Shown here: piece after piece, positions 1 to 64,000 of the stretch
Numbering within the stretch: the first letter of the stretch is position 1
Layout of the letters: each line of letters starts with the position of its first letter
Assembly (NCBI GenBank): GCA_903813345.2
Contig: CAIIXF020000006.1
Location: forward strand, 28,651,936-28,715,935
Source: Owenia fusiformis
Taxonomy: Eukaryota; Annelida; Polychaeta; Sabellida; Oweniidae
Length of the DNA stretch: 64,000 bases
Direction of reading: 5' to 3'
Program-made: the position numbers and the translations under genes
The notes under the pieces: generated by a model
What the model was told of the DNA's origin: nothing
The model's database searches: none
Seen by the model: only the letters and a program-made list of their open reading frames with translations

Positions 1-446
1 AACTTCATCTGACAATTTTATTTTTGGTGTGTCTCATAACATGTAATGTCAATTGGCCCATTCTGTCCTACAATGGTATTGTGATTATTTGTGATGTTAT
101 AGTGAGCACATATGCAACATTTGTTTAGCAACAAACAACGAGTAACAAAACCAAACTTTTTCAGAAAAAATGCATGATTTCTGCATGCTTTAAAATAATT
201 AAAATAACAAGTTATTATGATATTTATATGTTATAATTTAATTGACCTGCCTACCCGTAGGCCTAATACAGGTTACCATGGCAACCTTATCTCATTGATA
301 ATTTAAGATATAGCTATAATATTTTAGCATTGTATGTGTAATTACATAATCTATATTTTCTGAAAAAATAAGAGGGATATGTGAAAAAATCACATAATGA
401 GAGCATTTTTATCAGAATATATGGATCGCCCCTTGTATACTGTATA

Positions 447-576
447 CAATTATTGACCTCTCCAGAGGTTTACTGTCAAAATTGTATCCCGAGATTGTAA
501 ACCGAGACCGTAGGTCGAGGTTTACAGTCGAGGGATATAATTTTGACAGTAAACCGAATGGAGAGGTCTATAATTG
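447..576. repeat. Hairpin (palindromic) element, copy 1
   Basis: Two imperfect arms of about 63 bases read as reverse complements around a GTA centre. They begin with CAATTATTGACCTCTCC and end with GGAGAGGTCTATAATTG. A related copy in the same orientation lies at 925-1096, so the two bracket the Crypton-like fragment between them. Confidence 0.75.
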
Positions 577-608
577 TTTTGTTAGTCCGAAGAATATCTT
601 AGATTTTT

Positions 609-866
609 CTAACCCTTGAAATTGATTTGAAGTTGGATCCAGACCCTCGAGACGTTCATGTTGTATTTCAGTATATCGGCAGTAAGTTCACTCAATGGAG
701 TCAAATTACTCTCCTGGGCGAAGTCCACTAAAAGCTTTGTACAAAGTTTTAGATTTTTCTTCGTATTTTGACTGTCTTTACTCTCTAAGAGACTAATAAT
801 ATCCTCATCTTCAACATTTTTGAAACGGCTAGTGGCGGCCATTTTATCGTCTGGTAATGACGTCAT
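609..866 (-). pseudogene. Fragment of a Crypton-type (DUF3504, tyrosine-recombinase-like) protein
   Basis: The 85-residue reading frame starts with RFKNVEDEDIISLLESKDS about 13 residues in and continues with TKKNLKLCTKLLVDFAQE and a PLSEL segment. This is the N-terminal pattern seen in KIAA1958/QRICH1-like and Crypton-derived DUF3504 proteins of marine invertebrates. Only the helical N-terminal part is present. The last 20 or so residues no longer fit the family, and the catalytic recombinase part is missing, so it is a relic or a lone exon. Family assignment is from recalled pattern, not a search. It is flanked on both sides by related hairpin elements. Confidence 0.5.
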
Positions 867-924
867 TTTAGTGGAATGCTGGGAATATTATTCACCGGCA
901 ATGCATTGCGCGGTGTACAGTATA

Positions 925-1096
925 CAATTGTTGATGTTGACCTCTCCAAAGGTCAACCGGCAAAATTGTATACCGAGACTGTAAACCGAGAAACTACTGT
1001 TGACAGAGACCGAAGGTCGAGGTCAACAGTAGTTTCAAGGTTTACAGTCGAGGTATATGATTTTGACGGTTGACCGAATGGAGAGGTCTACAATTG
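925..1096. repeat. Hairpin (palindromic) element, copy 2
   Basis: Arms from CAATTGTTGATGTTGACC to GGAGAGGTCTACAATTG fold back over about 80 bases. It shares arm sequence and orientation with the element at 447-576 and has extra internal sequence around a GACCGAAGGTC centre. Confidence 0.75.
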
Positions 1097-1449
1097 TTTT
1101 GTTCGTCAGAAGAAACTAATAATACACATATAGACGACAGTCATCAATCATGGCTTCATTTCACAATCTTCTCCCCGAACCCCGCCAGCAATAATCTTTT
1201 AAGAAAATCTGAAGACAGTTGAAGCTAAACTCTCTGTTTTCGGCACATAACTGCGTACTCATTAGTAAACTTTCAATGTTAATTTTGCGTTTCTATTTGT
1301 ATTTTTGCTATACTCGTCGTGTAGAAAAGTATCACTTTCATCAACGTTTACAAAATGTCCGTCTACCATGTTTTTTTCTGTCAGCATTGTGACGTCATAT
1401 TTCCCATAATTCACAAGTGTAGTACTTATAGGATATCCTATGATTTTGA

Positions 1450-1553
1450 GGAATATCATTTTTATCTACGAGGTGATATTGATATCTGCACGAGAGAGCG
1501 AAGCGAACGAGTGCATATATCAATATCACCGAGTAGATTAAAATGATATTCTG
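1450..1553. repeat. Hairpin repeat
   Basis: GAATATCATTTTTATCTACG and its approximate reverse complement near 1531-1551 form arms of about 40 bases. A purine-rich loop (GAGAGAGCGAAGCGAAC) separates them. No coding content. Confidence 0.65.
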
Positions 1554-1672
1554 AAAAAAATCATTGGATGTTCTTATTATCCTACAGTTACAAGGAGTGT
1601 ATTAAAGTTATAATATCATTGCAAAATGAATTCCATGCCAAATAGATTCAATTTGACGGGAAATCAACAAGC

Positions 1673-1767
1673 GGAGTATATCGTCACAATATCCTCCGCA
1701 TATTGGGTTTTCCGGAGTATATCGTCACGATATCCTCCGCCCGGAGTATATCGTTACGATATCCTCC
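1673..1767. repeat. Three tandem copies of a short palindrome
   Basis: GGAGTATATCGTCAC followed by GATATCCTCC occurs three times in 95 bases with small changes (CACAATATC, CACGATATC, TACGATATC). Each unit is nearly its own reverse complement. Confidence 0.7.
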
Positions 1768-1879
1768 GGATATTCATTTTGCCAATAAATATCAAATTTA
1801 TTTGTTAATGTTATTATACATTAAGTACACTAAGTGTAGGATAATGTAACATACGCGGTCAATAATATGATATCCCATG

Positions 1880-3536
1880 ATCACGGGGGATAAGCAAAAC
1901 GAGGGCGAAGCCACGGACTGCGACTCGCGTAATTCAAAACGAGATTACAACGCATTATAGCTGAACAATGGCGGTAAGTCCAAACTTAATTTGGAAGGCA
2001 TGTTAGGATTTGGGGTAGATTATTGGTTTGGATATTCTACAGAATAGCTAGTATGTTCCAGTCGGTGATCAACATATTCATACTCCACCTGCAATGGCAT
2101 TCTTGGTGCTCGGCTGTCCAATAGTTTAGCATGAAATCGAAATCTGCCACAAAAAATGTAATTTTGTCAATATTTGTCCATTATATACCGATTTAAACAA
2201 AGGAATCAGAAATGACATCGAATTTATATAATTATTCATGTTCTGTTGTTACAATTACATCTTCGTGTGATATTTGGTAAGCGGAAAACGTACAATTAAT
2301 TAGAAAATTGGAATTTTTGATAGTCGCAGTCCATCCATCTGCCCAACGCAGTCCGCGACTCAGTGTTGCTTTATATCTGAAGCTGAACGCAATCACAGCC
2401 AAAGGTAGATAGCACAATGTGTGTACAGGTGTGGCCGAAATGGAGCAACTTTGGACAAAATTGAATATAAAGGGCTATTTTAATAGACCTACATCGTGTC
2501 TCAATCCATTCTGCAAATATGTACAAGCTGTCAAATACAGCTGAAATCATGAATTTATGGTAGCTAGCAATATTGATGGACTGTTGGAAAGATCATCCAA
2601 AATTACATTAACTCACCAACTCTCCAATTATTTGATATTTTCCTGATATCTTAAATACTAGTTAATGTACCCTTCCCCAACAGCTTTTATTGCATCATCA
2701 AAAAGTTAATTGTTTCGCATTTCTACTTCTTATAAAAAGTCTCACCACTATCCAATTATCTATATATTTAACCCTATCCACAAATTGGTTTGTAATAAAC
2801 ATATTACGTTGTCATCTTGCGCTCGACTGTTCTGCCAAATACGCTATTGAATTGCCATATTTCTAGGTCTTAAACGATACAATATAGCAATTTGGGACAT
2901 TGATTCAGGTAATAGATATATGTTAATCAACGTAACTTTGAATGATAATCTGGATGCTGACTTTCTTTTCCTGAAACAATAATAGCGTAGGAATATAGTT
3001 TACACTTTCTTATTTATTTCGTGTTCGCGGCTGGACTGCGTTGCTTAGAATATCAATGGAGGCTGTGTTGCGTTGTTGAAATAGCTTTGTTTACTGGACT
3101 GCGTCCACTATGAATGCGCAGTTTGAATCTAATTTTCTCCTCATGAACACATTCTATTATCAAATCATTTTCACGAATTATACTCGGAGCCTCAACTAAC
3201 CTTTAGATATCAGAAACGTGTTAAAACTCCTTTCAAGTGTATAGTAAATTAAATAATATGCACATATTTTACAGGTAAAATCAGAACTTTGCTACTGTTT
3301 TAGCTTGATCTGGACAACTGCTTATTTTCTTATCTACAGACCAACAGTAGATACAGAGTAATATTTTGGTCACCGATTAGACACTACGATAGCATTTAAA
3401 ATTCCTGGATTTCTCTATTTTGTCGGAAGAAGCAGAAGGCACTGCCGGATGTCCCTCCATTTTGGCGCTGGGCTGCGGTGTAAAGTTACGCGAGTCGCAG
3501 TCCGTGGCTTCGCCCTCGTTTTGCTTATCCCCCGTG
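1880..3536. mobile_element. 1.66-kb element with ~57-bp terminal inverted repeats
   Basis: ATCACGGGGGATAAGCAAAA at the left end continues through GGCGAAGCCACGGACTGCGA. The right end (about 3485-3536) is the reverse complement with at most one or two mismatches over about 55 bases. The interior shows no transposase, so this is probably a non-autonomous DNA transposon. No clear target-site duplication was found. Confidence 0.7.
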
Positions 3537-3564
3537 ATGATGCACAAGTGAGGTACAGGCAAAA

Positions 3565-3685
3565 ATGTTGACCGCTAATAGACCAATCAGATGCGAGTAT
3601 TTACAGTGAGGTACTAACAATTAAAATTATTCACCGCTCGTTGACCAATCAAAATCGAGTATTTCAACTGAGGTACTAACAATAT
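3565..3685. repeat. Two-copy direct repeat just outside the TIR element
   Basis: Two units, each with GACCAATCA, then GCGAGTATTT or TCGAGTATTT, then TGAGGTACTAACAAT, sit about 65 bases apart. Each contains a CCAAT-like core. Confidence 0.55.
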
Positions 3686-3869
3686 CTATTATCCCCCTGT
3701 CAAAATTGCCCACAAATTGCAAAATTAGCCAAATAAGATTTCTGCGTATTCCTAACTATTCCAACCTGGAATTCCGTGTAAATAATCATATATCAGTTTG
3801 TCAACGTGACTTCAGCATTAAACGTTATATAAGAAGAGACAATTATCAAAAATAGTTTTGACACAACAT

Positions 3870-5385
3870 GCCCGTAGCCAGCTTTTTGTAAGGGGGGGGG
3901 GGGGGGGGGGGGGGGGCTCGAACCCCCCCGCAACCCCCCCCCCAAAAAAAAAATTCCCCATGCTAAACCAAGCCCCTTTGTATTGTAAAGGACAGTGGCA
4001 GATCCGGAAGCTAAGAAGGGGGGACCCACACTTCAAGTCAGGAAAAAATATCCGCGCTTGCGCGGAAAAACTTTTTAGGGCCCTTAAAACCAAAATTTGG
4101 ACCAACAATTAGAAAATCTATGGCACGTTTTTTGAAAATTTGGCCTAACATTGAAAAAATAAGGCCCAAAAAGGTCAAGTAATGCCCAAAAAGGACCAGT
4201 CAAGAGAAAAAATTTTAAAGCCCTAAAACCAAAATTTTGGCCAAAATTCTGAAAATTTATGGCCCGTTCTTTGAAAATTTGGCCTAAAATTGAAAAAAAT
4301 AAGGCCCTAAAAGGTCAAATTATGCCCAAAAGGCCCACTTAAGAGGCCCTACAATATTTTTGGGCCACCATTTTTTTCTGGGCCCATCCTTTGGCCGCGC
4401 AGAAAACCTTTTAGGGCCCTAGAACCAAAATTTAGAAAATTTATGGCACGTTTTTTGAAAATTTGGCATAAACTTGAAGGCCCAAAAAGGTCAAGTAAAG
4501 GCCAACTAAAGAGGCCCTACAATATTTTTGGCCCAACATTTTTTTCTAGGCCCATCCTAGGGCCGCGCGTAAAAATTTTTAGGGCCCTAAAACCAAAATT
4601 GGGGCCAAAATTTTGAAAATTAATAGCCCGTTTTTGAAAATGCCCAAAGAGGCCCACTAAAAAGGCCCTACAATATTTTTGGACCAACATTTTTTTCTGG
4701 GCCCATCCTATGGCCACGCGGAACTCCTTTTAGGGCCCTAGAACCAAAATTTGGGCCTATATTTTGAAGATTTATGGCCCGTTTTTTGAAATTTTAGCCT
4801 AAAATTGAAAAATAAGGCCCAAAAAGGTCAAATAAAGGCCAACTAAAGAGGTCCTACAATATTTTTGGTCCAACATTTTTTTTCTGGGCCCATCCTAGGG
4901 CCGCGCGTAAAATTTTTTATGGAAAAAATTTTAAAGCCCTAAAACCAAAATTGGGGCCAAAATTTGGAAAATTAATAGCCCGTTTTTGAAAATTTGGCCT
5001 GAAATTGAAAAAATAAGGCCCAAAAGGTCAAGTAATGCCCAAAAAGGCCCACTAAAGAGGCCCTACAATATGTTTGGGCCATCATTTCTTTCCGGGCCCA
5101 TCCTAGGGCTATGTTTAGCAAAACACAAAGGACGATCATAAAAAAGAGGGAAAGGGGCACAAATATGTCCATGAAAAAAATTGGGCCAACTTTTGAAAAA
5201 TAAAGCCCAAATTCGAAAAACAATGCACAGTAATGCCAGTTTTAAAATCTTAATTGCCCAGTGAATGTGGGGAAGAGCAAGTTTTTCTTCAAGGAAGCAA
5301 AAAGGTAGGTCCACATTTTTTTCAGGAGATATCAGGGGGGGGGGGCTCGTTCGAGCCCCCAGAGCCCCCCCCCCTGGCTACGGGC
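3870..5385. mobile_element. TIR element with G/C tracts and internal tandem repeats (CCCGTAGCCAG family)
   Basis: The left end reads GCCCGTAGCCAG followed by a run of about 28 G. The right end reads a C run followed by CTGGCTACGGGC. The interior holds six diverged units beginning near 4072, 4211, 4410, 4573, 4727 and 4929, with motifs such as GGGCCCTAAAACCAAAATT and TACAATATTTTTGG. Unit length varies from about 140 to 200 bases. There is no coding capacity; the reading frames across it are shadows of the homopolymers. Related copies lie at 13989-14220 and, degraded, at 62706-62867. Confidence 0.75.
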
Positions 5386-5446
5386 CTGCACAACAAGTAC
5401 ATACTAAAATTGGAACAAATTTGAAAAAAACAAAAATGTTGCTTAC

Positions 5447-5637
5447 TTTGTTGATATCAGCTTCTTGATTCGTTGCAATTCTATGTCCATCATTTGTACG
5501 AACTCTACTTCTTTTTTGGGTTGTTTTTCCTCTTTCATTTGCTTTATGTGTTTTTTCAGCAAGTTGTATTGAAAATACTCATACCCATATTTACTGTCAA
5601 TTCGAGCTAATTCAGTTAGCGTATTTCCAAACTTCAT
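5447..5637 (-). CDS. First coding exon of an SPX-domain protein (partial gene)
   Basis: The exon encodes 63 residues starting MKFGNTLTELARIDSKYGYE. The pattern MKFG..L, then a Y.YF.YN.LKKHIK helix, then FVQMMDIELQRIKKLI, matches the N-terminal start of SPX domains. These bind inositol polyphosphates in phosphate exporters, VTC-type and SPX-RING proteins. The ATG has A at -3. Translation runs to a splice donor (AAA|GTAAGC on the minus strand, GT at 5445-5446), so only the first part of the domain is here. No downstream exon was recognised between 1 and 5440, where the G-tract element starts 55 bases beyond the donor. Which SPX protein this is cannot be told from one exon. The family call rests on motif shape only. 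Confidence 0.6.
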
Positions 5638-5639
5638 CT

Positions 5640-6616
5640 TGGTCAGTTCAGAAAGAATGTCATCCGAATTTTATATTTGCTCTAAATATTTATGTTAACT
5701 AAGGCCAATGCCTTGTTCAGCGCAATCACCTGAGTCAACCTTAGGGTTTAAGTTAAGCCCAATATATACCTGGAGCGCAGAATATCAAGGTGAATGAAAA
5801 TTCCAAGGTTATACCTTTCCTATTATATTTCCTTCAATAATATTGAAAACATGTTTACGATTTAAGCAGGGGCGTAGCTATAAATATGAATCAGATAACG
5901 GCGACATCAAGGCGTAGTAAATCCAGACGAACACCAAATAACTGTTGGGCAAGACCTGCCCGAAATTATTTCATAGCCAAAAAGATAATGTGTTATCATA
6001 ACAAAATGAATATAAACGACTCATTGAGGTAATTCACTGTGTAATTTAATGACAATAGAAAATGATGCATATTTGGCCGTGTTTAATACCTGATAGGAGG
6101 AAATAGTTGGACTTATTTGAAGTCCATGGACCAACCAATTTTTGAATTTTATGTTTGATATTTCATTTTTCTTATTTGATTTTACACTTTTCTTTTTGAA
6201 GTTTCAAAGTTTTTGTCTAATTTTGTAATTCCTATTTACTAGATATTTAATATTACAAATGACCAATCAAAAGTATGAATTTTCAGATTCATATTTGAAC
6301 TAAAAATTAAAGATTAAAAATAAGAAATCCGATATCGTAAACATCAAACCACCAAAACAAAACACGTACAAAATCCACACTGATCCTAAATATAAATATT
6401 CCGTTTTTATATTCATAGAAGGCGACTGAGATGCATAATACAACACCTAACAATTATTCCCAAAACGTATTTGTAGCCCCTTCCTTACTGTCGACTAGAT
6501 TCCATTGGTCAATTCTCGCGAAAAATGTCGTATTTTTGATTTGTTAACTATCTGAAACCATATCCTTGAAATATGCTGATATTGTGTCTGTAAATTGCGT
6601 CGCTTATTTTAGCCGT
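5640..6616. other. Gene-free AT-rich stretch
   Basis: No exon, RNA gene or clear repeat was recognised. It may contain the SPX gene promoter, on the minus-strand upstream side. A GGGGCGTAGCTA motif near 5872 resembles the CCCGTAGCC family end but has no partner. Confidence 0.5.
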
Positions 6617-7492
6617 GACGTGTCGCAAAAAGGTGGCGCATTTGTTTTTTAAGGGTATCGCGTGAATGTAACTTTGATTCCCCGGATTATAAGATAGTAT
6701 TCTAATTAAAGTTATATATCATTTTAAAGCTGTTTCGATGAAGTTTTTAGATCAACTACACTCCGTTCACGATTCTTGCGCGTTCTTTTTTAAAAAAGAG
6801 TTTTTTACCAAAACATCTTGCAAATATCCCCTGTTGACACGTTACATTTTGAATTATTTTTCGTCTTTAAACGCTCATAACTCAAACAATATATGACTAT
6901 TATACTTATTTTTCGTCTTAATAAAGGTAGATGGAAGTTTTATTTCAAAGGATGATTTTTAGTAAGCTTCCCATATTGTGACGTCATAGGGTTTGAAAAA
7001 TAGAATCTGTTGACAGCGACCTTTTTTGCTCATTTTTTGTTACCTTCAACTTTTCAGGTGTACATGAGATCAATTTTTAATAAATCATACATGATTATTT
7101 TGCTCCTAAACTCGAGTTTATTAATAAATAGTTTATTTTGTTCGCAAGAGTATGTGTTTTCTGTTGTATGTGGAAAAGTGGAGGACGAAAGGTTTTCAAA
7201 ATTCATTAAAATAGGGCTAATTTACGCCATTCGCCTATTTTCAAGCACAGCAACACGTATATTTATTTCACCTAAAATATCAATTGATTCGTGTTTTATG
7301 ATGCTCCTATCCCATTGTTAATACTCATACGATATCAGAGTTATTCGCCTTAAATATTTTGAGATATAGAGGCAAATGTGGAGGACGAAAGGATTTCCAT
7401 ATGTGTACATTTTTCTCAATAAACGTCACATTCTGTGGTGTTAAAAAGCGAAAATGTGTAACAATGCGTGCGCGACCTTTTTGCGACACGTC
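6617..7492. mobile_element. Complete 876-bp TIR element (GACGTGTCGC family), copy 1
   Basis: Left end GACGTGTCGCAAAAAGGT plus GGCGC; right end GCGCG plus ACCTTTTTGCGACACGTC. The interior, including TTGACAGCGACC and GGAGGACGAAAGG, reappears in reverse orientation at 48421-49069 and 50681-50807. That lets the two copies be aligned and reveals insertions in copy 2. A 103-codon frame at 7010-7321 begins with TATFFAHFLL; it is not recognisable and copy 2 does not clearly preserve it. No target-site duplication is evident. Confidence 0.8.
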
Positions 7493-8255
7493 TGTATGTT
7501 CAGTATCTGTCAGTAAAGTCGGGAAGTAAACATGACGTTTGCTGAACAAGCAAAAGCCATTCTGAAGCTCAGACATACCACTTCAGCTACCAACATGTTA
7601 TCTGAATCAGATGTCTCTTTGAATTTCATCTTCTTCAGGAACTTCACAAACTTGGGACATTTGTAATATAAGAGTATTTCCTTTTCAGACGCTTTATCTA
7701 AATAAAAAACAATCATCGTCCGCATATTGGGACACCTTAGGTTCTTTGCCGTCTACATTTGATATATATTACCTGATATATCATCATTTTGCTGAATAAT
7801 TTGGTAAATTCATTACTACAAATCTTAATTATAAACGCGGAAACTAGGCAGCCTTGACGTCCTGGCCATTCTACGTTAATATTTCTTGACGACCATTCAT
7901 TTTGTTTACTGTAAAAAAGCGTGTCGAACAAAAGTTTTACAAAATTAATAATTTTACAAAATTAAATATTTGTCAATGTAACGTCCACTCTATACTCTCA
8001 CGCATGCATATGTAAATTTAATTGAATACATGTACCAAATACGGGATGGTCTAAAATAAAATGTCACGAATTCAAAAATAACTGTTCCGCCCCGTGCACT
8101 CATGATATTGTTGAGTAGAATATATTTCACACGCTAACAGTCCATAATTTATTTGGATATCCTGGATCTAAAACAGGTCTTCTGTGATCAATTATAGTGT
8201 AAGACGAGTTTCTTGAATTATTCAAATGTACTTTAATCATCTCTAAGATTCTACG
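7493..8255. other. Gene-free stretch
   Basis: Short frames on both strands show no recognisable domain or exon structure. No repeat boundaries were identified. Confidence 0.45.
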
Positions 8256-8261
8256 TAATAA

Positions 8262-8590
8262 TTAACCAATCAGAATCAATGTCGACATGACCTCTGTAAT
8301 CAAATGGTATAATTAGCCAATGGGAAACAATGTCGACATGACTTCTGTAATTAAATGGTATAATTAGCCAATGGGAGACAATGTCGACATGACTTCTGTA
8401 ATCAAATGGTATAATTAACCAATGAGAAACAATGTCGACATGACTATTGAAACAAATGGTATAATTAACCAATCAGAAACAATGTCGACATGACTTCTGT
8501 AACCAAATGGTATAATTAAGCAATGAGAATCAATGTCGACATGACTATTATCACAGTTTCAAATGGTATAATAAACCAATCAGGCTATGT
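8262..8590. repeat. 51-bp minisatellite with a CCAAT motif in each unit
   Basis: About six units of AATTA(A/G)CCAAT(C/G)(A/G)G, then AATGTCGACATGAC, then an AAATGGTAT end. Most are 51 bases long; one is 50 and the last is about 56. Because 51 is a multiple of three, the minus strand has a fake 17-residue-repeat frame (VDIVSHWLIIPF). The unit carries an inverted CCAAT-type box and a GTCGAC palindrome. Confidence 0.85.
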
Positions 8591-11133
8591 GAAATGATTT
8601 AACTCTACACCTCAATAAAGAAATTGTATTTTGCAACTAATATCAGTTATCAGTTCTGTATCATCAAAACTGACCTACATTTACCATTTCGTAATCACAT
8701 GGCCAACCAATCAAATTCAATCATCAAATGGAAGGTGGATTTCCTATCTACAATGTGAGCTAAATAAGGAAGTCTCAGGGTATTGGACTTCGTTTAATTA
8801 TGCCAACTATGACTTCGAACCCATGCTGAACAACCGAGTAATTACATACATTTGTTTTGGTGACCTTTTTGGCTCACTCTGTTTACTGTTTACAATCGAG
8901 CCTTCTCTGCACACTCAGTGTGCAAAGGGTGAATAAAATAACCTATTGGACGTCCTTCATGATCAAATATTTAAGAAACTTAAAATATTCAAAGTTCAAG
9001 AAATGTGGTTTTGTTTGACTACTCATGAAATATTTGTGGGATAATTTATGTGTATTTCCAAAATCCATGATATTTTTTATCAACTTATTCTTACGTTTAG
9101 CAATGTATAATAATCGATTTCGTATCAAAGGATCAAACGTTTAGCCTGAGTCCCAGGTTTTCAGCCGAATCTTTTAAAAAAGAAAATGAATAATTCTATC
9201 CCCTCTCTCCAACCTCTTCAAATACAGGTTTGTAGCCAAGATTTTTCAATAAAGTCCTATATATTTTGATTGATTTGTTAAAAATAAAAATTACAAAGAA
9301 TGACGTGAGCCCAAAATTGAAATAATTTTTATCGAGGGTATTCTGACAACTACTTGCCATGGCTTTCCAAGAGTCTTGAAAACCCATGCTTGATATGATA
9401 CTTCCTTTAAATCATAATGATGAAGCCCCGATACATCTAATAAAAGGGTGCAAGAAATCAAAATAAAGAAATTGTATTATGTAACTTATAACCTGTATAT
9501 CATGTTTTGATCAAGTTTATTTCGAAATATATATTGCTAAATCTAGATTATGATTAAAAGTTCGCTCTGCGTGACAAAAAAGTTTTTAATTTTTTTTTTA
9601 TATTTGTAAAGAAATAATTTGAAATAGATCAAAGAATTACAAATGATTTATAAAGATAGTTTCTTTGATAATTAATTGTGTTCTTAAATTCAACATTAAG
9701 TTTACTGCTTATAACTTGGGTTTGACATTGAATTTCAATTAAAAGTGTCAGGTATCATATGCATCTGTTACAGAATATTTTTTATCTACGAATCAAGCCA
9801 GTATAATACAGTAGTACATGTGATGCCTAGATCGTAATGTGAATAAAAATTGTTATTTGAAAGGCAGTAACCTTCTTTTGCATTATCACTGTCATGTGTT
9901 TGAATAAGCTATAAACATTCATAAACTTTGTTGCTTCTATTTACGTATTAGTCAAGGGAAAATCATGTATCATTAGATTTTCATGTTTTCGTTCAAAACA
10001 TGAATGCCATCCTAAATGATCTTTGTTTCACGCCTAGCAACTTCCGTGTATCTGTATCCCTCCCTTGTTTTCAATGAGAGGCCAAAGCCTCATCCTGAAT
10101 GTACGTCGATCAAATGACTTATAAATGGAGAATCAAAAAGAAATTTGAAAAATGACTGAACTTTTCCACGTTGAAATCGTTAATATCCCACAATGCAAAA
10201 TAGACAAACCTCTGTATGCAGCGTACAGCATAGTGCTTGTGGAGTTGATATTTTAGCTTAATAACAAGTGGCATCTCCAACTCCATATATGGGCAAAAAG
10301 GTGGAGTTAACAATAAGCAATGCAGGGATTGACACGATTGACACGAAGAAGTCTCGATGAATCTCGCTTAAACTCCGCCCCTTCTTCGTGAAAAATCACG
10401 TGAATTCCGGCTTTTGCTGGGACATATCCGGGCATCTCGGCTTCGAACCCAATCAGAAGTTTCAATTTTGACTGGCGCCGCATACATTATCTCAAGTCTC
10501 ACCCAATATTTTTATGTATACCTTAAATAATATTTTACATGTTCTATATAGCTTCAATTAAGGTGCGAAGTTAATATCTGCTAGTATTTGAAACAGGTTT
10601 AAAGTTACTAGATATAGTTGTCTCTGTGAATGTGCTGACTTTTGTTTTCTGAATATGTGATCAAGTGTGCATATAGAAAATGAAGCACTTGAACTTTTGG
10701 AACTCCAAGACAGGTTGGGTCATAGCATCCTTTCCACCACTCGAGAACACTCGGATAGTCATCTTCGACTTCCAAGGTGTTAGTAATGTAATTGTAATTG
10801 GAACAACGGAAACCTTGGGAATCAAGCTGTAGAAGGCTTTACTTCATAATGTGCCCCGTGGGTTTCCACACAGGACTCATATGTACGCCGTTTGGGCATA
10901 CCAGTATCAGTATAATTGGAAGCAAGGGAGCTGAACTAAAAAAGAATGGGAATGAAACAATGTCATTCAATCCTTTCTTGCACCATTCGACTACCAATCT
11001 GTATGCTTTCGAGCGTAGTAGCAGCATTCCCTGATGATTCTCTCGTACCTAAGTTATTTTAAGTCATAAATAGCGTTTGTCGAAGTTAGCTTGGATAGTG
11101 TGTTTGTATTCATGTTTTTCCTTTCTCAAATGT
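8591..11133. other. Gene-free region downstream of the insulin-like gene
   Basis: No recognised exon. A frame at 8631-8936 (101 residues) and an overlapping pair of frames around 10800-11030 have no family signature I can name. This stretch holds the 3' flank of the insulin-like gene, which is transcribed leftward and ends in coding terms at 11134. Confidence 0.45.
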
Positions 11134-11309
11134 TCAATCTTTGCAGTACTTTCTAAATTCTTTGAGTTTACACTGATTGTAGCAACATTCGCAGACTATA
11201 CCCGTCCTCGAGACGCGCTTGTGTAAAAACGTCTGAGCGTCCCTTTTACCCATAAGAAATCTTTTTGACGCCAGGATCTCAGAATAAGGTTTCGATAATA
11301 AATCATTTT
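11134..11309 (-). CDS. Insulin-like peptide precursor, exon 2 (C-peptide end and A chain)
   Basis: The exon starts after an acceptor (TAATTTCAG on the minus strand) in phase 1 and ends with TGA at 11134-11136. It encodes basic processing sites (GKR, HKR, VSR) followed by an A chain, GIVCECCYNQC then KLKEFRKYCKD. The CC-x3-C-x8-C spacing is exactly that of insulin A chains. The cysteine at residue 4 of the chain is extra, as in molluscan insulin-related peptides, where it pairs with an extra B-chain cysteine. With exon 1 at 17431-17674 the total is 420 bases (139 residues and a stop), in frame. The peptide would be a secreted hormone acting on an insulin-type receptor tyrosine kinase. Confidence 0.88.
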
Positions 11310-12128
11310 CTGAAATTACAAATAACAAAACATGAATATTATAAGTACAAATTACCAATACAAATTTTGTATTTCAATTTCATTTTAGATAATGTCCTCA
11401 AAATTATTTGTTTGAACTGCCTTTTTCAAATAAGCTCTTAGCATATGCTCTTATTCTGTATTTTCAAAAACTTAACTAAACCCCTCCAACTTCATCTCGG
11501 TGTTTTCAATCAGATGTTGTTAATAATTTTTGCAAACGTTCGACCGTAAATCAAAGTTAGCTCATATTCTATCAGAAATTGTAGGCATGACACAACATTT
11601 TCTACCTTTAAGCTATTGACGTTAATTTCCCATTCCAAATTTTATATAAAACGCTACGAAAGCTACATTTAAGATCATCTGTCATAGTAAGAGGAAGTAT
11701 GAAAAGTCAGAGCGGATCCAGTAATTACTGATTTTCGATTCAGAGATATCCCAGTGATCCATTCACTAGCTGATGTACATTGTACATGGCTCTGACCCGG
11801 GGGCTCTGACAACAGGGTAGTTCCAATCCAATATGTAGTATTAAATTGTCTTTAACCTAAGTCCCAAGGCCCCATAGTACAAAAATAGGATATGTCGACA
11901 TCGTGAGTTTTTACTTTATGATTGATTGGTTTCTGAAAATTGCTGCAAGAAGAATGTATTCTGACAGTCTGACGACAGTACACACGACACTCAATCATCA
12001 TGAGATTTGAGCAGAGAAAGGATGTGACGTGACTTAGAATGATTGAGGGGACTCATACTTTTGAGTCAGTTGCTTTGAATAGGAGGACACGTATGGCAAC
12101 TTTTAGTGTCACATATCCATACAAGCGT

Positions 12129-12629
12129 CCTAACACCCCAGTCACATTTCCTACGGCGACCTTGCGGTCTATCATTTCTGCGGCCAGTAACATTTCTACG
12201 CTCGCCGTGGAATTTCTGCGCTCTCATACGTTTGCAGTCACATTTCTCAAGGCAGCCGCACGGTGAATTTTAAATTTCTGTTGATAAATAATACTTTTTT
12301 TCATTTTATTTACATCGGGACAATTAATAAATGTTATTCATAGTACTAGGATGTAATATCAAATGAAAAGTGATCGTGAAACATTGACAAATACTGATTC
12401 AGTCTTGTTGAGCCAGTTGATTTCTACGGGGACCTCAGAAATGAACAAATATTATAACTCCGAGTTATAATTTCCACGGCGACCCTGCGGCCTGTAAAAA
12501 TCTGCATTCGCCGTACGGAGGCCGCAAGGCGAGCGTAGTTTTTCTACGCTCGCCGCAGAAATACACTGATTTAATTAATCTGCGGTCGACGCACGGCCTC
12601 CGTACGACAAATGTGACTGGGGTGTTAGT
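12129..12629. mobile_element. ~500-bp TIR element (MITE)
   Basis: Left CTAACACCCCAGTCACATTT and right AAATGTGACTGGGGTGTTAG are perfect inverted repeats of 20 bases. Subterminal GC-rich motifs (ACGCTCGCCG, GGCCGCAAGGCG) also invert. No coding content. Confidence 0.75.
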
Positions 12630-12968
12630 GAAAATAAGCAGTAAATGAACCAATGTATAATATTCAACCATGTTTTCATGACTTTTAAGCACGAGTCGAA
12701 AATGATGTTGGAAATTTCAACTCCAAATATCAGCTTGTCAACCCATGTTTTTTCACAACATTTGATATTTTATCCAAGCCTCAGCAAAGGCGATACCATA
12801 ATTATAAATCAAAATGAAACGTTAGACTCACCAGACTAGATGATAAAACGATTCGAGCATTGCGGATTTGATGTACACTTTGAATACAGGAGTAAGATAA
12901 ATGTGAGAAAGGACAAGGCTCGGTTTGGAGAACAGTCTACTAGGCTAATCATTTTTTATACAAAATAT

Positions 12969-13250
12969 AGAAATAACACCCAAATTAAATTATGAATATT
13001 CAAAAGAAGACATTTAAATCTACATTATGTAAAAATATCAAAATTGTCCGGAGCAGGCGTAACGTGCAACAGACCGATTCAATAAAAACAAATCTCGGAA
13101 GTGCATCAGTCTACTGCGCTAATATTTTTTTTGAAAAATATAGAAATAACACCCAAATTATATTATGGATATTCTAAAGAGGACATTTAGATCTACAATA
13201 CATAAAAATACCAAAATTGTCCAAAGTAGGCGTAACGTACAGTAGACTGA
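12969..13250. repeat. Tandem duplication, ~174-bp period
   Basis: GAAATAACACCCAAATT, then TTATG.ATATTC, then AAAATTGTCC and AGGCGTAACGT, occurs at 12969 and again at 13143 with modest divergence. Confidence 0.65.
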
Positions 13251-13988
13251 TGAACTTCGTCATCCAAACCGAGACTTGTAAGTCTTTTCAGAAATTTTTG
13301 CCATCGTTCATGATTGCTTGGCCAATACGTACTATATATATCTCATGTATGTTCCAAATCAAAATTATCCTTTGAATATTCGGTGTATAAAAAATAATGG
13401 ACCAAAAAGTAAAGTTTACTTCAATTGTGGCACCATTCTCAATAAACATTGTTAGGCATATAAGGGATGGACGACATTTAGAGCAAATACTGTAACGCTC
13501 AGAAAATTTAACCCACTTGAGCTACACATCTGAAATTTTTGGAGGTGCTTTCGCATTATGTCTCCTTCAAACGTGATAAAGAACAAGTCTATATATGTAT
13601 AGACAAGCAAGATATATGCAAAGTAAGGTAGGTGTCATTTTTTGTGCCACCCTGTATATAAGGGGGGGGGGGGCACAGTCTTGAAGGAAGACTAGTCTTA
13701 GTGTTAAAATCAGTACATCAATCAAAAGAGGTATTACTCACCAAATCTTGTGGTCTCAACAAACATAATAATGTATTTACAGTACCAGTTCATCCTCTGA
13801 TTATTTACTGATTTTGTGTTAAGGGTCAGTCTAGATTAATTTAGATATGCTCTGTATGGAATATTAATATTTGAACCGTGGCCGTCTTTCTAAACTATTA
13901 ATTCTGTAAGGTCATCATTACAAATGAAAAGATAACACAGGATTGTGATTGGAATCACGGGCATTCAATAGAAAATCAATATTAATCA

Positions 13989-14220
13989 GGGCCGTAGCCA
14001 GGATTTGCCAGGGGGGGGGTCACTTTTTGAAAAATTCCAGGAGGGGGGGTCACTTGTGGGTCATTTGTCACTTGTGACAATCTTGGTCCAAAAATGGCCA
14101 AAGTCCCTTTAAAAGTGCACAGAATGGTGAAAATTTGCATGATTTTGAAAGATTTTTTGGCCAGGGGGGGGGGGGGGTTGCTTGAACCCATCGAGCTCCC
14201 CCCCCCCGTGGCTACGGGCC
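13989..14220. mobile_element. Short TIR element of the CCCGTAGCCAG family
   Basis: Left GGCCGTAGCCAGGATTTGCC followed by a G run. Right a C run followed by GTGGCTACGGGCC. About 230 bases, with the same ends as 3870-5385 but without its tandem units. A 115-residue frame on the minus strand here is a homopolymer shadow. Confidence 0.75.
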
Positions 14221-15614
14221 TGATACAAGAGATACTAGCTAGCAAAATGTAGTTGAGTTCAATGATGGCATTGATTCGATAGAAAAGATATGAAGCGAAA
14301 TGAACCGATAAGATAATTGCATTATCCATTTACGTAAACGGTGGATAAAAATAAACCTATTTAAAATTCGCTGTAGGGGTAGTAGTTTGACGCTGGTGTT
14401 TTATTAATTTTTCGGATATCTGTTTAGACCTAGGATTCTAGTATTGCCGACCCCGATTTTAAATTTGAGAAACGTGCCGATGTATGTGTTTAATGCTAGG
14501 AAAATCGTATCGGATCGTATTATTATTAAAAATATTTTATTCGTCTATATGTTTTACATACATTATATTAATACAATTTGACGAAATGGATCGGACAAGA
14601 GGCTTTCGCCTATTCTAAGTCCTCTCCTTTGGTTGTCCTAGAAAAGTATTACAGTTTTATTTGTTTGTGCAGGATGGGAGGCTTGGGAAGAAATGAGAGA
14701 GTGAAAGGATCGTATTGACTGATATATATATACAGGGTGTTCCATATGTTTCAGGAATGATGCTGTGTTTTATGCTGTATAGTGTATACTTTTATATTAC
14801 GTCATTCATGGAATGAAGTAATTAAACGATTACTATTTCTGGTCGAAATTAATTATGAGTTTTCACCTTTTCATGGCCGCAGGAACGAGATTTTGGCGAG
14901 GCAAGTTTTCAGCCGAAAAGAAAATGAACGGTTCAGTCACCTCTTCGATCTCATCAAATAGAGGCCCGTACATGGAAGATCAGAAGTCATATTTGATTGT
15001 GGTTATTCTCTTAGGATTTAAGCAGATGCAAATGTTAGGCCAACGCATTATCTTTAGGAAAAGTATAATCATAGAGATGATAGAATAATTTGGACTTTGA
15101 GACGGTGAAAGTGCAAGCACCTCGTGCTTTTGCTGACATGTTAATCTGATTTTCAGCCCTTTCCCCACCTGTTTTTCGAAGCTCGAAACGCATCAATATG
15201 CTGTGTTTTGAGAGAGAGTTAACCTCCTAAAAGGAAAAATGCATTCATTCAGAGGTTTTAAAGATATCAATGATGGGTGACCAAAATTAAGCTGAAAACA
15301 ATGGATTGCACTAGTTTTCTCTCTAAGAAAGTTACATGGGAAATATGGTTTCGACTTTATCCCAATTTTTTCCTTTACGAGGTTAACACTTTACACTTTT
15401 GACAAAGAATGAGACCAAAATACTCCAAAATTGAAACAATTTTTGTTAAGGGTACTACTTACTAGATTCATGGACTTCCAAGAGTCTTTGAAGTCTGCTA
15501 GATCTAAAACTACCTAAGTCCCGATATACATGTACATGTGCACGCTGAAGTAAATAAACTATTGAGCTTTTACGTGAATTAAATTTGAAGTGTGAAAAAT
15601 GTAATTGGGATGTA

Positions 15615-15836
15615 CAGGGTGTCAAATAAATTTCTCCCCCTTAATTTCATGAGTATGAACTTTTGTGCTTAAAAGTACATCTAGTTGAGCAAGTCATCTG
15701 AAACTTCTTGTAGAGTTGCTCCATGAAGACTAGTTTTAATGTGCTAAAAAACAATTTAAATATCGTGCAGACAACAAAGTTTTGCAACATTATGTAGATG
15801 TTAAAGTTAAGGGGGGCATATTTATTTGACACCCTA
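15615..15836. mobile_element. Mariner-type MITE with TA target
   Basis: Left TA then CAGGGTGTCAAATAAATTT. Right AAATTTATTTGACACCC-like sequence (ATATTTATTTGACACCC) then TATA. The inner arms (CCCCCTTAA and TTAAGGGGGG) also invert. Length about 220 bases; no coding sequence. Confidence 0.75.
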
Positions 15837-17430
15837 TATATGTTTTAATCAAGTTTATTTCGAAATCTATATCTAAAAAGTTTATTCATCATCATGATAA
15901 GAAGTGCAGTTCGTGACTTAAATATTTTTTCAAAACAAATTGTTTATCTCATTTTTGTAAAGAAATAATTCTAAATAGAAATAATAATACGAATCCGGGG
16001 ATTCTTTTTTTTAAATAATTGTGTACTTTTGATTAAACACAAGTTTACGCCTTAAAATTTGGGTTGGTAGATTTGGTAGACATTCACCAGTGTCAGACAT
16101 CATTTGTTAGATATCTCAGTGAACCGAACGCGTGGTTTGTGAAATGTATATGAACACATATCTGTTTTTGTTCTTTACAAAGAAGGTATCGTGATCTATG
16201 TGGAGCCCCCTTGAAATATAGCCAAGCTTGACATCACCCAGCCATCATTTGTTAGTTATAGAATATCGTTAACTTCGGAATAAACCAATTTACTACAGTA
16301 GTACATGTATGTAACTCTTCCCCTAATATAGTACCTGAAGAAAGTGATGATAATGTATCTATCTGTCAAAATTGCAGGAAATATGCCCAACTGACCTGCC
16401 AATATATTTTTACCGTCTCAGTCATATATTATCCCCAAAAAGAGAGAGAGAAGGTAATTTGGACATTCATATTTATAGGATTTATTGAATGAAGTAACTA
16501 GGGGATTCAATAAAATATACGGTATAAACGTAAGCCTTAAAGGAATGATTTGAGCCGAAATTATATTTAAATTGAGACAATTTTTTGAAAAGTTGAAAGT
16601 TCTATTTGATTTTATGAGTGCTAAATCTCTAAGCATGCAACAAAATAGACCCATTGAATGAACTACTTTACAGATGGCCCGGGAACGTCCTCCGCGTTTA
16701 CAAGTATTTGCAGCAATTGAGTAAAGTGATACGCATTAAAAAAGATTTAAAAATATTTCTTGGGAACTGGCCGCAGCAGGGAATGCCACCGGAGCAGATC
16801 ATTTGCATCAATTCTATTTTTAAAAAAGGTTAGAATTAAACTTCGCTAAATTGTTGCTATTTATAATAGTAGCATGTCATGCTCGGGCTAGTTCCCAAAA
16901 TCAAATGATCGCACCTCGCGATATTGGAACTAAATTTTCCAAATCATGCCAAATTGTCCCTACAATTTTTAAAAATATTACCGATTGCATTAACTATTGT
17001 CTTAGTTTTGGGGAAAACAATATACATTTTGACAACTCAATGACTCATCACACCTAATAAGCCTTTTTTTTTATTTTTTCTGCATCATGCCTCTGAACAA
17101 CCATGAAATTAATAATTTTTTAACATTTGGGAACACTATTACAAACCGAATTCAACAAAAACTAATGTGCGAATCAAAAAGTCAAGTACTTTAGAAGAAT
17201 CAATAGAGGGTTTAAGCTTGCAATGTTTTTCACAACCTAAACGTGGTCGGAAAATATTAAGCGATACAATTGTATGGGCGATTGTTCATACGTATAGGTT
17301 GGCGTTTCGATTTTATATGCAAGCTTAAACTCCCTAATAGTGAATCCCTACGTCATATCTCGAGGATTTCGAAATGGACGCACATTTAATTATCCAATTT
17401 TCAAATGACTTCGTTAACAAAATTTGTTAC

Positions 17431-17674
17431 CTAGAGTAAGAGTTGGTGCCGTACGTTTCCCAGTTCCTCCATAGGTCCCTCCAAAGTTCATACAGTACAA
17501 GTTGACCACCATTGAAAGCTTATTGCCACACATTCCTGCAGAATTGGGTCCTTCTCGCATTGATTCATAGTTACAAGTGTGTGAAAATGCACTATGTCCT
17601 TTTTGAGTAAATAGCGCTAATATGACAAAAGTCAATGAAATTATTTTTTCCAATCGGGTTGACGCTTTTATCAT
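17431..17674 (-). CDS. Insulin-like peptide precursor, exon 1 (signal peptide and B chain)
   Basis: Translation from 17674 gives a hydrophobic signal (IISLTFVILALF, ending near GHSAFS) and then a B chain. MCGNKLSMVVNLYC has the insulin spacing CG-x2-L-x7-C, with twelve positions between the two cysteines. An extra cysteine 16 residues upstream (SHTC) is typical of molluscan insulin-related peptides. A GTGKR site follows and would release the B chain. The exon ends in the C-peptide at CTAG|GTAACA in phase 1, the conserved insulin intron phase, and joins in frame to exon 2 at 11309. Untranslated exons and the promoter were not located. The extra cysteine pair argues against a vertebrate-type insulin. 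Confidence 0.87.
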
Positions 17675-19132
17675 GTTTTTGCCTAATTGTATCGTAAGGC
17701 TTTAGCTTGTGGCCTTATCTATTAATTTGTGCGTAAGAACTTCTAGTCTTTTGCTTCTTTTTATAAAGAACGTTAATTTGTGTAATGATTTGAATCATGA
17801 TTGATGTAATTCTAGTTCCATGATCAAATTAGTGTCTCCTTTTCAGTTTAAAAAGTCAAGATGTCTGTTTTTGACAATTAGTACTTCTGCTCTGTGTTTA
17901 AACTAATTATTCTACACACTTATCCTTCCAGAATCTCCTCCATGTCAGGAACTGTTGAATAAGGATGCGCCCACCTTACGAATCATCCATATTTATGTTA
18001 ATGGCCATGTCTTCTTCAATAGCGAATTGGTCGATTCATTGGTAATTTGGCTGACGTAAGATCTGGATCATCTCGTCACAAGTCATTCTTGTCACACTCT
18101 ATATTCTCTAGGCGATCCCTATTAAAGCAAGGAGAATCAAATGAATGTCACGAGAACAGTCATTGTACCTTGGCTTTAATTAGTCTAAAAATAAATACCT
18201 TCAGGCAGAGTAACTACATTGTATAAGGTATTACAAGACAAAGGAAACAGTTATGTTTGTTTTCAAGCAGAATTTTTAAAAGACGCGGTAAAACAAACTG
18301 TTCGACGAAACAATTTTGTATTGGTTATGAGTTCATTTGACTATGTAACGACTGTTATTTATACAAAATATTAGAAAAGTTGAACCGTAAAGCATAAAGC
18401 AGCCTTCTTTCAGATCATTTCTTTTTTGGTAAGCTCAAATCGTCGCCATTCGAACATTCTCTTTGCTTAAACCTTATTCGTCACAAGCTCAAATTTCATT
18501 CTTATGCCAATAACCTTTAGTAAAGCCAAAATTTAATTAACAGGCTCAAACTCCATTCGTATTTTTTTCTCTTCTTTATAGGGCCCCTTTATAATCATGT
18601 TATCGTAATTAAATACATATACAATTGTAGTTAATACATGTAATAAACATTCTATTTGCTCATGCTCAAATATTCGTCAAAAGTCAAAATTCTGTTTGCT
18701 AAAACTTAAATCTGAATCTTTACATTTTAAATATGAAAACGGTTAAATACATTATTTTTGGATACTTTTAACGACACTATTTTATTGTCACTACAAGTCC
18801 TCGTCTTTAATCAAATTATTCAAATTCAAAACCTATCGATCGTAATCAGCGTTTACTTCGTCAACCTATTCCCAAGGTATTCTTCAGAATGTTACCATTT
18901 GCATTCTTTTGACTTCGATTCTTTCCTCCTAAATAATAATTAACCTCTGCGTAGTTATCTTCAGAAGCTGGTTGTACTAGTGTTAAATATCAAGTGTCAA
19001 ACAGAAGAGCGTTATTAGGTAAATTACTATCATAGTATTAAGTCTAGCTCACTATATCCTACTAATGAGACCATATACTTCTAATTAATGAGTGTTCGAT
19101 TCTCAGGAAGTAATGTTGCAACTCAAATCAAT
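17675..19132. other. Upstream flank of the insulin-like gene; no gene seen
   Basis: AT-rich, without recognisable exons or repeat ends. It should contain the insulin-like promoter on the minus-strand side, but no convincing core promoter could be placed. Confidence 0.45.
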
Positions 19133-19934
19133 GACGTGTCGCAAAAAGGTCGCGCACGCATTGTTAGACGGGTCGCAAAAAGCTCGCGCACGCATTGTTA
19201 CACATTTTGTAGCGTAATCCAGAGGATCCTCGCTTTTAACATGATACACTGGGGGGTATCGTGATGCAACAACACCGTGTTGTTGCATCAAGATGGCCAG
19301 ACTTCCGGTGATAGATTTTCGTACGATATTTTGTTTTCCCAATTTAAACCCATTTCTAGGACGAGTTGCTCAATAATCATACACGTGCAGTTAGCCCATG
19401 ATCTATATTTAAAAAAACTCTCATTAGTATGCATGTAGCATCATCAAGAAGCGAGAAATTCGCCGTTTTCATTCCTCACTATTGATGCAACAACACCACT
19501 CTGTTTATCATCGATGATGCAACAACACCAATGTGCTGATGCAAAAACGCCAATATAATGTATCATTGAATATCAAGCGAAACTGTTTCACGTTCTGTTT
19601 ATCTCGTAGGTGTTGGTCGGGACATGAATAAAACGCGTGAGTGCGTGGTTCATGAATGAAACGTATTTTGTTTGGTTCCTTAATGTATTTGTCTTTATGT
19701 TATCAAAGTTAAAAGGATATACAAGGTAAACTAAATACATAGGCTAAGTATTGAATCCCCGGGAGCCAACCTCATTGATATTGTATCTGAAAAATAAAGA
19801 TTATTCATTTTCTAAATTAAATCCCCTTGATTTACCGTATCGTATGGAAATTGTTTACAAAGAACTAATATAACTAGACTTTGGAAATTGAACAAGTTCA
19901 ATTTCAGACTCCAGATTTGGATTTTTTAAGCCGA

Positions 19935-20270
19935 GTCATCCAGAAAAAGATGGATGGATGGATGAAATAGGAAGGAGGGATAGGACAGAATAGGATGGAA
20001 CGATAGGAGAGAATAGAGAAGAAAGATAGGATAGAATAGCAAGGAAGGATAAGATAGGAAGGATAGGAAGGAAAGGATATGAAGGAATGGAAGGAAAGGA
20101 TAGGAAGGATAGATAGATAGGAAGGAAAGGATATGAAGGATAGATAGGAAGGAACGGATAGGGATAAAAGGGATAGTATAGGAAGGATAGGATAGAATAA
20201 GAAGGAACGATAGGATAGAATAGTAGGATAGGATAGGATAGGAAGGATGGATGGAAGGATGGATGGATTT
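19935..20270. repeat. GGATA/GGAAGG simple-sequence repeat
   Basis: Purine-rich low-complexity run of GGATAGGA, GGAAGGAT and GGATGGAT units. It produces a spurious Ser/Pro/Leu-rich frame on the minus strand. Confidence 0.9.
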
Positions 20271-20745
20271 TTCGACATTTTCTTGGCTACCCTTGACTTT
20301 CTATCAGGATACCATCAGATCGATTTTTCTCGAAATTTCAAAACGCCATAATTTCCGAACCGGAAGTCGGATCGAAATTTGGTTTGCAGATTCTGATTCC
20401 TGAGAAAATTCTATTCTTCATTCATAACTCAAACGTTAAATTTGGTGAATTTTTTATTTTGACCTACTTTTTGGACACCATATCTCAAAAGTGGGTTAAA
20501 ATACTTTCTGACGGCAAAGGGCTAACACTTTTAGTACACTCTTGGCTACATGTATACACAATTTCGAAGAATATAATTGAAGTGTAGTGTCAGAATCACA
20601 AAAATAAGGAAAACTTTTGAACTTGACCTAGATTTTGACCTAGACATTTTTGTGTCCAAATTTTGAAGCTAGATTGCTTTTGAGGTACCCTTCATTTAAA
20701 GGCTTTCATTAAATTAAGCTGTACTCGGTCGTATATCTGTATATA

Positions 20746-21853
20746 CAGGGTGGGCCAAAAAATTTTGCAACTTTTTTAAAAGGCTAGAAAAGTATCAAAA
20801 CATAAGGGTATTGCCATAAAAAATTATTTACAGAAACTTAAGGATAGGCATATTTTACCATTTAAATACTAAAGCTAAACTGGACTTCAATTTTTTTTAT
20901 CAGATCTTTGAATATCAATGGTCTATTGTTCATGTGTCCGAGATTTACCGTTTTTCCTAGAAAATGTTCCATTTATGTGATCAACAAGAACACATTCATT
21001 ATGTTCACTAAATCTGTTACAATCTTTGATAACTGTTCAACCAATGTCTAGTACAGTTTATATCAGTATCTAGTCACTATGATATTATGTATCTCTTGAT
21101 TTGAATATTCATTAAACTTTTATGCATCCACCTTTCACCTTATCTACAGCGCACAAGGAGACATGGGCGGAAGCGGAACTGGTCAATGGCGCGATCAAGC
21201 GATTCTTGTGGTAGTTCTCTCCACTTCTCCTGCAGAACTTCTTTTAGTTTAACAATAAATTGTGGGGGATTACCATTAACTGCAATAAGCTGCTCCAGGT
21301 GCCCCCAATGGTGATAGTCACAGGAGTTGGCATCTGGGGTATTTGGCAGCCATTCATCAGGACTAATAAATCAAGGCTTATTCTCCTCCAGATATTCCAA
21401 GTGACTTTTGCCCAATGGCTGGGAGCGATAGGGAAGGTGAAAGGGGGATGCATAGAACATTTGTTTAATAGATAATTAATAAATACAATATAACATAATA
21501 CCATAGTGACTAGATACTGATATAAACTAGACATTGAGGTAGACATTGTTTAAACAGTTATCCAAGATTGTAGCAGATTTAGTGAACATTATGAATGTGT
21601 TATTGTTGATCACATAAAATCATAGGAAGTCACATTTTCTAGGAAAAATTGTAAATCTCGGACACATGAACATTTGACCAATGATATTCAAAGATCTGAC
21701 AAAAACATTTGAAGCCAGTTTTAGCTTTAGCATTTGACTGGTAAAATATGCCTATCCTTAAGTTTCTGTAAATGATTTTTTATGGCAATACCCTTATGTT
21801 TTGATACTTTTCTAGCCTTTTAAAAAAGTTGCAAAATTTTTTGGCCCACCCTG
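20746..21853 (-). mobile_element. Tc1/mariner-type element with very long TIRs
   Basis: Left TA then CAGGGTGGGCCAAAAAATTT; right TTTTGGCCCACCCTG then TA. The arms stay complementary for roughly 300-400 bases (for example GGTATTGCCATAAAA and TTTTATGGCAATACC), leaving a short centre that encodes a transposase remnant on the minus strand. It lies inside element A. Confidence 0.8.
21140..21402 (-). pseudogene. Mariner-family transposase C-terminal remnant
   Basis: One minus-strand frame reads EYLEENKP, a stop, then PDEWLPNTPDANSCDYHHWG, followed by LEVLQEKW-like and PQESLDRAIDQFRFR segments to a stop at 21140. This matches the C-terminal catalytic end of mariner-like transposases (a W-PxxSPDLNPxDYxxWG motif, then the LDRAIDQFR helix). 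The in-frame stop and the loss of the first two thirds show it is dead. The element is probably moved in trans or is a relic. Confidence 0.65.
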
Positions 21854-21913
21854 TATGTCGTATTTTACACTTCAAAAAAATATTTTTTCCCTTTGACTTA
21901 ACATGGGGCGCCA

Positions 21914-22632
21914 AAGGAGCACGTGGGTTATCGCAAACAATTTCAGAAGGTTATATCTTGGATTATGACTATTTTCTAACAATGAAGACAAGTTTATCTT
22001 TTAGATCAATTCATTATCTCAAAGAAAATTATGCACAGTAATAATAAATTCAAACAAACTGAGAGATATTTAACTAGCAATTAACCCATCAACACACTTT
22101 TTGACCCCATTTTGAAGATGTTGACCCCATTTTCGCCAAAAATGCAATCAGTTTTTACAATGTTTAATGCATTACTATTCTTTATTTTGATGTATCAAAT
22201 AGTTCTTGAAAGAAAAACTGAATTGCATTAAGATAAGTGTTCCCCATGTTATTTCTCCATTGAAAAATCTCATGCTATCCATTGGTTTCAATTCATTTTG
22301 GTCATCCAAATTGAAGTCCCTGGAGCAATCAAATTTTCCCTTTAGGAAATCGAACATGTCTCAAAGCACATTCTAATTATGCATTCAACAATATAATAAT
22401 AGGTTGCATTTTTGGTGAAAATTAGGTCAACATTTTTGAAAAAGTATGTTGATTGGTCCATTGCCCCTTCAATATCACTTAGGTCTGATTAACTAAATTA
22501 TCATTATATATACTTTTCTTGAAGATAATGAATGGATCTAAAAGATACACCCATGTTCATGATCAGAAAATATTCATAATTCAAGTTAGAATCGTTTGAA
22601 ATTGATTGCGATAACCTACGTGCTCCTTTTAG
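21914..22632. repeat. Foldback element, ~720 bp
   Basis: Left GGAGCACGTGGGTTATCGCA and right TGCGATAACCTACGTGCTCC begin arms of well over 100 bases. A second inner pair (TTGACCCCATTTTCGCC and GGTGAAAATTAGGTCAAC) adds to the fold. No coding content. Confidence 0.7.
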
Positions 22633-23855
22633 AGCGATTTTGAGTTTTCAAAACGCCATAACTTCCGATGAGTGTAGGTTTAATGATATTGCAGTTATAC
22701 AATGCTATTATATAGAGGTTATTTACTGAGAGGGATTCAATATTGGTTTTATTCCGGGACACATTATGATATTTCCCGAGGGCCCAGGGGGAATCTGGGA
22801 TTACTGTACCCCTATTAATTTACCTTTTCGGGACCTAAATCCTATTACCTACCTTTTTACTCAATCGGGGAGAACGAATCCAAAGAGAACAATACTTCTA
22901 CATGTGCGCCGTGCAAGATTTCCAATAGCTCGTCGTGTTTACCGAGAACGAAAGATGTTTCCCCACCATTTTGAATGATACTAACTGGTATCAGGGTCAT
23001 CAAACTATGGAACAGGGGTTTATGATAATAGATTGGGTTACTATAGCTTGAAATGTTAAAGGTGATTGAACTATGTTATAAAACAACTTCCAGTACATTA
23101 TGATATTTAAAAGTATAAATTTTTGAAAATACATTATAAAGAATCTTCGCCCGCAGGACGTGTATTTTGAATGCCTGAGAAGAACGCAAATTTGTACTGG
23201 CCCGGTGTTGCAATAGTAGCATTTGAAAATCTGTTCCTCTCGAGATTTATGGTCTTCTGAAATTATACTATTAATTGGTGTTGTTGCATCATTGCTCCAA
23301 TCTAGAGGAGTGTTGTTGCATCTTCGGTTTGGTGTTGTTGCATCAATAGTGAGGAACTAAAACCGTGAACTTCTTGCTTCTTGATGATGCTACATGTATA
23401 CTAATGACAGTTTCTTTAAATTTAGATCGTGCGCTAACTTCACGTGTATGGTTATTGAGAAACTCGACCTAGAAATGGGTTTAAATTGGGGAAACAACAT
23501 ATCGTACGAAAATCTATCACCGGAAGTCTGGCCATCTTGATGCAACAACACGGTGTTGTTGCATCACGATACCCCCCAGTGATAGATGAAATAGTGTTCA
23601 TTCAATTTTCATTCAACTCCTATAATCCCGGTTAGCAGGGAAGATAAAAAGTACCAATGGCTATTCACATGATCTTACTAAGAATTAGTACTTTTCATCT
23701 TCCCTGTTAGCAGGGATTTATGACTTTCCAGGGAATTGGTTCACCTAGTACATATCATGTGACCATGAATAAGCCAATGAGCATCTAGAATACATATGTG
23801 GAATATAATAATACCGTCTATCACACTCTCCGTCATGCAATAATGCTATATTATA

Positions 23856-24082
23856 CATTCTCCTCCATGAGTTTGGCAACCATAAGCTTCTAATGGACAG
23901 TGCAATTTGCCTTGTTTGATTTTAGTTTTTTCCTCATCCACAATCGGATGAATACCATTAATGGGCTCTAATAACTGACACTGACTTTGTGACAAAGATA
24001 CATTAATTAACATCGCCAAACATAACATAAACAGACTTAAGCAAAAATGAAAGTTACCGTTGCCAAATTTTGGTGGGGAGTG
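23856..24082. mobile_element. 227-bp MITE with TA target
   Basis: Left TA then CATTCTCCTCCATGAGTTTGG; right CCAAATTTTGGTGGGGAGTG then TA. The minus-strand frame here looks like a signal peptide plus cysteine-rich protein but is contained in the MITE and is rejected as a gene. Related ends occur at 26030-26190 and 46750. Confidence 0.7.
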
Positions 24083-24496
24083 TAAGATTATATAATTCAG
24101 GTAAAAACAAATACATGATGTTTCATTTTGCGCCAAACTACAACCATATTTATTTTAACACCAGCGTTTTATTTTACAATAAACTGAATGCAGGGACCTC
24201 CATGCGTTCCGTTTCTGATTCCCTCTATGTACAGTGTGTATTATGAAAAATAAATTTAACTAAATGATTTTAGAATATAATATTATCAATATATCATCTT
24301 TAGATAAGTAAGTCTTGTCCTTTTCTTGTTGATAGGCCTCATGTATGCATTACCGTAGTATTCTAAGCTGTAGACATTCATAAGTGATTCATTGTTGTTG
24401 TAACCATGGATATCATAACGTCAGAGAGAACCAATTCATAGCTAGGAATGCCTATGGGAATGCACCGTTTGGATTATGTGGTAGTTCCACATGAGG

Positions 24497-24633
24497 CTAG
24501 TTTTCTATACAAGTGACTTGTTCGCCCGATACGCAACGAGTGGTTGTCTCTGTACTGTCAGGAACAAGGCTCCATCCATCTGGACATTCAAATGGGCTAC
24601 AAACCTTCTGAGCAGCCACACCGCCGATATCCG
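24497..24633 (-). CDS. Multidomain extracellular protein, last coding exon (Cys-rich tail)
   Basis: The exon begins after TGATTTTCAG in phase 1 and ends with TAG at 24497-24499. In the spliced frame it reads DIGGVAAQKVCSPFECPDGW and ends in CVSGEQVTCIEN. Four cysteines and no hydrophobic stretch mean no transmembrane anchor or GPI signal. The protein therefore ends as a secreted tail unless another splice form exists. The tail has no family I can name. The frame is fixed by the upstream Sushi exon (donor ACCC|GTAGGT). Confidence 0.7.
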
Positions 24634-25074
24634 CTGAAAATCATTTAATATGTAAATGATAATACAATCATAGAGTAAATGTTTTATTCTAACTTTTTTA
24701 CTGTAAACAGTATTACTCTTATTTGATATCAAATCTAAGCGCAAGTACATTTGAATAGATGTAATAATGACATTATGTCAAAACATCTTACAACCATGAA
24801 GCAATGTCACAGTCTATTAAAATTATGAATAATACAATTTCTACAGCTTGAATTTTATTTATATTTGTTTTATTTGTGTTCATTTTATCAAACCACTCAA
24901 CTCAACATTATTCAACGTTCTTCCTAGGTTTGACAATCATAACGTGTTGAAGTATGTTTATGCACCGGGGTGATAATATTGAGATTTCAAGACTTAATTG
25001 TACGATACAGTATTTCTTGATGTTAAGTATGACGTCTATATTGTGTATTTCTAATATAAGAATAAAAGACCTAC

Positions 25075-25257
25075 GGGTACACTCGGGCTCCGTGCCGGAC
25101 CATTCTCCGTTCGACAAACACGTACGTTCTTCACTTCCACTTAGCGTGTAGCCGTTTTTGCAACTATACACACGGAGATCACCGCGTCGTCTACCATTTC
25201 CTTCTGTTTTCCCATTGTCTACCTTTATATCATCACATTGCTTGACACGGTCTGACT
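25075..25257 (-). CDS. Multidomain extracellular protein, Sushi (CCP) domain 2 exon
   Basis: A 183-base exon with phase-1 borders (acceptor TTCTGTTTAG, donor GTAGGT). It encodes KQCDDIKVDNGK, then a CKNGYTLSGSEERTCLSNGE segment and WSGTEPEC. The four cysteines and the GY..SG...R.C...G.WSG..P.C pattern define a complement control protein/Sushi module. Such modules form beta-rich extracellular binding domains. One exon per module with symmetric 1-1 phases is typical of exon-shuffled Sushi repeats. Confidence 0.85.
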
Positions 25258-25641
25258 CTAAACAGAAAGAACACACCATCTACCCTAATACTATCACATT
25301 ATCTACATTAATATTATCATATTGTGTACCCTAATATTATCACATTTCGGTAAGCAGGTAAACGATCTTAACAGAAAGAACACATTGTCAACCATACTAG
25401 AGAGATTTCGCAACCGTACTTATGGCGTGTTTATCCAGACCCTTATCAAATGTTTATCAAGACGAGGGGAAATCCAAGAGCTTAACACTAAAACTGAATA
25501 TCAAAAAATCCGAAAGACGGTAACATGGAAATGAAACCCAGCATGCCATCTTAAGAAATGCTACCAAATCATGAATATTCAAAATATCCCGCGCCATTGA
25601 ATAACCATTAACCCAATCCAATCACAAAACATGTTACTTAC

Positions 25642-25821
25642 TTTCGCAAACAGTTTCGGTTCCAGTCCATTCGCCATTGTATTGACACGTTCGGGATCGA
25701 CTTCCACCTATAATTTCATAACCATCATCGCACTCAAAAAATTGTTCGCAGTTTGGCCAGATGTTACAGGTGCTAACTGTGGAACCATCCTCGGGATCAG
25801 CCAGGGTAGGGCAGGGAATGG
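25642..25821 (-). CDS. Multidomain extracellular protein, Sushi (CCP) domain 1 exon
   Basis: A 180-base exon with phase-1 borders (acceptor ATAATTTCAG, donor GTAAGT). It encodes IPCPTLADPEDGSTVS, then CNIWPNCEQFFECDDGYEII and a C.YNGEWTG...VC end. The CDDGYE..G...R.C...G.W motif identifies a Sushi module. Two additional cysteines early in the module (CNIWPNC) give six, which could form an extra disulfide. Confidence 0.82.
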
Positions 25822-26029
25822 CTGAAATTATTATCCATAAACAAAATTCTTGAGTAATTCCTGAAACTGTTATGGGTTAACAAAATACTCGAAGATAAGT
25901 AGCAGTAAAAATATTTATATTTTGATAGGTGTGACTGTGCGCGATAGCAATCAAGATATGTGATCAATTTGAATTGAATTGTTCTTGGGACAAAATCGCT
26001 CTTGAATAAAATAAAATAACCGAGATGTA

Positions 26030-26190
26030 CACCTGCTCCATAAGTTTGGAAACATCTTTATTTTACCTAGTATCATATTGGTGTCTACAACAGTTTACGT
26101 ATTCATTACTTTGGTGTTTTTTTTCAAATCAAAACACATAAACAGACTTTGAAGGGGTCTCCTTGTTGACAAACTTATGGAAGGGGTGGG
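26030..26190. mobile_element. 161-bp MITE abutting the TSP1 exon donor
   Basis: Left TA then CACCTGCTCCATAAGTTTGG; right CAAACTTATGGAAGGGGTGG G then TA. The right-hand TA (26191-26192) is part of the splice donor GTGAGTA of the TSP1 exon, so the insertion lies 7 bases into the intron. Related to 23856-24082. Confidence 0.65.
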
Positions 26191-26197
26191 TACTCAC

Positions 26198-26362
26198 GAC
26201 AAGGCTGGGCGTTACACTCCTCAAATTTAGTTAAAGGTCGAGCACAAATCATAACTTTCCCCTCCTCGTCATAGCAGACTTCTTCATATTCGCGTTCCCC
26301 AGCTCCACAGGTCACACTGCATTCTCCAATTGGTTTCCAAAGCTCCGTTACAACGCTACCCA
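26198..26362 (-). CDS. Multidomain extracellular protein, thrombospondin type-1 domain exon
   Basis: A 165-base, phase 1-1 exon (acceptor AATTATAG, donor GTGAGT). It encodes WKPIGECSVTCGAGEREYEE, then VCYDEEGKVMICARPL and FEECNAQPC. The W..IG.CSVTCG.G motif and six cysteines mark a TSP1 repeat. Only one of the usual WxxW tryptophans is present. TSP1 modules bind glycosaminoglycans and matrix proteins. Confidence 0.85.
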
Positions 26363-26833
26363 CTATAATTTCAATAACAGTAAACTGAATACTAGAATAT
26401 AGTATATGAATACCTATCGATGTGAAAAACTCCTTTCAGTCCAATGTTTAATCTATTATTATGAATATTCAAAACGTTCAAAATGTGAACATCTGCAAGG
26501 CCTAATCTGGACACCTTTGGCCGGTTCGAATGTTCGAATTAGACAGGGTGGGCCAAAAAACGTCCATAATTTTGAAAATTCGTAGATTTCAATAAAAAAG
26601 ATTAGCAGTAAATACAGAAATCAATTGTACAACTGTTTTCGAAGTGGGATAAATAAATCTCTAGGGTTCTTGATTCAAAAAGATAAACCCCCCCAAAAAA
26701 AGACTCATCTTAGTCCCCCACAATTCCAGTTATTTCTAGGCCTCTTATGGATAAGATCTTGATTCACAAAGTTTCAATTGTTCCTACCTCTAGACCCAGT
26801 GGAAAGCGACAATGGTGGATAAGAACAGCTTAC

Positions 26834-26953
26834 CTTTCTCACATTCAAGACCAGTTGCGCCTGTGGGGCAGTCACATGTCATTTTGTTTGGCTCCTGTGA
26901 GTTAGTACATGTTCCTCCATTACGACATGGTTGGGGCCAGCAATTGTCAACAT
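26834..26953 (-). CDS. Multidomain extracellular protein, EGF-like domain exon
   Basis: A 120-base, phase 1-1 exon (acceptor TTGTTATATAG, donor GTAAGC). It encodes VDNCWPQPCRNGGTCTNSQE and CDCPTGATGLECEK, a complete six-cysteine EGF module of the NGGTC/CxCPxGxxGxxCE type. The Asp-Val-Asp-like start is suggestive of calcium binding. The Asp/Asn hydroxylation consensus is not clearly met. Confidence 0.87.
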
Positions 26954-27696
26954 CTATATAACAAAAGGTTGTAAGGTTAGTACACTCCCATCCATATTGC
27001 AGCTGGAAAGCCATTTTGAATCACTCATCAAAGCCTTATCTGGCCTTTTAAGATGAATTCGTCAGTTTTGTCATCAAATCTTCAAGTATTGCGATTAGGA
27101 ACAAAATTAGGATTCAAACAATGTTGACATTAAAAATGGCTGCCATCACTGAGCTAACGTGTTTTAAATTCCAAAAGACATTCCTGAAATTAAAAGGTGG
27201 TATGGATTTAGTGAAGACAGACATACATACATACATGAAGACGGACGGACGGACGTGTCTAGCCCGACATATGGCACACTTGGTAGGTCTAAACGCGTCT
27301 ACCGATAATGAACCAGGCTAGGGTGCAAAAGCATGACTAGGGCGGTATTTTTTAATTTAAATTTCCAATATCTTGTTTAGCATTGACTTTTTAGTGACTT
27401 GATATCGGCGATACATTGGAGTGTTTGGAAGCTCTCATATTTTTCTGGATTTCTCTAATCGAAGTTAAACATGAATTGGAAGTACAAAAGAGATGTTATA
27501 ATAAATATCCTCCTTGAAAAAAAGTGTTACCTCGTCTAAAAATCTAAACATGTAGGAGCTTTCAAACAAAAGTATCATATTCAAATTTGACAAGGGGAAG
27601 TTCATACGTACTAAGCGAGACATCGCCTCTGTTACGCTAAATTGCACCCACCCGATTCATTATCGGTGGTTGCGTATACATATCAAATGCACTTAC

Positions 27697-28608
27697 TTTC
27701 TGATTTGACGTATCTCTTGATCACAAATGGTACTTTTGCGATATCTTTAACCCTCTCCCTCAGTTCATCTCTACATGTGTCGCTGATGTCATATTTCATC
27801 GTGACGTAGAATTCAGAATAATATGATGCATGTAAGACAATTTTTTCATTACCAACTTCTTTCGTGGCAATATCTGGTGACGATCTCACACATATGGTTT
27901 CTGCTGGATCGAAGGGGGTGGAGATAGAATTACCAATAGGGCACCATTTGAAGTTACCCTGATAACTAAATGCAAATTTGTTTGGACAGCTTTTGAATTT
28001 TGGAGACACAACAGTTGGGTATAGTTTACTGAACAAGCCTGTTGTTATTGTCATACATACTACATACTGCTCATCACTACACTGCAAGTCAGGATGGAGC
28101 ATGGCCATGGATTCGATGTAGTTGGCCTTTTCAAATTCATCCGCGCAGTCAATCCATTGATTCTCCAAAAGCCATTCGGGATCGTTTCGAAGCTTAAACG
28201 ATACCGTATCCCCCATGAGAAGTGCGTTCATGTCAATCGTGTACTTTTTATCCACGTTTGAAACACTTGGATTGTATGTCGGAACATAAACGCTGTATTC
28301 AATATCAGCCTCTTCGCTTACAACGATGGATATTATTTGGTCAATCGCATCCCTTGTGAAGTAATCATGTTTGCAAACACTAGGTCTCCTACCCCCGTTT
28401 CTAAACTCTATGGTGCTACATATCTGGATAGCTATCGACTGCAAACGTGCCTCGTCCAGAACAAGCACATTGATGATTTCATGCAGGTTTATTTGTGTCT
28501 CCGTAGAACCGATGAATTTCACATGTTCTTTGGCAATATGAAGTCCAAGAATTCTGCTAATCACACCTCCTTTGTCATCGATGTAGCCAGATAATGTCCC
28601 AATTTTAC
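27697..28608 (-). CDS. Multidomain extracellular protein, large exon of unknown domain (304 codons)
   Basis: A 912-base exon with phase-1 borders: acceptor ACCATTTAG at 28609-28610, donor AAA|GTAAGT at 27691-27696. It encodes KIGTLSGYIDDKGGVISRIL at its start, a middle with VYVPTYNPSVSN and WLLENQWIDCADEFEKANY, and an end with VPFVIKRYVKSE that splices into the EGF exon. About ten cysteines and a beta-rich composition suit an extracellular module. I do not recognise the family. Upstream exons, including any signal peptide, were not found. The first ~190 bases of the exon are copied in inverted orientation at 29312-29502. Confidence 0.75.
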
Positions 28609-29502
28609 CTAAATGGTAATGATACAATGTGTGTTAATAGACATTCAGACTCTATCACCATTTTCCACAAATTTATAGAGGGTAAGACTGATGATGCCGT
28701 GGCACTGACAGCAATGTTCATTTATTGACAGCTGTGCAAAACATTTACTCGATTTGGTTAAGACAAAATGTGAAGCAACAACTAGTAGTGTTAAATCAGT
28801 AAGGAAAGAGTTGCACCTTCTAATTAAGTTTCGTTCTCACAGGAATAGCTAACCTATAGAATATTAGGAATATTCCTTGCCAAACCATCTCTCTCCTCCT
28901 ATGGTAGCTATAACCATATATATACTTGCCATGTTTAGCAAACCACGCAAAAATGTTTTGATATGGTCAAATTTGATCACTTAGAAATGTGATGCTCAAT
29001 TCCAGTAAGCTGCCATCTTTTAAAATTTTACACAGGAAGTGATGTCATCGACTCTCAACTTCTATAGGTTAGCTATTCCTGTGAGAACGAAACTTAATTA
29101 GAAGGTGCAACTCTTTCCTTACTGATTTAACACTACTAGTTGTTGCTTCACATTTTGTCTTAACCAAATCGAGTAAATGTTTTGCACAGCTGTCAATAAA
29201 TGAACATTGCTGTCAGTGCCACGGCATCATCAGTCTTACCCTCTATAAATTTGTGGAAAATGGTGATAGAGTCTGAATGTCTATTAACACACATTGTATC
29301 ATTACCATTTAGGTAAAATTGGGACATTATCTGGCTACATCGATGACAAAGGAGGTGTGATTAGCAGAATTCTTGGACTTCATATTGCCAAAGAACATGT
29401 GAAATTCATCGGTTCTACGGAGACACAAATAAACCTGCATGAAATCATCAATGTGCTTGTTCTGGACGAGGCACGTTTGCAGTCGATAGCTATCCAGATA
29501 TG
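28419..29502. repeat. Inverted duplication: 443-bp arms around a 198-bp spacer
   Basis: Bases 28419-28861 and 29060-29502 are reverse complements with no gap and no mismatch that I could find by eye. The left arm holds the start of the 304-codon exon, its acceptor and about 250 bases of intron. The right arm repeats them on the plus strand, giving a 69-residue frame identical to the exon start but without the remainder. Confidence 0.9.
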
Positions 29503-29779
29503 ATAAGACTCATATTTTCACATTATATTATATTTTTGATTTTGATTTTCAACATCACATAAGTTGAATATCGCAGATATAGGTATGAGATGTATCACCC
29601 ATATGGTAATACCTAATTTGACCAAATAATACAAATATACCGAAATTACTGATGTACACTAGTACAAATGATATTCGATATGTCAATATGATACAATAAA
29701 CAACAATAACAAGGCACAATATCTTGATCACAGTTGATTAGTTGTCGATAGAGATTCATCTCCAAGATACCACTGATGT

Positions 29780-29988
29780 GTGGCGATGGACATCTTAGAC
29801 ATTCGTTTGTTGTCAAAAATCAGAGTTGCACTCTTACATTTGTCAAATATGTGGCGATGGACATCTTAGACATTCGTTTGTTGTCAAAAATCAGAGTAGC
29901 ACTCTTACATTTGTCAAATATGTGGCGATGGACATCTTAGACATTCGTTTGTTATCAAAAATCAGAGTAGCACTCTTACATTTGTCAA
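29780..29988. repeat. 71-bp unit repeated three times
   Basis: GTGGCGATGGACATCTTAGA begins each unit, which continues through TTTGTTGTCAAAAATCAGAG to TTGTCAAATAT. The copies differ at only two or three bases. The array lies within the LINE fragment and expands part of its decayed coding sequence. Confidence 0.88.
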
Positions 29989-30493
29989 TGGGATGACCAG
30001 CATGGTACACGACAACTATACTTATAAACGATGTCTAGTTGTTTTTGCAAATTGTTTGGAGTTGATGCTATGACTGTATTATCATCAGCGACGAGTATAC
30101 AAGGTATGGTTAAGTCATCACTGAGTTTCAAACCAAGCCCAGAATCAAGTTATTCATGAATATGTTCATCAATGTAGATCATGAATTCCAGAGTGAGGAA
30201 CAATTTTTTCCTTGTCCACAGCCCTGTGCAATGGTTATTTCGCGTGAATAGAAATCTTCATATAAGATTCTGGCTTTCGTGTTACTATACGATTACACAA
30301 TCAATCTCCATGCCTTCGAGTTAATGCCTAGCTTATAAAGCTTTACAAAGAGGCCATTTCTATACAATAAGTCAAAGGTCTGGACGTCTAACATAGCAGT
30401 AAAAACTGGTGAATCTCTCTGAGAAAAATGTGAAATAACTTCTTTAAAAACAAATGTAGCCATTTGACTGCCAGCAGTGTTCTCAAATTGCAA
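29780..30493 (-). pseudogene. Decayed non-LTR (LINE) reverse transcriptase fragment
   Basis: Minus-strand frames give FKEVISHFSQRDSPVFTAML then DVQTFDLLYRNGLFVKLYKL and SKAWRLIV. Further along comes a QGCGQG-like segment, then LVADDNTVIAS in another frame. These are RT motifs (the DxxKAFD region, the RQGC box, and the ADD catalytic box changed to VADD), broken by stops and frameshifts. Both ends are missing. Clade unclear, perhaps CR1/L2-like. Confidence 0.65.
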
Positions 30494-30587
30494 ACAATGT
30501 GGAACTTTGGAAGATTTAAAAATCTGTAAATCGGTCTAGCTTTTGTCAAGCTTAGTCAAATGAGGCAGGTAGTGTGAAAGGTTTCTA

Positions 30588-30722
30588 GAAAACTCATCCC
30601 AAGACAACTCATCCCAAGACAAGTCATCCCTAAGACATCTCATCCCAAGACAACTCATCCCAAAACATCTCATCCCAAGACAACTCATCCCAAAACATCT
30701 CATCCCAAGACAACTCATCCCA
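30588..30722. repeat. Tandem 13-16-bp repeat, left arm of a foldback
   Basis: CTCATCCCAAGACAA and CATCTCATCCCAAAA alternate about eight times. The complementary motif GATGAGTTGTCCTGGGATGA lies at 31376-31395, so the pair can fold back over about 600 bases. Confidence 0.75.
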
Positions 30723-31349
30723 CTTGTATAATTGATAGATTATTAATCCCTGTATTATACAATGTATATCCCTTTTTTTAATAATTTTTCAATTACAAAG
30801 TGATAATTTATTATACACTCAATTTTTAATATTGATTTTTAGCATTTTGATTAATTCTAGGTTATTCTCAATATACTTGAGAATATAGAATTGAGAATGA
30901 AAGTCATAGACAGACAGAATTTCCAAATTTAATCATCATAAATCTGTAAGTTTGAAATGAAAATCCTATTTAGGATTAAGCCAAATGTGACTTATTGGAA
31001 ATAATCAAAATATTTTAAAACAAAGACTGAATTAATCTGGGAGAATTATTCTGATATTACCCCGAATAATATACATTCTTATAGAGTTAATACTAATCTG
31101 ATACCTTTGATGATCTTTGCTTTAATAAGTATTAGATATTTTGAACATGTTTATCTTTATCCTAATCAATCAACAAAAATTAACTAAAACTTGACTAAAC
31201 TATCTACAAAAAATACAAAATATTAAGTAAATACAGCATGAAAATGTATATGATAAAAAAAGATATTCCATGGTCAAACACCACTTGTGCTAACTGCAAA
31301 ATATCTCTAAATATTTTTGAAATATTCTCTCAAAATTTGAAATTATTTG

Positions 31350-31445
31350 AGATGTCTCGGAATGAGATATCTAGCGATGAGTTGTCCTGGGATGAGATGT
31401 CCTTTTATGGATGGGTTGTCTTAGGGCGAGTTGTCTTGTCCTGTT
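31350..31445. repeat. Right arm of the CATCCCAAGACAACT foldback
   Basis: Diverged GATGAG(A/T)TGTCC(T)GGGATG units, inverted relative to 30588-30722. They stop just before the 3' end of the transporter gene at 31464. Confidence 0.6.
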
Positions 31446-31463
31446 ACCGTGTGAAACTATCTA

Positions 31464-32876
31464 TCATTTAAGGTTTTCTTTGCGCTTCAGAATGTCATCT
31501 CTTTCAATTTTAATCAAACAAACATTAAGAAACAATGCACAAAAGCATAAAATTGCAAGCAAAACAAACAGTCCCTTTGAGCAAGATTCACCATAACACT
31601 CATTTGATCCTACCGGGCTATTCAATTCGTAACTAAAGCCAAACAATTCTTGGAGTCCAAACATCCCAAGACTATGAGACAGAAATACGAGGCCAAGGAT
31701 TTGTCCAATGTACTTTACACCAAATAATTCCATGAAGACCCATTGTATTTGTACATAAAATGACCCAAACGCAAAGCTTATCATAATCGTGCTGATGAAC
31801 AAGCCAGCAAATTCATGGTAGAAGAAAATCATAACAAGTAGACCGATAAACGTTGAAATTGAACAATGTAAAAGACTCAATGATCTTGGAATGTTAGGCC
31901 ATTTCAGACAAATATAATTATAGAACCAAGAACTGCTTAATTTTCCTATTAAATTGAAAATTGGAAGGCTGATTGTAAAAACTACAATGTCATTCTCTCT
32001 ATTAATGGATTTCAAGACAGTCGAAATATTGTTAACATACGTAGCACAAGATCCCCCTAAAACACAAGTTATCGTGAAAAGGTAATAAAATTGCATCGTT
32101 TTTATGATTTGCCAGGCATTCAAATTTGGTGGACATGGAATGGTGTCATTTGGAATCAATGTATTTTTCTCATTTCTACTTTCCACTGCATCCATTTCGT
32201 TATCAGTAACTTTGTTTTCTTCGCATGTTTTGAAGAGATCGTTCAATTCATTACTTTCATTTGTATCATATATTTTATCAACTGGAATTTCCTTAAGCAG
32301 GCATATCGCTAACAAATTAATGATCACAGACAGGACGGCTAGGAACAGCATAAAATCACCATATTTCTGATTCTCGGCATCTTCTATGTGGCCTTGTACA
32401 AAGAAACCTTGATAGATGGCGCTGTATATTGTTGCAGCTACCCCAAATACTGCGGAGAGAATCCCTAGTATTACACCTCTATATTTCTTTTCAAAATTCC
32501 TTGAGTTTACACTTATAGCTGCAACAAAAGAAAATGTTGTTCCAAACAGTGTAAATAAATATATAATACAACTCAACCATACATTAGTTGCGAAAAATGT
32601 TTCAAACTTTGTAGTAATCCATAGTAGTGTAAATCCAGATCCAGTGAAAATCAGGCCAAAGAAACTGACAATTCTAGGTCCAAATTTATCAAATATAAAT
32701 CCGGCGGGGAGGCAAATATTTTGACCAACGTCCGCACTAATAAAGATATGCTCCAGATCCATTTGTGTGTAGTTGAATGTAGCTTTCAATGCGATTGCAT
32801 ATGTATTGAAACAATACAAGACTCCTGCTAAAAAGGTGCACAATATTCCCACAAACAAGGAAATATATCTTTGCAT
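31464..32876 (-). CDS. Major facilitator superfamily transporter, Nodulin-like/NFD4 type
   Basis: A single uninterrupted 470-residue frame starts MQRYISLFVGILCTFLAGVL and runs to KRKENLK. It has about twelve hydrophobic membrane segments in two sets of six. Between them is an acidic loop (residues ~215-260, with EENKVTDNEMDAVESRNEK). The N-terminal half has YCFNTYAIALK, then a Q.DL....ADVG segment and LPAGFIFDKFGPR, the MFS loop 2-3 motif, in the arrangement typical of Nodulin-like/NFD4 transporters. The substrate is unknown. It is intronless while its neighbour has many introns, which fits a retrocopy or a naturally single-exon gene. The frame is intact, so it is probably functional or young. 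It lies inside the putative 29-kb composite. Confidence 0.78.
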   Translation of the reverse strand: MQRYISLFVGILCTFLAGVLYCFNTYAIALKATFNYTQMDLEHIFISADVGQNICLPAGFIFDKFGPRIVSFFGLIFTGSGFTLLWITTKFETFFATNVWLSCIIYLFTLFGTTFSFVAAISVNSRNFEKKYRGVILGILSAVFGVAATIYSAIYQGFFVQGHIEDAENQKYGDFMLFLAVLSVIINLLAICLLKEIPVDKIYDTNESNELNDLFKTCEENKVTDNEMDAVESRNEKNTLIPNDTIPCPPNLNAWQIIKTMQFYYLFTITCVLGGSCATYVNNISTVLKSINRENDIVVFTISLPIFNLIGKLSSSWFYNYICLKWPNIPRSLSLLHCSISTFIGLLVMIFFYHEFAGLFISTIMISFAFGSFYVQIQWVFMELFGVKYIGQILGLVFLSHSLGMFGLQELFGFSYELNSPVGSNECYGESCSKGLFVLLAILCFCALFLNVCLIKIERDDILKRKENLK

Positions 32877-32879
32877 GTT

Positions 32880-33595
32880 CAGTCCTTACGGTATGTTTTG
32901 TTACACGAGTCTGATAAGAATATATGGCATATGTTTTGTAGTTGATCCTATATACATTTAAAATCACTACTGATTAATATTGTCTCAATAGCCTGCTGGC
33001 AAGTTGTTTGTTATTGTCTTTCCACATGAAGCAGATGGTTATTTGAATTTGGCTATATGAAATTAATACAATAGTGATAAAGGAATTGACAAATATTTCA
33101 CATAAAATTAAATGTACATTAAATGTACAAAGAAATTAAGTCTGTAAGTATATAAACTTCTATAATCCACTGTAAATTAGATAAACAGATATTTTAGAGT
33201 ATAATAAGATACATGTATATTCTCCAAATCCAGAGAAATGAATACAGAAATAGTGAAGTGTTGGACCTAAACCACATGTGGATTAAGTCTTTGTGATTGG
33301 TCAACTCTGGCCAGCCCCCTTGTCGGCTATGAAATGAATTATCATTATAGACCACTCTGTTCTGCAACACAAAATAACTAATCTCATGATTAGCTTTTAT
33401 TTATTCAAAAACATAAACGCAAAATACATAAACACAAACAATACTTAAATCAATAAAACTATGCACAAACGGAAATATACATATATCCTGGATTAGAATT
33501 TATACAATAGTAAAATAGGATTTTCACAGCATTATATACTCTATCAAAATTTTGATCCTTATACAATAGTAAAAGTCCATAAAATCCATTCAATC
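32880..33595. other. Spacer between the transporter and the LINE
   Basis: The transporter's 5' flank and the LINE 3' untranslated region (roughly 33390-33595, judged by AT-rich sequence with ATAAAA-type motifs). No poly(A) tail or target duplication could be fixed. Confidence 0.45.
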
Positions 33596-36500
33596 TTAGT
33601 AAGCAGCAAAGGCATTTATAATTTTCTTAAAATCATGAGCAATATTTACTTTTCCTTGCAGTTTAAAAATGTGTTCATAAATATTTAATTTAGATGCTAT
33701 TTTCGATTTAAAATTTGCTTGTTTATATTGAGTTGGATTGTCTGAGTTTTTTGTCCAAATTTCATGAATACATTTCATCAATATTGTGTAAAGCAACATT
33801 CTAAATTCTAATTTGCTGTTCATGCTTTGGTACCCCAGAAGTATATTTTTCCAAGTAATATCCACCTTTAGTGTTTCACTTAGAATATTCCATAGATTTT
33901 TAATTAACACACAATCATATAATAAATGTCTAATGTCTTGTACAACATTACACTCACTACATTCTTTTGGTACATTCATATTCCACTTATTTACCAGTTT
34001 TCCGCAGGCTAAGAAATTATGTAATAGTTTAAAATTAAATTCTGATAACTTTTGGCATTCAATATCTTTTATCTTGTTTTTGTATATATTTCTAAAAGTG
34101 ATTCTATCGTTCTGAATATTGAAGGATTTTGTCGAATCTGCTTCCATCTTTGGTCTAATAAATTTATCTTTCAATAGGATTTTATAAAAGAACTTTGAAC
34201 TTAATTTCTCAAGGTTTTCATATTTGTCATTTCTAAATAGGAAAGAGTTTGAATGCCTTTTGTTAGCATATTTCATACTTTGTTTACATTCATATTTCAT
34301 ATTGTGCAAAACAAGTCTAATTCTTAAAAATTCGGTCATCCAATTTTGCTTATTCTTTAATCTTAACAAAACAGTTTTCTCATCAATGAGATTATTTCTC
34401 TCGTCAAAAAAGTCCTTGACATAAATAAAACCTGCATTTATCCAATTTTTCATGTACAAAGTTTCTTTCCTACATAAAAACCGTTTGTTAAGCCATAAAA
34501 CTTCTGTTCCAGGATGTTTATTTTTCTCTATTTCCTTACATCTATTGTATGCACAAAAGACATGTTTGTAGAACTTATAGTGATCTAAAATCTTAATATT
34601 TTCGTCAAAATTTGTTTTGTAAAAATCGTTTATTGTAAAACCAAGCTTATTTATGATAAATTCTGGAATTATTTTAACCGATGTGTTTGTTGTTTTAATA
34701 CGAGGTGCCCATGCAGCTTTTAAAGCATCAATTTTACATTGAATGTCTACCAGATTAATCCCCCCATCAAGTATATTTCCAATTAAAGTATTTCGTTTTA
34801 CCCAATCCTTTTTCCATAGAAAACCGAAAATAATTTTATTGATTCTTTTAACAATATCATCGGGTACATCTAGAATACTTAAATTGTATACTAATTTTGA
34901 AATTCCAAGAGTGTTAATCACATGTGCTTTGCCAAAGAGGGTCAGTTTTCTTTTTTTCCATGATTCAAAGAGTTTTTCAAAATTGTTGATCTTGTTGTCC
35001 CAGTTTTTTTCTTTGCACAAAGTTTTGTCATTTCCAATAAATATTCCCAGACATTTTACAGGTTCTACTCCAAAATGAATATTTTCATATTGATGTCCAT
35101 TACCTTTTAAGTTACCTAACCATATTCCCTCCGTTTTGCCCATATTTAAATTAAGTCCAGATATTTCAGAAAAATTATTTATTTCTTTAAGTGCTTCGCG
35201 AATAGATTCTTTAGTTGACAATGTGAGGGTGGTATCATCTGCATGTTGAATTACTTTTATTTCTTTTTTGTCAATTTTAATTCCTTTAATTTTGTCATTT
35301 TTTCTCAGCTTATTTGCCATTATTTCAGTACATATTATGAAAATCAAAGCAGATGCCGGACATCCCTGCCGTATACCTTTTTTTATTTTTACTTCATTAG
35401 AAATATGCCCATTGTTTTTGATTTTAAGTTTTGGATCATTATAAAGAGCTTTTATCCATTTTATAAAATTTTTGCCAAAGTTCAGTGTTTCTAGTACCTT
35501 GAACATGAATGCCCAATTAATACTATCAAATGCCTTTTTATAATCTAAACACAAAAGCAATGCATCTATATTTTCATAGTTAGAGTAATCAATTAGATCT
35601 AACAAAAGTCTGGCATTATTTCCTATATATCTGCCTTTTATGTATGAGGATTGGTCTTTATGAACAAGTTTAGGTAAAACACTATGTAGTCTATTCGCTA
35701 AAGTAAAAGTCAAAATCTTATAATCGTTATTGTTTAAGCTTATTGGTCGATAGTTGTCCAAAAATTGCCTATTGCCCTTTTTGAAAATAAGAGATAAAAT
35801 TGAAATTTTCTGTGATTCATTTAATTCACCAAATTCAAAAACTTCATTTATCATTGCTAAATAGTTATCTTCTAAGTAATGCCAAAAGGTTTTGTAAAAT
35901 TCTGGTATCAGCCCATCAGTACCAGGGCTTTTTCCATCTTTTAAATTTTGAACTACTTTCTGAAGTTCATTTTTTGAAATTTCTGCTTCAAAATAGTCTT
36001 TTTCTTTTTGATCTAAAGTGTAATCTAATTTGACCTCTTTCAAGTAATCATTTATCTTGTTTTCGTCAATCTCATCATCATTATAGAGACTACTATAGAA
36101 TAATTCTGCTTGTTCTAAGATTTCTTCATCTTTATAAAATGTACCATGTTTATTAGTTATTTTTCTAATGACATTTTCAGATTGTCTTTTAGATTCTAAT
36201 CCCAGAAAATATTTAGTGTTTTTTTCTCCTTGTTCAATAAATCTCGATTTTGATCTGATAAAATGCCCATATATTTCTTTTTCATATAGCATATTCAATT
36301 GTGATTCTAACTCAATTTTTGTTATTTCAGCTTTTTTACGCACTTTTTCACTTTTGCAAATTTCAATATATTCATTGATATCATCAAGTTCTTTCTGCGT
36401 TTTAATTAAAAGATTTCTTTTTTTCTTTGCTAAATTAACAGCAAAACCAACAGATATTTTCTTAATTTTAGATTTAAGGATTTCCCAAAGTACTCTTTTA

Positions 36501-37363
36501 GATTTAATATATGAATATTGGTTATTTACCCATGTAATACATTGTTGAATTTTCTTTTGAAAGTTCTCATCTTTTAGATGTTCCCCATTTAACTTCCAAT
36601 ACCCCTTCCCTCTTTTATTCATTGTTAAAACAACATCAATTAAAATAGCCTTGTGGTCCCTATCGAGCGCTTGCATTAAGTATACCTTTTTCATATCCCA
36701 CATAGGATTCTTTGATACAAAAATATAGTCTATTCTTCTCATGGATCTTGTATGTTTATCAAAAAAAGTAAATCCATCTTTCTCACCTTTTAGTATTCTC
36801 CATGTATCTTTTAATTCAAAATTCGCAATAATGTTTTTCAATGCAGATTGACTTTTATCGGTATAATGCTTCACTTTGGTTTTCCTGTCTTTATCAGATA
36901 TAATACAGTTAAAATCTCCAGTCAAAAACATATTATTTACATTTTTTGCATGGTCATATATCCAATCATTCAAGCCTTCAAAAAAATTACCTCTATCATT
37001 AACATTATTTGGTGCATATATATTTACAACTGTTACATCTACTCCATTGATTTTACAATTAATTAAAATCTTCCTACCTAAATTATCTGTAATAATATTA
37101 TATATCTCATAATCTATAGTCTTAGAGAATAGTAAAGATACCCCTCTAGAGTGTGATGAATCTGTTAAACAATGATATCCATCGAAATCAAAATTTCTAC
37201 ATGTTTCATCAATTTTTGATTGTCCTTTAATTGTACAAAATGTTTCTTGTAATGCCACAATACTAGGTTTCTGATTTTTAAGCCATAAAAGTATCTTGTT
37301 ACGTTTTCTCATGTCATTTAGACCTCTTACATTGAGGCTCAGTAATCGTATTTTACCATTCAT
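33596..37363 (-). CDS. LINE ORF2: endonuclease and reverse transcriptase (L1/Tx1-like)
   Basis: An intact 1255-residue frame. Residues ~5-245 are an APE-type endonuclease (LNVRGLN, a catalytic E in LQETF, LTGDFNC, and DRDHKA for the terminal D-H pair). Residues ~480-760 are the reverse transcriptase (LDYKKAFDSINW, IRQGCPASALIF, QHADDTTLTLS with the catalytic ADD). Near residue 1160 is a CSEC..H..C zinc finger (C-x2-C-x7-H-x4-C). It would nick and prime on target DNA. No internal stop or frameshift was seen, so this protein could be active. ORF1 lies 68 bases upstream. Confidence 0.92.
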   Translation of the reverse strand: MNGKIRLLSLNVRGLNDMRKRNKILLWLKNQKPSIVALQETFCTIKGQSKIDETCRNFDFDGYHCLTDSSHSRGVSLLFSKTIDYEIYNIITDNLGRKILINCKINGVDVTVVNIYAPNNVNDRGNFFEGLNDWIYDHAKNVNNMFLTGDFNCIISDKDRKTKVKHYTDKSQSALKNIIANFELKDTWRILKGEKDGFTFFDKHTRSMRRIDYIFVSKNPMWDMKKVYLMQALDRDHKAILIDVVLTMNKRGKGYWKLNGEHLKDENFQKKIQQCITWVNNQYSYIKSKRVLWEILKSKIKKISVGFAVNLAKKKRNLLIKTQKELDDINEYIEICKSEKVRKKAEITKIELESQLNMLYEKEIYGHFIRSKSRFIEQGEKNTKYFLGLESKRQSENVIRKITNKHGTFYKDEEILEQAELFYSSLYNDDEIDENKINDYLKEVKLDYTLDQKEKDYFEAEISKNELQKVVQNLKDGKSPGTDGLIPEFYKTFWHYLEDNYLAMINEVFEFGELNESQKISILSLIFKKGNRQFLDNYRPISLNNNDYKILTFTLANRLHSVLPKLVHKDQSSYIKGRYIGNNARLLLDLIDYSNYENIDALLLCLDYKKAFDSINWAFMFKVLETLNFGKNFIKWIKALYNDPKLKIKNNGHISNEVKIKKGIRQGCPASALIFIICTEIMANKLRKNDKIKGIKIDKKEIKVIQHADDTTLTLSTKESIREALKEINNFSEISGLNLNMGKTEGIWLGNLKGNGHQYENIHFGVEPVKCLGIFIGNDKTLCKEKNWDNKINNFEKLFESWKKRKLTLFGKAHVINTLGISKLVYNLSILDVPDDIVKRINKIIFGFLWKKDWVKRNTLIGNILDGGINLVDIQCKIDALKAAWAPRIKTTNTSVKIIPEFIINKLGFTINDFYKTNFDENIKILDHYKFYKHVFCAYNRCKEIEKNKHPGTEVLWLNKRFLCRKETLYMKNWINAGFIYVKDFFDERNNLIDEKTVLLRLKNKQNWMTEFLRIRLVLHNMKYECKQSMKYANKRHSNSFLFRNDKYENLEKLSSKFFYKILLKDKFIRPKMEADSTKSFNIQNDRITFRNIYKNKIKDIECQKLSEFNFKLLHNFLACGKLVNKWNMNVPKECSECNVVQDIRHLLYDCVLIKNLWNILSETLKVDITWKNILLGYQSMNSKLEFRMLLYTILMKCIHEIWTKNSDNPTQYKQANFKSKIASKLNIYEHIFKLQGKVNIAHDFKKIINAFAAY

Positions 37364-37431
37364 TCATTAAATAAAAAACTATTAAAACAAATATGTACAT
37401 GAAATAGTCAAAACATTTTCAGTGACTGTGT

Positions 37432-38403
37432 TCATTCATTTTCTTCCACAATGTTACTATATAGTGCCTTCTTTGGTTCATTTTCAATTGTTCCTGGCGT
37501 TGATCCATCAGAACCTCTAGTTTTCCTCTTGTTCCTTGGAGTTGCCACTGAGTTGATGTGGTTAGCTACCTTATTATATCCATGTGGACTAAGGTGCACC
37601 CCTTTCACATCATTTTCTTTAAAGTCACTTTTGGATGTTTTTCCTTGGTTGCTTAGCAGCATTGCATCGTTATTTACAAACACAAGGAAATCTTCTCGTC
37701 TACATATCATATTCAACTGCTTATTCATAGTATCAATCTTTCCTTGTATCTTTTTATCATATGGGTGTACAGGGGTTATGCTACTAATGACAATTGAAGC
37801 CTGGGGGTGTCGTAAGTGTAGTGACTTGACACAAGATTCATATTTCACAAGACATGACTCAACCCTCTCATTATCATATACCAGGTTTTTTGTTCCTGCT
37901 TGTATTATGATCTTTTCTAGGCACTGATTATCGATTTTGTCTCTTTTCAATAGAATATCTATATCTTCGATTCCAGCACCACTTTTGGTTTTCTCACTGA
38001 CACCTTCTCTTTTCATTGAAGTATATATACCCTTTGCTATAGAGCAACCAGTTATTATTGTATCTATTTGTGGGCTGTCACTTGACTTAATGCTTTTATC
38101 ACTCGCTTTGGTATTTTTCTGCTCATCTTCTGTCATGATTGTTTTTGAGGCATTCAAAGGTGCAGGGCAGTCATTCCCTCGGTGACCTTGACCTTTGCAT
38201 TTGTGACAGACTGGTTCTAGGGTGCACGTCTTGGCAAAATGCCCAGGCTGCTGACAGTTAAAACATACTGGTTTTCTACGCTTGTCACATCTATATTCCG
38301 GATGTCCGACCTCGTTACAAATTCCACATGGTTGTCCTCTGTAGCTGAGTCGACCACTGAATATCACTGAATATGGTATTGCTTGTTGAGGATCACACAA
38401 CAT
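37432..38403 (-). CDS. LINE ORF1: CCHC zinc knuckles plus SGNH/GDSL esterase-like domain
   Basis: A 323-residue frame. Three CCHC knuckles lie at residues ~26-85 (CGICNEVGHPEYRC, CFNCQQPGHFAKTC, CHKCKGQGHRGNDC). An esterase-like region runs from ~115 to 290, with TGCSIAKG in the place of the nucleophile block, IIQAGTKNL in the place of the G-x-N block, and VHLSPHGYNKV as the D/H block. TGA and TAA lie just upstream of the ATG, and the usual N-terminal RNA-binding part of such proteins is missing. The LINE is therefore probably 5'-truncated near 38404. Esterase-bearing ORF1 proteins are known in CR1-like and some other LINEs. Confidence 0.75.
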   Translation of the reverse strand: MLCDPQQAIPYSVIFSGRLSYRGQPCGICNEVGHPEYRCDKRRKPVCFNCQQPGHFAKTCTLEPVCHKCKGQGHRGNDCPAPLNASKTIMTEDEQKNTKASDKSIKSSDSPQIDTIITGCSIAKGIYTSMKREGVSEKTKSGAGIEDIDILLKRDKIDNQCLEKIIIQAGTKNLVYDNERVESCLVKYESCVKSLHLRHPQASIVISSITPVHPYDKKIQGKIDTMNKQLNMICRREDFLVFVNNDAMLLSNQGKTSKSDFKENDVKGVHLSPHGYNKVANHINSVATPRNKRKTRGSDGSTPGTIENEPKKALYSNIVEENE

Positions 38404-40340
38404 TACCGTTTATCATTTATTTGAGATTTGAGCAGGGGTCCATTTTTTTAAGAAATAATCGTTTTAAACGATTTCTTGTGAATAGATAATGAATAAGTAC
38501 AAAAAGCATGAATTATTATATGTCAAGAGCATAATGTAAAATTTCAACTGAAAAATTAGATCAAAATGGAATCCATGTTCACAGTAGGGGGTATAACTCA
38601 TCAAACACAAGATAATTTTTTTAAAGCTTATTGTTACAGCCTAATGTTTTTAATTTGCTTTTTTTAGTTAGTATTATAACATTGACCATTTATGAATTTT
38701 TGAGCACCATACAAAGTTACAGAACTTCATTTATGAACGATTTCAGCAGGGGTCTATTTTACAAATATTAAGTATTTTTCCGGATAGTTCTTAGATGAAA
38801 AGCTAGAACAGTTTTACGATTAAATTACATCATTGGGGTGTATTAATCATGAAAACAGGTTTCATCCTGATGTCTTCAACCTAATTCGTATAACGCCACG
38901 TCACAAATGGGGGGAGGGGACATTGACCTCCACTTTGGGATCTTTATTACTTATATGATTTCAATATTACAGTAATGTTCGGTATCATTATAAACAGGCA
39001 TTAAATAAGTGTAGACTATTATAAATACGTTGATATTAAGAAGATTTATACAATTTAAACTGTAGAATGAAATAACAATGGGCTCTAAAATCACAATGAT
39101 TGGTGTAACTAATCAAATTTTTACTTTATAAGCTTAGTATCATGTCCTAACAATTTGAATTAATTTTAAATAGTTATCTAATTGTATTGAACGAAGTTCG
39201 GAGGGATATACGTCCGTCCGTCTGTCCGTCCGTACGTACGTACGTCCGTTCGGGCAATAACTCAAATACTGTTGGCCCAATTTTGTTCATATTTTGTACA
39301 CATATACCCTGTGGGGGTAGAAAATAGCGGCCATTTTGGTGCCGATTTTACAGTTATTTAGGTGCGATATGTAAAACTGTAATAGCAATATCTTTTAAAT
39401 GAAAAAAATGATATAGGACATTAATAAAGCTAGAAATGCAGATATTAAAGAAGCACATGGCAGCCATCTTGAAAAATGGTTGCCTTTACTTGTTATTTTA
39501 CGATTTTTGCTGTAACTCGAAAAGTAGTGGAGTGATTTCGTTCATATTTGGTATGTGAATACTATAAGCATGGCACACTGTCTAATGACACTTTTGGGAG
39601 AAGGCGGCCATTTTAAACATAGCCGCCATTTTAACATATTTTACTATAACTCGAAAAGTTGTGGAGCGATTTTGATCATCTCTGATATGTGAATACTATA
39701 AACATGGCACACTGAACTTTTTGAATATCTTAAAGTGGTTCAGATTTTCATTTATTGAAGATTTAATTCAAGATTAATTCAAAAATATATATTAAAGAAT
39801 GTTTTGTGGATAGTTGTCGGATCAGTTACTATTATTACCACCTTGCGGGGCATGTTTTGGTGGAATTAGTGCTAGTTTAGGTGGCATTTGTTACTATATC
39901 GACCTGAGCAATAATTCTAATAACGTCATTTCTGCGGGCAATATTAAGCCAAAATATTGATGATCAGCAGCTGATAATGGCAGAATACCTATTCCAGAAA
40001 AAAAAAATTGGGCGAGACGGTATTTATTAATTTCAAGAGAAAGTTTGGGTTCTAGCATTGCCTCATAGGACAGTCTATTTTCTACTAAATAAAATAATCA
40101 GGGTAAAGGCTTTTCTATTACTAAAGTTATTTGCTTGTCGAGATGCTTGTAAAGCCCGTATCGCAAAAATCATATATCCTTTCACCCAACATCATATCAT
40201 ATGCTTTATTGATGTTAAAATCCATTTTTATAAATAGTGGGAATAAATTCCCAACTCATCTTAGATTATGATTTAAATGCAATATTATATGTGATCAAAT
40301 GCTTTTTCCAAGGTTTAAAAATGTAAACAGTGCTCAGTTT
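38404..40340. other. Gene-free repeat-rich stretch
   Basis: AGCAGGGGTC(C/T)ATTTT occurs near 38433 and 38743. From 39190 there is a GTCCGTCC/CGTACGTA simple repeat, followed by sequence with GCGGCCATTTT and GCCGCCATTTT motifs. A diverged ~150-base duplication (ACTCGAAAAGTAGTGGAGTG and ACTCGAAAAGTTGTGGAGCG) lies at about 39515-39710. No exon seen. Confidence 0.55.
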
Positions 40341-40374
40341 CAGTGCTCAACAGGTGAAAACGTATGTAGGAATA

Positions 40375-40530
40375 TATAAGGGTTATGTACTGGGAGGTTT
40401 TGGATATGGGGTTTATCCAGAGGGAGGTATGCATATCTACCTGAGGGACCGTAGGGACCGAAGGTAGATGTGCATATCTCACGAGGGATGAACCCAATAT
40501 CCAAACCGACCGTACATAACTGCTTTATCC
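40375..40530. repeat. Hairpin element inside the tandem array
   Basis: GGTTATGTACTGGGAGGTTT pairs approximately with AAACCGACCGTACATAAC. An inner pair, GCATATCTACCT and AGGTAGATGTGC, extends it. Confidence 0.6.
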
Positions 40531-40777
40531 TATACCAAGTAGAGTTGTCAGGGGCATATGGCCATTTCAATAGTACAAGGTGTAAAAATAAACAAATCAT
40601 TCATATGCTAAGTCCTTTTATTGCATTACCGGAAGCAGGGAGATATGCACCGGGAGCGGGAAGATATTCACCGAAGCGGGAGATATGGAGGTTCTGGATA
40701 TGGAAACCTCAAAATCAGGATATGGGATATATCTTACCAAATTATCACCCTAAAACTCCACTTGGCATAGGATAAAG
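40531..40777. mobile_element. ~245-bp MITE
   Basis: Left GCTTTATCCTATACCAAGTA GAG and right CTCCACTTGGCATAGGATAAAG form inverted ends of about 25 bases. No coding sequence. Confidence 0.6.
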
Positions 40778-42368
40778 GCAGAAACAATTTGCAGATCAAC
40801 GAAAACAAGATTGTGTTCAAAGAAAGTGAACTAAATGGAACCATTATTTTTAATCATGTTGAATGCAAAATATAGTCAGACAGAAGATATTATTTTCAAT
40901 TAAAAAGTGTCAATATCTAATATTTTTCATTATTATGGACCTCTGTTAAACCCCTCAATGATAAGTAAACGGTAATGTTGACAGGTTCTCAACGGGTGAA
41001 AACGTATGTAGGAATATATGTTTTATCATTTAAACATATCATTAACAACGCAGATCAACGAAAAACAAGATAATGTTAAAAGAAAGTGAACTAAATGGAA
41101 CCATTATTTTTTATCATTTTGAATGCAAAATATAGTCAAACAGACGATCTTAGTTTCAATTAAACAGATAAAATCAATATGGCATACTAATATTAATAAC
41201 CTTTCCAAAAAAACTTCAAAAATATCAAAATCTTATATTTTTTATATTTTTTTGTGAACCCCTGTTAAACCCCTCAATAATTAATAAATAAGTTTATTGG
41301 TCTCTTGAACATCTAATGTACATCGAGATAAAATCAATTTGTTATACTAGTAAACTTTCCAAAAGCCGATTAGTGACTAGATAATCTGTTGTAAACTTCA
41401 AAACTATCAAAATCTAATATTTTTGTTGACCCCTCCCTGTTAAACCCCTCAATAATAAGTAAACAGTAAAGTCCTCAACAGGTGAAAATGTATGTGATAA
41501 TACATGTTTTATCATTTACACATATCATTTTACAATTGGTGGATCAACAAAAACAAGATGATGTTAAAAGAAAGTGAACAAAATGGAACAATATAATCAG
41601 ACACACGATCTTATTTTCAATTAAACAGATAAAATCAATAGGTCATGCTAATAACCTTCTCAAAAACCGATTCATGAGTAGATAATCCTTTGTAAACTTC
41701 AAAAATACCAAAATCTAATATTTGTATTTTTGTGGACCCCTGTCAAACCCCTCAATAATAAGTAAATGGTAATGTTGACAAGTGCTCAACATGTGAAAAC
41801 GTATGTAGGAATATATGTTTTATCATTTAAACATATCAAAACAATTGGCGGATCAACAAAAACAAGATGACGTTAAAAGAAAGTGAACTAAACGGAACAA
41901 TTAATTTTAATCATTTTAAATGCAAAATATAGTCAGACAGGTGATTTTATGTTCAATTAAATAGATAAAATCAATATGTCATGCTAATAACCATCCCAAA
42001 AAACCGATTCATAAGTAGATAATCTGTTGTAAACTTCAAAAATATCAAAATCTAATATTTTTCATTTTTTGTGGACCCCTGTTAAATCCCTCAATAATAA
42101 GTAAATGGTAATGTTGACAAGTGCTCAACAAGTGAAAACGTATGCAGGAATATGTATTTTATCATTTAAACTCATCAAAACAATTGGAGGATGAACAGGA
42201 GGAAACAGCTTAATTAAGGCTTATCTGAGAGATTCCATTATCACTACAAATACTATGTTGATGTCCATATTTCGATATGATTATTCGGACTCACTCGTAG
42301 ACTATATAGTGTTAATGGGAGGTTTTATTGACAACTTACTTTTATAAATATTCGTTTGAGCGATTAAA

Positions 42369-43745
42369 CGGTGTCCAACCATCCTTCTTCAAAGAATTTC
42401 ATTTATGCCTAAATTCCTATGCCTATATACTTGTAAAATACCCTTGCAGCAAGGATGTGTCCAACCAAAACGCTCTTACATGTACGACAGAGCGTTTTAT
42501 TTACGCGGAAACGCTGCGAAGCGAAATAAAATGGCGGCTAATGAAGTTCTGTAAGATGACTGTAAGTATTGTTTCACCCGTTTCTCTTTTATATCATACG
42601 TTATGGTGACATATTATGTACCATTCGATGAACAATACCCTGAGCAAAGATTATATTTATTCAACTTCTGGTGGTAAACTGTTAATTGCTTGACCAAAGC
42701 TCCGTAGTGTAGATCGAACGAATCTGAAGTTGACGAATTGACCACAAATTATGAATTAAACTAATATTTATATGAAAACGTCAATCTTTCAGTCAAAGTA
42801 GTAAATCACAAAGTCGTACATTCTCATTTCCTAAAATCCCAGTCCAAATCCATTACTTGTTCTCGAGAAATCGCTTGTTTTCCTCGAAACGCTCCGTCCA
42901 TTTAGGACACAATTTTAGAAACGCTTTTACCATTTTGTTTTGATATTATTTTCAGATTATTAGAGAAGAGTTCGGAATCGAATCTATCTCTCAAAAACGT
43001 GTTGTACTTGTTAGTCACCTGCTGGTGCTACACGTGCAACTAGTAGCCGGCTCTAGCCGACTTAAAGCCTACATTAGATGAAGTTATGCCTACATTTGTG
43101 ATAAAACATAAAACTATTGTCAAAAAAACAAAAAAATTATATGTGAATTAATCCTTCTTCTTTTGATGCCAAGGGGTAAAATAGATCTTTTCTTTCTCTT
43201 CCTGAAAAGGAAAGTAAAGCCATATATTTCCTAAACAGATCTAGACTACCGAGGCGTTTCCAGTTCACTGTGTTGACCAGATCGCAGCGTTTCTTGAATA
43301 TGAGAATGTCATCATCGTTTCGAAGACTGGATTTTCAGTCATCAAATCACAATTATGATAATGTATTGTGTGTTGGAGCATTGCAAATTGACCAAAATAT
43401 ACGTTGGTGCTCTAATTTTGGCTCAACTAATCACATGTCTCGACAAAGGGGGTTTTGACCAGTAGAATGACAAATACGTTTTTGAATTTTGATGAATTTT
43501 TGAACTATATTGCTTCGTAAAGCATCAAACGTCAACACCCAGCCAAGTACAACATGAATATCACACCCATCGAATGGTATACTCGAAATAAGTAACTCAT
43601 ACCTTTATTCCCATTATTAGGGAAATCGTCACACGGCTCATCCTTCCCGGCGCCCGCCAGTTTTCCTACTCCGGAGCGTTTCTTGGTTTAGATTCAGTAA
43701 TGAAACGCTCAGTCATGCATGTAAGAGCGTTTGTGTTGGACACCG
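42369..43745. mobile_element. ~1.3-kb TIR element (GTGTCCAAC ends)
   Basis: GTGTCCAACCAAAACGCTCT near 42457 pairs with AGAGCGTTTGTGTTGGACAC at 43723-43742. A further CGGTGTCCAAC at 42369 pairs with GTTGGACACCG at the right end, so the left end is doubled or the outer copy is the true terminus. Several AACGCTC and GAGCGTTT motifs lie inside. No transposase is visible. Confidence 0.6.
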
Positions 43746-44060
43746 TGGATTAAGAATACAAATGTTTTCTATATAGGTGCAGTTCAGCAGGGCCGTAGGG
43801 AGAGTATAGTAAAGAGAGACATGGTTTCTCTATTAGATGAGTTTCCATAGCTTTGAAATCTCACAAATTCTCGTTTTTCCATGATATTTTAAGAGATTTG
43901 CACCTTGACCTCTAACGACGAACTTTTCTTTCTTTTTGATAACTACTACTAAACATATTTGAATTCAGTGAAAAGTTTTCAACAATAATAACTTTGATTT
44001 ATACAATTAGTCATTTCAATCATTTTTCTTGACGTTTTAAAAAACCTGGGCCAAATCTTA

Positions 44061-45003
44061 AATATTATGAAGGGGGGGGGGGGGTGTATAGAGATATTGT
44101 ATATCGTATAAGAGGCTGAAAAATTATTGTATAAGAGGGGGCAAAATTTATCGTATATGGTATAAGAGGTGTAAAAAATATGGTATATGGTATAATAGAA
44201 AATATATGGTATATGGTATCTAGAATTAAAGAAGGCTAATTATGAAGAAATTGTACCCTAAAGTTCCCCCATTGTGCCAACTCTCTTACTGTAACCGTGT
44301 TGGAAAAACATGGAAAAGTAGTCTCTATAATTGGTTCCACATTCCAGGTCAATCAATACTGAAAGTTTAGAGAAAATCCCTCTCAAACTAAGAGTTTTGT
44401 GCCCTTTTCATTCAAGGAGGTGTTAAATATAGTCTCAAATAAGAATCACGCCAGGTGATCAGAAGAAATGAACGGAGGGGGAGTAGATCTAGCTGATTTT
44501 CGGTTGAAAATTCAACAAATCTTGAAGATTTATTTTTTCAAGAGAAAGTTAACGATTGAATGGCTAAATGAATAGACGCAGTGGACGGGGGAATATGTTA
44601 GGTCTTCTTGGATTTTTTTTAACTATGGAGTTCTAAAATAAAAGATCTATTAAAAAAGTGCCACGTCGCCAACGTGCAAATACCAATGTTTTTGCTATAA
44701 ATCAACCAACAGGGGTCTACACGACCTGTAATAAATACTTGTAAGTGAAAACTATTGTCATCATTGGTTTTGTAAAACATGTTACCATACGTTATATAAA
44801 AAGTAATCGAAAATTATTAAAATTGAATGGGTGGGGGGGGGGGGTAATGTGTCTATAAGACATATGAAAACTTCCAATAACTCCATATGTCCCCATTTTT
44901 CACTTTTCAGAGTTGTAATATCAAGTTACTGAGTAAGTGAGTTCATTTTTCAAGTACACGAATTTGTGGAAATTTCTTCCACCTTAAAGACATATTCAGT
45001 GGC
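44061..45003. repeat. ~940-bp repeat, copy 1 (partner at 57361-58307)
   Basis: It starts with a G run and GTGTATAGAGATATTGTATA, then GTATAAGAGG-type units, and ends at ACCTTAAAGACATATT. The same order of blocks, about 90 percent identical by eye, occurs in the same orientation at 57361-58307. Confidence 0.82.
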
Positions 45004-45983
45004 GTAGGAACAATGTACGCCAAAACGCCAGTGCGTAGTGTTGAAAAGTGAGAATAAAAAATGCTTTTTATTTTTCCTATGTTCTGTTCTTTAGTCATAT
45101 TCTCTCATTGTGCATAAATTTTAAAACTAATCTTCAGCACAGAAGCCTTAAGAAATATTATATTTAATACCATATATGATATCCTCAAAAGTATTCTTTT
45201 GCAAGGTTTTTGTGCCTCTGTTATTTTTCTAGCCTGGGCCACAGATAAATGACATTTTTTGAAAAATGAAATTCATAAAATATTGAAAGTTACCTTGTTT
45301 CTTATACTGTCGAAAATGCGATATAATCAATATTCCTTATTTTATGAAAATCAAGCCACTATTGACTATATTATGAATTCTAAAAGTGAAATACAATTTC
45401 GCCAAATATTCGTGAATCGGGTTTACTTCACGAATTTGATAGAAAAACCTTTTTTCAAAAACAACTTGATGAATACATTTTCAATTTTTGTGCATGGTGT
45501 GGTTTCATAATTATGGTGATGGACCCCTTGAAATTTTAGATATATATTTATTTATTATCCCCTATCCCCAATTTTTCAATTTCACTAATTCAATTTATAT
45601 TCCGTTGCTAGATAAAATCATGGACCGAAATTATATTAGAATAATAATAAGTCAGCAAAAATCTATTTCTTACTAAATCACTAATTGTTATTGGTAGTAC
45701 TTATAGACAAAAACAACATGAAATTGTTGATTATTCAATTCCACGTTCCCTTGATTTTAATGAGTTTTGGCAATACCTGCTATCTTTGAAAGTACATAAC
45801 TTCAGTGCTAGAAAAGCTTTTATCTGGATTTTTATTTCATTTGCAAGATAATAGATTATTATTTTCGGAAATATGGCATTTTTGGCACCCCCCTCTAGTC
45901 ACATTGACCTCGATTTGACCTTTTTGGAGGGGGGGTCATTTGGTGTTGCGAATTGTTGTTATAAAAAAGGTTGCAGACAATAG
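45004..45983. other. Gene-free AT-rich stretch
   Basis: Frames at 45259-45510 and 45488-45676 have no recognised family and no exon borders. A short CCCCCCTCTAGTCA / AGGGGGGGTCA pair lies near 45890-45940. Confidence 0.45.
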
Positions 45984-46867
45984 GGTTGCAACAACACCGT
46001 GTTGTTGCATCAAGATGGCCGGCCTTCCGGTGATAGATTTTCGCAATTTCCCAATTTAAACCCATTTCTAGGACAAGTTTCTCGATAATCATACAGGTGC
46101 AGTTAGCACACGATCTATATTTTAAAATATTGTCATTGATATACATGTAGCATCATTCAGAAGCGATAAATTCGCTGTTTTAGTTCCTCACTATTGATGC
46201 AACAACACCATTATGTTTATCATCAATGATGCAAAAACACCAATGTGCTGATGCAACAACGCCAGAGTCTTTATCAAACTTAAAAGGATATACGAGCCAA
46301 ACGATATACATAGTAATAGTATGCAATCACATATTATGATATTGTAGTACATGTACGTTTACTAAGTAAGTTAATCACTTTCTAAATGACATCTTAACAG
46401 ACACTAATGTGGTCCCAAGTCTGGAGGCCTGTGCTTGGAGGATGTCCCACATCTTGAAACTACTTTGAACTAGACAACTTAAACGTAAAAAGGCTGGTCG
46501 CCCAATTCGTTCGAATCCCAATGGTCCGAACCCTATTTGCCAGGAATGCGTGGAATAAATCATCGCGTTGATTGATTATTGAATAAAATAGATTTCCCGT
46601 TTAGCCGTGATTATTGGAAACATTACGGTTAGCTTTTTACACTTTTCATGCTTTGGCCAAGTAAATATTTCTGATTTTGGTCTGATTTTTTTACAAAGAA
46701 CTAGTATAATTATGGAAAGTCAGCAGATATCAGTCATTTTTGTTTATTACACTCCCCTCCAAAAGTTTGGCAACCTTGGCTCCCTCATTGAATTACATGT
46801 TAAAGCCTCTTTATATTTGAATTTTTATTGACTTGACCTGTGAGGAAAATACATGATTGAAATGTAA

Positions 46868-47490
46868 CTTGACTTCATTTCCAATGCCTCCAAATTTTCC
46901 AAATTTTTCTCTCAATTACAATAAAGGTAGAAAATTGATGATTTTGATGAATTTTCGAAAATCGTCATTCCTTTGTAAACCAATGGGAAATGGTATGTTC
47001 GGGGCAAATCTGATTTCAAGATATCTATTCAGTAAAAGATTCACCAAAAAATATTTTTATATAGAAAATTAAATTATATAACTTTTTTGTACGCTGAGTG
47101 TTCAGCTTAGTTTTTGAATACTAAAGTTACATAGCTTAAAAGTCATTTTTGAAAATCTTTTTCGCCTCGTGTTATTTCAATGGGAGGATTATTTTTGAAA
47201 AATAATTTTGACTTTGAAGATCTATACTTTTTGAAACCTGAAGAAAAGTATCAATTTTATTATTCAATAAAGTTATCAAATTCAATGGACTACCTAACTC
47301 GTATTGTTTACAAGAACAATGGATGAATATTCTGTCATATGACTTGCGGCAAACCTATCATTTCCTATTGGTTTACATGGGAATGTCGATTTTCAAAAAT
47401 TCATTAGATTTATCATCAATTTTCAACCTATTGTAATTGAGGAAAAAAATTGGGAAAATTTGGAGGCATAGGAAATGAGTTCAATTTCGC
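46868..47490. repeat. Inverted repeat inside element B
   Basis: CCTCCAAATTTTCCAAATTT and its counterpart AATTGGGAAAATTTGGAGGC lie at the ends of ~150-base arms (46868-47030 and 47340-47490). The arms also share CCAATGGGAAA and TTTCCTATTGG. Confidence 0.65.
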
Positions 47491-47767
47491 CACTCGCATA
47501 TTTGTTCATAATTTGTAAGGTTCGCGTAATGACTGTAAACGACAATGGAGAAAACACAGACAATCGGGATTTGTTTGATGGTTTAAAAAAGGGAAGGAGC
47601 ATTCACTTAATCAATCAAAAATTCGAGAAAATAAATGTGGGAATATTTGAGAGAACAGGAAAATCCACCCACGGCCAAGAAAACAAAACTTGACATGAAT
47701 ATTCTAAAATATTTCCACGATTGAACAATGTGAACCAGATGACCAAGATTGGTATGGGATAAACATA

Positions 47768-47912
47768 TTATCCTATAGTCGGTTCAGGATATTGGGATTA
47801 TCCCTTGGCCAATATACTGTAATATATTTTACCTCAGGACCTGCGGCCCTCGGGCAGATATATTATATTTGCCTCGGGATAATCCCAATATCCTGAACCT
47901 CAGGATAATCTC
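47768..47912. repeat. Hairpin repeat
   Basis: TTCAGGATATTGGGATTATC and GATAATCCCAATATCCTGAA are exact inverted repeats, with further pairing of TATATT and AATATA toward the centre. Confidence 0.75.
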
Positions 47913-49069
47913 TATATTTGATAGATGCATTAACTTCAGAAAGGGTTCACCTAGGTATAAAAGAGTATAAAACGAAGCGACACGTTTTTTAAGATGTACA
48001 ATATAATATGAATGTCCAATATTACGACACCTGGGATTAGTGTACCCTCTCAATTTTACCTTTTTGGGACCTAAATCCTATTACATTATGGTTTAACAAT
48101 ATGACATCCATTGGTGTTGTTGCATCTTGGCTCAAATCTAGATGGGTGTTTTTGCATCTTCGGTTTGGTGTTGTTGCATCAATAGTGAGGAACTAAAACC
48201 GTGAATTAATCGCTTTTCGATGATGCTACATGTATACAAATGACAGTTATTTGAAATATAGATTGTGCACTAACTGCATGTATATGGTTATTGAGAAACT
48301 CGTCTTAGAAATGGGTTTAAATTGAGAAAACAAAATATCTTACGAAAATCTATCACCGGAAGGGTGGCCACCTTGATGCAACAACACGGTGTTGTTGCAT
48401 CACGATACCCCCCAGTAGATTGAATGTGACGTTTTTGAGAAAATGTACACACATGAAAATCCTTTCGTCCTCCACATTTACCTCTATATCTCAAAACATT
48501 TTAGACGAATAACTCTGATATCATATATATATTGTTAATGGGCTAGGAGCATCATAAAACACGAATCAATTGATATTTTAGGTGAAATAAATATACGTGT
48601 TGCTGTGCTTGAAAATAGCCGAATGGCGTAAATTAGCCCTATTTTAATGAATTTTGAAAACCTTTCGTCCTCCACTTTTCCACATACAACAGAAAACAGA
48701 TACTTTTGCGAACAAAATCAACTATTGATTAGTTTAGGAGCAAAATAATCATGTATGATTTATTAAAAATTGATCTCGTATTTTTTGTTTAATGTACACC
48801 TGAAAAGCTGAAGGTAACAAAAAATGAGCAAAAAAGGTCGCTGTCAACAGATTCTATTTTTCAAACTCTATGACGTCACTATATGGGACGCTTACTAAAA
48901 TTCATCCTTTGAAATAAAACGTCCATCTACCTTTATCGAGACGAAAAATAAATATAATAGTCATATATTGTTTGAGTTATGAGCGTTTAAAGACGAAAAA
49001 TAATTCAATATGTAACGTGTCAACAGGGGATATTTGCCAGATGTGTTGGTAAAAAACACTTTTTTAAAA

Positions 49070-50680
49070 CGGAGTGGCTCCAGGACCGACAATTGTCGGT
49101 ACTGGAGACTGTCCAGGTGTATTTGCTGGGGTACCGACAATTGTCGGCACTCTATCGTCACCTAGTAGTGCCAGATAGAGAACCGACAATTGTCGGTACG
49201 CAAGTGGCTGCTACGTGTTTTTGCTAGAGAGCCGACAATTTCATAAATAAAACCACTACTTTTGCTCCTTGAAATAATCTCATCACTTGCAGTCTAGTGG
49301 TTAGCGAGCACGACTTTAAAACACTCGGTCCCGAGTTCGAATCCCGGCAGGACCTATTTTTTTCTTTTGAGGGGGGCATAGTGCTTCTTTTGCAGTATGG
49401 AATCGTACAGGCATTAACTTGTAGTGAGCCATAATTTATTTCGACAAAAATTGATTCAACTTCCATCAAAATTGTCCTACAAGCTTCAATTAAAAAACAT
49501 TTTAAAGCTCTTTTCTTGTTCTATCAAATGGGTCGATATATACAGTTAGGGGAGGGGATGCTTTCGCCCCCGTCGACCTCTACCCTTACTATACGCCATG
49601 GCACAGGAGAAATATCTCATTTGGAATATATCACTGTTTACTTTGCGTTTGGTAGCTCTCTCATGCGAGATTGAATCGTGGCCATTAACTAAGGGAGCCA
49701 AATGCAACTTCCATCAAAAATTGTGCTATAAGGTATGAGTACCGTAATCCAACACCAAATTCGAAAATTCATAACAATACTTTGCACATATGGCGTTCGT
49801 GACCAACTATGAAACGCTTACCCCCCATAGTGTTATATATCAAAATGCACCTGTCCATATAGGGGTTCGATTGACCTACATCAAATTATAGGGAGTCAGG
49901 TTACTTTTTGAGATATCAGCGTCTGTTTATTGTAACTCGCGTTTGCTACAACTTCCTCAATTCTGATATGACGGGCAAACGCGTAGTAAACATGCTCACG
50001 TTCGGAACTATTTTGACCTTCATAGCTATTTTCGTAATTCAAATTAAAGTTGAACTCCTCTTTATTTTGATACCAAATAGTGGCATACTAGGTACCCTAG
50101 AAGCCAACTATGGGTTATTTAGAACGATACCACAGGTTTTTAAATGGACTATATAGGCGGACTAATTTGGCGGATGGATATGGAACCTCAAACCATACGA
50201 TAAGCTTCAAATAAAAAACATTCTAGCTATTTTCTTCTATCTAATGGGTAGCAAACGCCCCTTTCTACGCCTGATCGGCACAGGAGAAATATCCTGTCTG
50301 TTACGAATATATATAGCCGTTTACTCTGCATTAATAGCTCTCTAACGTCTTACTTGTTCATGTTTTTATTGGGTTTTCAACGTTTACTACCATTCCCTGT
50401 TCCCGGGCTGCCATTTTTTGACTGGGTTTGGTAATCCCCGGGTAACCGGGGCTAATGCCCTCCCCGGGTTTTGCACTTGTTCCAAAAATATCCGTATGAT
50501 ATCTGAAATATCCCCCGCCCATTGCGCATGCGCCAGAAAATTCGAAAATCAATATTTGTCGGTCCTCTAGCGTGTAAACACAGCATATCTGCCGTACCGA
50601 CAATTTATTTGTCGGTCCTCTAGCGTGCCACCACATCAGAGTCTAGAGTACCGACAATTGTCGGTACTCTAGCCTTTACC
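49070..50680. mobile_element. 1.6-kb element with CCGACAATTGTCGG palindromes and 9-bp target duplication
   Basis: The interrupted GACGTGTCGC element gives exact borders: TTTTTAAAA (49061-49069) is repeated at 50681-50689. The ends carry arrays of ACCGACAATTGTCGGT or half versions. They lie near 49085, 49132, 49182 and 49230 on the left and near 50556, 50600 and 50651 on the right, often next to CTCTAG. The terminal bases match weakly (GG..GGCT..AG.ACCGAC). A 9-bp duplication suits Mutator-like elements, but no transposase is visible. It contains a tRNA-like sequence. Confidence 0.7.
49282..49355 (+). other. tRNA-like sequence (SINE head or tRNA pseudogene)
   Basis: An A-box-like TCTAGTGGTTAGCGAG and a perfect B box GTTCGAATCCC (49335-49345) stand at tRNA spacing, resembling the tRNA-Glu/Asp layout. 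The acceptor ends (TCACTTG and CAGGACC) do not pair and no proper anticodon stem forms, so it is not a working tRNA. It could still act as a pol III promoter. The minus-strand reading SCRDSNSGPSVL is the usual false protein seen over such sequences. Confidence 0.6.
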
Positions 50681-50812
50681 TTTTTAAAAAAGAACGCTCA
50701 AGAATCGTGAACGGAGTGTAGTTGATCTAAAAACTTCATCGAATTAGCTTTAAAATTATATATAACTTTAATTAGAATATTATCTTATAATCCGGGGAAT
50801 CGAAGTTACATT

Positions 50813-50949
50813 TGTTATGATATGTTATGGTCCATTAAATGACAGACAAACAGAAGTTAGGTAGACATATTTATTGTAAGTACCCGGATGAAGATACTGA
50901 ACGAAATACTTTTAGTATACATAAACCCCGGGGATATAATATCATGACA
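50813..50949 (-). repeat. 3' LTR of the gypsy element
   Basis: 137 bases from TGTTATGATATG to ATATCATGACA on the plus strand, with short inverted termini. No difference from the other LTR was seen. Confidence 0.92.
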
Positions 50950-50961
50950 TCTTCCCCTTTT
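50950..50961 (-). promoter_or_regulatory. Polypurine tract
   Basis: On the minus strand AAAAGGGGAAGA directly precedes the 3' LTR, the expected place for the plus-strand priming site. Confidence 0.75.
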
Positions 50962-51242
50962 AGTTTTTAAAGTTACTAAATTACAATAACTATTCCAGGC
51001 TAACCAAATCCACCTTTTGGTGTTTTAGAATGTCAATGTCTCTATGAGCACACTAGAAATGTCTCTGTAAAATCATATGAATGTAGCATTCTAATGTTAG
51101 CACTGAATGTCTTAATTATCTCCATGTCCTGGGAGTATAAATAACACAATGAAAATGTAACACAAGTTTTGTGAAAATTGAATGTACATGAAGTAAATAA
51201 ACAGTACATCTTACATGTCTTACATATATAAAACTTATGTTT

Positions 51243-52457
51243 TTACATAGACTCAATAAGCCTTTCTGGCTTCTTAACTACCCTTGAAGACCTTCTCATC
51301 ACAGGAGATGATATTACAGAATCAGGGAGTTTTTGTGAACTTTGATTATCAGAAACATCTGGCACCAACCTGGTTACCCCTTCTTGTACCCCTTCTGGTA
51401 GATAAGGTATAGACATAGGTACATTTATTGAAATAGGCTCATGATTGGTAAGTGATAGGTGCTTGCGGTTTCTGCGTAACATCGAACCATTTTCTGATTT
51501 AACAATGTAAGACCTAGGTGTTTCTGCCTTCTTTACAACTTCAAATGGCTTACTCCAAGATCTTTCATTGTCTAATTTCACTCTAACATACTGACCAGGT
51601 GACAATTCAGAAAGATTTCTAGCACCATGTGCTTTGTTGTAATTCTGTGCATATTGAGTTTTAGCTTTGAAATCAGATTGTCTTACTTGACTTTCACATG
51701 GCCAATTTGGATCAAGACTTTTGCCAGTAGCAGGGAGTTTGGTTCTAATTTGCCTCCCAAACAGTAATTGGCTGGGACTTTTACCAGTAGCATTTACAGG
51801 TGTAGCTCGGAAATTCATTATCGCAGATACTGGGTCTCCAGACTTCAAGATTCTCTTTGAGGTCTGGACAGCCCTTTCAGACATACCATTTGCTTGAGGA
51901 AATCTCGGGCTAGACATAACATGTTTGAAATCATAATCCCTGGCAAAATTCTTGAACTCATTGGAGGTAAACTGAGGGCCTCCATCTGATATGACAATTT
52001 CTGGAATTCCATTTCTAGAGAATATTTCCTTGAGCTTACTTATGACCTGTTGACTTGTAGTATTTTGTGATAGGTAAGCAATCTCAAGGTATCTAGAGAA
52101 ATAGTCTACCACTGCCATGTAATTTTTCTTGTTACATTCAAAAAGATCTGTGGCTATCTTCTGCCACGGACGTTCTGGTAGAGTGGTAGGGATGAGAGGC
52201 TCAGCTCTATTGGTTGGTTTTTTCTCTTGGCAATGAGCACATTTACTCACTAAGTTTTTAATTTGTGATGTAATACCAGGCCAATAAACTGACATTTTAG
52301 CACGTTCCCTGCATTTATTGATACCTAAATGGCCCTCATGTATAAGGTCGAGAATTTCGCCTCTAAGTGCATTGGGAATAACCATTCTATTGCCAAACAT
52401 CAACACCCCTTGGACCATCTTTTGAATCATAATATGGTTTTGCTTCTGGAAGAACAT
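51243..52457 (-). CDS. Gypsy pol: integrase region
   Basis: A 404-residue frame. It has the zinc-binding H-H-C-C set (HEGHLGINKCRERAKMSVYW, then CAHC), and the core with the first D near DLFECN, the second in VISDGGPQFTS, and the E in GMSERAVQ. A basic C-terminal domain ends in RSSRVVKKPERL. The first ~24 codons overlap the end of the RT/RNase H frame in another register. A one-base indel near 52390-52430 therefore separates what is normally one polyprotein, and integrase would not be made from a full transcript without frameshifting. Confidence 0.88.
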   Translation of the reverse strand: MFFQKQNHIMIQKMVQGVLMFGNRMVIPNALRGEILDLIHEGHLGINKCRERAKMSVYWPGITSQIKNLVSKCAHCQEKKPTNRAEPLIPTTLPERPWQKIATDLFECNKKNYMAVVDYFSRYLEIAYLSQNTTSQQVISKLKEIFSRNGIPEIVISDGGPQFTSNEFKNFARDYDFKHVMSSPRFPQANGMSERAVQTSKRILKSGDPVSAIMNFRATPVNATGKSPSQLLFGRQIRTKLPATGKSLDPNWPCESQVRQSDFKAKTQYAQNYNKAHGARNLSELSPGQYVRVKLDNERSWSKPFEVVKKAETPRSYIVKSENGSMLRRNRKHLSLTNHEPISINVPMSIPYLPEGVQEGVTRLVPDVSDNQSSQKLPDSVISSPVMRRSSRVVKKPERLIESM

Positions 52458-54240
52458 CCTTGTGATACTTAGGCCAACCTGACATTACATAAGTCATAAC
52501 ACAGGATATTTCAGAGTCAACATTTGATATTTCACGAATCTTCTCCAGGCGTGGAGTTGACACTGGTAAGTTGTCTACTATGAACTTCTCATGCTGAGAT
52601 ACACAATCAACAGTTGATGACTCTAACTCTGATGACAACCTTGGGGCTCGAGAAAGAGTATCAGATACCACTAATGTTTTTCCAGGGCGATACTCTACTT
52701 CACAGTTGAATCTCATTAAACGTATTAACATACGTTGGCACCGCACTGGAGCTTGATCAAGTTCTTTCTTGTTGATTATTGGTACAAGAGGTTTGTGATC
52801 AGTGATAATTTTGAACTTTTCTAGACCAACAAGATACTGACTGAATTTCTCACAAGCCCAAGTGCTGGCCAAAAGTTCCTTCTCAATTTGAGCATAACGC
52901 TTTTCTGCAGAGTTTAAAGTTCTAGACACAAAATGAACAGGATGCCATTCCGAGTTATGTAATTGTTCTAGAACACCTCCGATACCGTATGCGCTCGAAT
53001 CAGCACTCACGCGGGTTTCTTTGTTTACATTGTAGAACTTGAGAGTTGGTTCTTTACTGATTAATTCTTTCACAGACTGAAATGCCTTCTCTTGTTTATC
53101 TGACCATAACCATGCTGAATCTTTGCAAAGTAGGGCGTTCATTGGCGCTAATACGGTAGATAAGTTTGGCACAAAACGGCATAACCAATTCACCATTCCC
53201 AAGAATCTACGCAGTTCTTCCACATTTTGTGGTTGCGGAATAGCAACGATAGCTTCTATTTTCTCAGGGCTAGGACTAACACCTTGCGAGTTTATCAGAT
53301 TTCCGAGAAATGTGACTTCAGATTGCTGGAATTTACACTTGTTTTTGCTAAGTTTTACACCAGCCTGTTTTATTCTGGTCAAGACATTACACAAGTTTCT
53401 ATCATGTTCTTCTTTGGATTTACCGACTACAATGATGTCATCCATGAAAATAGCGACACCATTTACCTTGTCGAGAATCTGTGACATCTCCCTCTGGTAT
53501 ATTTCAGGAGCGATTGAGATACCTTGCGGCAATTTGCGATACATATAACGACCGAAAGGCGTAATGAATGTTGTCAATGCTTGACTATCTGGGTCAAGTG
53601 GAACCTGATGAAAACCACTTGTGGCGTCTAGAGTACTGAACATGACACTTCCGGAAAGTTTCTCTAAAACGCTATCGATTGTTGGCAGTATGAATCTCTC
53701 GCGGGCTAAAGATTCGTTCAAGCGGCGAAAATCGCAAGTTATTCTGAGTTTTCCCGATTTAGAAAGTACGGGTACCATACCAAAACACCAATCGGTAGGT
53801 TTACTGACTTTGGTAATAACTTCAAGATTTTCCATTTGATCTAATGTTTCACGAAGTTTTTGCATTAGCGGAAATGGTACACGACGTGGTACATTGACTG
53901 AATATGGAACAGCGCCATCTTTGACTTTGATGTGTACGGGCTTACACTTCATGTTACCAATTTCACCATAAAGACTAGGATCCTTTATGACGTCATTTAC
54001 GCGTTGAAATTTGGCATTTGGCGTAACTGTACTATCAACTGTAGGTTGAAACTGACTATCACCCTTGTTACATGATACATCATTACAATTGTCAGATTTA
54101 TTTGATATAATTACGGATTCATGTACCTGTTGTACTGATGCCTGTGTATTGGGGACATTGAGGCTGACTAGGCCTAACTTTTTGGATGAACCTCTACTGA
54201 GAAGATTACACGTACTTCTGTCAACTACATAAAGTTTCAT
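52387..54240 (-). CDS. Gypsy pol: reverse transcriptase and RNase H
   Basis: A 617-residue frame. RT lies at ~130-330 with LRITCDFRRLN, LPQGI and the catalytic FMDDIIV. RNase H follows at ~405-530 with TRVSADSSAYGIGGVLEQ and ITDHKPL. The start MKLYVVDRS corresponds to the segment just after the protease. Upstream the frame stays open in phase into the border of the 1.2-kb insertion at 54258, so the ATG is not a natural start but the first Met after the insert. The C-terminal end runs into the frameshift with integrase. Confidence 0.9.
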   Translation of the reverse strand: MKLYVVDRSTCNLLSRGSSKKLGLVSLNVPNTQASVQQVHESVIISNKSDNCNDVSCNKGDSQFQPTVDSTVTPNAKFQRVNDVIKDPSLYGEIGNMKCKPVHIKVKDGAVPYSVNVPRRVPFPLMQKLRETLDQMENLEVITKVSKPTDWCFGMVPVLSKSGKLRITCDFRRLNESLARERFILPTIDSVLEKLSGSVMFSTLDATSGFHQVPLDPDSQALTTFITPFGRYMYRKLPQGISIAPEIYQREMSQILDKVNGVAIFMDDIIVVGKSKEEHDRNLCNVLTRIKQAGVKLSKNKCKFQQSEVTFLGNLINSQGVSPSPEKIEAIVAIPQPQNVEELRRFLGMVNWLCRFVPNLSTVLAPMNALLCKDSAWLWSDKQEKAFQSVKELISKEPTLKFYNVNKETRVSADSSAYGIGGVLEQLHNSEWHPVHFVSRTLNSAEKRYAQIEKELLASTWACEKFSQYLVGLEKFKIITDHKPLVPIINKKELDQAPVRCQRMLIRLMRFNCEVEYRPGKTLVVSDTLSRAPRLSSELESSTVDCVSQHEKFIVDNLPVSTPRLEKIREISNVDSEISCVMTYVMSGWPKYHKDVLPEAKPYYDSKDGPRGVDVWQ

Positions 54241-54257
54241 TGAAAACTTTGTCTGAT

Positions 54258-55453
54258 CAAGGGCGTTACAATACCCGGGAATTTATCGGTTCGTGCAGTA
54301 CTTGTTTGTGATAGCGCCCTCTGTAGGTCACTGTGCTTATAGCCTACAGTAATACGGGGTAGGATATCGGGAATTCAGTCAGTTTCTATCCGTCGATTTC
54401 GCTATGAATTGAAGCAAGTGTGACCACTTTATCCACTTAAACAATTTGATAATTGATTAAATCTTTAAACAAAATCGATAAACACGTTATACACTTCCTA
54501 TCTCCTTAGAAATTAGCATGTATTTATGGATTGTGTTTTCGAACAAGGCTCGACCCATACCAATAGGGAAATCCTTATGCTAATTAGTATGACGTCATAT
54601 TTCCCTGGGGAATCCTAGATTTCAAAGCCTCAGTCTGTTATTGTGTCAAATGTGAACCCTCTTTTGCAGACAGAAAATTGACAGATTAGCTTTTAACTTT
54701 CAGCTTTGATGTTTAAATATTCTGTATTTCTACCGGACTTCTTGCTGAATATCATATAATGTTATAACTTGATTTGGACCATTGCCTGATTGATCATTCT
54801 GAAATTTTGATTGTGATTCATGATTGATTGGCAAGAAAAATAATTCCTATTGTTTTCCAGCGAAGTCAAAATGTTACAGCATGAGTTATAATGTCGAGTT
54901 TGCATCATGTTAAATTCTGCTAGTGATTAGAAGTCCATGCATGCACAAGCATACACATAAGAGACAAACACAGCCAGGCTCCAGGCCGTGGATGGAAATA
55001 TAAAACTATTTAAGGCACAAACTGGTATTAATAGACCGATATGTAGTGTCTGCCATGTATTGAAGGTAAACCAATCTGCATTATTAATGTTTCTTCTATC
55101 AATACATGGATTGTGCAATGGAAAAGCAATGGCACAATCAAAAATGTGCATATCAATCGTGAATATCTCTCGGTTCAAAGCTTATTTCCAACAGAATCGT
55201 GTCAAAATATGTGTCTGAGTTACAGTTATACATTATAAGATCGCAAACTCTTACCAATTATCAGCCGAATGGCCCATTTTCAACGAAATGTCCTTAAGAC
55301 AACAGCCCTGGGTCGCGCCTGAGACCAAAAACTATTTCAAATAGCCCTCCCCTAATTATATTGGATAATCACATTTATGTGTGCGCGCGCAGCTCATCCA
55401 CTGAACGAAACGCCACTTCCCGCTGAAATCACCGGGTATTGATCTTTCCCTTG
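54258..55453. mobile_element. 1.2-kb insertion between protease and RT
   Basis: Borders CAAGGG and CCCTTG, with inner inverted CCCGGGTATTG-type sequence at both ends (AATACCCGG at 54270 and CCGGGTATT at 55432). It is flanked by a 7-bp repeat GTCTGAT (54251-54257 and 55454-55460), part of a longer match GTCTGATCAAG. Reading frames on either side of the insert are in phase once it is ignored, which proves it is an insertion. No coding sequence inside; hAT-like by end sequence, uncertain. Confidence 0.78.
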
Positions 55454-56586
55454 GTCTGATCAAGACTACTGTTAGTAATGAAGGACCCCTTAGAAGGTAA
55501 AACACCTCCTACTGTCCTAATGGTCCCTTGCACAGGTGTCAGTACAGGCTTAGGTAACATAGAATTGTATACATCATATGAGATCACATTTATATCTGCA
55601 CCAGTGTCAATTTTAAATTCTACTGGTTTTCCCTGTACGGGTAATGAAACAAACCATGCTGGCTCTCTCTCAGGAACACTGACATCACCAATAAAAAATT
55701 CCTGACAAGTGAGAGAATCAGCTTGGATTGCATTCTCAGTTGAGCATTCACTAATGCTTGAAGCACTTTTTGATTTACACATTTTGAAAAAATGACCTTT
55801 CTTAGAGCAATTTTTGCAAAATTTTCCACTGGCAGGACATTTTGATCTCTCGTGGCTGTCATAACCACAGAATTGACATAATTTGTGGCTTGATTTGTTG
55901 TTACTTTGTTGTCGCTGTTGTTGACTTTGTTGTCGCTGTTGCTGCTTATTGTTGTCACGTTTCTGTTTCGTCGTTCGCTGAAATCGAATTTTGTCGACAT
56001 CGAGACTGTCACTGGAACCTTGTTGTCCTTTTATCATCTCATGGGCTCTGACCATTTCGACTGTTCGTGATAATGTCAAAGACTCCTTGGTTTCCATGGC
56101 GATTGTTTGTAATCGTTCCGACAAATGGTCGTCTGTCACTGAGCAAATAATTCGGTCTCTAATCTGCTCGTCTCGCTTATCATCGAACTGGCAATGTTCC
56201 GACAATTGGAATAATTGTTCAATGTAAGTCTCAACTGACTCTCCTTCTAAACGAGTTCTTTTATGAAATGCCTTCCGCTCATGTATTACATTGATTTTCG
56301 GAACAAAATGTTCGTTGAACATATTAGATACAGACTCATACGTTTTTGCAGGCAAGTCCTGTGCATCATCAGTTTTAAACTTGAATAGTTTATATATGTG
56401 GTTAGCATTAGGCCCCATTGCATAAATTAGCTGTGCGATTTGAGTGTCCTGATCCTCCTTGTTTAATTTTGTGGCAAGTCTATAGGTCTGAAATCTATCA
56501 TGCCAAGTGGGCCACTCCGTTGGACGGGTGAAATTAAACTCAGGTGGAGGGTTAAATCTGGCCATTATGATTATAGCATAGGTCAC
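55454..56586 (-). CDS. Gypsy gag with start of protease, interrupted
   Basis: The frame starts at 56586 (more likely initiator at 56565, MARFNPPPEF). It has a capsid-like region with ESVETYIEQLFQLSEHCQF, then a Gln-rich linker and two CCHC knuckles (CQFCGYDSHERSKC and CKNCSKKGHFFKMC). An aspartic protease begins with FKIDTGADINVIS. The frame then enters the 1.2-kb insertion and stops at 55429 after a few foreign codons. Gag packages RNA; the protease active-site DTG is present, but its C-terminal half lies beyond the insert. Confidence 0.88.
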
Positions 56587-57360
56587 ATATATATATCGAT
56601 AGAATAGTCATAAACTGTATGATGTTCAGTGATCCAGGTTGTCTACTCACAACTGTGTCCTTGAAAAATGCGGCGTGAAAATTATAAACAGCTTTCAAAA
56701 TCCGTCCACATCGGAAATGTTTGCATGCTGCCACGGCGGCAGAACTGTCCTACATATACTTCTTATATCCAGGAATCAACTGTTTATATTATCCCGCTTC
56801 TGACAGGAATGTACTAAAAACCCTTCGACCCTTCGACCCTACGACCTACGACTTACAGGGTGTCAAGAATTTTTGGAATATATTTTTATAAAAACCCTGT
56901 GACCTTCAATTTCTCAGTCCATATGAAGTTGCTGGAAATATTACAATGTAGACCCTAAGATTCCCACACGCCAGGACGCCTGCGGCGCCTTGTTTTAGCG
57001 GCTGGCGTGTTTCTTCCAAAATACAAGTCTCCCTGGCGTATTAAAAACGACCTATAAGCTTACCCTGATTGACTGTCAGCTGTTGACTGTATTCATCAAT
57101 ATTGGTCGCGGCAATATCATGAATAAAAAGTTTGAAACTAATTTTGTTTTGATTTTTTTTCCGTGGATGCTGATCCAAACATATGTCATGTATCTGTATG
57201 TAAGTAAGCCGCAATCCAATTGATTTAAATTTTAAAATAAGCAATACTTCCGCTCGCAATAACAAATTAAAAAACATAGCACAAGCATTGTATTTGTATA
57301 AAGTGACAGCTTGATTTGATTGGCTGTTGGCACAAGCTAAACTCTCATGAGTCACACTTC

Positions 57361-58307
57361 AGGGGGGGGGGGGGGGTGTATAGAGATATTGTATATCGTA
57401 TAAGAGGCTGAAAATTTATTGTATATTGTATAAGAGGGGGCAAAATTTATCGTATATGGTATAAGAGGTGTAAAAAATATGGTATATGGTATATTAGAAA
57501 ATATATGGTATATGGTATCTAGAATTAAAAAAGGCTAATTATGAAGAAAGTGCACCCTAAAGTTCCCCATTGTGCCAACTCTCTTACTGTAACCGTGTTG
57601 GAAAAACATGGAAAAGTAGTCTCTCTAATTGGTTCCATATTCCAGGTCAATCAATACTGTAAGTTTAGAAAAAATCCTTCTCAAACTAAGAGTTTTGTGC
57701 CCTTTTCATTCAAATTTTCACAGGAGGTGTTAAATATAGTCTCAAATAAGAATCACGCCGGATGATCAGAAGAAATAAACGGAGGGGGGTAGATCTAGCT
57801 GATTTTTGGTAGAAATTTCAACAAATCTTGAAGATTAATTTTTTCAAGAGAAAGTTTACAATTGAATGGCTAAATGAATAGACGCACTGGACGGGGGAAT
57901 ATGTTAGGTCTTCTTGGATTTTTTGAACTGTGGAGTTCTAAAATAAAAGATCTATTAAAAAAGTGCAGCGTCGACAACGTGCAAATGTCAATTTTTTGCT
58001 ATAAATCAACCAACAGGGGTCTACACGACCTGTAATGAATACTTGTAAGTGAAGTAATTATCACAAAACTATTGTCATCATTGTTTTGTAAAACACGTTA
58101 CCGTACGTTATATAAAAAGTATACGAACGTTATTAAAATTGAACGGAGGGGGAGTAATGTGTCTATAAGACATATGAAAACTTCCATTAACTCCATATGT
58201 CCCCATTTTTCACTTTTCAGAGTTGTAATATCAAGTTACTGAGTAAGTGAGTTCATTTTTCAAGTACACGAATTTGTGGAAATTTCTTCCACCTTAAAGA
58301 CATATTA
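57361..58307. repeat. ~940-bp repeat, copy 2 (partner at 44061-45003)
   Basis: Same block order as copy 1 with small indels, ending at ACCTTAAAGACATATT. A further stretch at about 58312-58520 is inverted relative to 57960-58150. Confidence 0.82.
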
Positions 58308-58686
58308 CTCCACCCCCCCCCCTCCGTTCACTCCCCCCTCCATTCAATTATTCGATTATTTTTTATCTATCATTTGGAAAATTATTTTAAAAAACCGGCA
58401 AAGAATTTTGTGATAAAAACATTGCTTATATATTTATTACAGGTCGTACAGACCATTGTTGCTTGATTTATAGCAAAAACATTGGCATTTGCACGTTGGC
58501 GACGTTGACTCATCTTAACTTTCATGAAAAATATGGTCACTATGGCTACTCGTGTTTCGGGGTATGTGGGATAAATCATTAAAATATTTGAGTATAAAGT
58601 GTTCATACAGCGCATGTTTTAATACAAGCATCACAATGCTAATATAGCATAATATAGCAAACGGTTTTTATTTAGTCTTCAAACTG

Positions 58687-59319
58687 TCATATGTTTGATT
58701 TCGGCTATTTATTGGGGATTTGAACAGGTGCATATGTTAGGCCAATGCATTTACTCCAGATCAAGCGCTCCTCGAGGTAATAAAATAATTTGGACTTTGA
58801 GACAGGGAAGGTTTTTCTGAAATGTTGTCCTGATTTTTAGCCCTTTCCACATATGTTTTTTCAATGTTTGATGCACCAATATGTTGCACTTTGAGATACA
58901 GTTTTGAGACACAGTTAACCTCTAAAATATGATTTATTTGGGATAAAGTGGAAAACAGTACATGTATTTCCCATGTTATTTTACCATAGGGAAAACTCAT
59001 GTGATCCATTGTTTTCAGCTAAATTTTGGTCATTCAAAATTGATATCTTTAAAACCCCTGCATGAATCATATTTTCATTCAAAACGCAACAGAGTGATCG
59101 ATGCAACAAACATTGAAAAACAGGTGTGGAAAGGGCTGGAAATCAGGACAACATTACAGAAAAAACATGTTGATGGGGTGCAAATTTGCACCTTCCCTGA
59201 CTTAAAGTCCAAATCATTTTTTAATTTCTATGATTGCTTGTCCTGGAGTTAATGCGTTGGCCTAACATATGCACCTGTTCAAATCCTCAGAAAATAGCCA
59301 AAATCCAATATATGACTGA
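58687..59319. repeat. Foldback element, ~630 bp
   Basis: GGATTTGAACAGGTGCATAT and ATATGCACCTGTTCAAATCC are exact inverted repeats at 58716 and 59267. Complementarity extends on both sides (TTAGGCCAATGC / GCGTTGGCCTAA). A diverged relative lies at about 14998-15300 in the insulin intron. Confidence 0.78.
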
Positions 59320-60476
59320 AATCTGTTGCGATACCGTCTGTGGTCCTTTAAAAGAAAGTTATTTCTAGTTGCATAGAGTAGTTTTCATTCTCATCAATAC
59401 ATCTTTGCCTTGAAATCATTCGTGAAACATGCGGTTTGAACTTTATGGAAATTTGCTTTATTTTGACACACCTTTGTTTAACTTATACTGTCTTTAAGGC
59501 TGCCTTATCTGAAACCCCGAAGTGTCTCTTGTTTCAAATGTTTAAACAATCAAGTCTCGTCTTGCCTTTATCTTAAACTCTAATTTCCAGACTCGAGTCC
59601 AATCAAAAATGTATTATCTACATGGAAGTTTGTGAAGTCCTTTATTTCTGAAACTGTTTTCAATACTTAATATTTTCAGGTAACTGCTTTACAAAATTAT
59701 TGTGCATTGTGAATCTTCATTACCTATCTGATACATATTTTCCTCAGCAAACTTTATTTTCATAGAACACATGATGAATCTTTTATTCCACATTCTCAAT
59801 TTTGCATCGCTTATGTTTCAAGGATTTTTTCCCCTGGCTCACTATGAAGGATTCCATTGACATTAAAATATGTCATGGGAAAGTAGGTCATAAGAAAGAG
59901 GAACACTGAGTTCCACCCATTCCAATGATGCAGGTTTTGTGCTGATTTTGAATATCTTTATGGTACTTTTACAGGTAATGGGCTAATGGCTTTAGCAAAT
60001 TGCAGAAATGTTAAAGTTACTTTTTTGGTCAAAGTAGGTTGTGAAATCACTAAAGATAAGTCATGAATCTTATATCATAAATGTGTTTTAAATCAACTTG
60101 TTTACCTGAAAATGGTCACAGCTTTTCTGAACATGCGGATGCACCCGAATGGTGTCTTATTCATAATGTAATAAATGAAATCATTGTGGTATGTATGTGG
60201 AGTCTATTTCCCTTATAATAATACATTTACTTTAGTACATGGATTCTCTCCTAATATTATTTCCTTATAAATATCCAAACTTTAATCAAAAGCAGTTTCA
60301 AAATTATCGTATATTGTATTTCACCTAAAATATCGTATATGGTATAAGAGCTGTGAAAAATATTGTATATGGTATAAAAGGGGTAAAAAAATATTGTATA
60401 TGGTATAAGAGAGCTAAAAAATATTGTATATGCATTTCCAAGACCCTCTATACACCCCCCCCCCCACTTCATGCAC

Positions 60477-61132
60477 TGGTCTATTTTGAAATGCTTTCTG
60501 ATTGGTCAAACGTCATATGTTTAAAGAACAACAAGTCATCGTGGATGCTGAATTTTAAAAGTGTAATGGATAAATTAGAGGTAGTATCATTTTCAGGAGA
60601 TACTCCCAGCAATATCAATAATACTTTAGATGTAAAAGAATATACTATTGACGCATCCGAAGTTGTTTGTAAATCAAAAATTAGTTTTGAAGATTATTGG
60701 CGAAATCAATTGAATTCCGACCAATGTCGCAAACTGAATACATACAAAATATTTAAAAGCAATTTCAGGTTCGAACCATATTTAGATTCAATTTCAAATG
60801 GGCATTTACGACGAAGTCTAACAAAGTTTCGTATCAGTAACCACAAATTAAAAATAGAAACGGGTAGATACGAACGCCCAAAATTAAAGATCGATGAAAG
60901 AATTTGCGAGGTTTGCAATTTAATAGAAAACGAAAAACACATAATGCGTTCATGTAAAAAATACAGTATATATAGAAAGCAAATGCTCGATAAACTTGTA
61001 TCACACAGCAACCCAATTAAACACCTTTTCAACATGGAGGACGATTCACTTTTTTTCCAATATTGTATGTCTTGTGAAAATAAAGAAATTGAAATTGTAG
61101 CAGAATTTATTCATAAATGTAATATAACATAG
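60477..61132 (+). pseudogene. C-terminal end of a LINE reverse transcriptase protein (5'-truncated)
   Basis: The frame reads RKLNTYKIFKSNFRFEPYLD, then HLRRSLTKFRISNHKLKIET and a CEVC..H..C zinc finger (C-x2-C-x7-H-x4-C) before a stop at 61132. This is the C-terminal tail common to many non-LTR elements of marine invertebrates (L.TY..FK, LR..L..FR.S.H.L.IE.GR). The RT core is missing, its place taken by the 57354-60476 element. The first 40 codons of the open frame belong to that element and are not LINE sequence. Confidence 0.75.
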
Positions 61133-61377
61133 AAGGGTGTGATATATGACATAAACAATGGACGCGTATCACAATCACCATTCATGTGCTTATCCATGAT
61201 GCATATTTATTTGTTCATTTATTTACTTATTTATTTATTATGAAGTGTTAATTTTGTGTGTTGTTATATGTACTGTTTTCTGTTGTATTGATATATTGTA
61301 AAATTAGTGTTTACTTTGTGTACACTTAACCTTTTATGGGTATGAATGTGTAATAAAGTTCATAAATCTAAATCTAT
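61133..61377 (+). other. 3' untranslated end of the truncated LINE
   Basis: AT-rich tail with TTATTTATTTA runs and AATAAAG at about 61351, ending in the short repeat AATCTAAATCT. Such simple tails are the usual end of RTE/CR1-like LINEs. Confidence 0.55.
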
Positions 61378-61783
61378 GTGGGTGGGTCTGTTTCAAAGTT
61401 GATTGACAGATGAAACTGCAATAAATTTTACCGGTAAAACTTAAAAAAAAACATTATTTGTCTTTGTTTTGATCCAATATATCGGTAAAACTTTGAAATC
61501 GTTAGAGACGGGGAATTAAGGTATGTCTTTTTGAAGATACTAGATCATGTTCTATTCCTCTGTTTAGCCAAAATCGGCGACAGCTTGCTTCAGTTTTGAG
61601 TTGAAGGAAAACGAAAGTCTTCCTGCCCGATCAACATATCCAGAAGTGAGCACTTCCTGGTCAAATCGAATTGTAATTAGACAAGGTAGCGATAATTTAT
61701 TGCTATATTTTTGAGTTACAAACATAATCTTATTGTATAACCAGTATCCGAGAGAAATATGGTGTCGATAACCTACATTTTAG

Positions 61784-62094
61784 ACCAAGGAGGATTGGCT
61801 CCCAGAGTGCACCACCGATATTCTGTCCCATATATGGGTATGTCGTAATACAAAATTCGAATTCAAACAGCCGCCATTTTGTTCACTTCAACATTTAAAT
61901 CGTGAATTTTGGTCTTATTTCCAAACGAAAAATTCCAAAACTCACAAGAAATGATCGAGATATTGGTTCGAATCTTTTGAACTGTTTATTTTGAATTTAT
62001 AGTCGGTTTTAATTTCAGAAAATAACGACATTTCGACGTTTTCATTGTTGGAAAATATCGAGTTTCGATCCTGGGAGCCAATCCTTGATTTTAG
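61784..62094. repeat. Inverted-end repeat (CCAAGGAGGATTGGCTCCCAG family), copy 1
   Basis: CAAGGAGGATTGGCTCCCAG and CTGGGAGCCAATCCTTG bound about 310 bases. A second, shorter family member lies at 63775-63910. Confidence 0.65.
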
Positions 62095-62423
62095 ACTTGA
62101 AATCAGGTTCAAAAAGTGAAAGCAATTGGTCCCAGGTAAGACTGCCCGATCAACATTATTATCAATTATAAGGCTGAAGAAGGGTGATGTTCAAAATTAC
62201 CAACTATGTTTCCATTGAAAGAGTACGTACAAAACAGTTTCCGATTAGGTAGATTAAATCCTATGGGGAGCTCAAGTTGGAACTATACATAATCATTTAG
62301 AAAACTGGACTGGGAAATCAGAGGTCGAAGGGTTTTTTCAGAAAAATATGTTCCAAAAATTCTTGACACCCAGTAAGTCGTAGGGTCGAAGGGTCATAGG
62401 TCGAAGGGTTTTTAGTACATTCC

Positions 62424-62435
62424 CTTCTGACACCA
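62424..62435 (-). promoter_or_regulatory. Primer-binding site of the gypsy element (5' part)
   Basis: On the minus strand TGGTGTCAGAAG follows the 5' LTR directly, a standard tRNA primer-binding start. The 5.6-kb insertion interrupts it after 12 bases and the remainder lies just left of 56797. Which tRNA it matches was not checked. Confidence 0.7.
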
Positions 62436-62572
62436 TGTTATGATATGTTATGGTCCATTAAATGACAGACAAACAGAAGTTAGGTAGACATATTTATTGT
62501 AAGTACCCGGATGAAGATACTGAACGAAATACTTTTAGTATACATAAACCCCGGGGATATAATATCATGACA
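62436..62572 (-). repeat. 5' LTR of the gypsy element
   Basis: 137 bases, apparently identical to 50813-50949, with the promoter expected on the minus strand. Followed on the plus side by the target duplication ACATT. Confidence 0.92.
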
Positions 62573-62625
62573 ACATTCACGTGATACCCTTAAAAAACAA
62601 ATGCGCCACCTTTTTGCGACACGTC

Positions 62626-64000
62626 AAATTTATACAGTGAAGCAAATCGACCGAGAACATCTCTAAAAAGAAAACTTCGCTACTTGAACAATAAAAACCG
62701 GTCCTGGGCCGTCGCGAGTGGAAGGGGGGGGGGGGGCGTCGAGAGCAACGCCATGGCCAAAATTATTTAAAAAACATTTGGAGTTTTTCACCATTCTGAG
62801 AATTATTTAAGTGATTTTGGTTATTTTTGGTTCAAATATGTTAAAAGTGAATCATGCCTACGGGCCTGCAGATCTGCTATAGATTTATCGCGATAACTAT
62901 AGATAATGGGGAACATTGAATAGATGTTGATGAGTGAAGCGCTGATCTTACGATCAGAAACGAGTGTTTATTATCCCAGTGAATATATCATTAATTTGTG
63001 ATTTTTTGTTTTCAAAGTGCTGCTTAAGATAAACAGATTGATTTGGAACACATGGAATAGACAAATGATATCCATTCAACCAATAAATAGGTAATAAATT
63101 GGAGAATTTCACGCATGTTGCCAAGAAAGCCAAAGACCCACTCACGACTACATTGTCGCAAACCGGAAGTTAAATTTGTGCTTCGGTAAGAAAATATTTC
63201 AAAATGTAACATTTTCATTTTTCTTATCTATGTTAACCCATTGAAATCTCATTTTATATTAACGAACTAGTTTAGATACTACACCATTCATTATATGTTG
63301 AAATGAGATCGATTTTGCATTGGAAATGCTCAAATTTGAAACAAATCAAAGCATCACTTCACAGCAAATTCGAAAATTATTGAAACTTGTTTTTTAGTTG
63401 TATCCATGTTTCATTATTTGTTAGCCTACAGTTATGGCTATGATATAGATCTAGATGACCAATGAAAGCACGAGTGCTATACCACAATTCTTCTAGGTCA
63501 TTGTAGAAATAGAGATTAGTGTTGAAAGCTGAGAAATGTGAGTTGGTGAGCAACATACATGTAAAGTGGGGGACAAAAATAAATCTCAACCCTCAAAAGT
63601 TGTCACAATGAGCTAAATTCTAAGTTTCATGTCTCAAACTCTCCAAAGTGGTAGAAAAATAATTCCCATCCACTTTAAGTAGCACAATAAATGAATCCAA
63701 AGCCTCATACCTGCAAATGATGGATAAATCCCTACCAAATCGGACTAATGTTTTCATGAATCGCCATGTTTGTGATCCAAGGAGGATTGACTCCCAGAAT
63801 GCAACATCAAGTAACCTTATTTATTCGTGACGTATTTCAAAACGGCGGAATGGCATTTTGAAAGCTGACACGTGTCATGTTGCATTCTGGGAGCCAACCC
63901 ACATTGCGGCGTAATCTGGCTCCAAAATCACCTCAACATTTGAAGAGTCGGCATTAACATGTGAATTCCACATCAAATTTTTAAGTTCTTATTTGTCATT
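62626..64000. other. Right-hand flank; no gene seen
   Basis: Holds a degraded CCCGTAGCC-family relic (about 62706-62867: GGCCGTCGCGAGTGG, G run, end CCTACGGGCC) and a hairpin at 63775-63910. The hairpin ends are CCAAGGAGGATTGACTCCCA and TTGCATTCTGGGAGCCAACC. Short frames on the minus strand have no recognisable domain. Confidence 0.5.

Follow-up and report, generated by a model that had tools for sequence, protein, structure and literature searches.

The locus analysed here raises the question of how 29 kb of gene-carrying DNA came to lie inside a transposon copy of the annelid Owenia fusiformis. The window, that is, the whole stretch of 64,000 nucleotides on contig C6 that was analysed, was initially annotated as holding a possible composite mobile element, in which two related elements had moved the DNA between them, with recombination between element copies given as the alternative. 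Our comparisons with other copies of the elements in the genome support the first of these readings, since the target is intact in the other loci of its family that were read and the interior has a second locus, both of which are described below.

The interrupted target

Two copies of a transposon family, here called D (ends GACGTGTCGC), are present in the window. Self-comparison places the first at 6617..7492 on the minus strand, the copy that served as reference in the initial annotation, and the second, D2, in the opposite orientation, in pieces at 19133-19208, 48422-49069, 50681-50812 and 62573-62626. Together with the alignment of D loci, this gives for D2 a left part with a doubled D end (19133..19246, plus strand, second start at 19167), a continuation at 48418..49069, a further one at 50681..50812 past an insert of ~1.6 kb, and a right end at about 62573..62625, past an LTR retroelement. 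D2 was thought to suffer a single interruption, but three insertions break it up: a block of 29,171 bases, the ~1.6-kb insert and the retroelement. The last of these (50813-62572) has identical 137-bp LTRs, the duplication ACATT on both sides, and aspartyl protease, reverse transcriptase, RNase H and integrase domains in separate frames. The ~1.6-kb insert (49070-50680) consists in part of repeated GACAATTGTCGGTAC motifs, and a tRNA-like stretch was seen by eye near 49290-49355; ARAGORN reported no tRNA anywhere in the window, and a search of 48000-51000 for tandem arrays gave none.

The block breaks D2 at 19246/48418. When the D2 flanks are joined (19167-19246 plus 48422 onward), the join is gapless against 14/14 other D loci read, which were picked by similarity to these flanks and are thus no random sample of D. 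In 13 of the 14 rows of the alignment, the only gap within 30 bases of the join is one deleted base, 18 bases to its right; the remaining row (L008) has two gaps. According to our reading of the match tables, at least seven D loci match both the left and the right flank queries, and the queries overlap by 4 bases in each. The bases at the break are GATA on the left and GATT on the right, i.e., 4 bp with one mismatch. Judged by these closer relatives, the target was interrupted without loss, so that the split of D2 by a 29-kb block stands, while the loss of about five bases initially reported for it does not; the sequence of the copy at 6617-7492 differs from D2 near the join. The uninterrupted state seen in all 14 loci is that of other D copies and not of an empty allele of this site, and thus answers only in part the search for an empty site that had been suggested. 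Many solo copies of the 19133-19246 fragment, which would have spoken against a composite element, were not seen among the loci read. As for D itself, copies with both ends found, other than D2, have matching 3-bp flanks in 9/10 cases, and the flanks of D2 (AAT/AAA) agree in two of three bases.

Two elements of one family at the borders

Both break points coincide with the outer ends of CACTGG-type TIRs, as first described, and these ends follow a 20-base pattern that occurs 3 times in the window when up to three mismatches are allowed, versus 0.00 expected in shuffles. They belong to a second family, E, with ends CACTGGGGGGTATCGTGATGCAAC (CACTG at the termini) and target duplications of 5-6 bp. 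On the left, the block opens with element A (19247..23581, plus strand), a complete E element running from CACTGGGGGG to CCCCCCAGTG. Nested in A is an insert of ~1.1 kb (20741..21853), which none of the three full E copies read contains, with inverted repeats at 20743-21141/21434-21856 in the self-comparison. The right border is the end of element B (45987..48417, plus strand), which belongs to another E subfamily, has lost its left terminal bases and has the right end CCCCCCAGTA, where CAGTA stands instead of CAGTG, the last base of B being altered. The outer borders of the block are thus mutually inverted E ends contributed by two separate elements of one family.

The two elements differ in their relatives. 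With nested inserts excluded, A is 98-99% identical to two of the three full E copies, and likewise to the third save for one 424-base stretch at 93.6%. The interior of B has only short stretches in common with A-type copies; its relative is found on contig C10, to which it is 95% identical at the left end, 97% in the interior (1716/1846 bases) and 99% in the right TIR. This relative (C10:24990501 to about 25002736) is 12.2 kb long, is flanked by an exact 5-bp duplication, TATTA, and has been enlarged by inserts that include LINE-like sequence; in the 5 of its 12 frames of at least 90 aa that were scanned, no transposase was found and there was one weak LINE-type match.

These relationships bear on the possibility that the block arose by homologous recombination, in which an E element already present in D2 paired with another molecule, for instance a circle, that carried the source segment and a second E. 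In favour of such an exchange, the TIRs of A and B are alike, with 84-93% identity among the E ends in the window, and the source locus (see below) lies on the same contig. Yet recombination is expected to leave hybrid elements, and none was seen in A or B: A follows one E subfamily lengthwise to both ends, and B another at its left end, interior and right end. Because of this we consider recombination, the alternative put forward in the initial annotation, the less likely course and an unlikely one overall, with the proviso that the hybrid argument does not reach a crossover in the last few bases.

The target duplications give a second line of evidence. Exact duplications of 5-6 bp flank 7/7 other E elements for which both ends were read, whereas the flanks of A share 3 bp, which makes a normal insertion of A by itself into D2 unlikely. 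The outer flanks of the A/B pair show no duplication under exact matching and match only as the GATA/GATT of the break when one mismatch is allowed. A Pack-TIR, i.e., a single element with captured DNA, does not describe the block either, as A is complete with both of its ends and B is of another subfamily. That E preferentially inserts at this position of D was considered too and is made unlikely by a genome-wide pattern search, which gave no second E insertion at the D site. Its two matches were the window itself (exact) and C6:26319107 (2 mismatches, no CACTGG start), and the reversed control gave 0.

A and B might also have been placed by coincidence in neighbouring D copies at the same site, with the remainder deleted afterwards. 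Both families are abundant enough for this to be thought of (428-569 first-look candidates genome-wide for D and 758 for E, copy numbers that are lower bounds). But the search for E in D revealed no site preference, both D parts would need to share one end position within 4 bp, and the DNA past A would need to start exactly at the terminus of A; we therefore find such a coincidence extremely unlikely.

The source of the interior

The DNA between the two elements has a counterpart on the same contig, 20.2 Mb away. Window positions 23582-43906 match C6:8481653-8411211 with order and orientation kept and with large gaps, and 189 of 10,418 aligned bases differ (1.8%), a figure summed over seven pieces, each represented by its best-matching row; two of the pieces overlap at the source because of an inverted duplication in the block. 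The first copied segment (23582..29502, minus strand) contains part of a Sushi-type gene, ends in that inverted duplication and matches C6:8481653-8476426 with 0.6-2.8% substitutions by piece. The second (29496..43906, minus strand) is colinear with the source and broken by an insert at 33072-42244, its two parts (29496-33071 and 42245-43906) matching C6:8426634-8411211, where the transporter part is present in two tandem copies. About 50 kb separates the two matching stretches at the source, so the unit has been rearranged. The suggested search for other copies of the genes, run in part, gave a second locus with the Sushi-type gene and the transporter at C6:8.41-8.48 Mb; like the uninterrupted D loci, it favours the composite reading. 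The split state of D2 suggests the direction, namely that the DNA between the elements would have come from elsewhere.

The match to the source starts at 23582, the first base after the inner terminus of A, and A is absent from the corresponding source position. That position is 2 bp (by eye) from the end of a small E-like element, L057 (C6:8481654 to about 8482240), whose ends resemble CACTGTTCCACAACTA and whose flanks are unmatched by eye; with this element adjoining and its own flanks unmatched, the source position is no clean empty site for A. Near the source locus there is also a tandem array (C6:8487357-8489600) of units of about 190 bp. On the other side, homology to the source stops at 43906, 2.1 kb short of B, and B was not found at the source in C6:8407001-8427000 (the stretch C6:8427001-8451599 was unread).

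Since the difference of 1.8% could be allelic and every join falls in repeats, a misjoined allelic or duplicate piece of C6:8.41-8.48 Mb has to be considered as an assembly artefact. Against it, the window contains no N, its junctions lie at element termini, and neither the junction between A and the first segment nor the inverted duplication was found elsewhere among the matches listed; we hold an artefact to be very unlikely.

The order of events can be approached through private substitutions, which number 16/651 in the right part of D2 and 8/1504 in A. Set beside these and the 189/10,418 differences between block and source, D2 looks older than the block, and the counts, which carry no clock calibration, agree with a sequence in which D2 came first and the block later. 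The right part of D2 has more private substitutions than 12 of the 14 other copies, and fewer than L004 (22/662) and the badly aligned L008 (265/633). Other stretches of D2 are uneven (1/79 in the left part, 10/132 in another), so that subfamily differences contribute to these numbers.

Genes and changes within the block

An MFS transporter is encoded at 31464..32885 on the minus strand (open frame of 473 aa from stop to stop, MFS_1 E 2.8e-22). For the EGF/TSP1/Sushi gene, a domain search gives a Sushi domain in one exon (E 1.8e-11); the EGF and TSP1 exons were seen by eye in the ORF list. The window lacks any match to a candidate upstream exon of this gene at the source (C6:8475488-8475661, with a weak C7 paralogue match, E 1.8e-4), so that the carried gene is probably 5'-truncated. 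The LINE noted in the block is likewise present; its two open frames (33596-38409) encode 325 and 1255 aa, and it lies within a 9.2-kb insertion relative to the source (33072..42244) that has the ends TAGTGATAA/TTATCACTA and the duplication CAA.

Two further changes set the block apart from its source. A 443-bp inverted repeat with 100% identical arms (28419-28861 and 29060-29502, spanning 28419..29502 in the self-comparison) closes the first copied segment and has a single arm at the source. Next to B, positions 43907..45987 hold repeat sequence not seen at the source and cut at the B junction; of this, 44072-44996 also occurs at 57364-58306, and 44993-45987 is a repeat, X, that stops where B begins, while both X copies read run on past that point. 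As X is cut and the left end of B is missing at one and the same point, the junction between them can be read as a deletion that left B with its outer end alone.

Some of this could be the signature of repair: a break within E elements in D2, or next to them, would have been mended by a template-switching copy from C6:8.41-8.48 Mb. The interior gap, the inverted duplication and the cut junction at B look repair-like, and gap filling is given as the explanation of most single-copy animal Pack-TIRs in PMC8277862. Gap filling, however, predicts short fillers (median 224 bp), mostly from nearby, and breaks inside the element (PMC8277862), whereas here more than 10 kb was copied from 20 Mb away and joined exactly at the terminus of A. 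Capture by repair thus seems improbable to us.

Giant self-mobile transposons of the Maverick or Teratorn type carry their own integrase, transposase or replication genes between their ends. One large element of this kind was rejected, as no such genes were found in 17 of the 18 block frames of at least 100 aa (the low-complexity frame at 19936-20286 was left out). In these 17 frames no transposase domain was detected, and the domains are of Sushi/cEGF, MFS and LINE type only.

Composite transposition as the favoured reading

We therefore return to composite transposition, in which A and B moved the intervening DNA as one unit, a macrotransposon, through the left end of A and the right end of B, and which we consider the probable explanation. 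The block has the structure of such a unit: paired E elements of different subfamilies with their ends at both borders, a target that is split without loss, and an interior that would come from elsewhere, with a matching source 20 Mb off. The course of events would have been the following. With D2 already in place at the site, insertions of A and B would have come to flank a stretch with the Sushi-type gene and the MFS transporter, the locus concerned being a copy or allele of the one found today at C6:8.41-8.48 Mb. An externally supplied transposase active on E ends would then have paired the left end of A with the right end of B and put the whole unit into D2, with a short target duplication made. 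The 9.2-kb insertion, the inverted duplication next to the large gap relative to the source, and the X/B deletion would be changes that the interior underwent before or after the move. In this scheme we infer the enzyme, the intermediate, the movement in one step and a donor with A and B, of which no trace was present among the matches listed in the assembly. The imperfect outer duplication, the altered end of B and the source match that ends 2.1 kb before B are points against composite transposition. The same holds for the lack of a transposase domain in the scanned frames, the rearrangement of the unit relative to its source, and the source position itself, which is no clean empty site and where neither A nor B was found.

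A variant like the replication-linked composite insertions of maize was also considered. There, the ends that take part point towards one another in the donor locus; the source positions here face outward and are 70 kb apart, so that a plain macrotransposon fits better. More tentatively, and with the doubtful side prevailing, pairs of non-autonomous E elements might act here as natural macrotransposons, having moved a multi-gene unit of possibly about 70 kb (the span of the source counterpart, taken for the departing unit) over 20 Mb; further gene duplicates dispersed in this genome may have arisen in the same manner.

Comparison with known systems

In bacterial composite transposons, a pair of insertion elements moves the intervening DNA, and one of the flanking elements usually encodes the transposase; in contrast, no transposase was found in the scanned frames of A or B. 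Paired elements moving intervening DNA have also been reported for foldback and P elements in Drosophila, which are different element families. The mechanism is already known and documented mainly in maize, and a natural animal case with both target and source visible seems rare; the literature searched, whose coverage is partial and no proof of absence, yielded no natural animal macrotransposon of this kind.

A close parallel is offered by the maize Ac/Ds macrotransposons, where, in the sections available of PMC9910405, the ends of two linked elements cooperate and the intervening DNA moves as a unit, as in a 28-kb unit that was excised and a 10.3-kb unit that was reinserted (PMC9910405); Ac/Ds composite insertions are covered as well by PMC4270019, to the extent of its available text. 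As described in those sections, the maize system has a known enzyme (Ac), known 8-bp duplications and events seen in pedigrees (PMC9910405), whereas here the host is an animal, the outer duplication is imperfect and the event is inferred from sequence. At the White Cap locus of maize, a macrotransposon insertion brought a gene, ccd1, to a new place and was followed by tandem amplification, according to the accessible part of PMC6553525; here, the matches listed include no second copy of the entire block.

The origin of dispersed host-gene duplications in animals is often unclear. As the target, the carrier ends and the source locus can be named here from one assembly, it becomes possible to test directly whether a transposase moved host DNA on the scale of genes. 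Animal Pack-TIRs resemble the block in that host DNA is duplicated between the ends of TIR transposons; as characterised in the consulted excerpt of PMC8277862, each of them is one element with a short insert (median 224 bp; the search was limited to 5 kb), whereas two separate elements here surround about 22 kb, more than 10 kb of which matches the source. Should this be confirmed, pairs of non-autonomous elements could redistribute DNA the size of genes in animals, and not just short fragments such as those reported as Pack-TIRs.
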